This document shows, piece by piece, positions 1 through 64,000 of a stretch of 64,000 nt of DNA; the stretch's first letter is position 1, and each line of letters starts with the position of its first letter. The position numbers and the translations under genes are program-made. Under the pieces are notes generated by a model. That model was given only the letters and a program-made list of their open reading frames with translations. It was not told where the DNA came from and made no database searches. This DNA is from Zeus faber (taxonomy: Eukaryota > Chordata > Actinopteri > Zeiformes > Zeidae). The DNA is taken from assembly GCA_960531495.1 (NCBI GenBank), contig OY482861.1:682001-746000 (forward strand). Direction: 5' to 3'.

Positions 1-3000
1 ACCGAACCATTGTCTATTCAGAGGTGAATGATTCAGAATGCTGTAGTAGAGCATAGAAATTTAATTAATATGATGAACTATTATGTGCTTCTTAAGTGTT
101 TCTCACAGATTTCTAGGCCCATCTAATATGTATTTGTGGAGTTATGATCATTCTCATCATTGTGTGCACATGTGGGAAAAAACGCATTTTCAGCCGATTT
201 AAACGTCGAAAAGGGGAATTGCTTAAACGCTTCAGTCATTACTCTGTGTGACAGTGTCAGACAGTTTAATTACAATGGTGAACTAGTATATGCTGCTAAA
301 GCGTTGTTTGTCAAACAGTTTTAGGCCCATACAACATGTATTTGTCGAGGTATGAGCATTTTCAGATCATTGGACGGTTTGCTGTCTAGCTGAATTAGAG
401 AAACACCGAACCATTGTCTATTCAGAGGTGAATGATTCAGAATGCTGTAGTAGAGCATAGAAATTTTATTAATATGATGAACTATTATGTGCTTCCTAAG
501 TTTTTCTCTCAGATTTCTATGCCCATCTAACATGTATTTGTGGAGTTTGGATCATTTTCATCATAGTGTGCACATGTGGGAAAAAACGCATTTTCAGCCG
601 ATTTAAACGTCGAAAAGGGGAATTGGTTAAACGCTTCAGTCATTACTCTGTGTGACAGTGTCAGACAGTTTAAATACAATGGTGAACTAGTATATGCTGC
701 TAAAGTGTTGTTTGTCAAACAGTTTTAGGCCCATGTAAAATGTATTTGTCGAGTTATGATCATTTTCATCATTGTGTGCACATGTGGGAAAAAACGCATT
801 TTCAGCCGATTTAAACGTCGAAAAGGGGAATTGCTTGAACGCTTCAGTCATTACTCTGTGTGACAGTGTCAGACAGTTTAAATACAATGGTGAACTAGTA
901 TATGCTGCTAAAGTGTTGTTTGTCAACAAGTTTTAGGCCCATCTAACATGTATTTGTCGAGTTATGATCATTTTCATCATTATGTGTACATGTGGGAAAA
1001 AACGCATTTTCAGCCGATTTAAACGTCGAAAAGGGGAATTGCTTAAACGCTTCAGTCATAACTCTGTGTGACAGTGTCAGACAGTTTAAATACAATGGTG
1101 AACTAGTATATGCTGCTAAAGCGTTGTTTGTCAAACAGTTTTAGGCCCATACAACATGTATTTGTCGAGTTATGATCATTTTCATCATTATGTGTACATG
1201 TGGGAAAAAACGCATTTTCAGCCGATTTAAACGTCGAAAAGGGGAATTGCTTGAACGCTTCAGTCAGTACTCTGTGTGACAGTGTCAGACAGTTTAAATA
1301 CAATGGTGAACTAGTATATGCTGCTGAAGCGTTGTTTGTCAAACAGTTTTAGGCCCATACAACATGTATTTGTCGAGGTATGAGCATTTTCAGAACATTG
1401 GACGGTTTGCTGTCTAGCTGAATTAGAGAAACACCGAACCATTGTCTATTCAGAGGTGAATGATTCAGAATGCTGTAGTAGAGCATAGAAATTTAATTAA
1501 TATGATGAACTATTATGTGCTTCTTAAGTGTTTCTCACAGATTTCTAGGCCCATCTAACATGTATTTGTGGAGTTATGATCATTCTCATCATTGTGTGCA
1601 CATGTGGGAAAAAACGCATTTTCAGCCGATTTAAACGTCGAAAAGGGGAATTGGTTAAACGCTTCAGTCATTACTCTGTGTGACAGTGTCAGACAGTTTA
1701 AATACAATGGTGAACTAGTATATGCTGCTAAAGTGTTGTTTGTCAAACAGTTTTAGGCCCATGTAAAATGTATTTGTCGAGTTATGATCATTTTCATCAT
1801 TGTGTGCACATGTGGGAAAAAACGCATTTTCAGCCGATTTAAACGTCGAAAAGGGGAATTGCTTGAACGCTTCAGTCATTACTCTGTGTGACAGTGTCAG
1901 ACAGTTTAAATACAATGGTGAACTAGTATATGCTGCTAAAGTGTTGTTTGTCAACACGTTTTAGGCCCATCTAACATGTATTTGTCGAGTTATGATCATT
2001 TTCATCATTATGTGTACATGTGGGAAAAAACGCATTTTCAGCCGATTTAAACGTCGAAAAGGGGAATTGCTTAAACGCTTCAGTCATTTCTCTGTGTGAC
2101 AGTGTCAGACAGTTTAAATACAATGGTGAACTAGTATATGCTGCTAAAGTGTTGTTTGTCAAACAGTTTTAGGCCCATGTAAAATGTATTTGTCGAGTTA
2201 TGATCATTTTCATCATTGTGTGCACATGTGGGAAAAAACGCATTTTCAGCCGATTTAAACGTCGAAAAGGGGAATTGGTTAAACGCTTCAGTCATAACTC
2301 TGTGTGACAGTGTCAGACAGTTTAAATACAATGGTGAACTAGTATATGCTGCTAAAGCGTTGTTTGTCAAACAGTTTTAGGCCCAAACAACATGTATTTG
2401 TCGAGGTATGAGCATTTTCAGAACATTGGACGGTTTGCTGTCTAGCTGAATTAGAGAAACACCGAACCATTGTCTCTTCAGAGGTGAATGATTCAGAATG
2501 CTGCAGTACAGCATTGAAATTTAATAAATGTGATGAACTATTATGTGCTTCCTAAGTTTTTCTCTCAGATTTCTATGCCCATCTAACATGTATTTCTGGA
2601 GTTATGATCATTTTCAGAACTTGTGACGGTTTGCTGTCTAACTGAATTAGAGAAACACCGAACCATTGTCTCTTCAGAGGTGAATGATTCAGAATGCTGC
2701 AGTACAGCATAGAAATTTAATTAATATGATGAACTATTATGTGCTTCTTAAGTGTTTCTCACAGATTTCTAGGCCCATCTAACATGTATTTGTGGAGTTA
2801 TGATCATTTCCATCATTGTGTGCACATGTGGGAAAAAACGCATTTTCAGCCGATTTAAACGTCGAAAAGGGGAATTGGTTAAACGCTTCAGTCATTACTC
2901 TGTGTGACAGTGTCAGACAGTTTAAATACAATGGTGAACTAGTATATGCTGCTAAAGCGTTGTTTGTCAAACAGTTTTAGGCCCATACAACATGTATTTG

Positions 3001-4822
3001 TCGAGTTATGATCATTTTCATCATTATGTGTACATGTGGGAAGAAACGCATTTTCAGCCGATTTAAACGTCGAAAAGGGGAATTGCTTGAACGCTTCAAT
3101 CAGTACTCTGTGTGACAGTGTCAGACAGTTTAAATACAATGGTGAACTAGTATATGCTGCTGAAGCGTTGTTTGTCAAACAGTTTTAGGCCCATACAACA
3201 TGTATTTGTCGAGGTATGAGCATTTTCAGAACATTGGACGGTTTGCTGTCTAGCTGTATTAGAGAAACACCGAACCATTGTCTATTCAGAGGTGAATGAT
3301 TCAGAATGCTGTAGTAGAGCATAGAAATTTAATTAATATGATGAACTATTATGTGCTTCTTAAGTGTTTCTCACAGATTTCTAGGCCTATCTAACATGTA
3401 TTTGTGGAGTTATGATCATTCTCATCATTGTGTGCACATGTGGGAAAAAACGCATTTTCAGCCGATTTAAACGTCGAAAAGGGGAATTGCTTAAACGCTT
3501 CAGTCATTACTCTGTGTGACAGTGTCAGACAGTTTAATTACAATGGTGAACTAGTATATGCTGCTAAAGCGTTGTTTGTCAAACAGTTTTAGGCCCATAC
3601 AACATGTATTTGTCGAGGTATGAGCATTTTCAGAACATTGGACGGTTTGCTGTCTAGCTGAATTAGAGAAACACCGAACCATTGTCTATTCAGAGGTGAA
3701 TGATTCAGAATGCTGTAGTAGAGCATAGAAATTTAATTAATATGATGAACTATTATGTGCTTCTTAAGTGTTTCTCACAGATTTCTAGGCCCATCTAATA
3801 TGTATTTGTGGAGTTATGATCATTCTCATCATTGTGTGCACATGTGGGAAAAAACGCATTTTCAGCCGATTTAAACGTCGAAAAGGGGAATTGCTTAAAC
3901 GCTTCAGTCATTACTCTGTGTGACAGTGTCAGACAGTTTAATTACAATGGTGAACTAGTATATGCTGCTAAAGCGTTGTTTGTCAAACAGTTTTAGGCCC
4001 ATACAACATGTATTTGTCGAGGTATGAGCATTTTCAGAACATTGGACGGTTTGCTGTCTAGCTGAATTAGAGAAACACCGAACCATTGTCTATTCAGAGG
4101 TGAATGATTCAGAATGCTGTAGTAGAGCATAGAAATTTTATTAATATGATGAACTATTATGTGCTTCCTAAGTTTTTCTCTCAGATTTCTATGCCCATCT
4201 AACATGTATTTGTGGAGTTTGGATCATTTTCATCATAGTGTGCACATGTGGGAAAAAACGCATTTTCAGCCGATTTAAACGTCGAAAAGGGGAATTGGTT
4301 AAACGCTTCAGTCATTACTCTGTGTGACAGTGTCAGACAGTTTAAATACAATGGTGAACTAGTATATGCTGCTAAAGTGTTGTTTGTCAAACAGTTTTAG
4401 GCCCATGTAAAATGTATTTGTCGAGTTATGATCATTTTCATCATTGTGTGCACATGTGGGAAAAAACGCATTTTCAGCCGATTTAAACGTCGAAAAGGGG
4501 AATTGCTTGAACGCTTCAGTCATTACTCTGTGTGACAGTGTCAGACAGTTTAAATACAATGGTGAACTAGTATATGCTGCTAAAGTGTTGTTTGTCAACA
4601 AGTTTTAGGCCCATCTAACATGTATTTGTCGAGTTATGATCATTTTCATCATTATGTGTACATGTGGGAAAAAACGCATTTTCAGCCGATTTAAACGTCG
4701 AAAAGGGGAATTGCTTAAACGCTTCAGTCATTTCTCTGTGTGACAGTGTCAGACAGTTTAAATACAATGGTGAACTAGTATATGCTGCTAAAGCGTTGTT
4801 TGTCAAACAGTTTTAGGCCCAT
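1..4822. repeat. A/B satellite array, left block
   Basis: Tandem satellite with no gene. After a partial B monomer (1-122) the order is A B AAAA B AAAA BB AA B A B A B AAA, with junctions after each GCCCAT (for example 123, 331, 527, 735, 943, 1151, 1359). A monomers are 208 bp and B monomers 196 bp. This block has variants that are rare or absent elsewhere: CTAATATG with CATTCTCATC at monomer starts, TTAATTACAATGG instead of TTAAATACAATGG, and TCAACAAG or TCAACACG near monomer ends. The 198 bp short A subtype is absent. The stretch 123-1150 recurs at 3795-4822 with the same variants, so an internal block of about 1 kb was copied. Minus-strand open frames of 63-80 codons occur in each A monomer but look incidental. 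Confidence 0.95.
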
Positions 4823-7800
4823 ACAACATGTATTTGTCGAGGTATGAGCATTTTCAGAACATTTGACGGTTTGCTGTCTAGCTGAATTAGAGAAACACCG
4901 AACCTTTGTCTCTTCAGAGGTGAATGATTCAGAATGCTGCAGTACAGCATTGAAATTTAATTAATGTGATGAACTATTATGTGCTTCCTAAGTTTTTCTC
5001 TCAGATTTCTATGCCCATCTAACATGTATTTCTGGAGTTATGATCATTTTCAGAACTTGTGACGGTTTGCTGTCTAGCTGATTTAGAGAAACACCGAACC
5101 ATTGTCTCTTCAGAGGTGAATGATTCAGAATGCTGCAGTACAGTATAGAAATTTTATTAATATGATGAACTATTATGTGCTTCCTAAGTTTTTCTCTCAG
5201 ATTTCTATGCCCATCTAACATGTATTTGTGGAGTTAGGATCATTTTCATCATAGTGTGCACATGTGGGAAAAAACGCATTTTCAGCCGATTTAAACGTCG
5301 AAAAGGGGAATTGGTTAAACGCTTCAGTCATTACTCTGTGTGACAGTGTCAGACAGTTTAAATACAATGGTGAACTAGTATATGCTGCTAAAGTGTTGTT
5401 TGTCAACCAGTTTTAGGCCCATCTAACATGTATTTGTCGAGTTATGATCATTTTCATCATTTTGTGCACATGTGGGAAAAAACGCATTTTCAGCCGATTT
5501 AAACGTCGAAAAGGGGAATTGGTTAAACGCTTCAGTCATTACTCTGTGTGACAGTGTCAGACAGTTTAAATACAATGGTGAACTAGTATATGCTGCTAAA
5601 GTGTTGTTTGTCAACCAGTTTTAGGCCCATCTAACATGTATTTGTTGAGTTATGATCATTTTCATCATTATGTGTACATGTGGGAAAAAACGCATTTTCA
5701 GCCGATTTAAACGTCGAAAAGGGGAATTGCTTAAACGGTTCAGTCATTACTCTGTGTGACAGTGTCAGACAGTTTAAATACAATGGTGAACTAGTATATG
5801 CTGCTAAAGTGTTGTTTGTCAAACAGTTTAAGGCCCATCTAACATGTATTTGTGGAGTTATGATCATTTTCATCATTGTGTGCACATGTGGGAAAAAACG
5901 CATTTTCAGCCGATTTAAACGTCGAAAAGGGGAATTGGTTAAACGCTTCAGTCATTACTCTGTATGACAGTGTCAGACAGTTTAAATACAATGGTGAACT
6001 AGTATATGCTGCTAAAGCGTTGTTTGTCAAACAGTTTTAGGCCCATACAACATGTATTTGTCGAGGTATGAGCATTTTCAGAACATTGGACGGTTTGCTG
6101 TCTAGCTGAATTAGAGAAACACCGAACCATTGTCTCTTCAGAGGTGAATGATTCAGAATGCTGCAGTACAGCATTGAAATTTAATTAATATGATGAACTA
6201 TTATGTGCTTCTTAAGTGTTTCTCACAGATTTCTAGGCCCATCTAACATGTATTTTTGGAGTTATGATCATTTTCATCATTGTGTGCACATGTGGGAAAA
6301 AACGCATTTTCAGCCGATTTAAACGTCGAAAAGGGGAATTGGTTAAACGCTTCAGTCATTACTCTGTGTGACAGTGTCAGACAGTTTAAATACAATGGTG
6401 AACTAGTAGATGCTGCTAAAGTGTTGTTTGTCAAACAGTTTTAGGCCCATGTAAAATGTATTTGTCGAGTTATGATTATTTTCATCATTGTGTGCACATG
6501 TGGGAAAAAGACGCATTTTCAGCCGATTTAAACGTCGAAAAGGGGAATTGGTTAAACGCTTCAGTCATTACTCTGTGTGACAGTGTCAGACAGTTTAAAT
6601 ACAATGGTGAACTAGTATATGCTGCTAAAGTGTTGTTTGTCAAACAGTTTTAGGCCCATACAACATGTATTTGTCGAGGTATGAGCATTTTCAGAACATT
6701 GGACGGTTTGCTGTCTAGCTGAATTAGAGAAACACCGAACCTTTGTCTCTTCAGAGGTGAATGATTCAGAATGCTGCAGTACAGCATTGAAATTTAATTA
6801 ATGTGATGAACTATTATGTGCTTCCTAAGTTTTTCTCTCAGATTTCTATGCCCATCTAACATGTATTTCCGGAGTTATGATCATTTTCAGAACTTGTGAC
6901 GGTTTGCTGTCTAGCTGATTTAGAGAAACACCGAACCATTGTCTCTTCAGAGGTGAATGATTCAGAATGCTGCAGTACAGTATAGAAATTTTATTAATAT
7001 GATGAACTATTATGTGCTTCCTAAGTTCTTCTCTCAGATTTCTATGCCCATCTAACATGTATTTGTGGAGTTAGGATCATTTTCATCATAGTGTGCACAT
7101 GTGGGAAAAAACGCATTTTCAGCCGATTTAAACGTCGAAAAGGGGAATTGGTTAAACGCTTCAGTCATTACTCTGTGTGACAGTGTCAGACAGTTTAAAT
7201 ACAATGGTGAACTAGTATATGCTGCTAAAGTGTTGTTTGTCAACCAGTTTTAGGCCCATCTAACATGTATTTGTCGAGTTATGATCATTTTCATCATTAT
7301 GTGTACATGTGGGAAAAAACGCATTTTCAGCCGATTTAAACGTCGAAAAGGGGAATTGCTTGAACGCTTCAGTCAGTACTCTGTGTGACAGTGTCAGACA
7401 GTTTAAATACAATGGTGAACTAGTATATGCTGCTAAAGCGTTGTTTGTCAACCAGTTTTAGGCCCATCTAACATGTATTTGTGGAGTTATGATCATTTTC
7501 ATCATTGTGGGAAAAAACGCATTTTCAGCCGATTTAAACGTCGAAAAGGGGAATTGGTTAAACGCTTCAGTCATTACTCTGTGTGACAGTGTCAGACAGT
7601 TTAAATACAATGGTGAACTAGTATATGCTGCTAAATTGTTGTTTGTCAAACAGTTTTAGGCCCATGTAAAATGTATTTGTCGAGTTATGATTATTTTCAT
7701 CATTGTGTGCACATGTGGGAAAAAACGCATTTTCAGCCGATTTAAACGTCGAAAAGGGGAAGTGGTTAAACGCTTCAGTCATTACTCTGTGTGACAGTGT

Positions 7801-10800
7801 CAGACAATTTAAATACAATGGTGAACTAGTATATGCTGCTAAAGTGTTGTTTGTCAACCAGTTTTAGGCCCATCTAACATGTATTTGTCGAGTTATGATT
7901 ATTTTCATCATTGTGTGCACATGTGGGAAAAAACGCATTTTCAGCCGATTTAAACGTCGAAAAGGAGAATTGGTTAAACGCTTCAGTCATTACTCTGTGT
8001 GACAGTGTCAGACAGTTTAAATACAATGGTGAACTAGTATATGCTGCTAAAGCGTTGTTTGTCAAACAGTTTTAGGCCCATACAACATGTATTTGTCGAG
8101 GTATGAGCATTTTCAGAACATTGGACGGTTTGCTGTCTAGCTGAATTAGAGAAACACCGAACCATTGTCTCTTCAGAGGTGAATGATTCAGAATGCTGCA
8201 GTACAGCATAGAAATTTAATTAATATGATGAACTATTATGTGCTTCTTAAGTGTTTCTCACAGATTTCTAGGCCCATCTAACATGTATTTGTGGAGTTAT
8301 GATCATTTTCATCATTGTGTGCACATGTGGGAAAAAACGCATTTTCAGCCGATTTAAACGTCGAAAAGGGGAATTGGTTAAACGCTTCAGTCATTACTCT
8401 GTGTGACAATGTCAGACAGTTTAAATACATTGGTGAACTAGTATATGCTGCTAAAGTGTTGTCTGTCAACCAGTTTTAGGCCCATCTAACATGTATTTGT
8501 CGAGTTATGATCATTTTCATCATTATGTGTACATGTGGGAAAAAACGCATTTTCAGCCGATTTAAACGTCGAAAAGGGGAATTGCTTAAACGCTTCAGTC
8601 ATTTCTCTGTGTGACAGTGTCAGACAGTTTAAATACAATGGTGAACTAGTATATGCTGCTAAAGCGTTGTTTGTCAAACAGTTTTAGGCCCATACAACAT
8701 TGTATTTGACGAGGTATGAGCATTTTCAGAACATTGGACGGTTTGCTGTCTAGCTGAATTAGAGAAACACCGAACCATTGTCTCTTCAGAGGTGAATGAT
8801 TCAGAATGCTGCAGTACAGCATAGAAATTTTATTAATATGATGAACTATTATGTGCTTCTTAAGTGTTTCTCACAGATTTCTAGGCCCATCTAACATGTA
8901 TTTGTGGAGTTATGATCATTTTCATCATTGTGTGCACATGTGGGAAAAAACGCATTTTCAGCCGATTTAAACGTCGAAAAGGGGAATTGGTTAAACGCTT
9001 CAGTCATTACTCTGTGTGACAGTGTCAGACAGTTTAAATACAATGGTGAACTAGTATATGCTGCTAAAGTGTTGTTTGTCAACCAGTTTTAGGCCCATCT
9101 AACATGTATTTGTCGAGTTATGATCATTTTCATCATTATGTGTACATGTGGGAAAAAACGCATTTTCAGCCGATTTAAACGTCGAAAAGGGGAATTGGTT
9201 AAACGCTTCAGTCATTACTCTGTGTGACAGTGTCAGACAGTTTAAATACAATGGTGAACTAGTATATGCTGCTAAAGCGTTGTTTGTCAAACAGTTTTAG
9301 GCCCATACAACATGTATTTGTCGAGGTATGAGCATTTTCAGAACATTGGACGGTTTGCTGTCTAGCTGAATTAGAGAAACACCAAACCTTTGTCTCTTCA
9401 GAGGTGAATGATTCAGAATGCTGCAGTACAGCATTGAAATTTAATTAATGTGATGAACTATTATGTGCTTCCTAAGTTTTTCTCTCAGATTTCTATGCCC
9501 ATCTAACATGTATTTCTGGAGTTATGATCATTTTCAGAACTTGTGACGGTTTGCTGTCTAGCTGATTTAGAGAAACACCGAACCATTGTCTCTTCAGAGG
9601 TGAATGATTCAGAATGCTGCAGTACAGTATAGAAATTTTATTAATATGATGAACTATTATGTGCTTCCTAAGTTTTTCTCTCAGATTTCTATGCCCATCT
9701 AACATGTATTTGTGGAGTTAGGATCATTTTCATCATAGTGTGCACATGTGGGAAAAAACGCATTTTCAGCCGATTTAAACGTCGAAAAGGGGAATTGGTT
9801 AAACGCTTCAGTCATTACTCTGTGTGACAGTGTCAGACAGTTTAAATACAATGGTGAACTAGTATATGCTGCTAAAGTGTTGTTTGTCAACCAGTTTTAG
9901 GCCCATCTAACATGTATTTGTCGAGTTATGATCATTTTCATCATTGTGTGCACATGTGGGAAAAAACGCATTTTCAGCCGATTTAAACGTCGAAAAGGGG
10001 AATTGGTTAAACGCTTCAGTCATTACTCTGTGTGACAGTGTCAGACAGTTTAAATACAATGGTGAACTAGTATATGCTGCTAAAGTGTTGTTTGTCAACC
10101 AGTTTCAGGCCCATCTAACATGTATTTGTTGAGTTATGATCATTTTCATCATTATGTGTACATGTGGGAAAAAACGCATTTTCAGCCGATTTAAACGTCG
10201 AAAAGGGGAATTGCTTAAACGCTTCAGTCATTACTCTGTGTGACAGTGTCAGACAGTTTAAATACAATGGTGAACTAGTATATGCTGCTAAAGTGTTGTT
10301 TGTCAAACAGTTTAAGGCCCATCTAACATGTATTTGTGGAGTTATGATCATTTTCATCATTGTGTGTACATGTGGGAAAAAACGCATTTTCAGCCGATTT
10401 AAACGTCGAAAAGGGGAATTGGTTAAACACTTCAGTCATTACTCTGTATGACAGTGTCAGACAGTTTAAATACAATGGTGAACTAGTATATGCTGCTAAA
10501 GCGTTGTTTGTCAAACAGTTTTAGGCCCATACAACATGTATTTGTCGAGGTATGAGCATTTTCAGAACATTGGACGGTTTGCTGTCTAGCTGAATTAGAG
10601 AAACACCGAACCATTGTCTCTTCAGAGGTGAATGATTCAGAATGCTGCAGTACAGCATTGAAATTTAATTAATATGATGAACTATTATGTGCTTCTTAAG
10701 TGTTTCTCACAGATTTCTAGGCCCATCTAACATGTATTTGTGGAGTTATGATCATTTTCATCATTGTGTGCACATGTGGGAAAAAACGCATTTTCAGCCG

Positions 10801-13800
10801 ATTTAAACGTTGAAAAGGGGAATTGGTTAAACGCTTCAGTCATTACTCTGTGTGACAGTGTCAGACAGTTTAAATACAATGGTGAACTAGTAGATGCTGC
10901 TAAAGTGTTGTTTGTCAAACAGTTTTAGGCCCATGTAAAATGTATTTGTCGAGTAATGATATTTTCATCATTGTGTGCACATGTGGGAAAAAGACGCATT
11001 TTCAGCCGATTTAAACGTCGAAAAGGGGAATTGGTTAAACGCTTCAGTCATTACTCTGTGTGACAGTGTCAGACAGTTTAAATACAATGGTGAACTAGTA
11101 TATGCTGCTAAAGTGTTGTTTGTCAAACAGTTTTAGGCCCATCTAACATGTATTTGTCGAGTTATGATTATTTTCATCATTGTGTGCACATGTGGGAAAA
11201 AACGCATTTTCAGCCGATTTAAACGTCGAAAAGGAGAATTGGTTAAACGCTTCAGTCATTACTCTGTGTGACAGTGTCAGACAGTTTAAATACAATGGTG
11301 AACTAGTATATGCTGCTAAAGCGTTGTTTGTCAAACAGTTTTAGGCCCATACAACATGTATTTGTCGAGGTATGAGCATTTTCAGAACATTGGACGGTTT
11401 GCTGTCTAGCTGAATTAGAGAAACACCGAACCATTGTCTCTTCAGAGGTGAATGATTCAGAATGCTGCAGTACAGCATAGAAATTTTATTAATATGATGA
11501 ACTATTATGTGCTTCTTAAGTGTTTCTCACAGATTTCTAGGCCCATCTAACATGTATTTGTGGAGTTATGATCATTTTCATCATTGTGTGCACATGTGGG
11601 AAAAAACGCATTTTCAGCCGATTTAAACGTCGAAAAGGGGAATTGCTCGAACGCTTCAGTCAGTACTCTGTGTGACAGTGTCAGACAGTTTAAATACAAT
11701 GGTGAACTAGTATATGCTGCTAAAGCGTTGTTTGTCAAACAGTTTTAGGCCCATCTAACATGTATTTGTGGAGTTATGATCATTTTCATCATTGTGTGCA
11801 CATGTGGGAAAAAACGCATTTTCAGCCGATTTAAACGTCGAAAAGGGGAATTGCTTAAACGCTTCAGTCATTTCTCTGTGTGACAGTGTCAGACAGTTTA
11901 AATACAATGGTGAACTAGTATATGCTGCTAAAGCGTTGTTTGTCAAACAGTTTAAGGCCCATACAACATTGTATTTGACGAGGTATGAGCATTTTCAGAA
12001 CATTGGACGGTTTGCTGTCTAGCTGAATTAGAGAAACACCGAACCATTGTCTCTTCAGAGGTGAATGATTCAGAATGCTGCAGTACAGCATAGAAATTTT
12101 ATTAATATGATGAACTATTATGTGCTTCTTAAGTGTTTCTCACAGATTTCTAGGCCCATCTAACATGTATTTGTGGAGTTATGATCATTTTCATCATTGT
12201 GTGCACATGTGGGAAAAAACGCATTTTCAGCCGATTTAAACGTCGAAAAGGGGAATTGGTTAAACGCTTCAGTCATTACTCTGTGTGACAGTGTCAGACA
12301 GTTTAAATACAATGGTGAACTAGTATATGCTGCTAAAGTGTTGTTTGTCAACCAGTTTTAGGCCCATCTAACATGTATTTGTTGAGTTATGATCATTTTC
12401 ATCATTATGTGTACATGTGGGAAAAAACGCATTTTCAGCCGATTTAAACGTCGAAAAGGGGAATTGCTTAAACGCTTCAGTCATTACTCTGTGTGACAGT
12501 GTCAGACAGTTTAAATACAATGGTGAACTAGTATATGCTGCTAAAGTGTTGTTTGTCAAACAGTTTAAGGCCCATCTAACATGTATTTGTGGAGTTATGA
12601 TCATTTTCATCATTGTGTGTACATGTGGGAAAAAACGCATTTTCAGCCGATTTAAACGTCGAAAAGGGGAATTGGTTAAACGCTTCAGTCATTACTCTGT
12701 ATGACAGTGTCAGACAGTTTAAATACAATGGTGAACTAGTATATGCTGCTAAAGCGTTGTTTGTCAAACAGTTTTAGGCCCATACAACATGTATTTGTCG
12801 AGGTATGAGCATTTTCAGAACATTGGACGGTTTGCTGTCTAGCTGAATTAGAGAAACACCGAACCATTGTCTCTTCAGAGGTGAATGATTCAGAATGCTG
12901 CAGTACAGCATTGAAATTTAATTAATATGATGAACTATTATGTGCTTCCTAAGTTTTTCTCTCAGATTTCTATGCCCATCTAACATGTATTTCTGGAGTT
13001 ATGATCATTTTCAGAACTTGTGACGGTTTGCTGTCTAGCTGAATTAGAGAAACACCGAACCATTGTCTCTTCAGAGGTGAATGATTCAGAATGCTGCAGT
13101 ACAGCATAGAAATTTTATTAATATGATGAGCTATTATGTGCTTCTTAAGTGTTTCTCACAGATTTCTAGGCCCATCTAACATGTATTTGTGGAGTTATGA
13201 TCATTTTCATCATTGTGTGCACATGTGGGAAAAAACGCATTTTCAGCCGATTTAAACGTCGAAAAGGGGAATTGGTTAAACGCTTCAGTCATTACTCTGT
13301 GTGACAGTGTCAGACAGTTTAAATACAATGGTGAACTAGTATATGCTGCTAAAGTGTTGTTTGTCAACCAGTTTTAGGCCCATCTAACATGTATTTGTCG
13401 AGTTATGATCATTTTCATCATTATGTGTACATGTGGGAAAAAACGCATTTTCAGCCGATTTAAACGTCGAAAAGGGGAATTGCTTGAACGCTTCAGTCAG
13501 TACTCTGTGTGACAGTGTCAGACAGTTTAAATACAATGGTGAACTAGTATATGCTGCTAAAGCGTTGTTTGTCAACCAGTTTTAGGCCCATCTAACATGT
13601 ATTTGTGGAGTTATGATCATTTTCATCATTGTGGGAAAAAACGCATTTTCAGCCGATTTAAACGTCGAAAAGGGGAATTGGTTAAACGCTTCAGTCATTA
13701 CTCTGTGTGACAGTGTCAGACAGTTTAAATACAATGGTGAACTAGTATATGCTGCTAAATTGTTGTTTGTCAAACAGTTTTAGGCCCATGTAAAATGTAT

Positions 13801-15615
13801 TTGTCGAGTTATGATTATTTTCATCATTGTGTGCACATGTGGGAAAAAACGCATTTTCAGCCGATTTAAACGTCGAAAAGGGGAATTGGTTAAACGCTTC
13901 AGTCATTACTCTGTGTGACAGTGTCAGACAGTTTAAATACAATGGTGAACTAGTATATGCTGCTAAAGTGTTGTTTGTCAACCAGTTTTAGGCCCATCTA
14001 ACATGTATTTGTCGAGTTATGATTATTTTCATCATTGTGTGCACATGTGGGAAAAAACGCATTTTCAGCCGATTTAAACGTCGAAAAGGAGAATTGGTTA
14101 AACGCTTCAGTCATTACTCTGTGTGACAGTGTCAGGCAGTTTAAATACAATGGTGAACTAGTATATGCTGCTAAAGCGTTGTTTGTCAAACAGTTTTAGG
14201 CCCATACAACATGTATTTGTCGAGGTATGAGCATTTTCAGAACATTGGACGGTTTGCTGTCTAGCTGAATTAGAGAAACACCGAACCATTGTCTCTTCAG
14301 AGGTGAATGATTCAGAATGCTGCAGTACAGCATAGAAATTTTATTAATATGATGAACTATTATGTGCTTCTTAAGTGTTTCTCACAGATTTCTAGGCCCA
14401 TCTAACATGTATTTGTGGAGTTATGATCATTTTCATCATTGTGTGCACATGTGGGAAAAAACGCATTTTCAGCCGATTTAAACGTCGAAAAGGGGAATTG
14501 CTTGAACGCTTCAGTCAGTACTCTGTGTGACAGTGTCAGACAGTTTAAATACAATGGTGAACTAGTATATGCTGCTAAAGCGTTGTTTGTCAAACAGTTT
14601 TAGGCCCATCTAACATGTATTTGTGGAGTTATGATCATTTTCATCATTGTGTGCACATGTGGGAAAAAACGCATTTTCAGCCGATTTAAACGTCGAAAAG
14701 GGGAATTGGTTAAACGCTTCAGTCATTACTCTGTGTGACAGTGTCAGACAGTTTAAATACAATGGTGAACTAGTATATGCTGCTAAAGCGTTGTTTGTCA
14801 AACAGTTTTAGGCCCATACAACATGTATTTGTCGAGGTATGAGCATTTTCAGAACATTGGACGGTTTGCTGTCTAGCTGAATTAGAGAAACACCGAACCA
14901 TTGTCTCTTCAGAGGTGAATGATTCAGAATGCTGCAGTACAGCATTGAAATTTAATTAATATGATGAACTATTATGTGCTTCCTAAGTTTTTCTCTCAGA
15001 TTTCTATGCCCATCTAACATGTATTTCTGGAGTTATGATCATTTTCAGAACTTGTGACGGTTTGCTGTCTAGCTGAATTAGAGAAACACCGAACCATTGT
15101 CTCTTCAGAGGTGAATGATTCAGAATGCTGCAGTACAGCATAGAAATTTTATTAATATGATGAACTATTATGTGCTTCTTAAGTGTTTCTCACAGATTTC
15201 TAGGCCCATCTAACATGTATTTGTGGAGTTATGATCATTTTCATCATTGTGTGCACATGTGGGAAAAAACGCATTTTCAGTCGATTTAAACGTCGAAAAG
15301 GGGAATTGGTTAAACGCTTCAGTCATTACTCTGTGTGACAGTGTCAGACAGTTTAAATACAATGGTGAACTAGTATATGCTGCTAAAGCGTTGTTTGTCA
15401 ACCAGTTTTAGGCCCATCTAACATGTATTTGTGGAGTTATGATCATTTTCATCATTGTGGGAAAAAACGCATTTTCAGCCGATTTAAACGTCGAAAAGGG
15501 GAATTGCTTGAACGCTTCAGTCAGTACTCTGTGTGACAGTGTCAGACAGTTTAAATACAATGGTGAACTAGTATATGCTGCTAAAGCGTTGTTTGTCAAA
15601 CAGTTTTAGGCCCAT
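4823..15615. repeat. A/B satellite array, second block
   Basis: Tandem satellite with no gene. Monomer order by hand (a = 198 bp short A) is BB AAAA B AA BB AAaAA B AA B AA BB AAAA B AAA B AA B AAA BB AAaAA B AA BB Aa. Short A monomers start at 7468, 13592 and 15418. A marked segment occurs three times, near 5423-6242, 9907-10726 and 12160-12979, sharing TTTGTTGAGTTATG, CAGTTTAAGGCCC and CTCTGTATGACAG. The larger block from about 4823 recurs from 9307 at an offset of 4484 bp. The B monomers at 8694 and 11963 are 197 bp and share ACAACATTGTATTTGACGAG. The A monomer at 6451 is 209 bp through one extra base in its GGGAAAAAGACG tract. Confidence 0.95.
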
Positions 15616-17624
15616 ACAACATGTATTTGTCGAGGTATGAGCATTTTCAGAACATTGGACGGTTTGCTGTCTAGCTGAATTAGAGAAACACCGAACCATT
15701 GTCTATTCAGAGGTGAATGATTCAGAATGGTGTAGTAGAGCATAGAAATTTTATTAATATGATGAACTATTATGTGCTTCCTAAGTTTTTCTCTCAGATT
15801 TCTATGCCCATCTAACATGTATTTGTGGAGTTAGGATCATTTTCATCATAGTGTGCACATGTGGGAAAAAACGCATTTTCAGCCGATTTAAACGTCGAAA
15901 AGGGGAATTGGTTAAACGCTTCAGTCATTACTCTGTGTGACAGTGTCAGACAGTTTAAATACAATGGTGAACTAGTATATGCTGCTAAAGTGTTGTTTGT
16001 CAACCAGTTTTAGGCCCATCTAACATGTATTTGTCGAGTTATGATCATTTTCATCATTATGTGTACATGTGGGAAAAAACGCATTTTCAGCCGATTTAAA
16101 CGTCGAAAAGGGGAATTGCTTGAACGCTTCAGTCAGTACTCTGTGTGACAGTGTCAGACAGTTTAAATACAATGGTGAACTAGTATATGCTGCTAAAGCG
16201 TTGTTTGTCAAACAGTTTTAGGCCCATACAACATGTATTTGTCGAGGTATGAGCATTTTCAGAACATTGGACGGTTTGCTGTCTAGCTGAATTAGAGAAA
16301 CACCGAACCATTGTCTCTTCAGAGGTGAATGATTCAGAATGCTGCAGTACAGCATTGAAATTTAATTAATATGATGAACTATTATGTGCTTCCTAAGTTT
16401 TTCTCTCAGATTTCTATGCCCATCTAACATGTATTTCTGGAGTTATGATCATTTTCAGAACTTGTGACGGTTTGCTGTCTAGCTGAATTAGAGAAACACC
16501 GAACCATTGTCTCTTCAGAGGTGAATGATTCAGAATGCTGCAGTACAGCATAGAAATTTTATTAATATGATGAACTATTATGTGCTTCTTAAGTGTTTCT
16601 CACAGATTTCTAGGCCCATCTAACATGTATTTGCCGAGTTATGATCATTTTCATCATTGTGTGCACATGTGGGAAAAAACGCATTTTCAGCCGATTTAAA
16701 CGTCGAAAAGGGGAATTGGTTAAACGCTTCAGTCATTACTCTGTGTGACAGTGTCAGACAGTTTAAATACAATGGTGAACTAGTATATGCTGCTAAAGTG
16801 TTGTTTGTCAACCAGTTTTAGGCCCATCTAACATGTATTTGTCGAGTTATGATCATTTTCATCATTATGTGTACATGTGGGAAAAAACGCATTTTCAGCC
16901 GATTTAAACGTCGAAAAGGGGAATTGGTTAAACGTTTCAGTCATTACTCTGTGTGACAGTGTCAGACAGTTTAAATACAATGGTGAACTAGTATATGCTG
17001 CTAAAGCGTTGTTTGTCAAACAGTTTTAGGCCCATCTAACATGTATTTGTCGAGGTATGAGCATTTTCAGAACATTGGACGGTTTGCTGTCTAGCTGAAT
17101 TAGAGAAACACCGAACCTTTGTCTCTTCAGAGGTGAATGATTCAGAATGCTGCAGTACAGCATTGAAATTTAATTAATGTGATGAACTATTATGTGCTTC
17201 CTAAGTTTTTCTCTCAGATTTCTATGCCCATCTAACATGTATTTCTGGAGTTATGATCATTTTCAGAACTTGTGACGGTTTGCTGTCTAGCTGATTTAGA
17301 GAAACACCGAACCATTGTCTCTTCAGAGGTGAATGATTCAGAATGCTGCAGTACAGTATAGAAATTTTATTAATATGATGAACTATTATGTGCTTCCTAA
17401 GTTTTTCTCTCAGATTTCTATGCCCATCTAACATGTATTTGTGGAGTTAGGATCATTTTCATCATAGTGTGCACATGTGGGAAAAAACGCATTTTCAGCC
17501 GATTTAAACGTCGAAAAGGGGAATTGGTTAAACGCTTCAGTCATTACTCTGTGTGACAGTGTCAGACAGTTTAAATACAATGGTGAACTAGTATATGCTG
17601 CTAAAGTGTTGTTTGTCAACCAGT
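15616..17624. repeat. Satellite segment flanking LINE copy 1 on the left
   Basis: Order is B AA BB AA BB, then an A monomer (from 17428) cut by the LINE after about 197 of its 208 bp. The segment matches 29976-31984 at a constant offset of 14360 bp, including private variants: GAATGGTGTAGTAG in the first B (near 15728) and AAACGTTTCAGTC in the A at 16828. These shared mutations show that this flank was copied together with the LINE. One visible difference is TTGCCGAG at 16630 against TTGTGGAG at the matching place in the second copy. Confidence 0.93.
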
Positions 17625-17635
17625 GCGCATGCGCG
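17624..17635 (+). promoter_or_regulatory. NRF-1-type palindrome at the LINE 5' end
   Basis: TGCGCATGCGCG fits the published NRF-1 consensus YGCGCAYGCGCR at every position and contains the perfect 10 bp palindrome GCGCATGCGC. It sits at the very first bases of the element, where LINEs carry internal promoters that start transcription at or near +1. The leading T may be contributed by the satellite flank (the CAGT of the A monomer). A promoter role is inferred from position and motif only. Confidence 0.5.
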
Positions 17636-17828
17636 ACTGGCATCCGACAGCACCAGGAAGTGGAACACCGCGGGTGGAACACGGAAGGGAGTGTTTTCCG
17701 GACTCCAGAACGTCTTTACGGAATCTTTTTCATTTTTATGTGACTGATCCTCCAGCAGTGGTTGTTTTCAGTGCGTGGGGGGTCCCCCCCCCCACACACC
17801 CCAACCACCCTTTTTCTTCAGGTGTGCG
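17625..17828 (+). promoter_or_regulatory. LINE copy 1 5'UTR
   Basis: GC-rich leader of about 204 bp before the ORF1 ATG. It contains the NRF-1-like start, a hairpin-prone G6-T-C10 tract (17777-17793), and a pyrimidine-rich stretch ending in CAG at 17821 that looks like a 3' splice acceptor 7 bp before the ORF1 ATG. An ATG at 17629 opens a 67-codon frame that closes at a TGA (17830-17832) overlapping the ORF1 start as ATGA. No TATA box is seen. Internal promoter activity is expected for a full-length LINE but is not shown by the sequence. Confidence 0.65.
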
Positions 17829-19097
17829 ATGACCGATCACATTGAAACAAACTCTGCGACCGGGAAAATGGATCACGTACGGCTGAATGAAGAAGCAAAC
17901 GCACCAAAAGGTGGCGGCGAAGCAGACAGAAGCTATGGAAAAGAGCTTACAGTCTGTGTGGAACTGCAAGGGGAGGAAAGTATTACGACGACGGAATTGA
18001 TGAAGAACGTGCGAGAGCTCTGCGGCGGTTTACTAGCTTGCCGCACCACCGGAGATCGACGATACGAACTTACAATGAGTGACCAAAGAGGGAAAGATCG
18101 CCTGCTGGAGGGATTCAAGATTGGAGAGGTAAGAATAATAGCCAGAGAATTGAGGAATGACGAGATGGTCGTTTCCTTCCTCAACCTCCCGGCTTATATT
18201 ACTGACGACGAAATACTGGGGAAGCTACATGGTTGGGGCGTGTCGGCCACCTCGCCGATTAAGCGCAGAATGTGGCCAGGAACCCGTATTGCGGACGGTA
18301 CACGGTTTATGAGAGTAAAATTCAATAAATTAGTTCAGAGTCTTCCATACTCTGCAAAGTTTCACACTGCCATAGGGCCAGAGTACTTCCGCGTCATTCA
18401 CGATAGACAATCAAAGGTCTGCCGCCTCTGTATACAGCCTGGACATATCCTACGGGAATGTCCGGAGTTCTTCTGTCGCAAATGTGGATTGCAAGGACAC
18501 TTTGCGAGAGAGTGCCAAAGTGCCAAGAAATGTGACCTGTGTCATAACACTTGGAATGAATGTGACTGCAATAAGAGCGAGGAGGACGGCGGCGCTCCGC
18601 TGGTGACGACGGCCGCTTCAACCGATAGGCAAGGCGAACTGCATAGCGAGGATGAAAATAAAATGGAGACTGAGACGGGGCAGGCGGATGTGAGGGATGA
18701 AACTCAACCTGCAGTGGCGGGTAGTATGAACCAAGCAAGCGAGGTGAGGCTAGATCTGAGCCCCGGCTCTGACGAGGAGAGCGGAGCGAGACGAGGAGCG
18801 AGGCTGAAGGCGGAGGTGGGAGGGGAGGTGCTAGCCTTGGGAGTGGGCCCCACCCCCGCTCCTACCCCGCTGCTGCTGAAGCAAATCAGAGATCCTGCAT
18901 CTGAGATGGGAATGATGAATAGGTCATCATCTCAGTCCCAGCCCCTCCAGCGACTGCCTCTTGATAACCCGATCTCAAGTGCAAGTGAGGCCGAATCCGA
19001 GATAGACTTGTCTCATATGAACAGAATTGGGAAAAGGCTAAGTGAAAAGCAGATGAGAAGGAGAAGCAAGAGAAACAAAGACAGACTTAATAACTAA
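17829..19097 (+). CDS. ORF1: LINE ORF1 protein (zinc-knuckle RNA-binding), copy 1
   Basis: Predicted 422 aa. ORF1 proteins of Tx1-like LINEs bind element RNA and form the ribonucleoprotein particle in which it is retrotransposed. Residues about 38-110 and 112-190 form a two-part N-terminal region; the second part (from MVVSFLNLPAYITDDE) resembles an RRM-like fold. Two classic CX2CX4HX4C knuckles follow at C198-C211 and C216-C229, then a Cys-rich third element at C235-C247 (CDLCHNTWNECDC) that departs from the spacing. Residues about 250-395 are acidic, Pro/Ser-rich and probably disordered, and the tail (RRRSKRNKDR) is strongly basic. I chose the ATG at 17829 because the frame upstream has only a GTG. 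A consensus-like splice donor (GAG/GTAAGAA) lies inside at 18126-18135. The only amino-acid difference I see from copy 2 is Asp3 here against Asn3 there. Confidence 0.9.
   Translation: MTDHIETNSATGKMDHVRLNEEANAPKGGGEADRSYGKELTVCVELQGEESITTTELMKNVRELCGGLLACRTTGDRRYELTMSDQRGKDRLLEGFKIGEVRIIARELRNDEMVVSFLNLPAYITDDEILGKLHGWGVSATSPIKRRMWPGTRIADGTRFMRVKFNKLVQSLPYSAKFHTAIGPEYFRVIHDRQSKVCRLCIQPGHILRECPEFFCRKCGLQGHFARECQSAKKCDLCHNTWNECDCNKSEEDGGAPLVTTAASTDRQGELHSEDENKMETETGQADVRDETQPAVAGSMNQASEVRLDLSPGSDEESGARRGARLKAEVGGEVLALGVGPTPAPTPLLLKQIRDPASEMGMMNRSSSQSQPLQRLPLDNPISSASEAESEIDLSHMNRIGKRLSEKQMRRRSKRNKDRLNN
18126..18135 (+). other. Possible 5' splice donor inside ORF1
   Basis: GAGGTAAGAA fits the vertebrate donor consensus well and falls exactly at an ORF1 codon boundary (after codon 100). 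The acceptor-like site at 19124 could pair with it, giving a putative intron of about 1 kb. Copy 2 has the same site at 32486-32496. No RNA evidence is available. Confidence 0.3.
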
Positions 19098-19134
19098 ATG
19101 TCGAAAATCATACTCTCTTCTCAGTGTGACTCTT
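19098..19134 (+). promoter_or_regulatory. Inter-ORF spacer of LINE copy 1
   Basis: The 37 bp between ORF1 and ORF2. The ORF1 stop is followed directly by an ATG (TAAATG), which opens a 14-codon frame closing at TAG (19140-19142) and overlapping the ORF2 ATG (19135) as ATGATTAG. The spacer also holds a good 3' splice-acceptor-like sequence: AACTAAA (19092-19098), then TACTCTCTTCTCAG ending at 19124. Either feature could help ORF2 be translated, by reinitiation or by splicing. Both are inferences. Confidence 0.45.
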
Positions 19135-22100
19135 ATGATTAGCTTCACTTCTCTAAATGCTAACGGCCTGCGCTCAAAATCGAAAATAGATTCTGTACTG
19201 CAAACTTTGAACTCGGATGTAGTCTGCCTGCAAGAAACTTGGTGGGACCAGGAGCATCACGACTATGTGGCGAACCAGAGAAACAAGCAGGTATTTTCAA
19301 ACCACGGGTCAGCAAGATCATGCGGGGTGGCAATCATATCTAAGATTGCTTTAGGCATGAGTGCTGAAGAGATATACAAAGACGATCAAGGCAGAGTATT
19401 AATTGTAGATTTTTCACTTAATAAACAACGATATAGAATAATTAACATATATGCACCAAACAATGAGAATCATAGAAAGCAGTTTTTTATTGAATTAAAG
19501 AAATGGTACGGAAACAATGTAATAATAACTGGAGACTTTAATGTGGCTCTAACAAAAATGGACGTGTCAGTAAACAATACCTTCAAGAGTGACGCCAGTC
19601 GAACAACCCTAATGAATTTGATAAATCACCATAACCTAGTAGAAATGTGGAGAATCTCAAACCCTTTGAAGCGGGACTTCTCGAGAAGGCAGATTGTAAA
19701 GGGGGTCCTCAAACAGTCCAGAATCGATCTCTGTCTGGCTTCCTCCAGCATTATCAGAGACATTAACAAAATTAAATATGAGTTCAATAGCTGGAGCGAT
19801 CACGCATCTTTATATTGGCAATTAGGGGACGATGGAAGGCCCAGAGGTGGGGGCATCTGGTGCTTCAATGCCAGTCTCCTTGAGGACCAAACCTTCAAAA
19901 AAAAGATAAGGAATCTACTGAGCAATATAACAGATGAATTAGCTGTAGAAGGAAACTACATTAAATCATGGGACGATGTAAAAAGACGAATTAAGAGAGC
20001 CTGTATAAATTATAGTAAAGAGAAAGGATGGCGGGAAGGAATGGAGGAGAGAACATTAAGGGACCTCCTCGCAAAAGAAATTACATTACTTGACCATGAC
20101 CCTGACAGAAGTTGTGCAAAATTTGAAGAATATGAAGCTAAACTTCACTCTTTTGAAAAGAAAAGATGCATAGGAGCAGCTGTTAGAAGTAGATTTAAAA
20201 ATATCACAGATGGGGAGAAATGTACAGCTTTTTTCCTTGGCCTAGAAAAAAAAAACCAAAACAAAGCCAGAATGGGTCCGATTGAAAATAGTAAGGGGGA
20301 AATAATAGTTGAGCAGGAAGACATACTGGAAGAAATACATAGGTATTACGAGAACCTCTTTACTAGTAACAGCTCCAATCCAAAACAAACTAAAGAAATA
20401 CTGGAATGTATTGATAGGGAAATAAATCACATCGACAAAGAAGAGTGCGACACGGTAATCACATTAGCGGAAGTAGAACTGGCAATAGATGGACTAAATA
20501 AGAACAAAAGCCCAGGCCCAGACGGAATCTCGACAGAATTCTACCAGTGCTTCAAAGCCCAGCTGGCCCCCTTGCTGCTAAAACTTTACGCTAGTATTAG
20601 AGTAAACCAGACAACTCCGGACTCCCTCACAAAAGGTATCATCACAATTGTATTTAAGAATAAAGGATGCCGGAACCAACTGAAAAACTATAGGCCAATT
20701 AGCCTACTCAATTCAGATTATAAGATTCTGGCAAAAATTCTGGCTAATAGACTTAAAGCAGTAATAGGCTCAATCATCAGCAATACGCAAACTTACAGTA
20801 TCCCAGGCAGAGATATTACAGACTCCATCAATACAATTAGGGATACAGTAAAAACAATGACTATGCAGAGGGGCCTGCTGCTTGGAGTAGACCTAGAAAA
20901 AGCTTTTGACAGGGTTGAGCATCCGTTCCTCTGGTCCGTAATGGAAAAGTTTGGCTTCGGAGCAAAGTTCATCGATTGGATCAAGGTGTTATATCGAAGT
21001 GCGAGTAGCAGGGTGAAATGCAACGGACTTCTCACCAGGGACATTCGGATCGAGAGGTCTGTGAGACAGGGATGCCCCCTTTCAGCTCTGCTATACACCC
21101 TGGTCGCAGAACCCCTCGCACTCCTAATACTGAAAGACAAAAATATAAAAGGTATCTTAACGCCAAATGGCAACAAAACTAAAATAGTCCAATATGCAGA
21201 CGACATTAATATCATGGTCTCGGATGGTGACAGCATAGACCATGTCTTCAAACACCTAGGGGCCTATGAGAAAGCCTCTGGCGCAAGAATCAATAAAGAA
21301 AAATCTGCAATAATGTTCTGCGGTAAGAATCAAAAAACGATAAACAAATGGGGCCTTAAAGAGACCACAGGGTGCAGAGAAATCTTGGGTGTGTACATTG
21401 GGAAAGACGAGAGTGAAGCAAGAGATAAAACATGGAAGAGTGTGATAATTAAAATACAGTGTACCTTGAACCTGTGGAGGGCGAGGGGGCTTAGTCTAAA
21501 AGGAAAGGTAATAGTATCTAATGCCTTAGTGCTGTCAAAAATTAATCATGCTTTGGGAACCTGTGAGTTGCCCGATTGGGCACTAAATTCATTGAACGGT
21601 GAGATATCCTCCTTTCTTTGGAAGGGTAAGGGAAATATGATCGCCCACAGGACGTTAATTGCTAATAAACGGGAGGGGGGATTAGGGCTGATTGACATTG
21701 GTGCCAAAAGAGACGCACTGAGGGTTAAATTGATAGGGAAATTCTTGGATTCGACCAGGCAGTATCCCTGGGAGGACGCACTCGCAGGCTACCTGGCGGA
21801 GTTTGGGGAGAGGAGCAAATACAATCTCTGTACCCACTACCCCAGAAAAACCTACAGTGGCCTGCCGGGCTTCTACCAGGAGGTGCTGGAGGCATGGGGA
21901 AGGATACTCCCCCACCTCAGACCCGAGTGCAGTAAAAAAGAGCATGTGCTGCAGTTACCTTTCCTCTCGAATCCATGCTTCACCTATAATGGGAGAAACC
22001 TCGTCAGCAGTCACTTGACGGCAGCAGGCCTAACAAGAGTGGGACAGGTGACCGACCACAAAGGGAACTTTGATATAGGGAATGTACTTTGGGAATTAGA

Positions 22101-22929
22101 CAGATGGAAGGTGCAATACAGGGAAAAACTGATTGTCTCTTTCGGGGAAAAATTTGATCAAAGCCTACGACCTGAGTGGCGAGGCATGCTCAAAGAGAAA
22201 GGACCCAAGGTGCAGGATGATGCCCTGAACTTCCTCCTGTGCCTTAGAGGGAAATTCCCCACCATCCAATCAGTGAAAACCAGAGACTGGTATAGATTAC
22301 TCATTTCAAAGATTGTGACAATTCCAGCTTCAGAAAAGGCCTGGTCAAGGATATTTCCTGGCTATTCAATTAGAAATATATGGAACAACATGGAAATCCC
22401 TTTTGCCACATCAGCCATCTTCCACCTGGATTTCAAGATAAGGCACAGGAGGATTTTTACTGGCATCATCCTGCATCAAATACACAAAGACTTGCACAAG
22501 AGGGAGTGTGCGGTCTGCATGGAAGAAGCAGAAGACATTGAGCACCTGTTCCTTAGGTGCACGGCCCTCACGAACTATAGGGAGAGGGTCAAGAGCCTAC
22601 TGGTGGAACATTGTGGCCTTAGGAGACTAACAGGGCTTACATGGGACTGGGCCTACATGTTTGGCCCCCCCCCCAAAACAAAGAGTCCAACGGAAAACTT
22701 ACTGATAAACACTGTGCTGGCATTTGCCAGGCGCGCAACATGGACAAGAAGGAACTTGGCACTATATGAGGGTAGAGACGTAAGCATACAAAGCCTCTTT
22801 GGAAACTCACTAAAAGCCCACCTATCGTTGGTATATGGAGGAAACAAAGACCTTTTTGTAAGCCAATTCATGCAACAAACTACCCTACTCCAGGAAACTG
22901 AATGCCACTCTCTCTCCTTCGCATTCTGA
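19135..22929 (+). CDS. ORF2: LINE ORF2 protein (APE endonuclease and reverse transcriptase), copy 1
   Basis: Predicted 1264 aa. The enzyme nicks target DNA and copies element RNA from the exposed 3' end (target-primed reverse transcription). Endonuclease residues 1-225 show SLNANG (N8), QETWW (E34), GDFN (D134, N136), SRIDL and SDH (221-223). Reverse transcriptase, about 430-730, shows SPGPDG (459-464), NYRPISLLN, DLEKAFD (D586), RQGCPLS (644-650) and YADD (687-690), giving catalytic residues D586, D689 and D690. A C-terminal CX2CX8HX4C motif lies at C1125, C1128, H1137 and C1142. Length and order fit L1/Tx1-type ORF2. I chose the ATG at 19135; the frame extends three codons upstream only to a GTG. 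Slippage-prone A10 (20246-20255) and C10 (22665-22674) tracts are intact. No RNase H domain is recognised. Confidence 0.95.
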   Translation: MISFTSLNANGLRSKSKIDSVLQTLNSDVVCLQETWWDQEHHDYVANQRNKQVFSNHGSARSCGVAIISKIALGMSAEEIYKDDQGRVLIVDFSLNKQRYRIINIYAPNNENHRKQFFIELKKWYGNNVIITGDFNVALTKMDVSVNNTFKSDASRTTLMNLINHHNLVEMWRISNPLKRDFSRRQIVKGVLKQSRIDLCLASSSIIRDINKIKYEFNSWSDHASLYWQLGDDGRPRGGGIWCFNASLLEDQTFKKKIRNLLSNITDELAVEGNYIKSWDDVKRRIKRACINYSKEKGWREGMEERTLRDLLAKEITLLDHDPDRSCAKFEEYEAKLHSFEKKRCIGAAVRSRFKNITDGEKCTAFFLGLEKKNQNKARMGPIENSKGEIIVEQEDILEEIHRYYENLFTSNSSNPKQTKEILECIDREINHIDKEECDTVITLAEVELAIDGLNKNKSPGPDGISTEFYQCFKAQLAPLLLKLYASIRVNQTTPDSLTKGIITIVFKNKGCRNQLKNYRPISLLNSDYKILAKILANRLKAVIGSIISNTQTYSIPGRDITDSINTIRDTVKTMTMQRGLLLGVDLEKAFDRVEHPFLWSVMEKFGFGAKFIDWIKVLYRSASSRVKCNGLLTRDIRIERSVRQGCPLSALLYTLVAEPLALLILKDKNIKGILTPNGNKTKIVQYADDINIMVSDGDSIDHVFKHLGAYEKASGARINKEKSAIMFCGKNQKTINKWGLKETTGCREILGVYIGKDESEARDKTWKSVIIKIQCTLNLWRARGLSLKGKVIVSNALVLSKINHALGTCELPDWALNSLNGEISSFLWKGKGNMIAHRTLIANKREGGLGLIDIGAKRDALRVKLIGKFLDSTRQYPWEDALAGYLAEFGERSKYNLCTHYPRKTYSGLPGFYQEVLEAWGRILPHLRPECSKKEHVLQLPFLSNPCFTYNGRNLVSSHLTAAGLTRVGQVTDHKGNFDIGNVLWELDRWKVQYREKLIVSFGEKFDQSLRPEWRGMLKEKGPKVQDDALNFLLCLRGKFPTIQSVKTRDWYRLLISKIVTIPASEKAWSRIFPGYSIRNIWNNMEIPFATSAIFHLDFKIRHRRIFTGIILHQIHKDLHKRECAVCMEEAEDIEHLFLRCTALTNYRERVKSLLVEHCGLRRLTGLTWDWAYMFGPPPKTKSPTENLLINTVLAFARRATWTRRNLALYEGRDVSIQSLFGNSLKAHLSLVYGGNKDLFVSQFMQQTTLLQETECHSLSFAF

Positions 22930-23024
22930 TAGGATAGAGAATGGGAGAAAAAGGGAAAACATGTATTTCCCAAGTGTTTAAAAATGTTTTCTTGGCATAA
23001 TTGTTACTGTTGATGATTCTGTAT

Positions 23025-23057
<33 letters not shown>
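22930..23057 (+). other. LINE copy 1 3'UTR and poly(A) tail
   Basis: About 103 bp of 3'UTR followed by 25 A residues (23033-23057), the last two of which may be target bases. No AATAAA is present; TATAAA abuts the tail. The 3'UTR contains AACATGTATTT (22958-22968), identical to the satellite bases at the right junction (23056-23066). There is no hairpin or tandem-repeat tail of the CR1 or RTE kind. Confidence 0.85.
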
Positions 23058-23261
23058 CATGTATTTGTCGAGTTATGATCATTTTCATCATTATGTGTAC
23101 ATGTGGGAAAAAACGCATTTTCAGCCGATTTAAACGTCGAAAAGGGGAATTGGTTAAACGCTTCAGTCATTACTCTGTGTGACAGTGTCAGACAGTTTAA
23201 ATACAATGGTGAACTAGTATATGCTGCTAAAGTGTTGTTTGTCAACCAGTTTTAGGCCCAT
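23058..23261. repeat. Chimeric A monomer to the right of LINE copy 1
   Basis: This single monomer begins like the full-length A to the right of LINE copy 2 (CATTATGTGTACATGTGGG) but continues like the following short A (TTGGTTAAACGC, then AGTGTTGTTTGTCAACC). In the second copy these are two separate monomers (37420-37623 and 37624-37821). Exactly one 198 bp unit is therefore missing here or extra there, with the exchange point in the identical stretch at about 23110-23152. Confidence 0.85.
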
Positions 23262-26200
23262 GTAAAATGTATTTGTCGAGTTATGATTATTTTCATCATT
23301 GTGTGCACATGTGGGAAAAAACGCATTTTCAGCCGATTTAAACGTCGAAAAGGAGAATTGGTTAAACGCTTCAGTCATTACTCTGTGTGACAGTGTCAGA
23401 CAGTTTAAATACAATGGTGATCTAGTATATGCTGCTAAAGCGTTGTTTGTCAAACAGTTTTAGGCCCATACAACATGTATTTGTCGAGGTATGAGCATTT
23501 TCAGAACATTGGACGGTTTGCTGTCTAGCTGAATTAGAGAAACACCGAACCATTGTCTCTTCAGAGGTGAATGATTCAGAATGCTGCAGTACAGCATAGA
23601 AATTTTATTAATATGATGAACTATTATGTGCTTCTTAAGTGTTTCTCACAGATTTCTAGGCCCATCTAACATGTATTTGTGGAGTTATGATCATTTTCAT
23701 CATTGTGTGCACATGTGGGAAAAAACGCATTTTCAGCCGATTTAAACGTCGAAAAGGGGAATTGGTTAAACGCTTCAGTCATTACTCTGTGTGACAGTGT
23801 CAGACAGTTTAAATACATTGGTGAACTAGTATATGCTGCTAAAGTGTTGTTTGTCAACCAGTTTTAGGCCCATCTAACATGTATTTGTCGAGTTATGATC
23901 ATTTTCATCATTATGTGTACATGTGGGAAAAAACGCATTTTCAGCCGATTTAAACGTCGAAAAGGGGAATTGCTTGAACGCTTCAGTCAGTACTCTGTGT
24001 GACAGTGTCAGACAGTTTAAATACAATGGTGAACTAGTATATGCTGCTAAAGCGTTGTTTGTCAACCAGTTTTAGGCCCATCTAACATGTATTTGTGGAG
24101 TTATGATCATTTTCATCATTGTGGGAAAAAACGCATTTTCAGCCGATTTAAACGTCGAAAAGGGGAATTGGTTAAACGCTTCAGTCATTACTCTGTGTGA
24201 CAGTGTCAGACAGTTTAAATACAATGGTGAACTAGTATATGCTGCTAAATTGTTGTTTGTCAAACAGTTTTAGGCCCATGTAAAATGTATTTGTCGAGTT
24301 ATGATTATTTTCATCATTGTGTGCACATGTGGGAAAAAACGCATTTTCAGCCGATTTAAACGTCGAAAAGGGGAATTGGTTAAACGCTTCAGTCATTACT
24401 CTGTGTGACAGTGTCAGACAGTTTAAATACAATGGTGAACTAGTATATGCTGCTAAAGTGTTGTTTGTCAACCAGTTTTAGGCCCATGTAAAATGTATTT
24501 GTCGAGTTATGATTATTTTCATCATTGTGTGCACATGTGGGAAAAAACGCATTTTCAGCCGATTTAAACGTCGAAAAGGAGAATTGGTTAAACGCTTCAG
24601 TCATTACTCTGTGTGACAGTGTCAGACAGTTTAAATACAATGGTGAACTAGTATATGCTGCTAAAGCGTTGTTTGTCAAACAGTTTTAGGCCCATACAAC
24701 ATGTATTTGTCGAGGTATGAGCATTTTCAGAACATTGGACGGTTTGCTGTCTAGCTGAATTAGAGAAACACCGAACCATTGTCTCTTCAGAGGTGAATGA
24801 TTCAGAATGCTGCAGTACAGCATAGAAATTTTATTAATATGATGAACTATTATGTGCTTCTTAAGTGTTTCTCACAGATTTCTAGGCCCATCTAACATGT
24901 ATTTGTGGAGTTATGATCATTTTCATCATTGTGTGCACATGTGGGAAAAAACGCATTTTCAGCCGATTTAAACGTCGAAAAGGGGAATTGGTTAAACGCT
25001 TCAGTCATTACTCTGTGTGACAGTGTCAGACAGTTTAAATACATTGGTGAACTAGTATATGCTGCTAAAGTGTTGTTTGTCAACCAGTTTTAGGCCCATC
25101 TAACATGTATTTGTCGAGTTATGATCATTTTCATCATTATGTGTACATGTGGGAAAAAACGCATTTTCAGCCGATTTAAACGTCGAAAAGGGGAATTGCT
25201 TCAACGCTTCAGTCATTTCTCTGTGTGACAGTGTCAGACAGTTTAAATACAATGGTGAACTAGTATATGCTGCTAAAGCGTTGTTTGTCAAACAGTTTTA
25301 GGCCCATACAACATGTATTTGTCGAGGTATGAGCATTTTCAGAACATTGGACGGTTTGCTGTCTAGCTGAATTAGAGAAACACCGAACCATTGTCTATTC
25401 AGAGGTGAATGATTCAGAATGCTGTAGTAGAGCATAGAAATTTTATTAATATGATGAACTATTATGTGCTTCCTAAGTTTTTCTCTCAGATTTCTATGCC
25501 CATCTAACATGTATTTGTGGAGTTAGGATCATTTTCATCATAGTGTGCACATGTGGGAAAAAACGCATTTTCAGCCGATTTAAACGTCGAAAAGGGGAAT
25601 TGGTTAAACGCTTCAGTCATTACTCTGTGTGACAGTGTCAGACAGTTTAAATACAATGGTGAACTAGTATATGCTGCTAAAGTGTTGTTTGTCAACCAGT
25701 TTTAGGCCCATCTAACATGTATTTGTCGAGTTATGATCATTTTCATCATTATGTGTACATGTGGGAAAAAACGCATTTTCAGCCGATTTAAACGTCGAAA
25801 AGGGGAATTGCTTGAACGCTTCAGTCAGTACTCTGTGTGACAGTGTCAGACAGTTTAAATACAATGGTGAACTAGTATATGCTGCTAAAGCGTTGTTTGT
25901 CAAACAGTTTTAGGCCCATACAACATGTATTTGTCGAGGTATGAGCATTTTCAGAACATTGGACGGTTTGCTGTCTAGCTGAATTAGAGAAACACCGAAC
26001 CATTGTCTCTTCAGAGGTGAATGATTCAGAATGCTGCAGTACAGCATTGAAATTTAATTAATATGATGAACTATTATGTGCTTCCTAAGTTTTTCTCTCA
26101 GATTTCTATGCCCATCTAACATGTATTTCTGGAGTTATGATCATTTTCAGAACTTGTGACGGTTTGCTGTCTAGCTGAATTAGAGAAACACCGAACCATT

Positions 26201-29200
26201 GTCTCTTCAGAGGTGAATGATTCAGAATGCTGCAGTACAGCATAGAAATTTTATTAATATGATGAGCTATTATGTGCTTCTTAAGTGTTTCTCACAGATT
26301 TCTAGGCCCATCTAACATGTATTTGTGGAGTTATGATCATTTTCATCATTGTGTGCACATGTGGGAAAAAACGCATTTTCAGCCGATTTAAACGTCGAAA
26401 AGGGGAATTGGTTAAACGCTTCAGTCATTACTCTGTGTGACAGTGTCAGACAGTTTAAATACAATGGTGAACTAGTATATGCTGCTAAAGTGTTGTTTGT
26501 CAACCAGTTTTAGGCCCATCTAACATGTATTTGTCGAGTTATGATCATTTTCATCATTATGTGTACATGTGGGAAAAAACGCATTTTCAGCCGATTTAAA
26601 CGTCGAAAAGGGGAATTGCTTGAACGCTTCAGTCAGTACTCTGTGTGACAGTGTCAGACAGTTTAAATACAATGGTGAACTAGTATATGCTGCTAAAGCG
26701 TTGTTTGTCAACCAGTTTTAGGCCCATCTAACATGTATTTGTGGAGTTATGATCATTTTCATCATTGTGGGAAAAAACGCATTTTCAGCCGATTTAAACG
26801 TCGAAAAGGGGAATTGGTTAAACGCTTCAGTCATTACTCTGTGTGACAGTGTCAGACAGTTTAAATACAATGGTGAACTAGTATATGCTGCTAAATTGTT
26901 GTTTGTCAAACAGTTTTAGGCCCATGTAAAATGTATTTGTCGAGTTATGATTATTTTCATCATTGTGTGCACATGTGGGAAAAAACGCATTTTCAGCCGA
27001 TTTAAACGTCGAAAAGGGGAATTGGTTAAACGCTTCAGTCATTACTCTGTGTGACAGTGTCAGACAGTTTAAATACAATGGTGAACTAGTATATGCTGCT
27101 AAAGTGTTGTTTGTCAACCAGTTTTAGGCCCATCTAACATGTATTTGTCGAGTTATGATTATTTTCATCATTGTGTGCACATGTGGGAAAAAACGCATTT
27201 TCAGCCGATTTAAACGTCGAAAAGGAGAATTGGTTAAACGCTTCAGTCATTACTCTGTGTGACAGTGTCAGGCAGTTTAAATACAATGGTGAACTAGTAT
27301 ATGCTGCAAAAGCGTTGTTTGTCAAACAGTTTTAGGCCCATACAACATGTATTTGTCGAGGTATGAGCATTTTCAGAACATTGGACGGTTTGCTGTCTAG
27401 CTGAATTAGAGAAACACCGAACCATTGTCTCTTCAGAGGTGAATGATTCAGAATGCTGCAGTACAGCATAGAAATTTTATTAATATGATGAACTATTATG
27501 TGCTTCTTAAGTGTTTCTCACAGATTTCTAGGCCCATCTAACATGTATTTGTGGAGTTATGATCATTTTCATCATTGTGTGCACATGTGGGATAAAACGC
27601 ATTTTCAGCCGATTTAAACGTCGAAAAGGGGAATTGCTTGAACGCTTCAGTCAGTACTCTGTGTGACAGTGTCAGACAGTTTAAATACAATGGTGAACTA
27701 GTATATGCTGCTAAAGCGTTGTTTGTCAAACAGTTTTAGGCCCATCTAACATGTATTTGTGGAGTTATGATCATTTTCATCATTGTGTGCACATGTGGGA
27801 AAAAACGCATTTTCAGCCGATTTAAACGTCGAAAAGGGGAATTGGTTAAACGCTTCAGTCATTACTCTGTGTGACAGTGTCAGACAGTTTAAATACAATG
27901 GTGAACTAGTATATGCTGCTAAAGCGTTGTTTGTCAAACAGTTTTAGGCCCATACAACATGTATTTGTCGAGGTATGAGCATTTTCAGAACATTGGACGG
28001 TTTGCTGTCTAGCTGAATTAGAGAAACACCGAACCATTGTCTATTCAGAGGTGAATGATTCAGAATGCTGTAGTAGAGCATAGAAATTTTATTAATATGA
28101 TGAACTATTATGTGCTTCCTAAGTTTTTCTCTCAGATTTCTATGCCCATCTAACATGTATTTGTGGAGTTAGGATCATTTTCATCATAGTGTGCACATGT
28201 GGGAAAAAACGCATTTTCAGCCGATTTAAACGTCGAAAAGGGGAATTGGTTAAACGCTTCAGTCATTACTCTGTGTGACAGTGTCAGACAGTTTAAATAC
28301 AATGGTGAACTAGTATATGCTGCTAAAGCGTTGTTTGTCAAACAGTTTTAGGCCCATCTAACATGTATTTGTCGAGGTATGAGCATTTTCAGAACATTGG
28401 ACGGTTTGCTGTCTAGCTGAATTAGAGAAACACCGAACCTTTGTCTCTTCAGAGGTGAATGATTCAGAATGCTGCAGTACAGCATTGAAATTTAATTAAT
28501 GTGATGAACTATTATGTGCTTCCTAAGTTTTTCTCTCAGATTTCTATGCCCATCTAACATGTATTTCTGGAGTTATGATCATTTTCAGAACTTGTGACGG
28601 TTTGCTGTCTAGCTGATTTAGAGAAACACCGAACCATTGTCTCTTCAGAGGTGAATGATTCAGAATGCTGCAGTACAGTATAGAAATTTTATTAATATGA
28701 TGAACTATTATGTGCTTCCTAAGTTTTTCTCTCAGATTTCTATGCCCATCTAACATGTATTTGTGGAGTTAGGATCATTTTCATCATAGTGTGCACATGT
28801 GGGAAAAAACGCATTTTCAGCCGATTTAAACGTCGAAAAGGGGAATTGGTTAAACGCTTCAGTCATTACTCTGTGTGACAGTGTCAGACAGTTTAAATAC
28901 AATGGTGAACTAGTATATGCTGCTAAAGTGTTGTTTGTCAACCAGTTTTAGGCCCATCTAACATGTATTTGTCGAGTTATGATCATTTTCATCATTATGT
29001 GTACATGTGGGAAAAAACGCATTTTCAGCCGATTTAAACGTCGAAAAGGGGAATTGCTTGAACGCTTCAGTCAGTACTCTGTGTGACAGTGTCAGACAGT
29101 TTAAATACAATGGTGAACTAGTATATGCTGCTAAAGCGTTGTTTGTCAACCAGTTTTAGGCCCATCTAACATGTATTTGTGGAGTTATGATCATTTTCAT

Positions 29201-29975
29201 CATTGTGGGAAAAAACGCATTTTCAGCCGATTTAAACGTCGAAAAGGGGAATTGGTTAAACGCTTCAGTCATTACTCTGTGTGACAGTGTCAGACAGTTT
29301 AAATACAATGGTGAACTAGTATATGCTGCTAAAGTGTTGTTTGTCAACCAGTTTTAGGCCCATGTAAAATGTATTTGTCGAGTTATGATTATTTTCATCA
29401 TTGTGTGCACATGTGGGAAAAAACGCATTTTCAGCCGATTTAAACGTCGAAAAGGGGAATTGGTTAAACGCTTCAGTCATTACTCTGTGTGACAGTGTCA
29501 GACAGTCTAAATACAATGGTGAACTAGTTTATGCTGCTAAAGCGTTGTTTGTCAAACAGTTTTAGGCCCATACAACATGTATTTGTCGAGGTATGAGCAT
29601 TTTCAGAACATTGGACGGTTTGCTGTCTAGCTGAATTAGAGAAACACCGAACCATTGTCTCTTCAGAGGTGAATGATTCAGAATGCTGTAGTAGAGCATA
29701 GAAATTTTATTAATATGATGAACTATTATGTACTTCCTAAGTTTTTCTCTCAGATTTCTATGCCCATCTAACATGTATTTGTGGAGTTAGGATCATTTTC
29801 ATCATAGTGTGCACATGTGGGAAAAAACGCATTTTCAGCCGATTTAAACGTCGAAAAGGGGAATTGGTTAAACGCTTCAGTCATTACTCTGTGTGACAGT
29901 GTCAGACAGTTTAAATACAATGGTGAACTAGTATATGCTGCTAAAGCGTTGTTTGTCAAACAGTTTTAGGCCCAT
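23262..29975. repeat. A/B satellite array between the LINE copies
   Basis: No gene. Order is A B AAaAA B AA B AA BB AAaAA B AA B A BB AAaA B A. Short A monomers start at 24082, 26728 and 29166. The left part, to about 26880, matches 37822 to about 41440 at an offset of 14560 bp, so it is the right half of the duplicated LINE-bearing unit. The stretch from about 25920 to 27953 also matches 12784-14817 at an offset of 13136 bp, sharing GATGAGCTATTATG and GTGTCAGGCAG, so its parents lie on both sides of the LINE. The A at 29364 carries CAGTCTAAATAC and ACTAGTTTATG, also found in the A at 62186. Confidence 0.94.
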
Positions 29976-31984
29976 ACAACATGTATTTGTCGAGGTATGA
30001 GCATTTTCAGAACATTGGACGGTTTGCTGTCTAGCTGAATTAGAGAAACACCGAACCATTGTCTATTCAGAGGTGAATGATTCAGAATGGTGTAGTAGAG
30101 CATAGAAATTTTATTAATATGATGAACTATTATGTGCTTCCTAAGTTTTTCTCTCAGATTTCTATGCCCATCTAACATGTATTTGTGGAGTTAGGATCAT
30201 TTTCATCATAGTGTGCACATGTGGGAAAAAACGCATTTTCAGCCGATTTAAACGTCGAAAAGGGGAATTGGTTAAACGCTTCAGTCATTACTCTGTGTGA
30301 CAGTGTCAGACAGTTTAAATACAATGGTGAACTAGTATATGCTGCTAAAGTGTTGTTTGTCAACCAGTTTTAGGCCCATCTAACATGTATTTGTCGAGTT
30401 ATGATCATTTTCATCATTATGTGTACATGTGGGAAAAAACGCATTTTCAGCCGATTTAAACGTCGAAAAGGGGAATTGCTTGAACGCTTCAGTCAGTACT
30501 CTGTGTGACAGTGTCAGACAGTTTAAATACAATGGTGAACTAGTATATGCTGCTAAAGCGTTGTTTGTCAAACAGTTTTAGGCCCATACAACATGTATTT
30601 GTCGAGGTATGAGCATTTTCAGAACATTGGACGGTTTGCTGTCTAGCTGAATTAGAGAAACACCGAACCATTGTCTCTTCAGAGGTGAATGATTCAGAAT
30701 GCTGCAGTACAGCATTGAAATTTAATTAATATGATGAACTATTATGTGCTTCCTAAGTTTTTCTCTCAGATTTCTATGCCCATCTAACATGTATTTCTGG
30801 AGTTATGATCATTTTCAGAACTTGTGACGGTTTGCTGTCTAGCTGAATTAGAGAAACACCGAACCATTGTCTCTTCAGAGGTGAATGATTCAGAATGCTG
30901 CAGTACAGCATAGAAATTTTATTAATATGATGAACTATTATGTGCTTCTTAAGTGTTTCTCACAGATTTCTAGGCCCATCTAACATGTATTTGTGGAGTT
31001 ATGATCATTTTCATCATTGTGTGCACATGTGGGAAAAAACCCATTTTCAGCCGATTTAAACGTCGAAAAGGGGAATTGGTTAAACGCTTCAGTCATTACT
31101 CTGTGTGACAGTGTCAGACAGTTTAAATACAATGGTGAACTAGTATATGCTGCTAAAGTGTTGTTTGTCAACCAGTTTTAGGCCCATCTAACATGTATTT
31201 GTCGAGTTATGATCATTTTCATCATTATGTGTACATGTGGGAAAAAACGCATTTTCAGCCGATTTAAACGTCGAAAAGGGGAATTGGTTAAACGTTTCAG
31301 TCATTACTCTGTGTGACAGTGTCAGACAGTTTAAATACAATGGTGAACTAGTATATGCTGCTAAAGCGTTGTTTGTCAAACAGTTTTAGGCCCATCTAAC
31401 ATGTATTTGTCGAGGTATGAGCATTTTCAGAACATTGGACGGTTTGCTGTCTAGCTGAATTAGAGAAACACCGAACCTTTGTCTCTTCAGAGGTGAATGA
31501 TTCAGAATGCTGCAGTACAGCATTGAAATTTAATTAATGTGATGAACTATTATGTGCTTCCTAAGTTTTTCTCTCAGATTTCTATGCCCATCTAACATGT
31601 ATTTCTGGAGTTATGATCATTTTCAGAACTTGTGACGGTTTGCTGTCTAGCTGATTTAGAGAAACACCGAACCATTGTCTCTTCAGAGGTGAATGATTCA
31701 GAATGCTGCAGTACAGTATAGAAATTTTATTAATATGATGAACTATTATGTGCTTCCTAAGTTTTTCTCTCAGATTTCTATGCCCATCTAACATGTATTT
31801 GTGGAGTTAGGATCATTTTCATCATAGTGTGCACATGTGGGAAAAAACGCATTTTCAGCCGATTTAAACGTCGAAAAGGGGAATTGGTTAAACGCTTCAG
31901 TCATTACTCTGTGTGACAGTGTCAGACAGTTTAAATACAATGGTGAACTAGTATATGCTGCTAAAGTGTTGTTTGTCAACCAGT
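29976..31984. repeat. Satellite segment flanking LINE copy 2 on the left
   Basis: Order is B AA BB AA BB, then an A monomer (from 31788) truncated by the LINE after about 197 bp. It is the counterpart of 15616-17624, sharing GAATGGTGTAGTAG and AAACGTTTCAGTC. A private change, AAACCCATTTTC at about 31039, separates the two copies. The match starts at the B monomer at 29976; the monomer before it differs from the one before 15616, which marks the left edge of the duplication. Confidence 0.93.
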
Positions 31985-31995
31985 GCGCATGCGCG
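31984..31995 (+). promoter_or_regulatory. NRF-1-type palindrome at the LINE copy 2 5' end
   Basis: Same TGCGCATGCGCG motif at the left junction as in copy 1, unchanged. A promoter function is inferred. Confidence 0.5.
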
Positions 31996-32189
31996 ACTGG
32001 CATCCGACAGCACCAGGAAGTGGAACACCGCGGGTGGAACACGGAAGGGAGTGTTTTCCGGACTCCAGAACGTCTTTACGGAATCTTTTTCATTTTTATG
32101 TGACTGATCCTCCAGCAGTGGTTGTTTTCAGTGCGTGGGGGGTCCCCCCCCCCCACACACCCCAACCACCCTTTTTCTTCAGGTGTGCG
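31985..32189 (+). promoter_or_regulatory. LINE copy 2 5'UTR
   Basis: Leader of about 205 bp. It differs from copy 1 by one extra C (32144-32154, eleven C's). This shifts the frame so that the ATG at 31989 reads through into ORF1 without a stop, whereas in copy 1 the same frame ends at the ORF1 start. The pyrimidine-rich tract and CAG just before the ORF1 ATG are kept. Confidence 0.65.
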
Positions 32190-33458
32190 ATGACCAATCA
32201 CATTGAAACAAACTCTGCGACCGGGAAAATGGATCACGTACGGCTGAATGAAGAAGCAAACGCACCAAAAGGTGGCGGCGAAGCAGACAGAAGCTATGGA
32301 AAAGAGCTTACAGTCTGTGTGGAACTGCAAGGGGAGGAAAGTATTACGACGACGGAATTGATGAAGAACGTGCGAGAGCTCTGCGGCGGTTTACTAGCTT
32401 GCCGCACCACCGGAGATCGACGATACGAACTTACAATGAGTGACCAAAGAGGGAAAGATCGCCTGCTGGAGGGATTCAAGATTGGAGAGGTAAGAATAAT
32501 AGCCAGAGAATTGAGGAATGACGAGATGGTCGTTTCCTTCCTCAACCTCCCGGCTTATATTACTGACGACGAAATACTGGGGAAGCTACATGGTTGGGGC
32601 GTGTCGGCCACCTCGCCGATTAAGCGCAGAATGTGGCCAGGAACCCGTATTGCGGACGGTACACGGTTTATGAGAGTAAAATTCAATAAATTAGTTCAGA
32701 GTCTTCCATACTCTGCAAAGTTTCACACTGCCATAGGGCCAGAGTACTTCCGCGTCATTCACGATAGACAATCAAAGGTCTGCCGCCTCTGTATACAGCC
32801 TGGACATATCCTACGGGAATGTCCGGAGTTCTTCTGTCGCAAATGTGGATTGCAAGGACACTTTGCGAGAGAGTGCCAAAGTGCCAAGAAATGTGACCTG
32901 TGTCATAACACTTGGAATGAATGTGACTGCAATAAGAGCGAGGAGGACGGCGGCGCTCCGCTGGTGACGACGGCCGCTTCAACCGATAGGCAAGGCGAAC
33001 TGCATAGCGAGGATGAAAATAAAATGGAGACTGAGACGGGGCAGGCGGATGTGAGGGATGAAACTCAACCTGCAGTGGCGGGTAGTATGAACCAAGCAAG
33101 CGAGGTGAGGCTAGATCTGAGCCCCGGCTCTGACGAGGAGAGCGGAGCGAGACGAGGAGCGAGGCTGAAGGCGGAGGTGGGAGGGGAGGTGCTAGCCTTG
33201 GGAGTGGGCCCCACCCCCGCTCCTACCCCGCTGCTGCTGAAGCAAATCAGAGATCCTGCATCTGAGATGGGAATGATGAATAGGTCATCATCTCAGTCCC
33301 AGCCCCTCCAGCGACTGCCTCTTGATAACCCGATCTCAAGTGCAAGTGAGGCCGAATCCGAGATAGACTTGTCTCATATGAACAGAATTGGGAAAAGGCT
33401 AAGTGAAAAGCAGATGAGAAGGAGAAGCAAGAGAAACAAAGACAGACTTAATAACTAA
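32190..33458 (+). CDS. ORF1: LINE ORF1 protein (zinc-knuckle RNA-binding), copy 2
   Basis: Predicted 422 aa, identical to the copy 1 protein as far as I can see apart from Asn3. It has the same RRM-like N-terminal half, knuckles at 198-211 and 216-229, Cys-rich third element, acidic linker and basic tail. The frame is open upstream to an ATG at 31989, which would give a 489 aa form with a 67-residue Pro-rich extension. I keep the ATG at 32190 because it is shared by both copies, and because the upstream ATG lies only about 5 bases into the element and depends on a single base in a homopolymer. Confidence 0.9.
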   Translation: MTNHIETNSATGKMDHVRLNEEANAPKGGGEADRSYGKELTVCVELQGEESITTTELMKNVRELCGGLLACRTTGDRRYELTMSDQRGKDRLLEGFKIGEVRIIARELRNDEMVVSFLNLPAYITDDEILGKLHGWGVSATSPIKRRMWPGTRIADGTRFMRVKFNKLVQSLPYSAKFHTAIGPEYFRVIHDRQSKVCRLCIQPGHILRECPEFFCRKCGLQGHFARECQSAKKCDLCHNTWNECDCNKSEEDGGAPLVTTAASTDRQGELHSEDENKMETETGQADVRDETQPAVAGSMNQASEVRLDLSPGSDEESGARRGARLKAEVGGEVLALGVGPTPAPTPLLLKQIRDPASEMGMMNRSSSQSQPLQRLPLDNPISSASEAESEIDLSHMNRIGKRLSEKQMRRRSKRNKDRLNN

Positions 33459-33495
33459 ATGTCGAAAATCATACTCTCTTCTCAGTGTGACTCTT
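33459..33495 (+). promoter_or_regulatory. Inter-ORF spacer of LINE copy 2
   Basis: Identical to the 37 bp spacer of copy 1: TAAATG after ORF1, a 14-codon frame overlapping the ORF2 start as ATGATTAG, and the acceptor-like TACTCTCTTCTCAG. Confidence 0.45.
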
Positions 33496-36400
33496 ATGAT
33501 TAGCTTCACTTCTCTAAATGCTAACGGCCTGCGCTCAAAATCGAAAATAGATTCTGTACTGCAAACTTTGAACTCGGATGTAGTCTGCCTGCAAGAAACT
33601 TGGTGGGACCAGGAGCATCACGACTATGTGGCGAACCAGAGAAACAAGCAGGTATTTTCAAACCACGGGTCAGCAAGATCATGCGGGGTGGCAATCATAT
33701 CTAAGATTGCTTTAGGCATGAGTGCTGAAGAGATATACAAAGACGATCAAGGCAGAGTATTAATTGTAGATTTTTCACTTAATAAACAACGATATAGAAT
33801 AATTAACATATATGCACCAAACAATGAGAATCATAGAAAGCAGTTTTTTATTGAATTAAAGAAATGGTACGGAAACAATGTAATAATAACTGGAGACTTT
33901 AATGTGGCTCTAACAAAAATGGACGTGTCAGTAAACAATACCTTCAAGAGTGACGCCAGTCGAACAACCCTAATGAATTTGATAAATCACCATAACCTAG
34001 TAGAAATGTGGAGAATCTCAAACCCTTTGAAGCGGGACTTCTCGAGAAGGCAGATTGTAAAGGGGGTCCTCAAACAGTCCAGAATCGATCTCTGTCTGGC
34101 TTCCTCCAGCATTATCAGAGACATTAACAAAATTAAATATGAGTTCAATAGCTGGAGCGATCACGCATCTTTATATTGGCAATTAGGGGACGATGGAAGG
34201 CCCAGAGGTGGGGGCATCTGGTGCTTCAATGCCAGTCTCCTTGAGGACCAAACCTTCAAAAAAAAGATAAGGAATCTACTGAGCAATATAACAGATGAAT
34301 TAGCTGTAGAAGGAAACTACATTAAATCATGGGACGATGTAAAAAGACGAATTAAGAGAGCCTGTATAAATTATAGTAAAGAGAAAGGATGGCGGGAAGG
34401 AATGGAGGAGAGAACATTAAGGGACCTCCTCGCAAAAGAAATTACATTACTTGACCATGACCCTGACAGAAGTTGTGCAAAATTTGAAGAATATGAAGCT
34501 AAACTTCACTCTTTTGAAAAGAAAAGATGCATAGGAGCAGCTGTTAGAAGTAGATTTAAAAATATCACAGATGGGGAGAAATGTACAGCTTTTTTCCTTG
34601 GCCTAGAAAAAAAAAACCAAAACAAAGCCAGAATGGGTCCGATTGAAAATAGTAAGGGGGAAATAATAGTTGAGCAGGAAGACATACTGGAAGAAATACA
34701 TAGGTATTACGAGAACCTCTTTACTAGTAACAGCTCCAATCCAAAACAAACTAAAGAAATACTGGAATGTATTGATAGGGAAATAAATCACATCGACAAA
34801 GAAGAGTGCGACACGGTAATCACATTAGCGGAAGTAGAACTGGCAATAGATGGACTAAATAAGAACAAAAGCCCAGGCCCAGACGGAATCTCGACAGAAT
34901 TCTACCAGTGCTTCAAAGCCCAGCTGGCCCCCTTGCTGCTAAAACTTTACGCTAGTATTAGAGTAAACCAGACAACTCCGGACTCCCTCACAAAAGGTAT
35001 CATCACAATTGTATTTAAGAATAAAGGATGCCGGAACCAACTGAAAAACTATAGGCCAATTAGCCTACTCAATTCAGATTATAAGATTCTGGCAAAAATT
35101 CTGGCTAATAGACTTAAAGCAGTAATAGGCTCAATCATCAGCAATACGCAAACTTACAGTATCCCAGGCAGAGATATTACAGACTCCATCAATACAATTA
35201 GGGATACAGTAAAAACAATGACTATGCAGAGGGGCCTGCTGCTTGGAGTAGACCTAGAAAAAGCTTTTGACAGGGTTGAGCATCCGTTCCTCTGGTCCGT
35301 AATGGAAAAGTTCGGCTTCGGAGCAAAGTTCATCGATTGGATCAAGGTGTTATATCGAAGTGCGAGTAGCAGGGTGAAATGCAACGGACTTCTCACCAGG
35401 GACATTCGGATCGAGAGGTCTGTGAGACAGGGATGCCCCCTTTCAGCTCTGCTATACACCCTGGTCGCAGAACCCCTCGCACTCCTAATACTGAAAGACA
35501 AAAATATAAAAGGTATCTTAACGCCAAATGGCAACAAAACTAAAATAGTCCAATATGCAGACGACATTAATATCATGGTCTCGGATGGTGACAGCATAGA
35601 CCATGTCTTCAAACACCTAGGGGCCTATGAGAAAGCCTCTGGCGCAAGAATCAATAAAGAAAAATCTGCAATAATGTTCTGCGGTAAGAATCAAAAAACG
35701 ATAAACAAATGGGGCCTTAAAGAGACCACAGGGTGCAGAGAAATCTTGGGTGTGTACATTGGGAAAGACGAGAGTGAAGCAAGAGATAAAACATGGAAGA
35801 GTGTGATAATTAAAATACAGTGTACCTTGAACCTGTGGAGGGCGAGGGGGCTTAGTCTAAAAGGAAAGGTAATAGTATCTAATGCCTTAGTGCTGTCAAA
35901 AATTAATCATGCTTTGGGAACCTGTGAGTTGCCCGATTGGGCACTAAATTCATTGAACGGTGAGATATCCTCCTTTCTTTGGAAGGGTAAGGGAAATATG
36001 ATCGCCCACAGGACGTTAATTGCTAATAAACGGGAGGGGGGATTAGGGCTGATTGACATTGGTGCCAAAAGAGACGCACTGAGGGTTAAATTGATAGGGA
36101 AATTCTTGGATTCGACCAGGCAGTATCCCTGGGAGGACGCACTCGCAGGCTACCTGGCGGAGTTTGGGGAGAGGAGCAAATACAATCTCTGTACCCACTA
36201 CCCCAGAAAAACCTACAGTGGCCTGCCGGGCTTCTACCAGGAGGTGCTGGAGGCATGGGGAAGGATACTCCCCCACCTCAGACCCGAGTGCAGTAAAAAA
36301 GAGCATGTGCTGCAGTTACCTTTCCTCTCGAATCCATGCTTCACCTATAATGGGAGAAACCTCGTCAGCAGTCACTTGACGGCAGCAGGCCTAACAAGAG

Positions 36401-37290
36401 TGGGACAGGTGACCGACCACAAAGGGAACTTTGATATAGGGAATGTACTTTGGGAATTAGACAGATGGAAGGTGCAATACAGGGAAAAACTGATTGTCTC
36501 TTTCGGGGAAAAATTTGATCAAAGCCTACGACCTGAGTGGCGAGGCATGCTCAAAGAGAAAGGACCCAAGGTGCAGGATGATGCCCTGAACTTCCTCCTG
36601 TGCCTTAGAGGGAAATTCCCCACCATCCAATCAGTGAAAACCAGAGACTGGTATAGATTACTCATTTCAAAGATTGTGACAATTCCAGCTTCAGAAAAGG
36701 CCTGGTCAAGGATATTTCCTGGCTATTCAATTAGAAATATATGGAACAACATGGAAATCCCTTTTGCCACATCAGCCATCTTCCACCTGGATTTCAAGAT
36801 AAGGCACAGGAGGATTTTTACTGGCATCATCCTGCATCAAATACACAAAGACTTGCACAAGAGGGAGTGTGCGGTCTGCATGGAAGAAGCAGAAGACATT
36901 GAGCACCTGTTCCTTAGGTGCACGGCCCTCACGAACTATAGGGAGAGGGTCAAGAGCCTACTGGTGGAACATTGTGGCCTTAGGAGACTAACAGGGCTTA
37001 CATGGGACTGGGCCTACATGTTTGGCCCCCCCCCCAAAACAAAGAGTCCAACGGAAAACTTACTGATAAACACTGTGCTGGCATTTGCCAGGCGCGCAAC
37101 ATGGACAAGAAGGAACTTGGCACTATATGAGGGTAGAGACGTAAGCATACAAAGCCTCTTTGGAAACTCACTAAAAGCCCACCTATCGTTGGTATATGGA
37201 GGAAACAAAGACCTTTTTGTAAGCCAATTCATGCAACAAACTACCCTACTCCAGGAAACTGAATGCCACTCTCTCTCCTTCGCATTCTGA
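33496..37290 (+). CDS. ORF2: LINE ORF2 protein (APE endonuclease and reverse transcriptase), copy 2
   Basis: Predicted 1264 aa, apparently identical in protein sequence to copy 1; the one nucleotide change I notice (35313, TTT to TTC, Phe) is silent. Endonuclease (N8, E34, D134, SDH 221-223), reverse transcriptase (D586, YADD 687-690) and C-terminal CCHC (1125-1142) are all present. The A10 and C10 tracts have the same length as in copy 1. Two intact copies this similar mean sequence alone cannot tell which is parental. Confidence 0.95.
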   Translation: MISFTSLNANGLRSKSKIDSVLQTLNSDVVCLQETWWDQEHHDYVANQRNKQVFSNHGSARSCGVAIISKIALGMSAEEIYKDDQGRVLIVDFSLNKQRYRIINIYAPNNENHRKQFFIELKKWYGNNVIITGDFNVALTKMDVSVNNTFKSDASRTTLMNLINHHNLVEMWRISNPLKRDFSRRQIVKGVLKQSRIDLCLASSSIIRDINKIKYEFNSWSDHASLYWQLGDDGRPRGGGIWCFNASLLEDQTFKKKIRNLLSNITDELAVEGNYIKSWDDVKRRIKRACINYSKEKGWREGMEERTLRDLLAKEITLLDHDPDRSCAKFEEYEAKLHSFEKKRCIGAAVRSRFKNITDGEKCTAFFLGLEKKNQNKARMGPIENSKGEIIVEQEDILEEIHRYYENLFTSNSSNPKQTKEILECIDREINHIDKEECDTVITLAEVELAIDGLNKNKSPGPDGISTEFYQCFKAQLAPLLLKLYASIRVNQTTPDSLTKGIITIVFKNKGCRNQLKNYRPISLLNSDYKILAKILANRLKAVIGSIISNTQTYSIPGRDITDSINTIRDTVKTMTMQRGLLLGVDLEKAFDRVEHPFLWSVMEKFGFGAKFIDWIKVLYRSASSRVKCNGLLTRDIRIERSVRQGCPLSALLYTLVAEPLALLILKDKNIKGILTPNGNKTKIVQYADDINIMVSDGDSIDHVFKHLGAYEKASGARINKEKSAIMFCGKNQKTINKWGLKETTGCREILGVYIGKDESEARDKTWKSVIIKIQCTLNLWRARGLSLKGKVIVSNALVLSKINHALGTCELPDWALNSLNGEISSFLWKGKGNMIAHRTLIANKREGGLGLIDIGAKRDALRVKLIGKFLDSTRQYPWEDALAGYLAEFGERSKYNLCTHYPRKTYSGLPGFYQEVLEAWGRILPHLRPECSKKEHVLQLPFLSNPCFTYNGRNLVSSHLTAAGLTRVGQVTDHKGNFDIGNVLWELDRWKVQYREKLIVSFGEKFDQSLRPEWRGMLKEKGPKVQDDALNFLLCLRGKFPTIQSVKTRDWYRLLISKIVTIPASEKAWSRIFPGYSIRNIWNNMEIPFATSAIFHLDFKIRHRRIFTGIILHQIHKDLHKRECAVCMEEAEDIEHLFLRCTALTNYRERVKSLLVEHCGLRRLTGLTWDWAYMFGPPPKTKSPTENLLINTVLAFARRATWTRRNLALYEGRDVSIQSLFGNSLKAHLSLVYGGNKDLFVSQFMQQTTLLQETECHSLSFAF

Positions 37291-37388
37291 TAGGATAGAG
37301 AATGGGAGAAAAAGGGAAAACATGTATTTCCCAAGTGTTTAAAAATGTTTTCTTGGCATAATTGTTACTGTTGATGATTCTGTATTTT

Positions 37389-37419
<31 letters not shown>
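37291..37419 (+). other. LINE copy 2 3'UTR and poly(A) tail
   Basis: Same 3'UTR as copy 1, including AACATGTATTT (37319-37329). The end reads TATATT before 25 A's (37395-37419), against TATATA in copy 1. The tail runs directly into CATGTATTTGTCGAG of the satellite, without a duplicated target sequence. Confidence 0.85.
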
Positions 37420-40400
37420 CATGTATTTGTCGAGTTATGATCATTTTCATCATTATGTGTACATGTGGGAAAAAACGCATTTTCAGCCGATTTAAACGTC
37501 GAAAAGGGGAATTGCTTGAACGCTTCAGTCAGTACTCTGTGTGACAGTGTCAGACAGTTTAAATACAATGGTGAACTAGTATATGCTGCTAAAGCGTTGT
37601 TTGTCAACCAGTTTTAGGCCCATCTAACATGTATTTGTGGAGTTATGATCATTTTCATCATTGTGGGAAAAAACGCATTTTCAGCCGATTTAAACGTCGA
37701 AAAGGGGAATTGGTTAAACGCTTCAGTCATTACTCTGTGTGACAGTGTCAGACAGTTTAAATACAATGGTGAACTAGTATATGCTGCTAAAGTGTTGTTT
37801 GTCAACCAGTTTTAGGCCCATGTAAAATGTATTTGTCGAGTTATGATTATTTTCATCATTGTGTGCACATGTGGGAAAAAACGCATTTTCAGCCGATTTA
37901 AACGTCGAAAAGGAGAATTGGTTAAACGCTTCAGTCATTACTCTGTGTGACAGTGTCAGACAGTTTAAATACAATGGTGATCTAGTATATGCTGCTAAAG
38001 CGTTGTTTGTCAAACAGTTTTAGGCCCATACAACATGTATTTGTCGAGGTATGAGCATTTTCAGAACATTGGACGGTTTGCTGTCTAGCTGAATTAGAGA
38101 AACACCGAACCATTGTCTCTTCAGAGGTGAATGATTCAGAATGCTGCAGTACAGCATAGAAATTTTATTAATATGATGAACTATTATGTGCTTCTTAAGT
38201 GTTTCTCACAGATTTCTAGGCCCATCTAACATGTATTTGTGGAGTTATGATCATTTTCATCATTGTGTGCACTTGTGGGAAAAAACGCATTTTCAGCCGA
38301 TTTAAACGTCGAAAAGGGGAATTGGTTAAACGCTTCAGTCATTACTCTGTGTGACAGTGTCAGACAGTTTAAATACATTGGTTAACTAGTATATGCTGCT
38401 AAAGTGTTGTTTGTCAACCAGTTTTAGGCCCATCTAACATGTATTTGTCGAGTTATGATCATTTTCATCATTATGTGTACATGTGGGAAAAAACGCATTT
38501 TCAGCCGATTTAAACGTCGAAAAGGGGAATTGCTTGAACGCTTCAGTCAGTACTCTGTGTGACAGTGTCAGACAGTTTAAATACAATGGTGAACTAGTAT
38601 ATGCTGCTAAAGCGTTGTTTGTCAACCAGTTTTAGGCCCATCTAACATGTATTTGTGGAGTTATGATCATTTTCATCATTGTGGGAAAAAACGCATTTTC
38701 AGCCGATTTAAACGTCGAAAAGGGGAATTGGTTAAACGCTTCAGTCATTACTCTGTGTGACAGTGTCAGACAGTTTAAATACAATGGTGAACTAGTATAT
38801 GCTGCTAAATTGTTGTTTGTCAAACAGTTTTAGGCCCATGTAAAATGTATTTGTCGAGTTATGATTATTTTCATCATTGTGTGCACATGTGGGAAAAAAC
38901 GCATTTTCAGCCGATTTAAACGTCGAAAAGGGGAATTGGTTAAACGCTTCAGTCATTACTCTGTGTGACAGTGTCAGACAGTTTAAATACAATGGTGAAC
39001 TAGTATATGCTGCTAAAGTGTTGTTTGTCAACCAGTTTTAGGCCCATGTAAAATGTATTTGTCGAGTTATGATTATTTTCATCATTGTGTGCACATGTGG
39101 GAAAAAACGCATTTTCAGCCGATTTAAACGTCGAAAAGGAGAATTGGTTAAACGCTTCAGTCATTACTCTGTGTGACAGTGTCAGACAGTTTAAATACAA
39201 TGGTGAACTAGTATATGCTGCTAAAGCGTTGTTTGTCAAACAGTTTTAGGCCCATACAACATGTATTTGTCGAGGTATGAGCATTTTCAGAACATTGGAC
39301 GGTTTGCTGTCTAGCTGAATTAGAGAAACACCGAACCATTGTCTCTTCAGAGGTGAATGATTCAGAATGCTGCAGTACAGCATAGAAATTTTATTAATAT
39401 GATGAACTATTATGTGCTTCTTAAGTGTTTCTCACAGATTTCTAGGCCCATCTAACATGTATTTGTGGAGTTATGATCATTTTCATCATTGTGTGCACAT
39501 GTGGGAAAAAACGCATTTTCAGCCGATTTAAACGTCGAAAAGGGGAATTGGTTAAACGCTTCAGTCATTACTCTGTGTGACAGTGTCAGACAGTTTAAAT
39601 ACATTGGTGAACTAGTATATGCTGCTAAAGTGTTGTTTGTCAACCAGTTTTAGGCCCATCTAACATGTATTTGTCGAGTTATGATCATTTTCATCATTAT
39701 GTGTACATGTGGGAAAAAACGCATTTTCAGCCGATTTAAACGTCGAAAAGGGGAATTGCTTAAACGCTTCAGTCATTTCTCTGTGTGACAGTGTCAGACA
39801 GTTTAAATACAATGGTGAACTAGTATATGCTGCTAAAGCGTTGTTTGTCAAACAGTTTTAGGCCCATACAACATGTATTTGTCGAGGTATGAGCATTTTC
39901 AGAACATTGGACGGTTTGCTGTCTAGCTGAATTAGAGAAACACCGAACCATTGTCTATTCAGAGGTGAATGATTCAGAATGCTGTAGTAGAGCATAGAAA
40001 TTTTATTAATATGATGAACTATTATGTGCTTCCTAAGTTTTTCTCTCAGATTTCTATGCCCATCTAACATGTATTTGTGGAGTTAGGATCATTTTCATCA
40101 TAGTGTGCACATGTGGGAAAAAACGCATTTTCAGCCGATTTAAACGTCGAAAAGGGGAATTGGTTAAACGCTTCAGTCATTACTCTGTGTGACAGTGTCA
40201 GACAGTTTAAATACAATGGTGAACTAGTATATGCTGCTAAAGTGTTGTTTGTCAACCAGTTTTAGGCCCATCTAACATGTATTTGTCGAGTTATGATCAT
40301 TTTCATCATTATGTGTACATGTGGGAAAAAACGCATTTTCAGCCGATTTAAACGTCGAAAAGGGGAATTGCTTGAACGCTTCAGTCAGTACTCTGTGTGA

Positions 40401-43400
40401 CAGTGTCAGACAGTTTAAATACAATGGTGAACTAGTATATGCTGCTAAAGCGTTGTTTGTCAAACAGTTTTAGGCCCATACAACATGTATTTGTCGAGGT
40501 ATGAGCATTTTCAGAACATTGGACGGTTTGCTGTCTAGCTGAATTAGAGAAACACCGAACCATTGTCTCTTCAGAGGTGAATGATTCAGAATGCTGCAGT
40601 ACAGCATTGAAATTTAATTAATATGATGAACTATTATGTGCTTCCTAAGTTTTTCTCTCAGATTTCTATGCCCATCTAACATGTATTTCTGGAGTTATGA
40701 TCATTTTCAGAACTTGTGACGGTTTGCTGTCTAGCTGAATTAGAGAAACACCGAACCATTGTCTCTTCAGAGGTGAATGATTCAGAATGCTGCAGTACAG
40801 CATAGAAATTTTATTAATATGATGAGCTATTATGTGCTTCTTAAGTGTTTCTCACAGATTTCTAGGCCCATCTAACATGTATTTGTGGAGTTATGATCAT
40901 TTTCATCATTGTGTGCACATGTGGGAAAAAACGCATTTTCAGCCGATTTAAACGTCGAAAAGGGGAATTGGTTAAACGCTTCAGTCATTACTCTGTGTGA
41001 CAGTGTCAGACAGTTTAAATACAATGGTGAACTAGTATATGCTGCTAAAGTGTTGTTTGTCAACCAGTTTTAGGCCCATCTAACATGTATTTGTCGAGTT
41101 ATGATCATTTTCATCATTATGTGTACATGTGGGAAAAAACGCATTTTCAGCCGATTTAAACGTCGAAAAGGGGAATTGCTTGAACGCTTCAGTCAGTACT
41201 CTGTGTGACAGTGTCAGACAGTTTAAATACAATGGTGAACTAGTAGATGCTGCTAAAGCGTTGTTTGTCAACCAGTTTTAGGCCCATCTAACATGTATTT
41301 GTGGAGTTATGATCATTTTCATCATTGTGGGAAAAAACGCATTTTCAGCCGATTTAAACGTCGAAAAGGGGAATTGGTTAAACGCTTCAGTCATTACTCT
41401 GTGTGACAGTGTCAGACAGTTTAAATACAATGGTGAACTAGTATATGCTGCTAAAGTGTTGTTTGTCAACCAGTTTTAGGCCCATGTAAAATGTATTTGT
41501 CGAGTTATGATTATTTTCATCATTGTGTGCACATGTGGGAAAAAACGCATTTTCAGCCGATTTAAACGTCGAAAAGGAGAATTGGTTAAACGCTTCAGTC
41601 ATTACTCTGTGTGACAGTGTCAGACAGTTTAAATACAATGGTGATCTAGTATATGCTGCTAAAGCGTTGTTTGTCAAACAGTTTTAGGCCCATACAAAAT
41701 GTATTTGTCGAGGTATGAGCATTTTCAGAACATTGGACGGTTTGCTGTCTAGCTGAATTAGAGAAACACCGAACCATTGTCTCTTCAGAGGTGAATGATT
41801 CAGAATGCTGCAGTACAGCATAGAAATTTTATTAATATGATGAACTATTATGTGCTTCTTAAGTGTTTCTCACAGATTTCTAGGCCCATCTAATATGTAT
41901 TTGTGGAGTTATGATCATTTTCATCATTGTGTGCACATGTGGGAAAAAACGCATTTTCAGCCGATTTAAACGTCGAAAAGGGGAATTGGTTAAACGCTTC
42001 AGTCATTACTCTGTGTGACAGTGTCAGACAGTTTAAATACATTGGTGAACTAGTATATGCTGCTAAAGTGTTGTTTGTCAACCAGTTTTAGGCCCATCTA
42101 ACATGTATTTGTCGAGTTATGATCATTTTCATCATTATGTGTACATGTGGGAAAAAACGCTTTTTCAGCCGATTTAAACGTCGAAAAGGGGAATTGCTTG
42201 AACGCTTCAGTCAGTACTCTGTGTGACAGTGTCAGACAGTTTAAATACAATGGTGAACTAGTATATGCTGCTAAAGCGTTGTTTGTCAACCAGTTTTAGG
42301 CCCATCTAACATGTATTTGTGGAGTTATGATCATTTTCATCATTGTGGGAAAAAATGCATTTTCAGCCGATTTAAACGTCGAAAAGGGGAATTGGTTAAA
42401 CGCTTCAGTCATTACTCTGTGTGACAGTGTCAGACAGTTTAAATACAATGGTGAACTAGTATATGCTGCTAAATTGTTGTTTGTCAAACAGTTTTAGGCC
42501 CATGTAAAATGTATTTGTCGAGTTATGATTATTTTCATCATTGTGTGCACATGTGGGAAAAAACGCATTTTCAGCCGATTTAAACGTCGAAAAGGGGAAT
42601 TGGTTAAACGCTTCAGTCATTACTCTGTGTGACAGTGTCAGACAGTTTAAATACAATGGTGAACTAGTATATGCTGCTAAAGTGTTGTTTGTCAACCAGT
42701 TTTAGGCCCATGTAAAATGTATTTGTCGAGTTATGATTATTTTCATCATTGTGTGCACATGTGGGAAAAAACGCATTTTCAGCCGATTTAAACGTCGAAA
42801 AGGAGAATTGGTTAAACGCTTCAGTCATTACTCTGTGTGACAGTGTCAGACAGTTTAAATACAATGGTGAACTAGTATATGCTGCTAAAGCGTTGTTTGT
42901 CAAACAGTTTTAGGCCCATACAACATGTATTTGTCGAGGTATGAGCATTTTCAGAACATTGGACGGTTTGCTGTCTAGCTGAATTAGAGAAACACCGAAC
43001 CATTGTCTCTTCAGAGGTGAATGATTCAGAATGCTGCAGTACAGCATTGAAATTTAATTAATATGATGAACTATTATGTGCTTCCTAAGTTTTTCTCTCA
43101 GATTTCTATGCCCATCTAACATGTATTTCTGGAGTTATGATCATTTTCAGAACTTATGACGGTTTGCTGTCTAGCTGAATTAGAGAAACACCGAACCATT
43201 GTCTCTTCAGAGGTGAATGATTCAGAATGCTGCAGTACAGCATAGAAATTTAATTAATATGATGAACTATTATGTGCTTCTTAAGTGTTTCTCACAGATT
43301 TCTAGGCCCATCTAACATGTATTTGTGGAGTTATGATCATTTTCATCATTGTGTGCACATGTGGGAAAAAACGCATTTTCAGCCGATTTAAACGTCGAAA

Positions 43401-43727
43401 AGGGGAATTGCTTGAACGCTTCAGTCAGTACTCTGTGTGACAGTGTCAGACAGTTTAAATACAATGGTGAACTAGTATATGCTGCTAAAGCGTTGTTTGT
43501 CAAACAGTTTTAGGCCCATCTAACATGTATTTGTGGAGTTATGATCATTTTCATCATTGTGTGCACATGTGGGAAAAAACGCATTTTCAGCCGATTTAAA
43601 CGTCGAAAAGGGGAATTGGTTAAACGCTTCAGTCATTACTCTGTGTGACAGTGTCAGACAGTTTAAATACAATGGTGAACTAGTATATGCTGCTAAAGCG
43701 TTGTTTGTCAAACAGTTTTAGGCCCAT
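37420..43727. repeat. A/B satellite array right of LINE copy 2
   Basis: No gene. Order is A a A B AAaAA B AA B AA BB AAaA B AAaAA BB AA. The part to about 41440 is the counterpart of 23058-26880 plus the one extra short A at 37624-37821. From 41486 the order departs from copy 1, which sets the right edge of the duplicated unit. Private changes include CACTTGTGGG and GGTTAACTAG in the A at 38226 and TAGATGCTG in the A at 41080. Short A monomers start at 37624, 38642, 41288 and 42306. Confidence 0.94.
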
Positions 43728-46700
43728 ACAACATGTATTTGTCGAGGTATGAGCATTTTCAGAACATTGGACGGTTTGCTGTCTAGCTGAATTAGAGAAA
43801 CACCGAACCATTGTCTATTCAGAGGTGAATGATTCAGAATGCTGTAGTAGAGCATAGAAATTTTATTAATATGATGAACTATTATGTGCTTCCTAAGTTT
43901 TTCTCTCAGATTTCTATGCCCATCTAACATGTATTTGTGGAGTTAGGATCATTTTCATCATTGTGTGCACATGTGGGAAAAAACGCATTTTCAGCCGATT
44001 TAAACGTCGAAAAGGGGAATTGGTTAAACGCTTCAGTCATTACTCTGTGTGACAGTGTCAGACAGTTTAAATACAATGGTGAACTAGTATATGCTGCTAA
44101 AGTGTTGTTTGTCAACCAGTTTTAGGCCCATCTAACATGTATTTGTCGAGTTATGATCATTTTCATCATTATGTGTACATGTGGGAAAAAACGCATTTTC
44201 AGCCGATTTAAACGTCGAAAAGGGGAATTGCTTGAACGCTTCAGTCAGTACTCTGTGTGACAGTGTCAGACAGTTTAAATACAATGGTGAACTAGTATAT
44301 GCTGCTAAAGCGTTGTTTGTCAAACAGTTTTAGGCCCATACAACATGTATTTGTCGAGGTATGAGCATTTTCAGAACATTGGACGGTTTGCTGTCTAGCT
44401 GAATTAGAGAAACACCGAACCATTGTCTCTTCAGAGGTGAATGATTCAGAATGCTGCAGTACAGCATTGAAATTTAATTAATGTGATGAACTATTATGTG
44501 CTTCCTAAGTTTTTCTCTCAGATTTCTATGCCCATCTAACATGTATTTCTGGAGTTATGATCATTTTCAGAACTTGTGACGGTTTGCTGTCTAGCTGAAT
44601 TAGAGAAACACCGAACCATTGTCTCTTCAGAGGTGAATGATTCAGAATGCTGCAGTACAGCATAGAAATTTTATTAATATGATGAACTATTATGTGCTTC
44701 TTAAGTGTTTCTCACAGATTTCTAGGCCCATCTAACATGTATTTGTGGAGTTATGATCATTTTCATCATTGTGTGCACATGTGGGAAAAAACGCATTTTC
44801 AGCCGATTTAAACGTCGAAAAGGGGAATTGGTTAAACGCTTCAGTCATTACTCTGTGTGACAGTGTCAGACAGTTTAAATACAATGGTGAACTAGTATAT
44901 GCTGCTAAAGCGTTGTTTGTCAAACAGTTTTAGGCCCATCTAACATGTATTTGTCGAGGTATGAGCATTTTCAGAACATTGGACGGTTTGCTGTCTAGCT
45001 GAATTAGAGAAACACCGAACCTTTGTCTCTTCAGAGGTGAATGATTCAGAATGCTGCAGTACAGCATTGAAATTTAATTAATGTGATGAACTATTATGTG
45101 CTTCCTAAGTTTTTCTCTCAGATTTCTATGCCCATCTAACATGTATTTCTGGAGTTATGATCATTTTCAGAACTTGTGACGGTTTGCTGTCTAGCTGATT
45201 TAGAGAAACACCGAACCATTGTCTCTTCAGAGGTGAATGATTCAGAATGCTGCAGTACAGTATAGAAATTTTATTAATATGATGAACTATTATGTGCTAC
45301 CTAAGTTTTTCTCTCAGATTTCTATGCCCATCTAACATGTATTTGTGGAGTTAGGATCATTTTCATCATAGTGTGCACATGTGGGAAAAAACGCATTTTC
45401 AGCCGATTTAAACGTCGAAAAGGGGAATTGGTTAAACGCTTCAGTCATTACTCTGTGTGACAGTGTCAGACAGATTAAATACAATGGTGAACTAGTATAT
45501 GCTGCTAAAGTGTTGTTTGTCAACCAGTTTTAGGCCCATCTAACATGTATTTGTGGAGTTAGGATCATTTTCATCATAGTGTGCACATGTGGGAAAAAAC
45601 GCATTTTCAGCCGATTTAAACGTCAAAAAGGGGAATTGGTTAAACGCTTCAGTCATTACTCTGTGTGACAGTGTCAGACAGTTTAAATACAATGGTGAAC
45701 TAGTATATGCTGCTAAAGTGTTGTTTGTCAACCAGTTTTAGGCCCATCTAACATGTATTTGTCGAGTTATGATCATTTTCATCATTATGTGTACATGTGG
45801 GAAAAAACGCATTTTCAGCCGATTTAAACGTCGAAAAGGGGAATTGCTTGAACGCTTCAGTCAGTACTCTGTGTGACAGTGTCAGACAGTTTAAATACAA
45901 TGGTGAACTAGTATATGCTGCTAAAGCGTTGTTTGTCAACCAGTTTTAGGCCCATCTAACATGTATTTGTGGAGTTATGATCATTTTCATCATTGTGGGA
46001 AAAAACGCATTTTCAGCCGATTTAAACGTCGAAAAGGGGAATTGGTTAAACGCTTCAGTCATTACTCTGTGTGACAGTGTCAGACAGTTTAAATACAATG
46101 GTGAACTAGTATATACTGCTAAAGTGTTGTTTGTCAACCAGTTTTAGGCCCATGTAAAATGTATTTGTCGAGTTATGATTATTTTCATCATTGTGTGCAC
46201 ATGTGGGAAAAAACGCATTTTCAGCCGATTTAAACGTCGAAAAGGAGAATTGGTTAAACGCTTCAGTCATTACTCTGTGTGACAGTGTCAGACAGTTTAA
46301 ATACAATGGTGATCTAGTATATGCTGCTAAAGCGTTGTTTGTCAAACAGTTTTAGGCCCATACAACATGTATTTGTCGAGGTATGAGCATTTTCAGAACA
46401 TTGGACGGTTTGCTGTCTAGCTGAATTAGAGAAACACCGAACCATTGTCTCTTCAGAGGTGAATGATTCAGAATGCTGCAGTACAGCATGGAAATTTTAT
46501 TAATATGATGAACTATTATGTGCTTCTTAAGTGTTTCTCACAGATTTCTAGGCCCATCTAACATGTATTTGTGGAGTTATGATCATTTTCATCATTGTGT
46601 GCACATGTGGGAAAAAACGCATTTTCAGCCGATTTAAACGTCGAAAAGGGGAATTGGTTAAACGCTTCAGTCATTACTCTGTGTGACAGTGTCAGACAGT

Positions 46701-49700
46701 TTAAATACATGGGTGAACTAGTATATGCTGCTAAAGTGTTGTTTGTCAACCAGTTTTAGGCCCATCTAACATGTATTTGTCGAGTTATGATCATTTTCAT
46801 CATTATGTGTACATGTGGGAAAAAACGCATTTTCAGCCGATTTAAACGTCGAAAAGGGGAATTGCTTGAACGCTTCAGTCAGTACTCTGTGTGACAGTGT
46901 CAGACAGTTTAAATACAATGGTGAACTAGTATATGCTGCTAAAGCGTTGTTTGTCAACCAGTTTTAGGCCCATCTAACATGTATTTGTGGAGTTATGATC
47001 ATTTTCATCATTGTGGGAAAAAACGCATTTTCAGCCGATTTAAACGTCGAAAAGGGGAATTGGTTAAACGCTTCAGTCATTACTCTGTGTGACAGTGTCA
47101 GACAGTTTAAATACAATGGTGAACTAGTATATGCTGCTAAATTGTTGTTTGTCAAACAGTTTTAGGCCCATGTAAAATGTATTTGTCGAGTTATGATTAT
47201 TTTCATCATTGTGTGCACATGTGGGAAAAAACGCATTTTCAGCCGATTTAAACGTCGAAAAGGAGAATTGGTTAAACGCTTCAGTCATTACTCTGTGTGA
47301 CAGTGTCAGACAGTTTAAATACAATGGTGAACTAGTATATGCTGCTAAAGCGTTGTTTGTCAAACAGTTTTAGGCCCATACAACATGTATTTGTCGAGGT
47401 ATGAGCATTTTCAGAACATTGGACGGTTTGCTGTCTAGCTGAATTAGAGAAACACCGAACCATTGTCTCTTCAGAGGTGAATGATTCAGAATGCTGCAGT
47501 ACAGCATAGAAATTTTATTAATATGATGAACTATTATGTGCTTCTTAAGTGTTTCTCACAGATTTCTAGGCCCATCTAACATGTATTTGTGGAGTTATGA
47601 TCATTTTCATCATTGTGTGCACATGTGGGAAAAAACGCATTTTCAGCCGATTTAAACGTCGAAAAGGGGAATTGCTTAAACGCTTCAGTCATTTCTCTGT
47701 GTGACAGTGTCAGACAGTTTAAATACAATGGTGAACTAGTATATGCTGCTAAAGCGTTGTTTGTCAAACAGTTTTAGGCCCATACAACATTGTATTTGAC
47801 GAGGTAAGAGCATTTTCAGAACATTGGACGGTTTGCTGTCTAGCTGAATTAGAGAAACACCGAACCATTGTCTCTTCAGAGGTGAATGATTCAGAATGCT
47901 GCAGTACAGCATAGAAATTTTATTAATATGATGAACTATTATGTGCTTCTTAAGTGTTTCTCACAGATTTCTAGGCCCATCTAACATGTATTAGTGGAGT
48001 TATGATCATTTTCATCATTGTGTGCACATGTGGGAAAAAACGCATTTTCAGCCGATTTAAACGTCGAAAAGGGGAATTGGTTAAACGCTTCAGTCATTAC
48101 TCTGTGTGACAGTGTCAGACAGTTTAAATACAATGGTGAACTAGTATATGCTGCTAAAGTGTTGTTTGTCAACCAGTTTTAGGCCCATCTAACATGTATT
48201 TGTCGAGTTATGATCATTTTCATCATTATGTGTACATGTGGGAAAAAACGCATTTTCAGCCGATTTAAACGTCGAAAAGGGGAATTGGTTAAACGCTTCA
48301 GTCATTACTCTGTGTGACAGTGTCAGACAGTTTAAATACAATGGTGAACTAGTATATGCTGCTAAAGCGTTGTTTGTCAAACAGTTTTAGGCCCATACAA
48401 CATGTATTTCTGGAGTTATGATCATTTTCAGAACATTGGACGGTTTGCTGTCTAGCTGAATTAGAGAAACACCGAACCATTGTCTCTTCAGAGGTGAATG
48501 ATTCAGAATGCTGCAGTACAGCATAGAAATTTTATTAATATGATGAACTATTATGTGCTTCTTAAGTGTTTCTCACAGATTTCTAGGCCCATCTAACATG
48601 TATTTGTGGAGTTATGATCATTTTCATCATTGTGTGCACATGTGGGAAAAAACGCATTTTCAGCCGATTTAAACGTCGAAAAGGGGAATGGCTTGAACGC
48701 TTCAGTCAGTACTCTGTGTGACAGTGTCAGACAGTTTAAATACAATGGTGAACTAGTATATGCTGCTAAAGCGTTGTTTGTCAAACAGTTTTAGGCCCAT
48801 CTAACATGTATTTGTGGAGTTATGATCATTTTCATCATTGTGTGCACATGTGGGAAAAAACGCATTTTCAGCCGATTTAAACGTCGAAAAGGGGAATTGG
48901 TTAAACGCTTCAGTCATTACTCTATGTGACAGTGTCAGACAGTTTAAATACAATGGTGAACTAGTATATGCTGCTAAAGCGTTGTTTGTCAAACAGTTTT
49001 AGGCCCATACAACATGTATTTGTCGAGGTATGAGCATTTTCAGAACATTGGACGGTTTGCTGTCTAGCTGAATTAGAGAAACACCGAACCATTGTCTATT
49101 CAGAGGTGAATGATTCAGAATGCTGTAGTAGAGCATAGAAATTTTATTAATATGATGAACTATTATGTGCTTCCTAAGTTTTTCTCTCAGATTTCTATGC
49201 CCATCTAACATGTATTTGTGGAGTTAGGATCATTTTCATCATAGTGTGCACATGTGGGAAAAAACGCATTTTCAGCCGATTTAAACGTCGAAAAGGGGAA
49301 TTGGTTAAACGCTTCAGTCATTACTCTGTGTGACAGTGTCAGACAGTTTAAATACAATGGTGAACTAGTATATGCTGCTAAAGTGTTGTTTGTCAACCAG
49401 TTTTAGGCCCATCTAACATGTATTTCTGGAGTTATGATCATTTTCAGAACTTGTGACGGTTTGCTGTCTAGCTGAATTAGAGAAACACCGAACCATTGTC
49501 TCTTCAGAGGTGAATGATTCAGAATGCTGCAGTACAGCATAGAAATTTTATTAATATGATGAACTATTATGTGCTTCTTAAGTGTTTCTCACAGATTTCT
49601 AGGCCCATCTAACATGTATTTGTGGAGTTATGATCATTTTCATCATTGTGTGCACATGTGGGAAAAAACGCATTTTCAGCCGATTTAAACGTCGAAAAGG

Positions 49701-51042
49701 GGAATTGGTTAAACGCTTCAGTCATTACTCTGTGTGACAGTGTCAGACAGTTTAAATACAATGGTGAACTAGTATATGCTGCTAAAGTGTTGTTTGTCAA
49801 CCAGTTTTAGGCCCATCTAACATGTATTTGTCGAGTTATGATCATTTTCATCTTTATGTGTACATGTGGGAAAAAACGCATTTTCAGCCGATTTAAACGT
49901 CGAAAAGGGGAATTGCTTAAACGCTTCAGTCATTACTCTGTGTGACAGTGTCAGACAGTTTAAATACAATGGTGAACTAGTATATGCTGCTAAAGTGTTG
50001 TTTGTCAACCAGTTTTAGGCCCATGTAAAATGTATTTGTCGAGTTATGATTATTTTCATCATTGTGTGCACATGTGGGAAAAAACGCATTTTCAGCCGAT
50101 TTAAACGTCGAAAAGGAGAATTGGTTAAACGCTTCAGTCATTACTCTGTGTGACAGTGTCAGACAGTTTAAATACAATGGTGATCTAGTATATGCTGCTA
50201 AAGCGTTGTTTGTCAAACAGTTTTAGGCCCATACAACATGTATTTGTCGAGGTATGAGCATTTTCAGAACATTGGACGGTTTGCTGTCTAGCTGAATTAG
50301 AGAAACACCGAACCATTGTCTCTTCAGAGGTGAATGATTCAGAATGCTGCAGTACAGCATAGAAATTTTATTAATATGATGAACTATTATGTGCTTCTTA
50401 AGTGTTTCTCACAGATTTCTAGGCCCATCTAACATGTATTTGTGGAGTTATGATCATTTTCATCATTGTGTGCACATGTGGGAAAAAACGCATTTTCAGC
50501 CGATTTAAACGTCGAAAAGGGGAATTGGTTAAACGCTTCAGTCAGTACTCTGTGTGACAGTGTCAGACAGTTTAAATACAATGGTGAACTAGTATATGCT
50601 GCTAAAGCGTTGTTTGTCAACCAGTTTTAGGCCCATCTAACATGTATTTGTGGAGTTATGATCATTTTCATCATTGTGGGAAAAAACGCATTTTCAGCCG
50701 ATTTAAACGTCGAAAAGGGGAATTGGTTAAACGCTTCAGTCATTACTCTGTGTGACAGTGTCAGACAGTTTAAATACAATGGTGAACTAGTATATGCTGC
50801 TAAAGTGTTGTTTGTCAACCAGTTTTAGGCCCATCTAACATGTATTTGTCGAGTTATGATCATTTTCATCATTATGTGTACATGTGGGAAAAAACGCATT
50901 TTCAGCCGATTTAAACGTCGAAAAGGGGAATTGCTTGAACGCTTCAGTCAGTACTCTGTGTGACAGTGTCAGACAGTTTAAATACAATGGTGAACTAGTA
51001 TATGCTGCTAAAGCGTTGTTTGTCAAACAGTTTTAGGCCCAT

Positions 51043-51238
51043 ACAACATGTATTTGTCGAGGTATGAGCATTTTCAGAACATTGGACGGTTTGCTGTCTA
51101 GCTGAATTAGAGAAACACCGAACCATTGTCTCTTCAGAGGTGAATGATTCAGAATGCTGCAGTACAGCATTGAAATTTAATTAATATGATGAACTATTAT
51201 GTGCTTCCTAAGTTTTTCTCTCAGATTTCTATGCCCAT
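51043..51238. repeat. Representative B-alpha monomer (196 bp)
   Basis: Head ACAACATGTATTTGTCGAGG with TATGAGCATTTTCAGAACAT, then GGACGGTTTGCTGTCTAGCT, AGAGAAACACCGAACC, TTCAGAGGTGAATGATTCAG, CTGCAGTACAGCAT, AATTTAATTAATATGATG, and a tail in two versions (CTTCCTAAGTTTTTCTCTCA or CTTCTTAAGTGTTTCTCACA) before AGATTTCTATGCCCAT or AGATTTCTAGGCCCAT. Apart from head and tail it shows no evident similarity to A. A subtype with TGTCTATTCAG and CTGTAGTAGAGC occurs, for example, at 15616, 29976, 43728 and 55304. Confidence 0.88.
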
Positions 51239-51434
51239 CTAACATGTATTTCTGGAGTTATGATCATTTTCAGAACTTGTGACGGATTGCTGTCTAGCTG
51301 AATTAGAGAAACACCGAACCATTGTCTCTTCAGAGGTGAATGATTCAGAATGCTGCAGTACAGCATAGAAATTTTATTAATATGATGAACTATTATGTGC
51401 TTCTTAAGTGTTTCTCACAGATTTCTAGGCCCAT
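51239..51434. repeat. Representative B-beta monomer (196 bp)
   Basis: B body with a different head: TCTAACATGTATTTCTGGAG, TTATGATCATTTTCAGAACT, TGTGACGG. The first 30 or so bases match A better than B-alpha, suggesting an A-head/B-body recombinant. B-beta almost always directly follows B-alpha (2583, 5019, 16424, 17232, 26116, 30784, 40676, 61782 and others). Confidence 0.85.
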
Positions 51435-52241
51435 CTAACATGTATTTGTGGAGTTATGATCATTTTCATCATTGTGTGCACATGTGGGAAAAAACGCATT
51501 TTCAGCCGATTTAAACGTCGAAAAGGGGAATTGGTTAAACGCTTCAGTCATTACTCTGTGTGACAGTGTCAGACAGTTTAAATACAATGGTGAACTAGTA
51601 TATGCTGCTAAAGTGTTGTTTGTCAACCAGTTTTAGGCCCATCTAACATGTATTTGTCGAGTTATGATCATTTTCATCATTATGTGTACATGTGGGAAAA
51701 AACGCATTTTCAGCCGATTTAAACGTCGAAAAGGGGAATTGGTTAAACGCTTCAGTCATTACTCTGTGTGACAGTGTCAGACAGTTTAAATACAATGGTG
51801 AACTAGTATATGCTGCTAAAGCGTTGTTTGTCAAACAGTTTTAGGCCCATCTAACATGTATTTGTCGAGGTATGAGCATTTTCAGAACATTGGACGGTTG
51901 CTGTCTAGCTGAATTAGAGAAACACCGAACCTTTGTCTCTTCAGAGGTGAATGATTCAGAATGCTGCAGTACAGCATTGAAATTTAATTAATGTGATGAA
52001 CTATTATGTGCTTCCTAAGTTTTTCTCTCAGATTTCTATGCCCATCTAACATGTATTTCTGGAGTTATGATCATTTTCAGAACTTGTGACGGTTTGCTGT
52101 CTAGCTGATTTAGAGAAACACCGAACCATTGTCTCTTCAGAGGTGAATGATTCAGAATGCTGCAGTACAGTATAGAAATTTTATTAATATGATGAACTAT
52201 TATGTGCTTCCTAAGTTTTTCTCTCAGATTTCTATGCCCAT

Positions 52242-52449
52242 CTAACATGTATTTGTGGAGTTAGGATCATTTTCATCATAGTGTGCACATGTGGGAAAAA
52301 ACGCATTTTCAGCCGATTTAAACGTCGAAAAGGGGAATTGGTTAAACGCTTCAGTCATTACTCTGTGTGACAGTGTCAGACAGTTTAAATACAATGGTGA
52401 ACTAGTATATGCTGCTAAAGTGTTGTTTGTCAACCAGTTTTAGGCCCAT
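52242..52449. repeat. Representative A monomer (208 bp), empty LINE site
   Basis: Typical full-length A unit. In order it shows the shared head (TAACATGTATTTGTGGAGTT), GTGTGCACATGTGGG with the palindrome TGTGCACA, GCATTTTCAGCCGATT, TTTAAACGTCGAAAAG, the perfect inverted repeat TGACAGTGTCA, AACTAGTATATGCTGC, and the shared tail CAGTTTTAGGCCCAT. It corresponds to the monomer interrupted by both LINE copies, so its junction with 52450 shows the pre-insertion target. Confidence 0.9.
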
Positions 52450-52657
52450 CTAACATGTATTTGTCGAGTTATGATCATTTTCATCATTATGTGTACATGT
52501 GGGAAAAAACGCATTTTCAGCCGATTTAAACGTCTAAAAGGGGAATTGCTTGAACGCTTCAGTCAGTACTCTGTGTGACAGTGTCAGACAGTTTAAATAC
52601 AATGGTGAACTAGTATATGCTGCTAAAGCGTTGTTTGTCAACCAGTTTTAGGCCCAT

Positions 52658-52855
52658 CTAACATGTATTTGTGGAGTTATGATCATTTTCATCATTGTGG
52701 GAAAAAACGCATTTTCAGCCGATTTAAACGTCGAAAAGGGGAATTGGTTAAACGCTTCAGTCATTACTCTGTGTGACAGTGTCAGACAGTTTAAATACAA
52801 TGGTGAACTAGTATATGCTGCTAAAGTGTTGTTTGTCAACCAGTTTTAGGCCCAT
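52658..52855. repeat. Representative short A monomer (198 bp subtype)
   Basis: Identical in plan to A but lacking 10 bp, so CATTGTGTGCACATGTGGG becomes CATTGTGGG and the TGTGCACA palindrome is lost. I find 15 such units, at 7468, 13592, 15418, 24082, 26728, 29166, 37624, 38642, 41288, 42306, 45956, 46974, 50637, 52658 and 58340. Most follow an A bearing GCTTGAACGC, so they spread by block copying from one deletion event. Confidence 0.9.
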
Positions 52856-55800
52856 GTAAAATGTATTTGTCGAGTTATGATTATTTTCATCATTGTGTGC
52901 ACATGTGGGAAAAAACGCATTTTCAGCCGATTTAAACGTCGAAAAGGAGAATTGGTTAAACGCTTCAGTCATTACTCTGTGTGACAGTGTCAGACAGTTT
53001 AAATACAATGGTGATCTAGTATATGCTGCTAAAGCGTTGTTTGTCAAACAGTTTTAGGCCCATACAACATGTATTTGTCGAGGTATGAGCATTTTCAGAA
53101 CATTGGACGGTTTGCTGTCTAGCTGAATTAGAGAAACACCGAACCATTGTCTCTTCAGAGGTGAATGATTCAGAATGCTGCAGTACAGCATAGAAATTTT
53201 ATTAATATGATGAACTATTATGTGCTTCTTAAGTGTTTCTCACAGATTTCTAGGCCCATCTAACATGTATTTGTGGAGTTATGATCATTTTCATCATTGT
53301 GTGCACATGTGGGAAAAAACGCATTTTCAGCCGATTTAAACGTCGAAAAGGGGAATTGGTTAAACGCTTCAGTCATTACTCTGTGTGACAGTGTCAGACA
53401 GTTTAAATACATTGGTGAACTAGTATATGCTGCTAAAGTGTTGTTTGTCAACCAGTTTTAGGCCCATCTAACATGTATTTGTCGAGTTATGATCATTTTC
53501 ATCATTATGTGTACATGTGGGAAAAAACGCATTTTCAGCCGATTTAAACGTCGAAAAGGGGAATTGCTTAAACGCTTCAGTCATTTCTCTGTGTGACAGT
53601 GTCAGACAGTTTAAATACAATGGTGAACTAGTATATGCTGCTAAAGCGTTGTTTGTCAAACAGTTTTAGGCCCATCTAACATGTATTTGTGGAGTTATGA
53701 TCATTTTCATCATTGTGTGCACATGTGGGAAAAAACGCATTTTCAGCCGATTTAAACGTCGAAAAGGGGAATTGGTTAAACGCTTCAGTCATTACTCTGT
53801 GTGACAGTGTCAGACAGTTTAAATACAATGGTGAACTAGTATATGCTGCTAAAGTGTTGTTTGTCAACCAGTTTTAGGCCCATCTAACATGTATTTGTCG
53901 AGTTATGATCATTTTCATCATTATGTGTACATGTGGGAAAAAACGCATTTTCAGCCGATTTAAACGTCGAGAAGGGGAATTGCTTAAACGCTTCAGTCAT
54001 TACTCTGTGTGACAGTGTCAGACTGTTTAAATACAATGGTGAACTAGTATATGCTGCTAAAGCGTTGTTTGTCAAACAGTTTTAGGCCCATACAACATGT
54101 ATTTGTCGAGGTATGAGCATTTTCAGAACATTGGACGGTTTGCTGTCTAGCTGAATTAGAGAAACACCGAACCATTGTCTCTTCAGAGGTGAATGATTGA
54201 GAATGCTGCAGTACAGCATTGAAATTTAATTAATGTGATGAACTATTATGTGCTTCCTAAGTTTTTCTCTCAGATTTCTATGCCCATCTAACATGTATTT
54301 CTGGAGTTATGATCATTTTCAGAACTTGTGACGGTTTGCTGTCTAGCTGAATTAGAGAAACACCGAACCATTGTCTCTTCAGAGGTGAATGATTCAGAAT
54401 GCTGCAGTACAGCATAGAAATTTTATTAATATGATGAACTATTATGTGCTTCTTAAGTGTTTCTCACAGATTTCTAGGCCCATCTAACATGTATTTGTGG
54501 AGTTATGATCATTTTCATCATTGTGTGCACATGTGGGAAAAAACGCATTTTCAGCCGATTTAAACGTCGAAAAGGGGAATTGCTTAAACGCTTCAGTCAT
54601 TACTCTGTGTGACAGTGTCAGACAGTTTAAATACAATGGTGAACTAGTATATGCTGCTAAAGCGTTGTTTGTCAAACAGTTTTAGGCCCATACAACATGT
54701 ATTTGTCGAGGTATGAGCATTTTCAGAACATTGGACGGTTTGCTGTCTAGTAGAATTAGAGAAACACCGAACCATTGTCTCTTCAGAGGTGAATGATTCA
54801 GAATGCTGCAGTACAGCATAGAAATTTAATTAATATGATGAACTATTATGTGCTTCTTAAGTGTTTCTCACAGATTTCTAGGCCCATCTAACATGTATTT
54901 GTGGAGTTATGATCATTTTCATCATTGTGTGCACATGTTGGAAAAAACGCATTTTCAGCCGATTTAAACGTCGAAAAGGGGAATTGGTTAAACGCTTCAG
55001 TCATTACTCTGTGTGACAGTGTCAGACAGTTTAAATACATTGGTGAACTAGTATATGCTGCTAAAGTGTTGTTTGTCAACCAGTTTTAGGCCCATCTAAC
55101 ATGTATTTGTCGAGTTATGATCATTTTCATCATTATGTGTACATGTGGGAAAAAACGCATTTTCAGCCGATTTAAACGTCGAAAAGGAGAATTGGTTAAA
55201 CGCTTCAGTCATTACTCTGTGTGACAGTGTCAGACAGTTTAAATACAATGGTGAACTAGTATATGCTGCTAAAGCGTTGTTTGTCAAACAGTTTTAGGCC
55301 CATACAACATGTATTTGTCGAGGTATGAGCATTTTCAGAACATTGGACGGTTTGCTGTCTAGCTGAATTAGAGAAACACCGAACCATTGTCTATTCAGAG
55401 GTGAATGATTCAGAATGCTGTAGTAGAGCATAGAAATTTTATTAATATGATGAACTATTATGTGCTTCCTAAGTTTTTCTCTCAGATTTCTATGCCCATC
55501 TAACATGTATTTGTGGAGTTAGGATCATTTTCATCATAGTGTGCACATGTGGGAAAAAACGCATTTTCAGCCGATTTAAACGTCGAAAAGGGGAATTGGT
55601 TAAACGCTTCAGTCATTACTCTGTGTGACAGTGTCAGACAGTTTAAATACAATGGTGAACTAGTATATGCTGCTAAAGTGTTGTTTGTCAAACAGTTTTA
55701 GGCCCATATACAATGTATTTGTCGAGTTATGATTATTTTCATCATTGTGTGCACATGTGGGAAAAAACGCATTTTCAGCCAATTTAAACGTCGAAAAGGG

Positions 55801-57115
55801 GAATTGGTTAAACGCTTCAGTCATTACTCTGTGTGACAGTGTCAGACAGTTTAAATACAATGGTGAACTAGTATATGCTGCTAAAGCGTTGTTTGTCAAA
55901 CAGTTTTAGGCCCATACAACATGTATTTGACGAGGTATGAGCATTTTCAGAACATTGGACGGTTTGCTGTCTAGCTGAATTAGAGAAACACCGAACCATT
56001 GTCTCTTCAGAGGTGAATGATTCAGAATGCTGCAGTACAGCATAGAAATTTTATTAATATGATGAACTATTATGTGCTTCCTAATTTTTTCTCTCAGATT
56101 TCTATGCCCATCTAACATGTATTTCTGGAGTTATGATCATTTTCAGAACTTGTGACGGTTTGCTGTCTAGCTGAATTAGAGAAACACCGAACCATTGTCT
56201 CTTCAGAGGTGAATGATTCAGAATGCTGCAGTACAGCATAGAAATTTTATTAATATGATGAACTATTATGTGCTTCTTAAGTGTTTCTCACAGATTTCTA
56301 GGCCCATCTAACATGTATTTGTGGAGTTATGATCATTTTCATCATTGTGTGCACATGTGGGAAAAAACGCATTTTCAGCCGATTTAAACGTCGAAAAGGG
56401 GAATTGCTTAAACGCTTCAGTCATTACTCTGTTTGACAGTGTCAGACAGTTTAAATACAATGGTGAACTAGTATATGCTGCTAAAGCGTTGTTTGTCAAA
56501 CAGTTTTAGGCCCATACAACATGTATTTGTCGAGGTATGAGCATTTTCAGAACATTGGACGGTTTGCTGTCTAGCTGAATTAGAGAAACACCGAACCATT
56601 GTCTCTTCAGAGGTGAATGATTCAGAATGCTGTAGTAGAGCATAGAAATTTTATTAATATGATGAACTATTATGTACTTCCTAAGTTTTTCTCTCAGATT
56701 TCTATGCCCATCTAACATGTATTTGTGGAGTTAGGATCATTTTCATCATAGTGTGCACATGTGGGAAAAAACGCATTTTCAGCCGATTTAAACGTCGAAA
56801 AGGGGAATTGGTTAAACGCTTCAGTCATTACTCTGTGTGACAGTGTCAGACAGTTTAAATACAATGGTGAACTAGTATATGCTGCTAAAGCGTTGTTTGT
56901 CAAACAGTTTTAGGCCCATACAACATGTATTTGTCGAGTTATGATCATTTTCAGAACTTGTGACGGTTTGCTGTCTAGCTGAATTAGAGAAACACCGAAC
57001 CATTGTCTATTCAGAGGTGAATGATTCAGAATGCTGCAGTACAGCATAGAAATTTAATTAATATGATGAACTATTATGTGCTTCTTAAGTGTTTCTCACA
57101 AATTTCTAGGCCCAT

Positions 57116-60100
57116 ATAACATGTATTTGTGGAGTTAGGATCATTTTCATCATAGTGTGCACATGTGGGAAAAAACGCATTTTCAGCCGATTTAAACGTC
57201 GAAAAGGGGAATTGGTTAAACGCTTCAGTCATTACTCTGTGTGACAGTGTCAGACAGTTTAAATACAATGGTGAACTAGTATATGCTGCTAAAGTGTTGT
57301 TTGTCAACCAGTTTTAGGCCCATCTAACATGTATTTGTCGAGTTATGATCATTTTCATCATTATGTGTACATGTGGGAAAAAACGCATTTTCAGCCGATT
57401 TAAACGTCGAAAAGGGGAATTGGTTAAACGCTTCAGTCATTACTCTGTGTGACAGTGTCAGACAGTTTAAATACAATGGTGAACTAGTATATGCTGCTAA
57501 AGCGTTGTTTGTCAAACAGTTTTAGGCCCATCTAACATGTATTTGTCGAGGTATGAGCATTTTCAGAACATTGGACGGTTTGCTGTCTAGCTGAATTAGA
57601 GAAACACCGAACCTTTGTCTCTTCAGAGGTGAATGATTCAGAATGCTGCAGTACAGCATTGAAATTTAATTAATGTGATGAACTATTATGTGCTTCCTAA
57701 GTTTTTCTCTCAGATTTCTATGCCCATCTAACATGTATTTCTGGAGTTATGATCATTTTCAGAACTTGTGACGGTTTGCTGTCTAGCTGATTTAGAGAAA
57801 CACCGAACCATTGTCTCTTCAGAGGTGAATGATTCAGAATGCTGCAGTACAGTATAGAAATTTTATTAATATGATGAACTATTATGTGCTTCCTAAGTTT
57901 TTCTCTCAGATTTCTATGCCCATCTAACATGTATTTGTGGAGTTAGGATCATTTTCATCATAGTGTGCACATGTGGGAAAAAACGCATTTTCAGCCGATT
58001 TAAACGTCGAAAAGGGGAATTGGTTAAACGCTTCAGTCATTACTCTGTGTGACAGTGTCAGACAGTTTAAATACAATGGTGAACTAGTATATGCTGCTAA
58101 AGTGTTGTTTGTCAACCAGTTTTAGGCCCATCTAACATGTATTTGTCGAGTTATGATCATTTTCATCATTATGTGTACATGTGGGAAAAAACGCATTTTC
58201 AGCCGATTTAAACGTCTAAAAGGGGAATTGCTTGAACGCTTCAGTCAGTACTCTGTGTGACAGTGTCAGACAGTTTAAATACAATGGTGAACTAGTATAT
58301 GCTGCTAAAGCGTTGTTTGTCAACCAGTTTTAGGCCCATCTAACATGTATTTGTGGAGTTATGATCATTTTCATCATTGTGGGAAAAAACGCATTTTCAG
58401 CCGATTTAAACGTCGAAAAGGGGAATTGGTTAAACGCTTCAGTCATTACTCTGTGTGACAGTGTCAGACAGTTTAAATACAATGGTGAACTAGTATATGC
58501 TGCTAAAGTGTTGTTTGTCAACCAGTTTTAGGCCCATGTAAAATGTATTTGTCGAGTTATGATTATTTTCATCATTGTGTGCACATGTGGGAAAAAACGC
58601 ATTTTCAGCCGATTTAAACGTCGAAAAGGAGAATTGGTTAAACGCTTCAGTCATTACTCTGTGTGACAGTGTCAGACAGTTTAAATACAATGGTGATCTA
58701 GTATATGCTGCTAAAGCGTTGTTTGTCAAACAGTTTTAGGCCCATACAACATGTATTTGTCGAGGTATGAGCATTTTCAGAACATTGGACGGTTTGCTGT
58801 CTAGCTGAATTAGAGAAACACCGAACCATTGTCTCTTCAGAGGTGAATGATTCAGAATGCTGCAGTACAGCATAGAAATTTTATTAATATGATGAACTAT
58901 TATGTGCTTCTTAAGTGTTTCTCACAGATTTCTAGGCCCATCTAACATGTATTTGTGGAGTTATGATCATTTTCATCATTGTGTGCACATGTGGGAAAAA
59001 ACGCATTTTCAGCCGATTTAAACGTCGAAAAGGGGAATTGGTTAAACGCTTCAGTCATTACTCTGTGTGACAGTGTCAGACAGTTTAAATACATTGGTGA
59101 ACTAGTATATGCTGCTAAAGTGTTGTTTGTCAACCAGTTTTAGGCCCATCTAACATGTATTTGTCGAGTTATGATCATTTTCATCATTATGTGTACATGT
59201 GGGAAAAAACGCATTTTCAGCCGATTTAAACGTCGAAAAGGGGAATTGCTTAAACGCTTCAGTCATTTCTCTGTGTGACAGTGTCAGACAGTTTAAATAC
59301 AATGGTGAACTAGTATATGCTGCTAAAGCGTTGTTTGTCAAACAGTTTTAGGCCCATACAACATGTATTTGTCGAGGTATGAGCATTTTCAGAACATTGG
59401 ACGGTTTGCTGTCTAGCTGAATTAGAGAAACACCGAACCATTGTCTCTTCAGAGGTGAATGATTCAGAATGCTGCAGTACAGCATTGAAATTTAATTAAT
59501 ATGATGAACTATTATGTGCTTCCTAAGTTTTTCTCTCAGATTTCTATGCCCATCTAACATGTATTTCTGGAGTTATGATCATTTTCAGAACTTGTGACGG
59601 TTTGCTGTCTAGCTGAATTAGAGAAACACCAAACCATTGTCTCTTCAGAGGTGAATAATTCAGAATGCTGCAGTACAGCATAGAAATTTAATTAATATGA
59701 TGAACTATTATGTGCTTCTTAAGTGTTTCTCACAGATTTCTAGGCCCATCTAACATGTATTTGTGGAGTTATGATCATTTTCATCACTGTGTGCACATGT
59801 GGGAAAAAACGCATTTTCAGCCGATTTAAACGTCGAAAAGGGGAATTGCTTGAACGCTTCAGTCAGTACTCTGTGTGACAGTGTCAGACAGTTTAAATAC
59901 AATGGTGAACTAGTATATGCTGCTAAAGCGTTGTTTGTCAAACAGTTTTAGGCCCATCTAACATGTATTTGTGGAGTTATGATCATTTTCATCATTGTGT
60001 GCACATGTGGGAAAAAAGGCATTTTCAGCCGATTTAAACATCGAAAAGGGGAATTGGTTAAACGCTTCAGTCATTACTCTGTGTGACAGTGTCAGACAGT

Positions 60101-63100
60101 TTAAATACAATGGTGAACTAGTATATGCTGCTAAAGCGTTGTTTGTCAAACAGTTTTAGGCCCATACAACATGTATTTGTCGAGGTATGTGCATTTTCAG
60201 AACATTGGACGGTTTGCTGTCTAGCTGAATTAGAGAAACACCGAACCATTGTCTATTCAGAGGTGAATGATTCAGAATGCTGTAGTAGAGCATAGAAATT
60301 TTATTAATATGATGAACTATTATGTGCTTCCTAAGTTTTTCTCTCAGATTTCTATGCCCATCTAACATGTATTTGTGGAGTTAGGATCATTTTCATCATA
60401 GTGTGCACATGTGGGAAAAAATGCATTTTCAGCCGATTTAAAGGTCGAAAAGGGGAATTGGTTAAACGCTTCAGTCATTAATCTGTGTGACAGTGTCAGA
60501 CAGTTTAAATACAATGGTGAACTAGTATATGCTGCTAAAGTGTTGTTTGTCAACCAGTTTTAGGCCCATCTAACATGTATTTGTCGAGTTATGATCATTT
60601 TCATCATTATGTGTACATGTGGGAAAAAACGCATTTTCAGCCGATTTAAACGTCGAAAAGGGGAATTGCTTGAACGCTTCAGTCAGTACTCTGTGTGACA
60701 GTGTCAGACAGTTTAAATACAATGGTGAACTAGTATATGCTGCTAAAGCGTTGTTTGTCAAACAGTTTTAGGCCCATACAACATGTATTTGTCGAGGTAT
60801 GAGCATTTTCAGAACATTGGACGGTTTGCTGTCTAGCTGAATTAGAGAAACACCGAACCATTGTCTCTTCAGAGGTGAATGATTCAGAATGCTGCAGTAC
60901 AGCATTGAAATTTAATTAATATGATGAACTATTATGTGCTTCCTAAGTTTTTCTCTCAGATTTCTATGCCCATCTAACATGTATTTCTGGAGTTATGATC
61001 ATTTTCAGAATCTGTGACGGTTTGCTGTCTAGCTGAATTAGAGAAACACCGAACCATTGTCTCTTCAGAGGTGAATGATTCAGAATGCTGCAGTACAGCA
61101 TAGAAATTTTATTAATATGATGAACTATTATGTGCTTCTTAAGTGTTTCTCACAGATTTCTAGGCCCATCTAACATGTATTTGTGGAGTTATGATCATTT
61201 TCATCATTGTGTGCACATGTGGGAAAAAACGCATTTTCAGCCGATTTTAACGTCGAAAAGGGGAATTGGTTAAACGCTTCAGTCATTACTCTGTGTGACA
61301 GTGTCAGACAGTTTAAATACAATGGTGAACTAGTATATGCTGCTAAAGTGTTGTTTGTCAACCAGTTTTAGGCCCATCTAACATGTATTTGTCGAGTTAT
61401 GATCATTTTCATCATTATGTGTACATGTGGGAAAAAACGCATTTTCAGCCGATTTAAACGTCGAGAAGGGGAATTGCTTAAACGCTTCAGTCATTACTCT
61501 GTGTGACAGTGTCAGACTGTTTAAATACAATGGTGAACTAGTATATGCTGCTAAAGCGTTGTTTGTCAAACAGTTTTAGGCCCATACAACATGTATTTGT
61601 CGAGGTATGAGCATTTTCAGAACATTGGACGGTTTGCTGTCTAGCTGAATTAGAGAAACACCGAACCATTGTCTCTTCAGAGGTGAATGATTGAGAATGC
61701 TGCAGTACAGCATTGAAATTTAATTAATGTGATGAACTATTATGTGCTTCCTAAGTTTTTCTCTCAGATTTCTATGCCCATCTAACATGTATTTCTGGAG
61801 TTATGATCATTTTCAGAACTTGTGACGGTTTGCTGTCTAGCTGAATTAGAGAAACACCGAACCATTGTCTCTTCAGAGGTGAATGATTCAGAATGCTGCA
61901 GTACAGCATAGAAATTTTATTAATATGATGAACTATTATGTGCTTCTTAAGTGTTTCTCACAGATTTCTAGGCCCATCTAACATGTATTTGTGGAGTTAT
62001 GATCATTTTCATCATTGTGTGCACATGTGGGAAAAAACGCATTTTCAGCCGATTTAAACGTCGAAAAGGGGAATTGCTTAAACGCTTCAGTCATTACTCT
62101 GTTTGACAGTGTCAGACAGTTTAAATACAATGGTGAACTAGTATATGCTGCTAAAGTGTTGTTTGTCAAACAGTTTTAGGCCCATCTAACATGTATTTGT
62201 CGAGTTATGATCATTTTCATCATTATGTGCACATGTGGGAAAAAACGCATTTTCAGCCGATTTAAACATCGAAAAGGGGAATTGGTTAAACGCTTCAGTC
62301 ATTACTCTGTGTGACAGTGTCAGACAGTCTAAATACAATGGTGAACTAGTTTATGCTGCTAAAGCGTTGTTTGTCAAACAGTTTTAGGCCCATACAACAT
62401 GTATTTGTCGAGGTATGAGCATTTTCAGAACATTGGACGGTTTGCTGTCTAGCTGAATTAGAGAAACACCGAACCATTGTCTCTTCAGAGGTGAATGATT
62501 CAGAATGCTGTAGTAGAGCATAGAAATTTTATTAATATGATGAACTATTATGTACTTCCTAAGTTTTTCTCTCAGATTTCTATGCCCATCTAACATGTAT
62601 TTGTGGAGTTAGGATCATTTTCATCATAGTGTGCACATGTGGGAAAAAACGCATTTTCAGCCGATTTAAACGTCGAAAAGGGGAATTGGTTAAACGCTTC
62701 AGTCATTACTCTGTGTGACAGTGTCAGACAGTTTAAATACAATGGTGAACTAGTATATGCTGCTAAAGCGTTGTTTGTCAAACAGTTTTAGGCCCATACA
62801 ACATGTATTTGTCGAGTTATGATCATTTTCAGAACTTGTGACGGTTTGCTGTCTAGCTGAATTAGAGAAACACCGAACCATTGTCTATTCAGAGGTGAAT
62901 GATTCAGAATGCTGCAGTACAGCATAGAAATTTAATTAATATGATGAACTATTATGTGCTTCTTAAGTGTTTCTCACAAATTTCTAGGCCCATATAACAT
63001 GTATTTGTGGAGTTATGATCATTTTCATCATTGTGTGCACATGTGGGAAAAAACGCATTTTCAGCCGATTTAAACGTCGAAAAGGGGAATTGGTTAAACG

Positions 63101-64000
63101 CTTCAGTCATAACTCTGTGTGACAGTGTCAGACAGTTTAAATACAATGGTGAACTAGTATATGCTGCTAAATTGTTGTTTGTCAAACAGTTTTAGGCCCA
63201 TGTAAAATGTATTTGTCGAGTTATGATTATTTTCATCATTGTGTGCACATGTGGGAAAAAACGCATTTTCAGCCGATTTAAACGTCGAAAAGGGGAATTG
63301 GTTAAACGCTTCAGTCATTACTCTGTGTGACAGTGTCAGACAGTTTAAATACATTGGTGAACTAGTATATGCTGCTAAAGTGTTGTTTGTCAACCAGTTT
63401 TAGGCCCATCTAACATGTATTTGTCGAGTTATGATCATTTTCATCATTATGTGTACATGTGGGAAAAAACGCATTTTCAGCCGATTTAAACGTCGAAAAG
63501 GGGAATTGCTTAAACGCTTCAGTCATTACTCTGTGTGACAGTGTCAGACAGTTTAAATACATTGGTGAACTAGTATATGCTGCTAAAGTGTTGTTTGTCA
63601 ACCAGTTTTAGGCCCATCTAACATGTATTTGTCGAGTTATGATCATTTTCATCATTATGTGTACATGTGGGAAAAAACGCATTTTCAGCCGATTTAAACG
63701 TCGAAAAGGGGAATTGCTTAAACGCTTCAGTCATTTCTCTGTGTGACAGTGTCAGACAGTTTAAATACAATGGTGAACTAGTATATGCTGCTAAAGCGTT
63801 GTTTGTCAAACAGTTTTAGGCCCATACAACATGTATTTGTCGAGGTATGAGCATTTTCAGAACATTGGACGGTTTGCTGTCTAGCTGAATTAGAGAAACA
63901 CCGAACCATTGTCTCTTCAGAGGTGAATGATTCAGAATGCTGCAGTACAGCATTGAAATTTAATTAATGTGATGAACTATTATGTGCTTCCTAAGTTTTT
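57116..64000. repeat. A/B satellite array, right end of the window
   Basis: No gene. Order is AA BB AAaA B AA BB AA B AA BB AA BB AA B A B AAAA, then a partial B from 63826. The start (57324-59357) repeats 51643-53675, including AACGTCTAAAAGG. The stretch 61170-62185 repeats 53676-54691, and 62394-62993 repeats 56516-57115. The array runs off the window edge, so its true extent is unknown. Confidence 0.94.

Follow-up and report, generated by a model that had tools for sequence, protein, structure and literature searches.

Was a retrotransposon that lies twice in a satellite array copied there by the array, or does it enter the satellite at a chosen position? The question is raised by a 64,000-nucleotide stretch of the Zeus faber genome (the window; Table 1). 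A sequence-only reading had favoured the array, with recombination amplifying a single LINE insertion inside a satellite higher-order unit. The evidence assembled here points to an account that we regard as quite probable, in which a young, Tx1-like LINE inserts at one position of the satellite and its copies are multiplied by retrotransposition as well as by array recombination.

Table 1. Features of the window (all on the + strand; A and B denote the two LINE copies and their flanks).
Feature	Position	Strand	Details
Satellite array, part of block C17:612447-766894	1..64000	+	A (208 bp), b (196 bp) and c (198 bp) monomers
Left duplicated satellite flank, copy A	15525..17624	+	Matches 29885-31984
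LINE copy A, apparently full length	17625..~23055	+	5′ UTR start 17625, two open ORFs, 3′ UTR, poly(A)
ORF1 copy A, 422 aa, CCHC zinc knuckle	17829..19097	+	Pfam zf-CCHC E 1.7e-8
ORF2 copy A, 1267 aa from GTG, first ATG 19135	19126..22929	+	AP-type endonuclease, reverse transcriptase with YADD
Poly(A), LINE copy A	23033-23057	+	Last two A possibly target-derived
Right duplicated satellite flank, copy A	23058..27100	+	Matches 37420-~41660 minus one 198-bp monomer
Spacer between blocks	27120..29884	+	In register, unlike segments before A and after B
Left duplicated satellite flank, copy B	29885..31984	+	Matches 15525-17624
LINE copy B	31985..~37417	+	Poly(A) 37395-37419
ORF1, copy B equivalent	32190-33458	+	Counterpart of copy A ORF1
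ORF2, copy B equivalent	33487-37290	+	Counterpart of copy A ORF2
Right duplicated satellite flank, copy B	37420..41660	+	Matches copy A right flank
198-bp c monomer	37610..37807	+	Retained in copy B, E1 and E2, lost from copy A
Empty-site paralogue E1	50821..53454	+	Intact target TTTAGGCCCATCT from 52439, in monomer 52436
Empty-site paralogue E2	57102..59136	+	Intact target in monomer 58118

The c monomer of this array is a 10-bp deletion form of the A monomer, and clustering divides the monomers into A1, A2, b1 and b2, which succeed one another in an ordered but variable way. No CENP-B box core was found on either strand of the window, and the satellite core had no match in viral_contigs or genome_contigs.

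Alignment of both blocks confirmed a near-identical LINE pair within matching satellite. Pairwise comparison within the window, over 5.43 kb, gave two substitutions (17835 and 20952, copy A coordinates) and two one-base indels (in the C-run at 17784 and at the T adjoining the poly(A), 23032), in agreement with the claim of about four differences in 5.4 kb; identity was 99.93%, and the poly(A) tracts were of equal length (25). The matching flanks held up as well, throughout the upstream blocks of Table 1 and downstream to near 27100/41660, where homology ends, the offset being 14360–14362 in the left flank and within the LINE and 14560 in the right flank. The left flanks differed by three substitutions, all inside 48 bp of one monomer; on the right, 18 monomers (from 23248 and 37808) carried six mismatches and a 19th carried four, so that 10 left and 18 right near-identical monomers are common to A and B. 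Markers described as private to the two copies are each present at exactly two positions of the window, both on the + strand; GAATGGTGTAGTAG had two further matches genome-wide (three for a reversed control), in loci without a satellite anchor. The change of 200 in the offset comprises an extra 198-bp monomer in B (37610) and two single bases: the first monomer downstream of copy A is a composite, agreeing without mismatch with the left portion of the LINE monomer of B over 95 bp and with the right portion of the c monomer at 37610 over the 130 bp compared.

The duplicated block is, however, about 11.6 kb long, and the proposed repeating satellite-plus-LINE unit of about 14.4 kb could not be upheld. 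Only these two LINE copies were found in block C17:612447-766894, and the 2.8-kb spacer between them is unrelated sequence. The tandem, in-register repetition that a higher-order satellite repeat containing a LINE would show was not found in the C17 block, and the non-homologous spacer at 27120–29884 rules out a regular 14.4-kb unit. The right flank is the window's longest near-identical run (18 monomers, ≤2 differences each); further such runs, of 13 and 10 monomers, indicate that segmental duplication is general in the array.

E1 and E2, two LINE-less paralogues that had escaped the sequence-only reading, lie 15–21 kb past copy B. Relative to these empty sites the filled sites lack 13–15 bp of target, and target duplication is absent. 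Both empty paralogues carry the boundary variant AACCAGT, which therefore predates insertion at the window site, whereas a flank variant at 16935/31295 is present in both LINE copies and in neither empty paralogue. This shared variant, the equal poly(A) tracts and the near-identical flank monomers support, at the level of sequence, a single insertion that was probably duplicated afterwards together with its satellite flanks; to that extent the earlier appeal to shared flanks was sound. Two independent targeted insertions into already duplicated segments would likewise produce a shared junction, given an element that looks site-directed, and empty duplicated segments do exist; LINE and flank divergence are also similar (2/5431 versus 9/~5760, excluding the rearranged LINE monomer; Fisher p = 0.067). 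We nevertheless consider independent insertions very improbable, since the two blocks contain 10 and 12 other AACCAGT sites, so that the odds of hitting the same one are roughly 1 in 11, and since both the poly(A) length and the flank variant set the LINE-bearing pair together. That one locus, or its two haplotypes, was placed twice in the assembly would suit a pair of only two copies so much alike, but is unlikely: a clean deletion of one monomer distinguishes the blocks, as do clustered flank substitutions, their surroundings differ, and the array has other, LINE-free segmental repeats of similar identity. With a single duplicated insertion as the preferred reading, array recombination would have carried the LINE along with about 6 kb of satellite flank, and copy A subsequently lost one monomer via exchange between two adjacent monomers.

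Beyond the window, the first 30 bases of the LINE occur 189 times in the 803-Mb assembly, and at least 100 of these 5′ ends (100 matches listed) are no more than 2.83 Mb away from a contig end. Junctions were sampled in 20/189 copies on the 5′ side and in 13 on the 3′ side, from 11 contigs besides the window's; the sample was drawn from copies whose 5′ end is intact, so that 5′-truncated ones, wherever located, fall outside it. The 5′ junction fell at one identical satellite base in 20/20 copies and the 3′ junction, judged by eye, at one satellite position in all 13 copies with a readable 3′ end. Identical junctions, offered earlier as proof of duplication, thus lose that force, being common to every copy in which they could be read. 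The satellite in which they lie differs from copy to copy: adjoining the 5′ side it is diverged by a median of 10.2% (maximum 41.8%) and adjoining the 3′ side by 6.1% (maximum 48.9%), against a median of 0% substitutions both in the first 60 nt of the LINE (maximum 1.7%, 22 copies) and in its last up to 150 nt (maximum 1.5%, 15 copies). Junctions at one position in diverged flanks argue for targeted insertion, and the LINE behaves as a target-specific element, with independent copies at one sequence position, albeit that the sampled copies are not all independent.

Some of them are plainly related by other means. Private insertions within the LINE are common to copies on C1 and C2 (L045, L047, L048) and to copies on C11 and C12 (L062, L063), and such sharing across contigs shows that some copies owe their spread to recombination rather than to retrotransposition. 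A one-base deletion close to the 3′ end, together with a short poly(A), unites four copies (L033, L039, L040 and L041) and is a hint that they are related by descent, though their 5′ flanks differ. In L034 and L035 the 5′ flanks are identical and the 3′ flanks differ at 23/200 positions, a pattern for which neither targeting nor recombination gives a simple account. These observations raise the possibility that exchange between chromosomes and amplification within arrays took a single ancestral insertion to the chromosome ends, its junctions being inherited, the LINEs gene-converted and the flanks overwritten by local satellite. The shared private insertions would fit, as would (near-)identical 270-bp 5′ flanks across contigs in three groups (C1/C2/C4; C3/C11/C12; C5/C13), the presence of AACCAGT at every filled site and the window pair, which shows that LINE-bearing segments duplicate. 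Such an origin for all copies nonetheless seems doubtful, because it requires LINE-only homogenisation that halts exactly at both junctions, leaving virtually undiverged LINE ends beside flanks diverged by a median of 6–10% and by up to 49%. LINE-body pieces from five copies of other flank types, on other contigs, were moreover 98.6–99.0% identical to the window LINE over 287–501 nt (1.0–1.4% distant), poly(A) length among sampled copies ranged from 12 to 44, and the bodies downstream were of both A-type and b-type (the latter in one copy, L032/L052). Amplification by recombination, as originally proposed, is therefore retained for the window pair and for copies with shared private insertions, but not as the sole process; the contrast between LINE ends and adjoining satellite points to repeated targeted insertion as well.

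AACCAGT was present at 22/22 filled sites (the window pair and the 20 sampled copies), compared with 72/259 boundaries in the window and 145/702 in 264 kb, these frequencies coming from one array only. At 72/259, the chance of finding it throughout is 2e-12 for 21 events if they are independent, which not all are. Grouped by flank, the 22 copies formed 14 types at a cut of 0 differences in 270 bp, 12 at 1 and 11 at 4, and under looser cuts 10 at 7, 8 at 8 and 6 at 13; the corresponding chance is ~8e-7 for 11 types and about 5e-4 even for 6, ruling out chance positions for the sampled copies. The AACCAGT fraction alone cannot separate targeting from common descent, a distinction on which the divergence of LINE ends versus flanks does bear.

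CCHC zinc knuckles in ORF1 are a feature of the Tx1 clade, to which Keno, with its ORF1 zinc knuckles, belongs. The LINE has such a knuckle in ORF1 (Table 1), and its ORF2 combines an AP-type endonuclease (Exo_endo_phos, E 7.7e-14) with an L1-like reverse transcriptase (RVT_1, E 8.4e-36), as Tx1-clade elements do; the best PDB relatives of ORF2 are human L1 ORF2p (E 2.2e-84), and a C-terminal zf-RVT scored 25.4 bits, under the Pfam cut-off of 27.5. The best match of the endonuclease is PDB 2v0r, ‘LTX’ (E 5.6e-21, alignment ungapped across the hairpin), ahead of the wild-type L1 endonuclease 1vyb (E 2.9e-17); to judge from its name and from ‘LTx1’ in the accessible text of PMC8565326, LTX is probably the L1 endonuclease carrying a Tx1 loop. 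ORF1 had no PDB relative at E 0.001, the LINE proteins had none in viral_contigs, and no tRNA or Rfam family reached its gathering score. The element is best described as young and Tx1-like, a likely member of the Tx1 clade whose copies are probably active.

Integration at one position of the ~200-bp satellite would proceed by target-primed reverse transcription. The bottom strand would be opened at ACATGTT|AGATGGG, its T's serving as primer on the poly(A), while the top strand would be opened after AACCAGT, with loss of TTTAGGCCCATCT (13–15 bp) and no target duplication; this order of strand cleavage is a presumption, and the endonuclease is the likely source of site specificity. Filled sites have also moved between chromosome ends by recombination.

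In the literature covered, mainly open-access, one satellite-targeted L1-group LINE was found, a tally that carries no claim of absence from print: L1-CS of Cuscuta europaea, the closest precedent there. These L1-group LINEs prefer the CUS-TR24 satellite monomer and underwent later segmental duplications, as here, and their authors favoured targeted insertion over compound amplification (PMC8091179, as far as available). L1-CS differs in its plant lineage, in that 91% of its elements lie no more than 10 kb from the satellite, in its two adjacent preferred regions and in its heterogeneous elements, whereas the present LINE uses one position in the sampled copies and one variant, has near-identical copies, deletes 13–15 bp and is Tx1-like. 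With Tx1 and Keno it shares the AP-type endonuclease, fixed site and repetitive target (PMC4640811, PMC3747384). The zinc-knuckle ORF1 is a further common feature. As targets of target-specific LINEs, the available portions of those two sources name genes for ribosomal RNA, tRNA and U2 snRNA, along with spliced-leader exons, transposons, microsatellites and telomeric repeats, but no ~200-bp satellite. YURE likewise owes its satellite location to sequence preference, but is kin to restriction-like-endonuclease elements (Utopia/NeSL), occupies a U2-gene-derived satellite and has a relatively weak preference (PMC4640811, in the part available). Celine, a poplar centromeric LINE, is similarly concentrated in repetitive chromosome regions, yet 43/58 full-length copies have target duplications, each of its own sequence, and the accessible text describes no fixed site (PMC11288735).

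A narrower proposal, to which we give slightly better than an even chance, is that the LINE is specialised on one variant of a terminal satellite, cutting AACCAGT boundaries only and replacing a fixed 13–15 bp. It would afterwards gain copies at no cost of its own, since recombination in the array, and between chromosomes too, multiplies filled boundaries together with empty ones. This suggests an enzyme for which one base, or a few, suffices to distinguish satellite variants, and would present a case of a mobile element whose target is itself undergoing amplification. Unequal exchange and conversion are believed to drive the evolution of satellite arrays, in which individual events are difficult to mark or to date. 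A LINE at a fixed base, with empty paralogues kilobases away, endows each event with a filled or empty state, with a poly(A) of given length and with a 5.4-kb clock, and the private insertions of some copies trace exchange between chromosomes. If the proposal is true, satellite homogenisation would govern the LINE's supply of targets, and the LINE would in turn tag single satellite haplotypes with dated, single-event markers.

The LINE is ~5.43 kb long in each window copy and consists of a short 5′ UTR, ORF1, ORF2, a short 3′ UTR and 25 A, with both frames open in copy A and copy B. A protein family search of the copy A ORFs returned the domains listed in the table, a zf-RVT match in ORF2 scoring below cut-off. 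The few differences previously counted between the two copies amount to 2 substitutions and 2 one-base indels, and we infer from the open frames and the near-zero divergence of LINE ends that the element is probably active. A palindrome, GCGCATGCGC, opens the LINE and resembles an NRF-1-type site; across the junction, flanking CCAGT and the LINE start give CCAGT-GCGCATGCGCG-ACTGG. The 3′ UTR of both copies carries AACATGTATTTCC, a 13-mer found once more in a satellite variant. Over its first 11 bases it is identical to the target immediately downstream of the insertion point, and a short A-run precedes it, resembling a filled junction; a target mimic and an old 3′ transduction are conceivable origins, as is chance.

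Features of the satellite array, the LINE and its flanks (window positions unless a contig, C17, is named)
Feature	Position	Length	Description
Copy A	17625-~23055		LINE, + strand
Copy B	31985-~37417		LINE, + strand
ORF1		422 aa	zinc knuckle
ORF2		1267 aa	AP-type endonuclease, reverse transcriptase (YADD)
GCGCATGCGC	17625-17640		palindrome at LINE start
AACATGTATTTCC, copy A	22958-22970		3′ UTR
AACATGTATTTCC, copy B	37319-37331		3′ UTR
AACATGTATTTCC, satellite	6858		satellite variant
Flank variant	16935/31295		left of copies A/B
E1	50821-53454		matches copy B flanks both sides, continues through site without LINE
E2	57102-59136		matches copy B flanks both sides, continues through site without LINE
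A monomer		208 bp	
b monomer		196 bp	
c monomer		198 bp	A with 10-bp deletion
Satellite block	C17:612447-766894		contains window (C17:682001-746000)
Inverted stretch	C17:770649-774186		same satellite, opposite strand, 19 anchors
AT-rich array	to C17:846000	>70 kb	~12/32/40-bp periods
5′ flank group			L025-L028, L032; different contigs, 270-bp flanks identical or nearly so
5′ flank group			L029, L042, L043; different contigs, 270-bp flanks identical or nearly so
5′ flank group			L034, L035, L044; different contigs, 270-bp flanks identical

The window is a single head-to-tail satellite throughout (1-64000), interrupted twice, in which 255/260 monomers have one of the three tabulated lengths and indels are very few. 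A and b monomers are about half alike, and within A or within b the median difference is 8–9 positions. Clustering yielded subtypes A1, A2, b1 and b2, whose succession is ordered but variable (A1, A2, optional c and A2, b2, optional b1): b precedes nearly every A1, and b2 nearly every b1. Past the main block the same satellite resumes briefly in inverted orientation and is followed by a very AT-rich array.

The proposal, in the sequence-only reading, that one insertion had been copied together with its satellite flanks held up: ten monomers match to the left of copies A and B with 3 differences, and 18 to the right with 6, and a flank variant inside its marker AAACGTTTCAGTC is common to the LINE copies and absent from E1 and E2, the LINE-less paralogues of the insertion site. 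The left-flank differences are confined to 48 bp of one monomer, as would be left by a small conversion tract. A c monomer follows the LINE in copy B and is absent from copy A, the first downstream monomer of which joins a left 95 bp identical to copy B's LINE monomer to a right 130 bp identical to copy B's c monomer, indicating that copy A lost one repeat via exchange between neighbours; since both E1 and E2 retain c, copy B has the older order. LINE-less copies of the segment came first, followed by insertion into one, duplication of the filled one and monomer loss in copy A. The ~14.4 kb higher-order unit also proposed did not survive, two copies being insufficient and the matching blocks stopping near 27100 and restarting near 29885, nor did further LINE-bearing units appear (no third LINE copy in the 264 kb read). 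The spacer, ~27100-29885, showed no in-register match to either outer flank; since simple tandem duplication would not produce it, one has to invoke either subsequent exchanges or a copy landing a short way off.

Empty sites E1 and E2 read AACCAGT-TTTAGGCCCATCT-AACATG and filled sites AACCAGT-LINE-(A)25-CATG, from which it follows that insertion removed 13 bp (possibly up to 15 bp, since A's are shared at the junction) and duplicated nothing.

Across the 803 Mb assembly, the first 30 bases of the LINE matched at 189 places (≤2 mismatches). All of the 100/189 matches listed were exact; they fall on 12 contigs up to C14, none farther than 2.83 Mb from a contig end (the four listed places on C14 lie at 97–521 kb, counted from the contig start). 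The 5′ side was examined at 20 of these 100, hand-picked from 11 contigs with minority orientations included; as copies were located via an intact 5′ end, 5′-truncated copies and their sites fall outside this sample. All 20 continued leftward into the window satellite at the same base, with junction sequence TTTGTCAACCAGT in 19 and TTTGTTAACCAGT in one. A LINE 3′ end lay at the expected distance in 13/20, in every case with a poly(A) of 12–44 joined to the same satellite position, and was absent there in the other seven. Five of the stretches fetched at expected 3′ ends, L045 (C1), L047, L048 (C2), L062 (C11) and L063 (C12), were still LINE body, so these copies hold extra sequence; L064 (C13) was already satellite, so its copy is shorter. 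L049 (C3), fetched where copy L029 was expected to end, is a different AT-rich repeat without a match to the LINE or to the satellite of the window.

Divergence of LINE and flanks was compared because shared junctions could be inherited from a single insertion. LINE ends were almost invariant (first 60 nt, 22 copies: median difference 0%, maximum 1.7%; last up to 150 nt, 15 copies: 0% and 1.5%), whereas the adjoining satellite was far more diverged (192 nt upstream: 10.2% and 41.8%; 150 nt downstream: 6.1% and 48.9%). Moreover, body pieces of the five copies with extra sequence shared 98.6–99.0% identity with the window LINE over 287–501 nt, and their 5′ flank types differ from the window's. 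Most likely, then, insertion sites already differed before the LINE arrived, and we consider repeated satellite-targeted insertion by a Tx1-like LINE, plus array recombination, the probable explanation. That one ancestral insertion was spread by recombination fits poorly with this disparity and appears unlikely, although private insertions are common to LINE copies on different contigs, which tempers confidence in repeated insertion and raises that in a single event.

Recombination between chromosomes is nonetheless evident. L045, L047 and L048 were 99.8–100% identical to one another over 501 nt, foreign part included, and L062 and L063 99.8% over 499 nt; the 5′ flanks of these copies fall into cross-contig groups identical or one base apart. 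Private-insertion copies thus occur on two pairs of contigs, C1/C2 and C11/C12, and LINE-bearing satellite has therefore moved between chromosomes. L033, L039, L040 and L041 all lack one base near the 3′ end. Copies of one 5′ flank group may be unlike in 3′ flank and in poly(A) length: L034 and L035, despite identical 5′ flanks, differ at 23/200 positions in their 3′ flanks, a pattern expected of exchange within the LINE or of separate insertions. Flank types among the 22 copies fall from 14 to 6 as the cut rises from 0 to 13 differences (270 bp). Both processes probably contributed to the 189 copies.

All 22 filled sites carry AACCAGT, compared with 72 of 259 window monomer boundaries (AAACAGT 94, b-type 90); because E1 and E2 already carry it, AACCAGT was not LINE-borne at the window insertion. 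Downstream bodies of either type, A or b, are tolerated. Right flanks open with CATG or TGT once the A's end, which suggests use of both AACATG and AAAATG forms. The endonuclease hairpin aligns ungapped to that of PDB 2v0r ‘LTX’, probably the Tx1 loop on L1, judging by its name and by PMC8565326. Since, according to that paper, replacing the loop gave L1 no new specificity, the loop alone is unlikely to account for targeting.

The literature describes a plant L1 lineage in Cuscuta that targets a satellite (PMC8091179) and Tx1-group elements known for fixed targets (PMC4640811, PMC3747384). The present element, whose assignment as Tx1-like is based on domains and one hairpin comparison, would unite both: a Tx1-like LINE with a satellite target, base-exact in the sampled copies and accompanied by target deletion.
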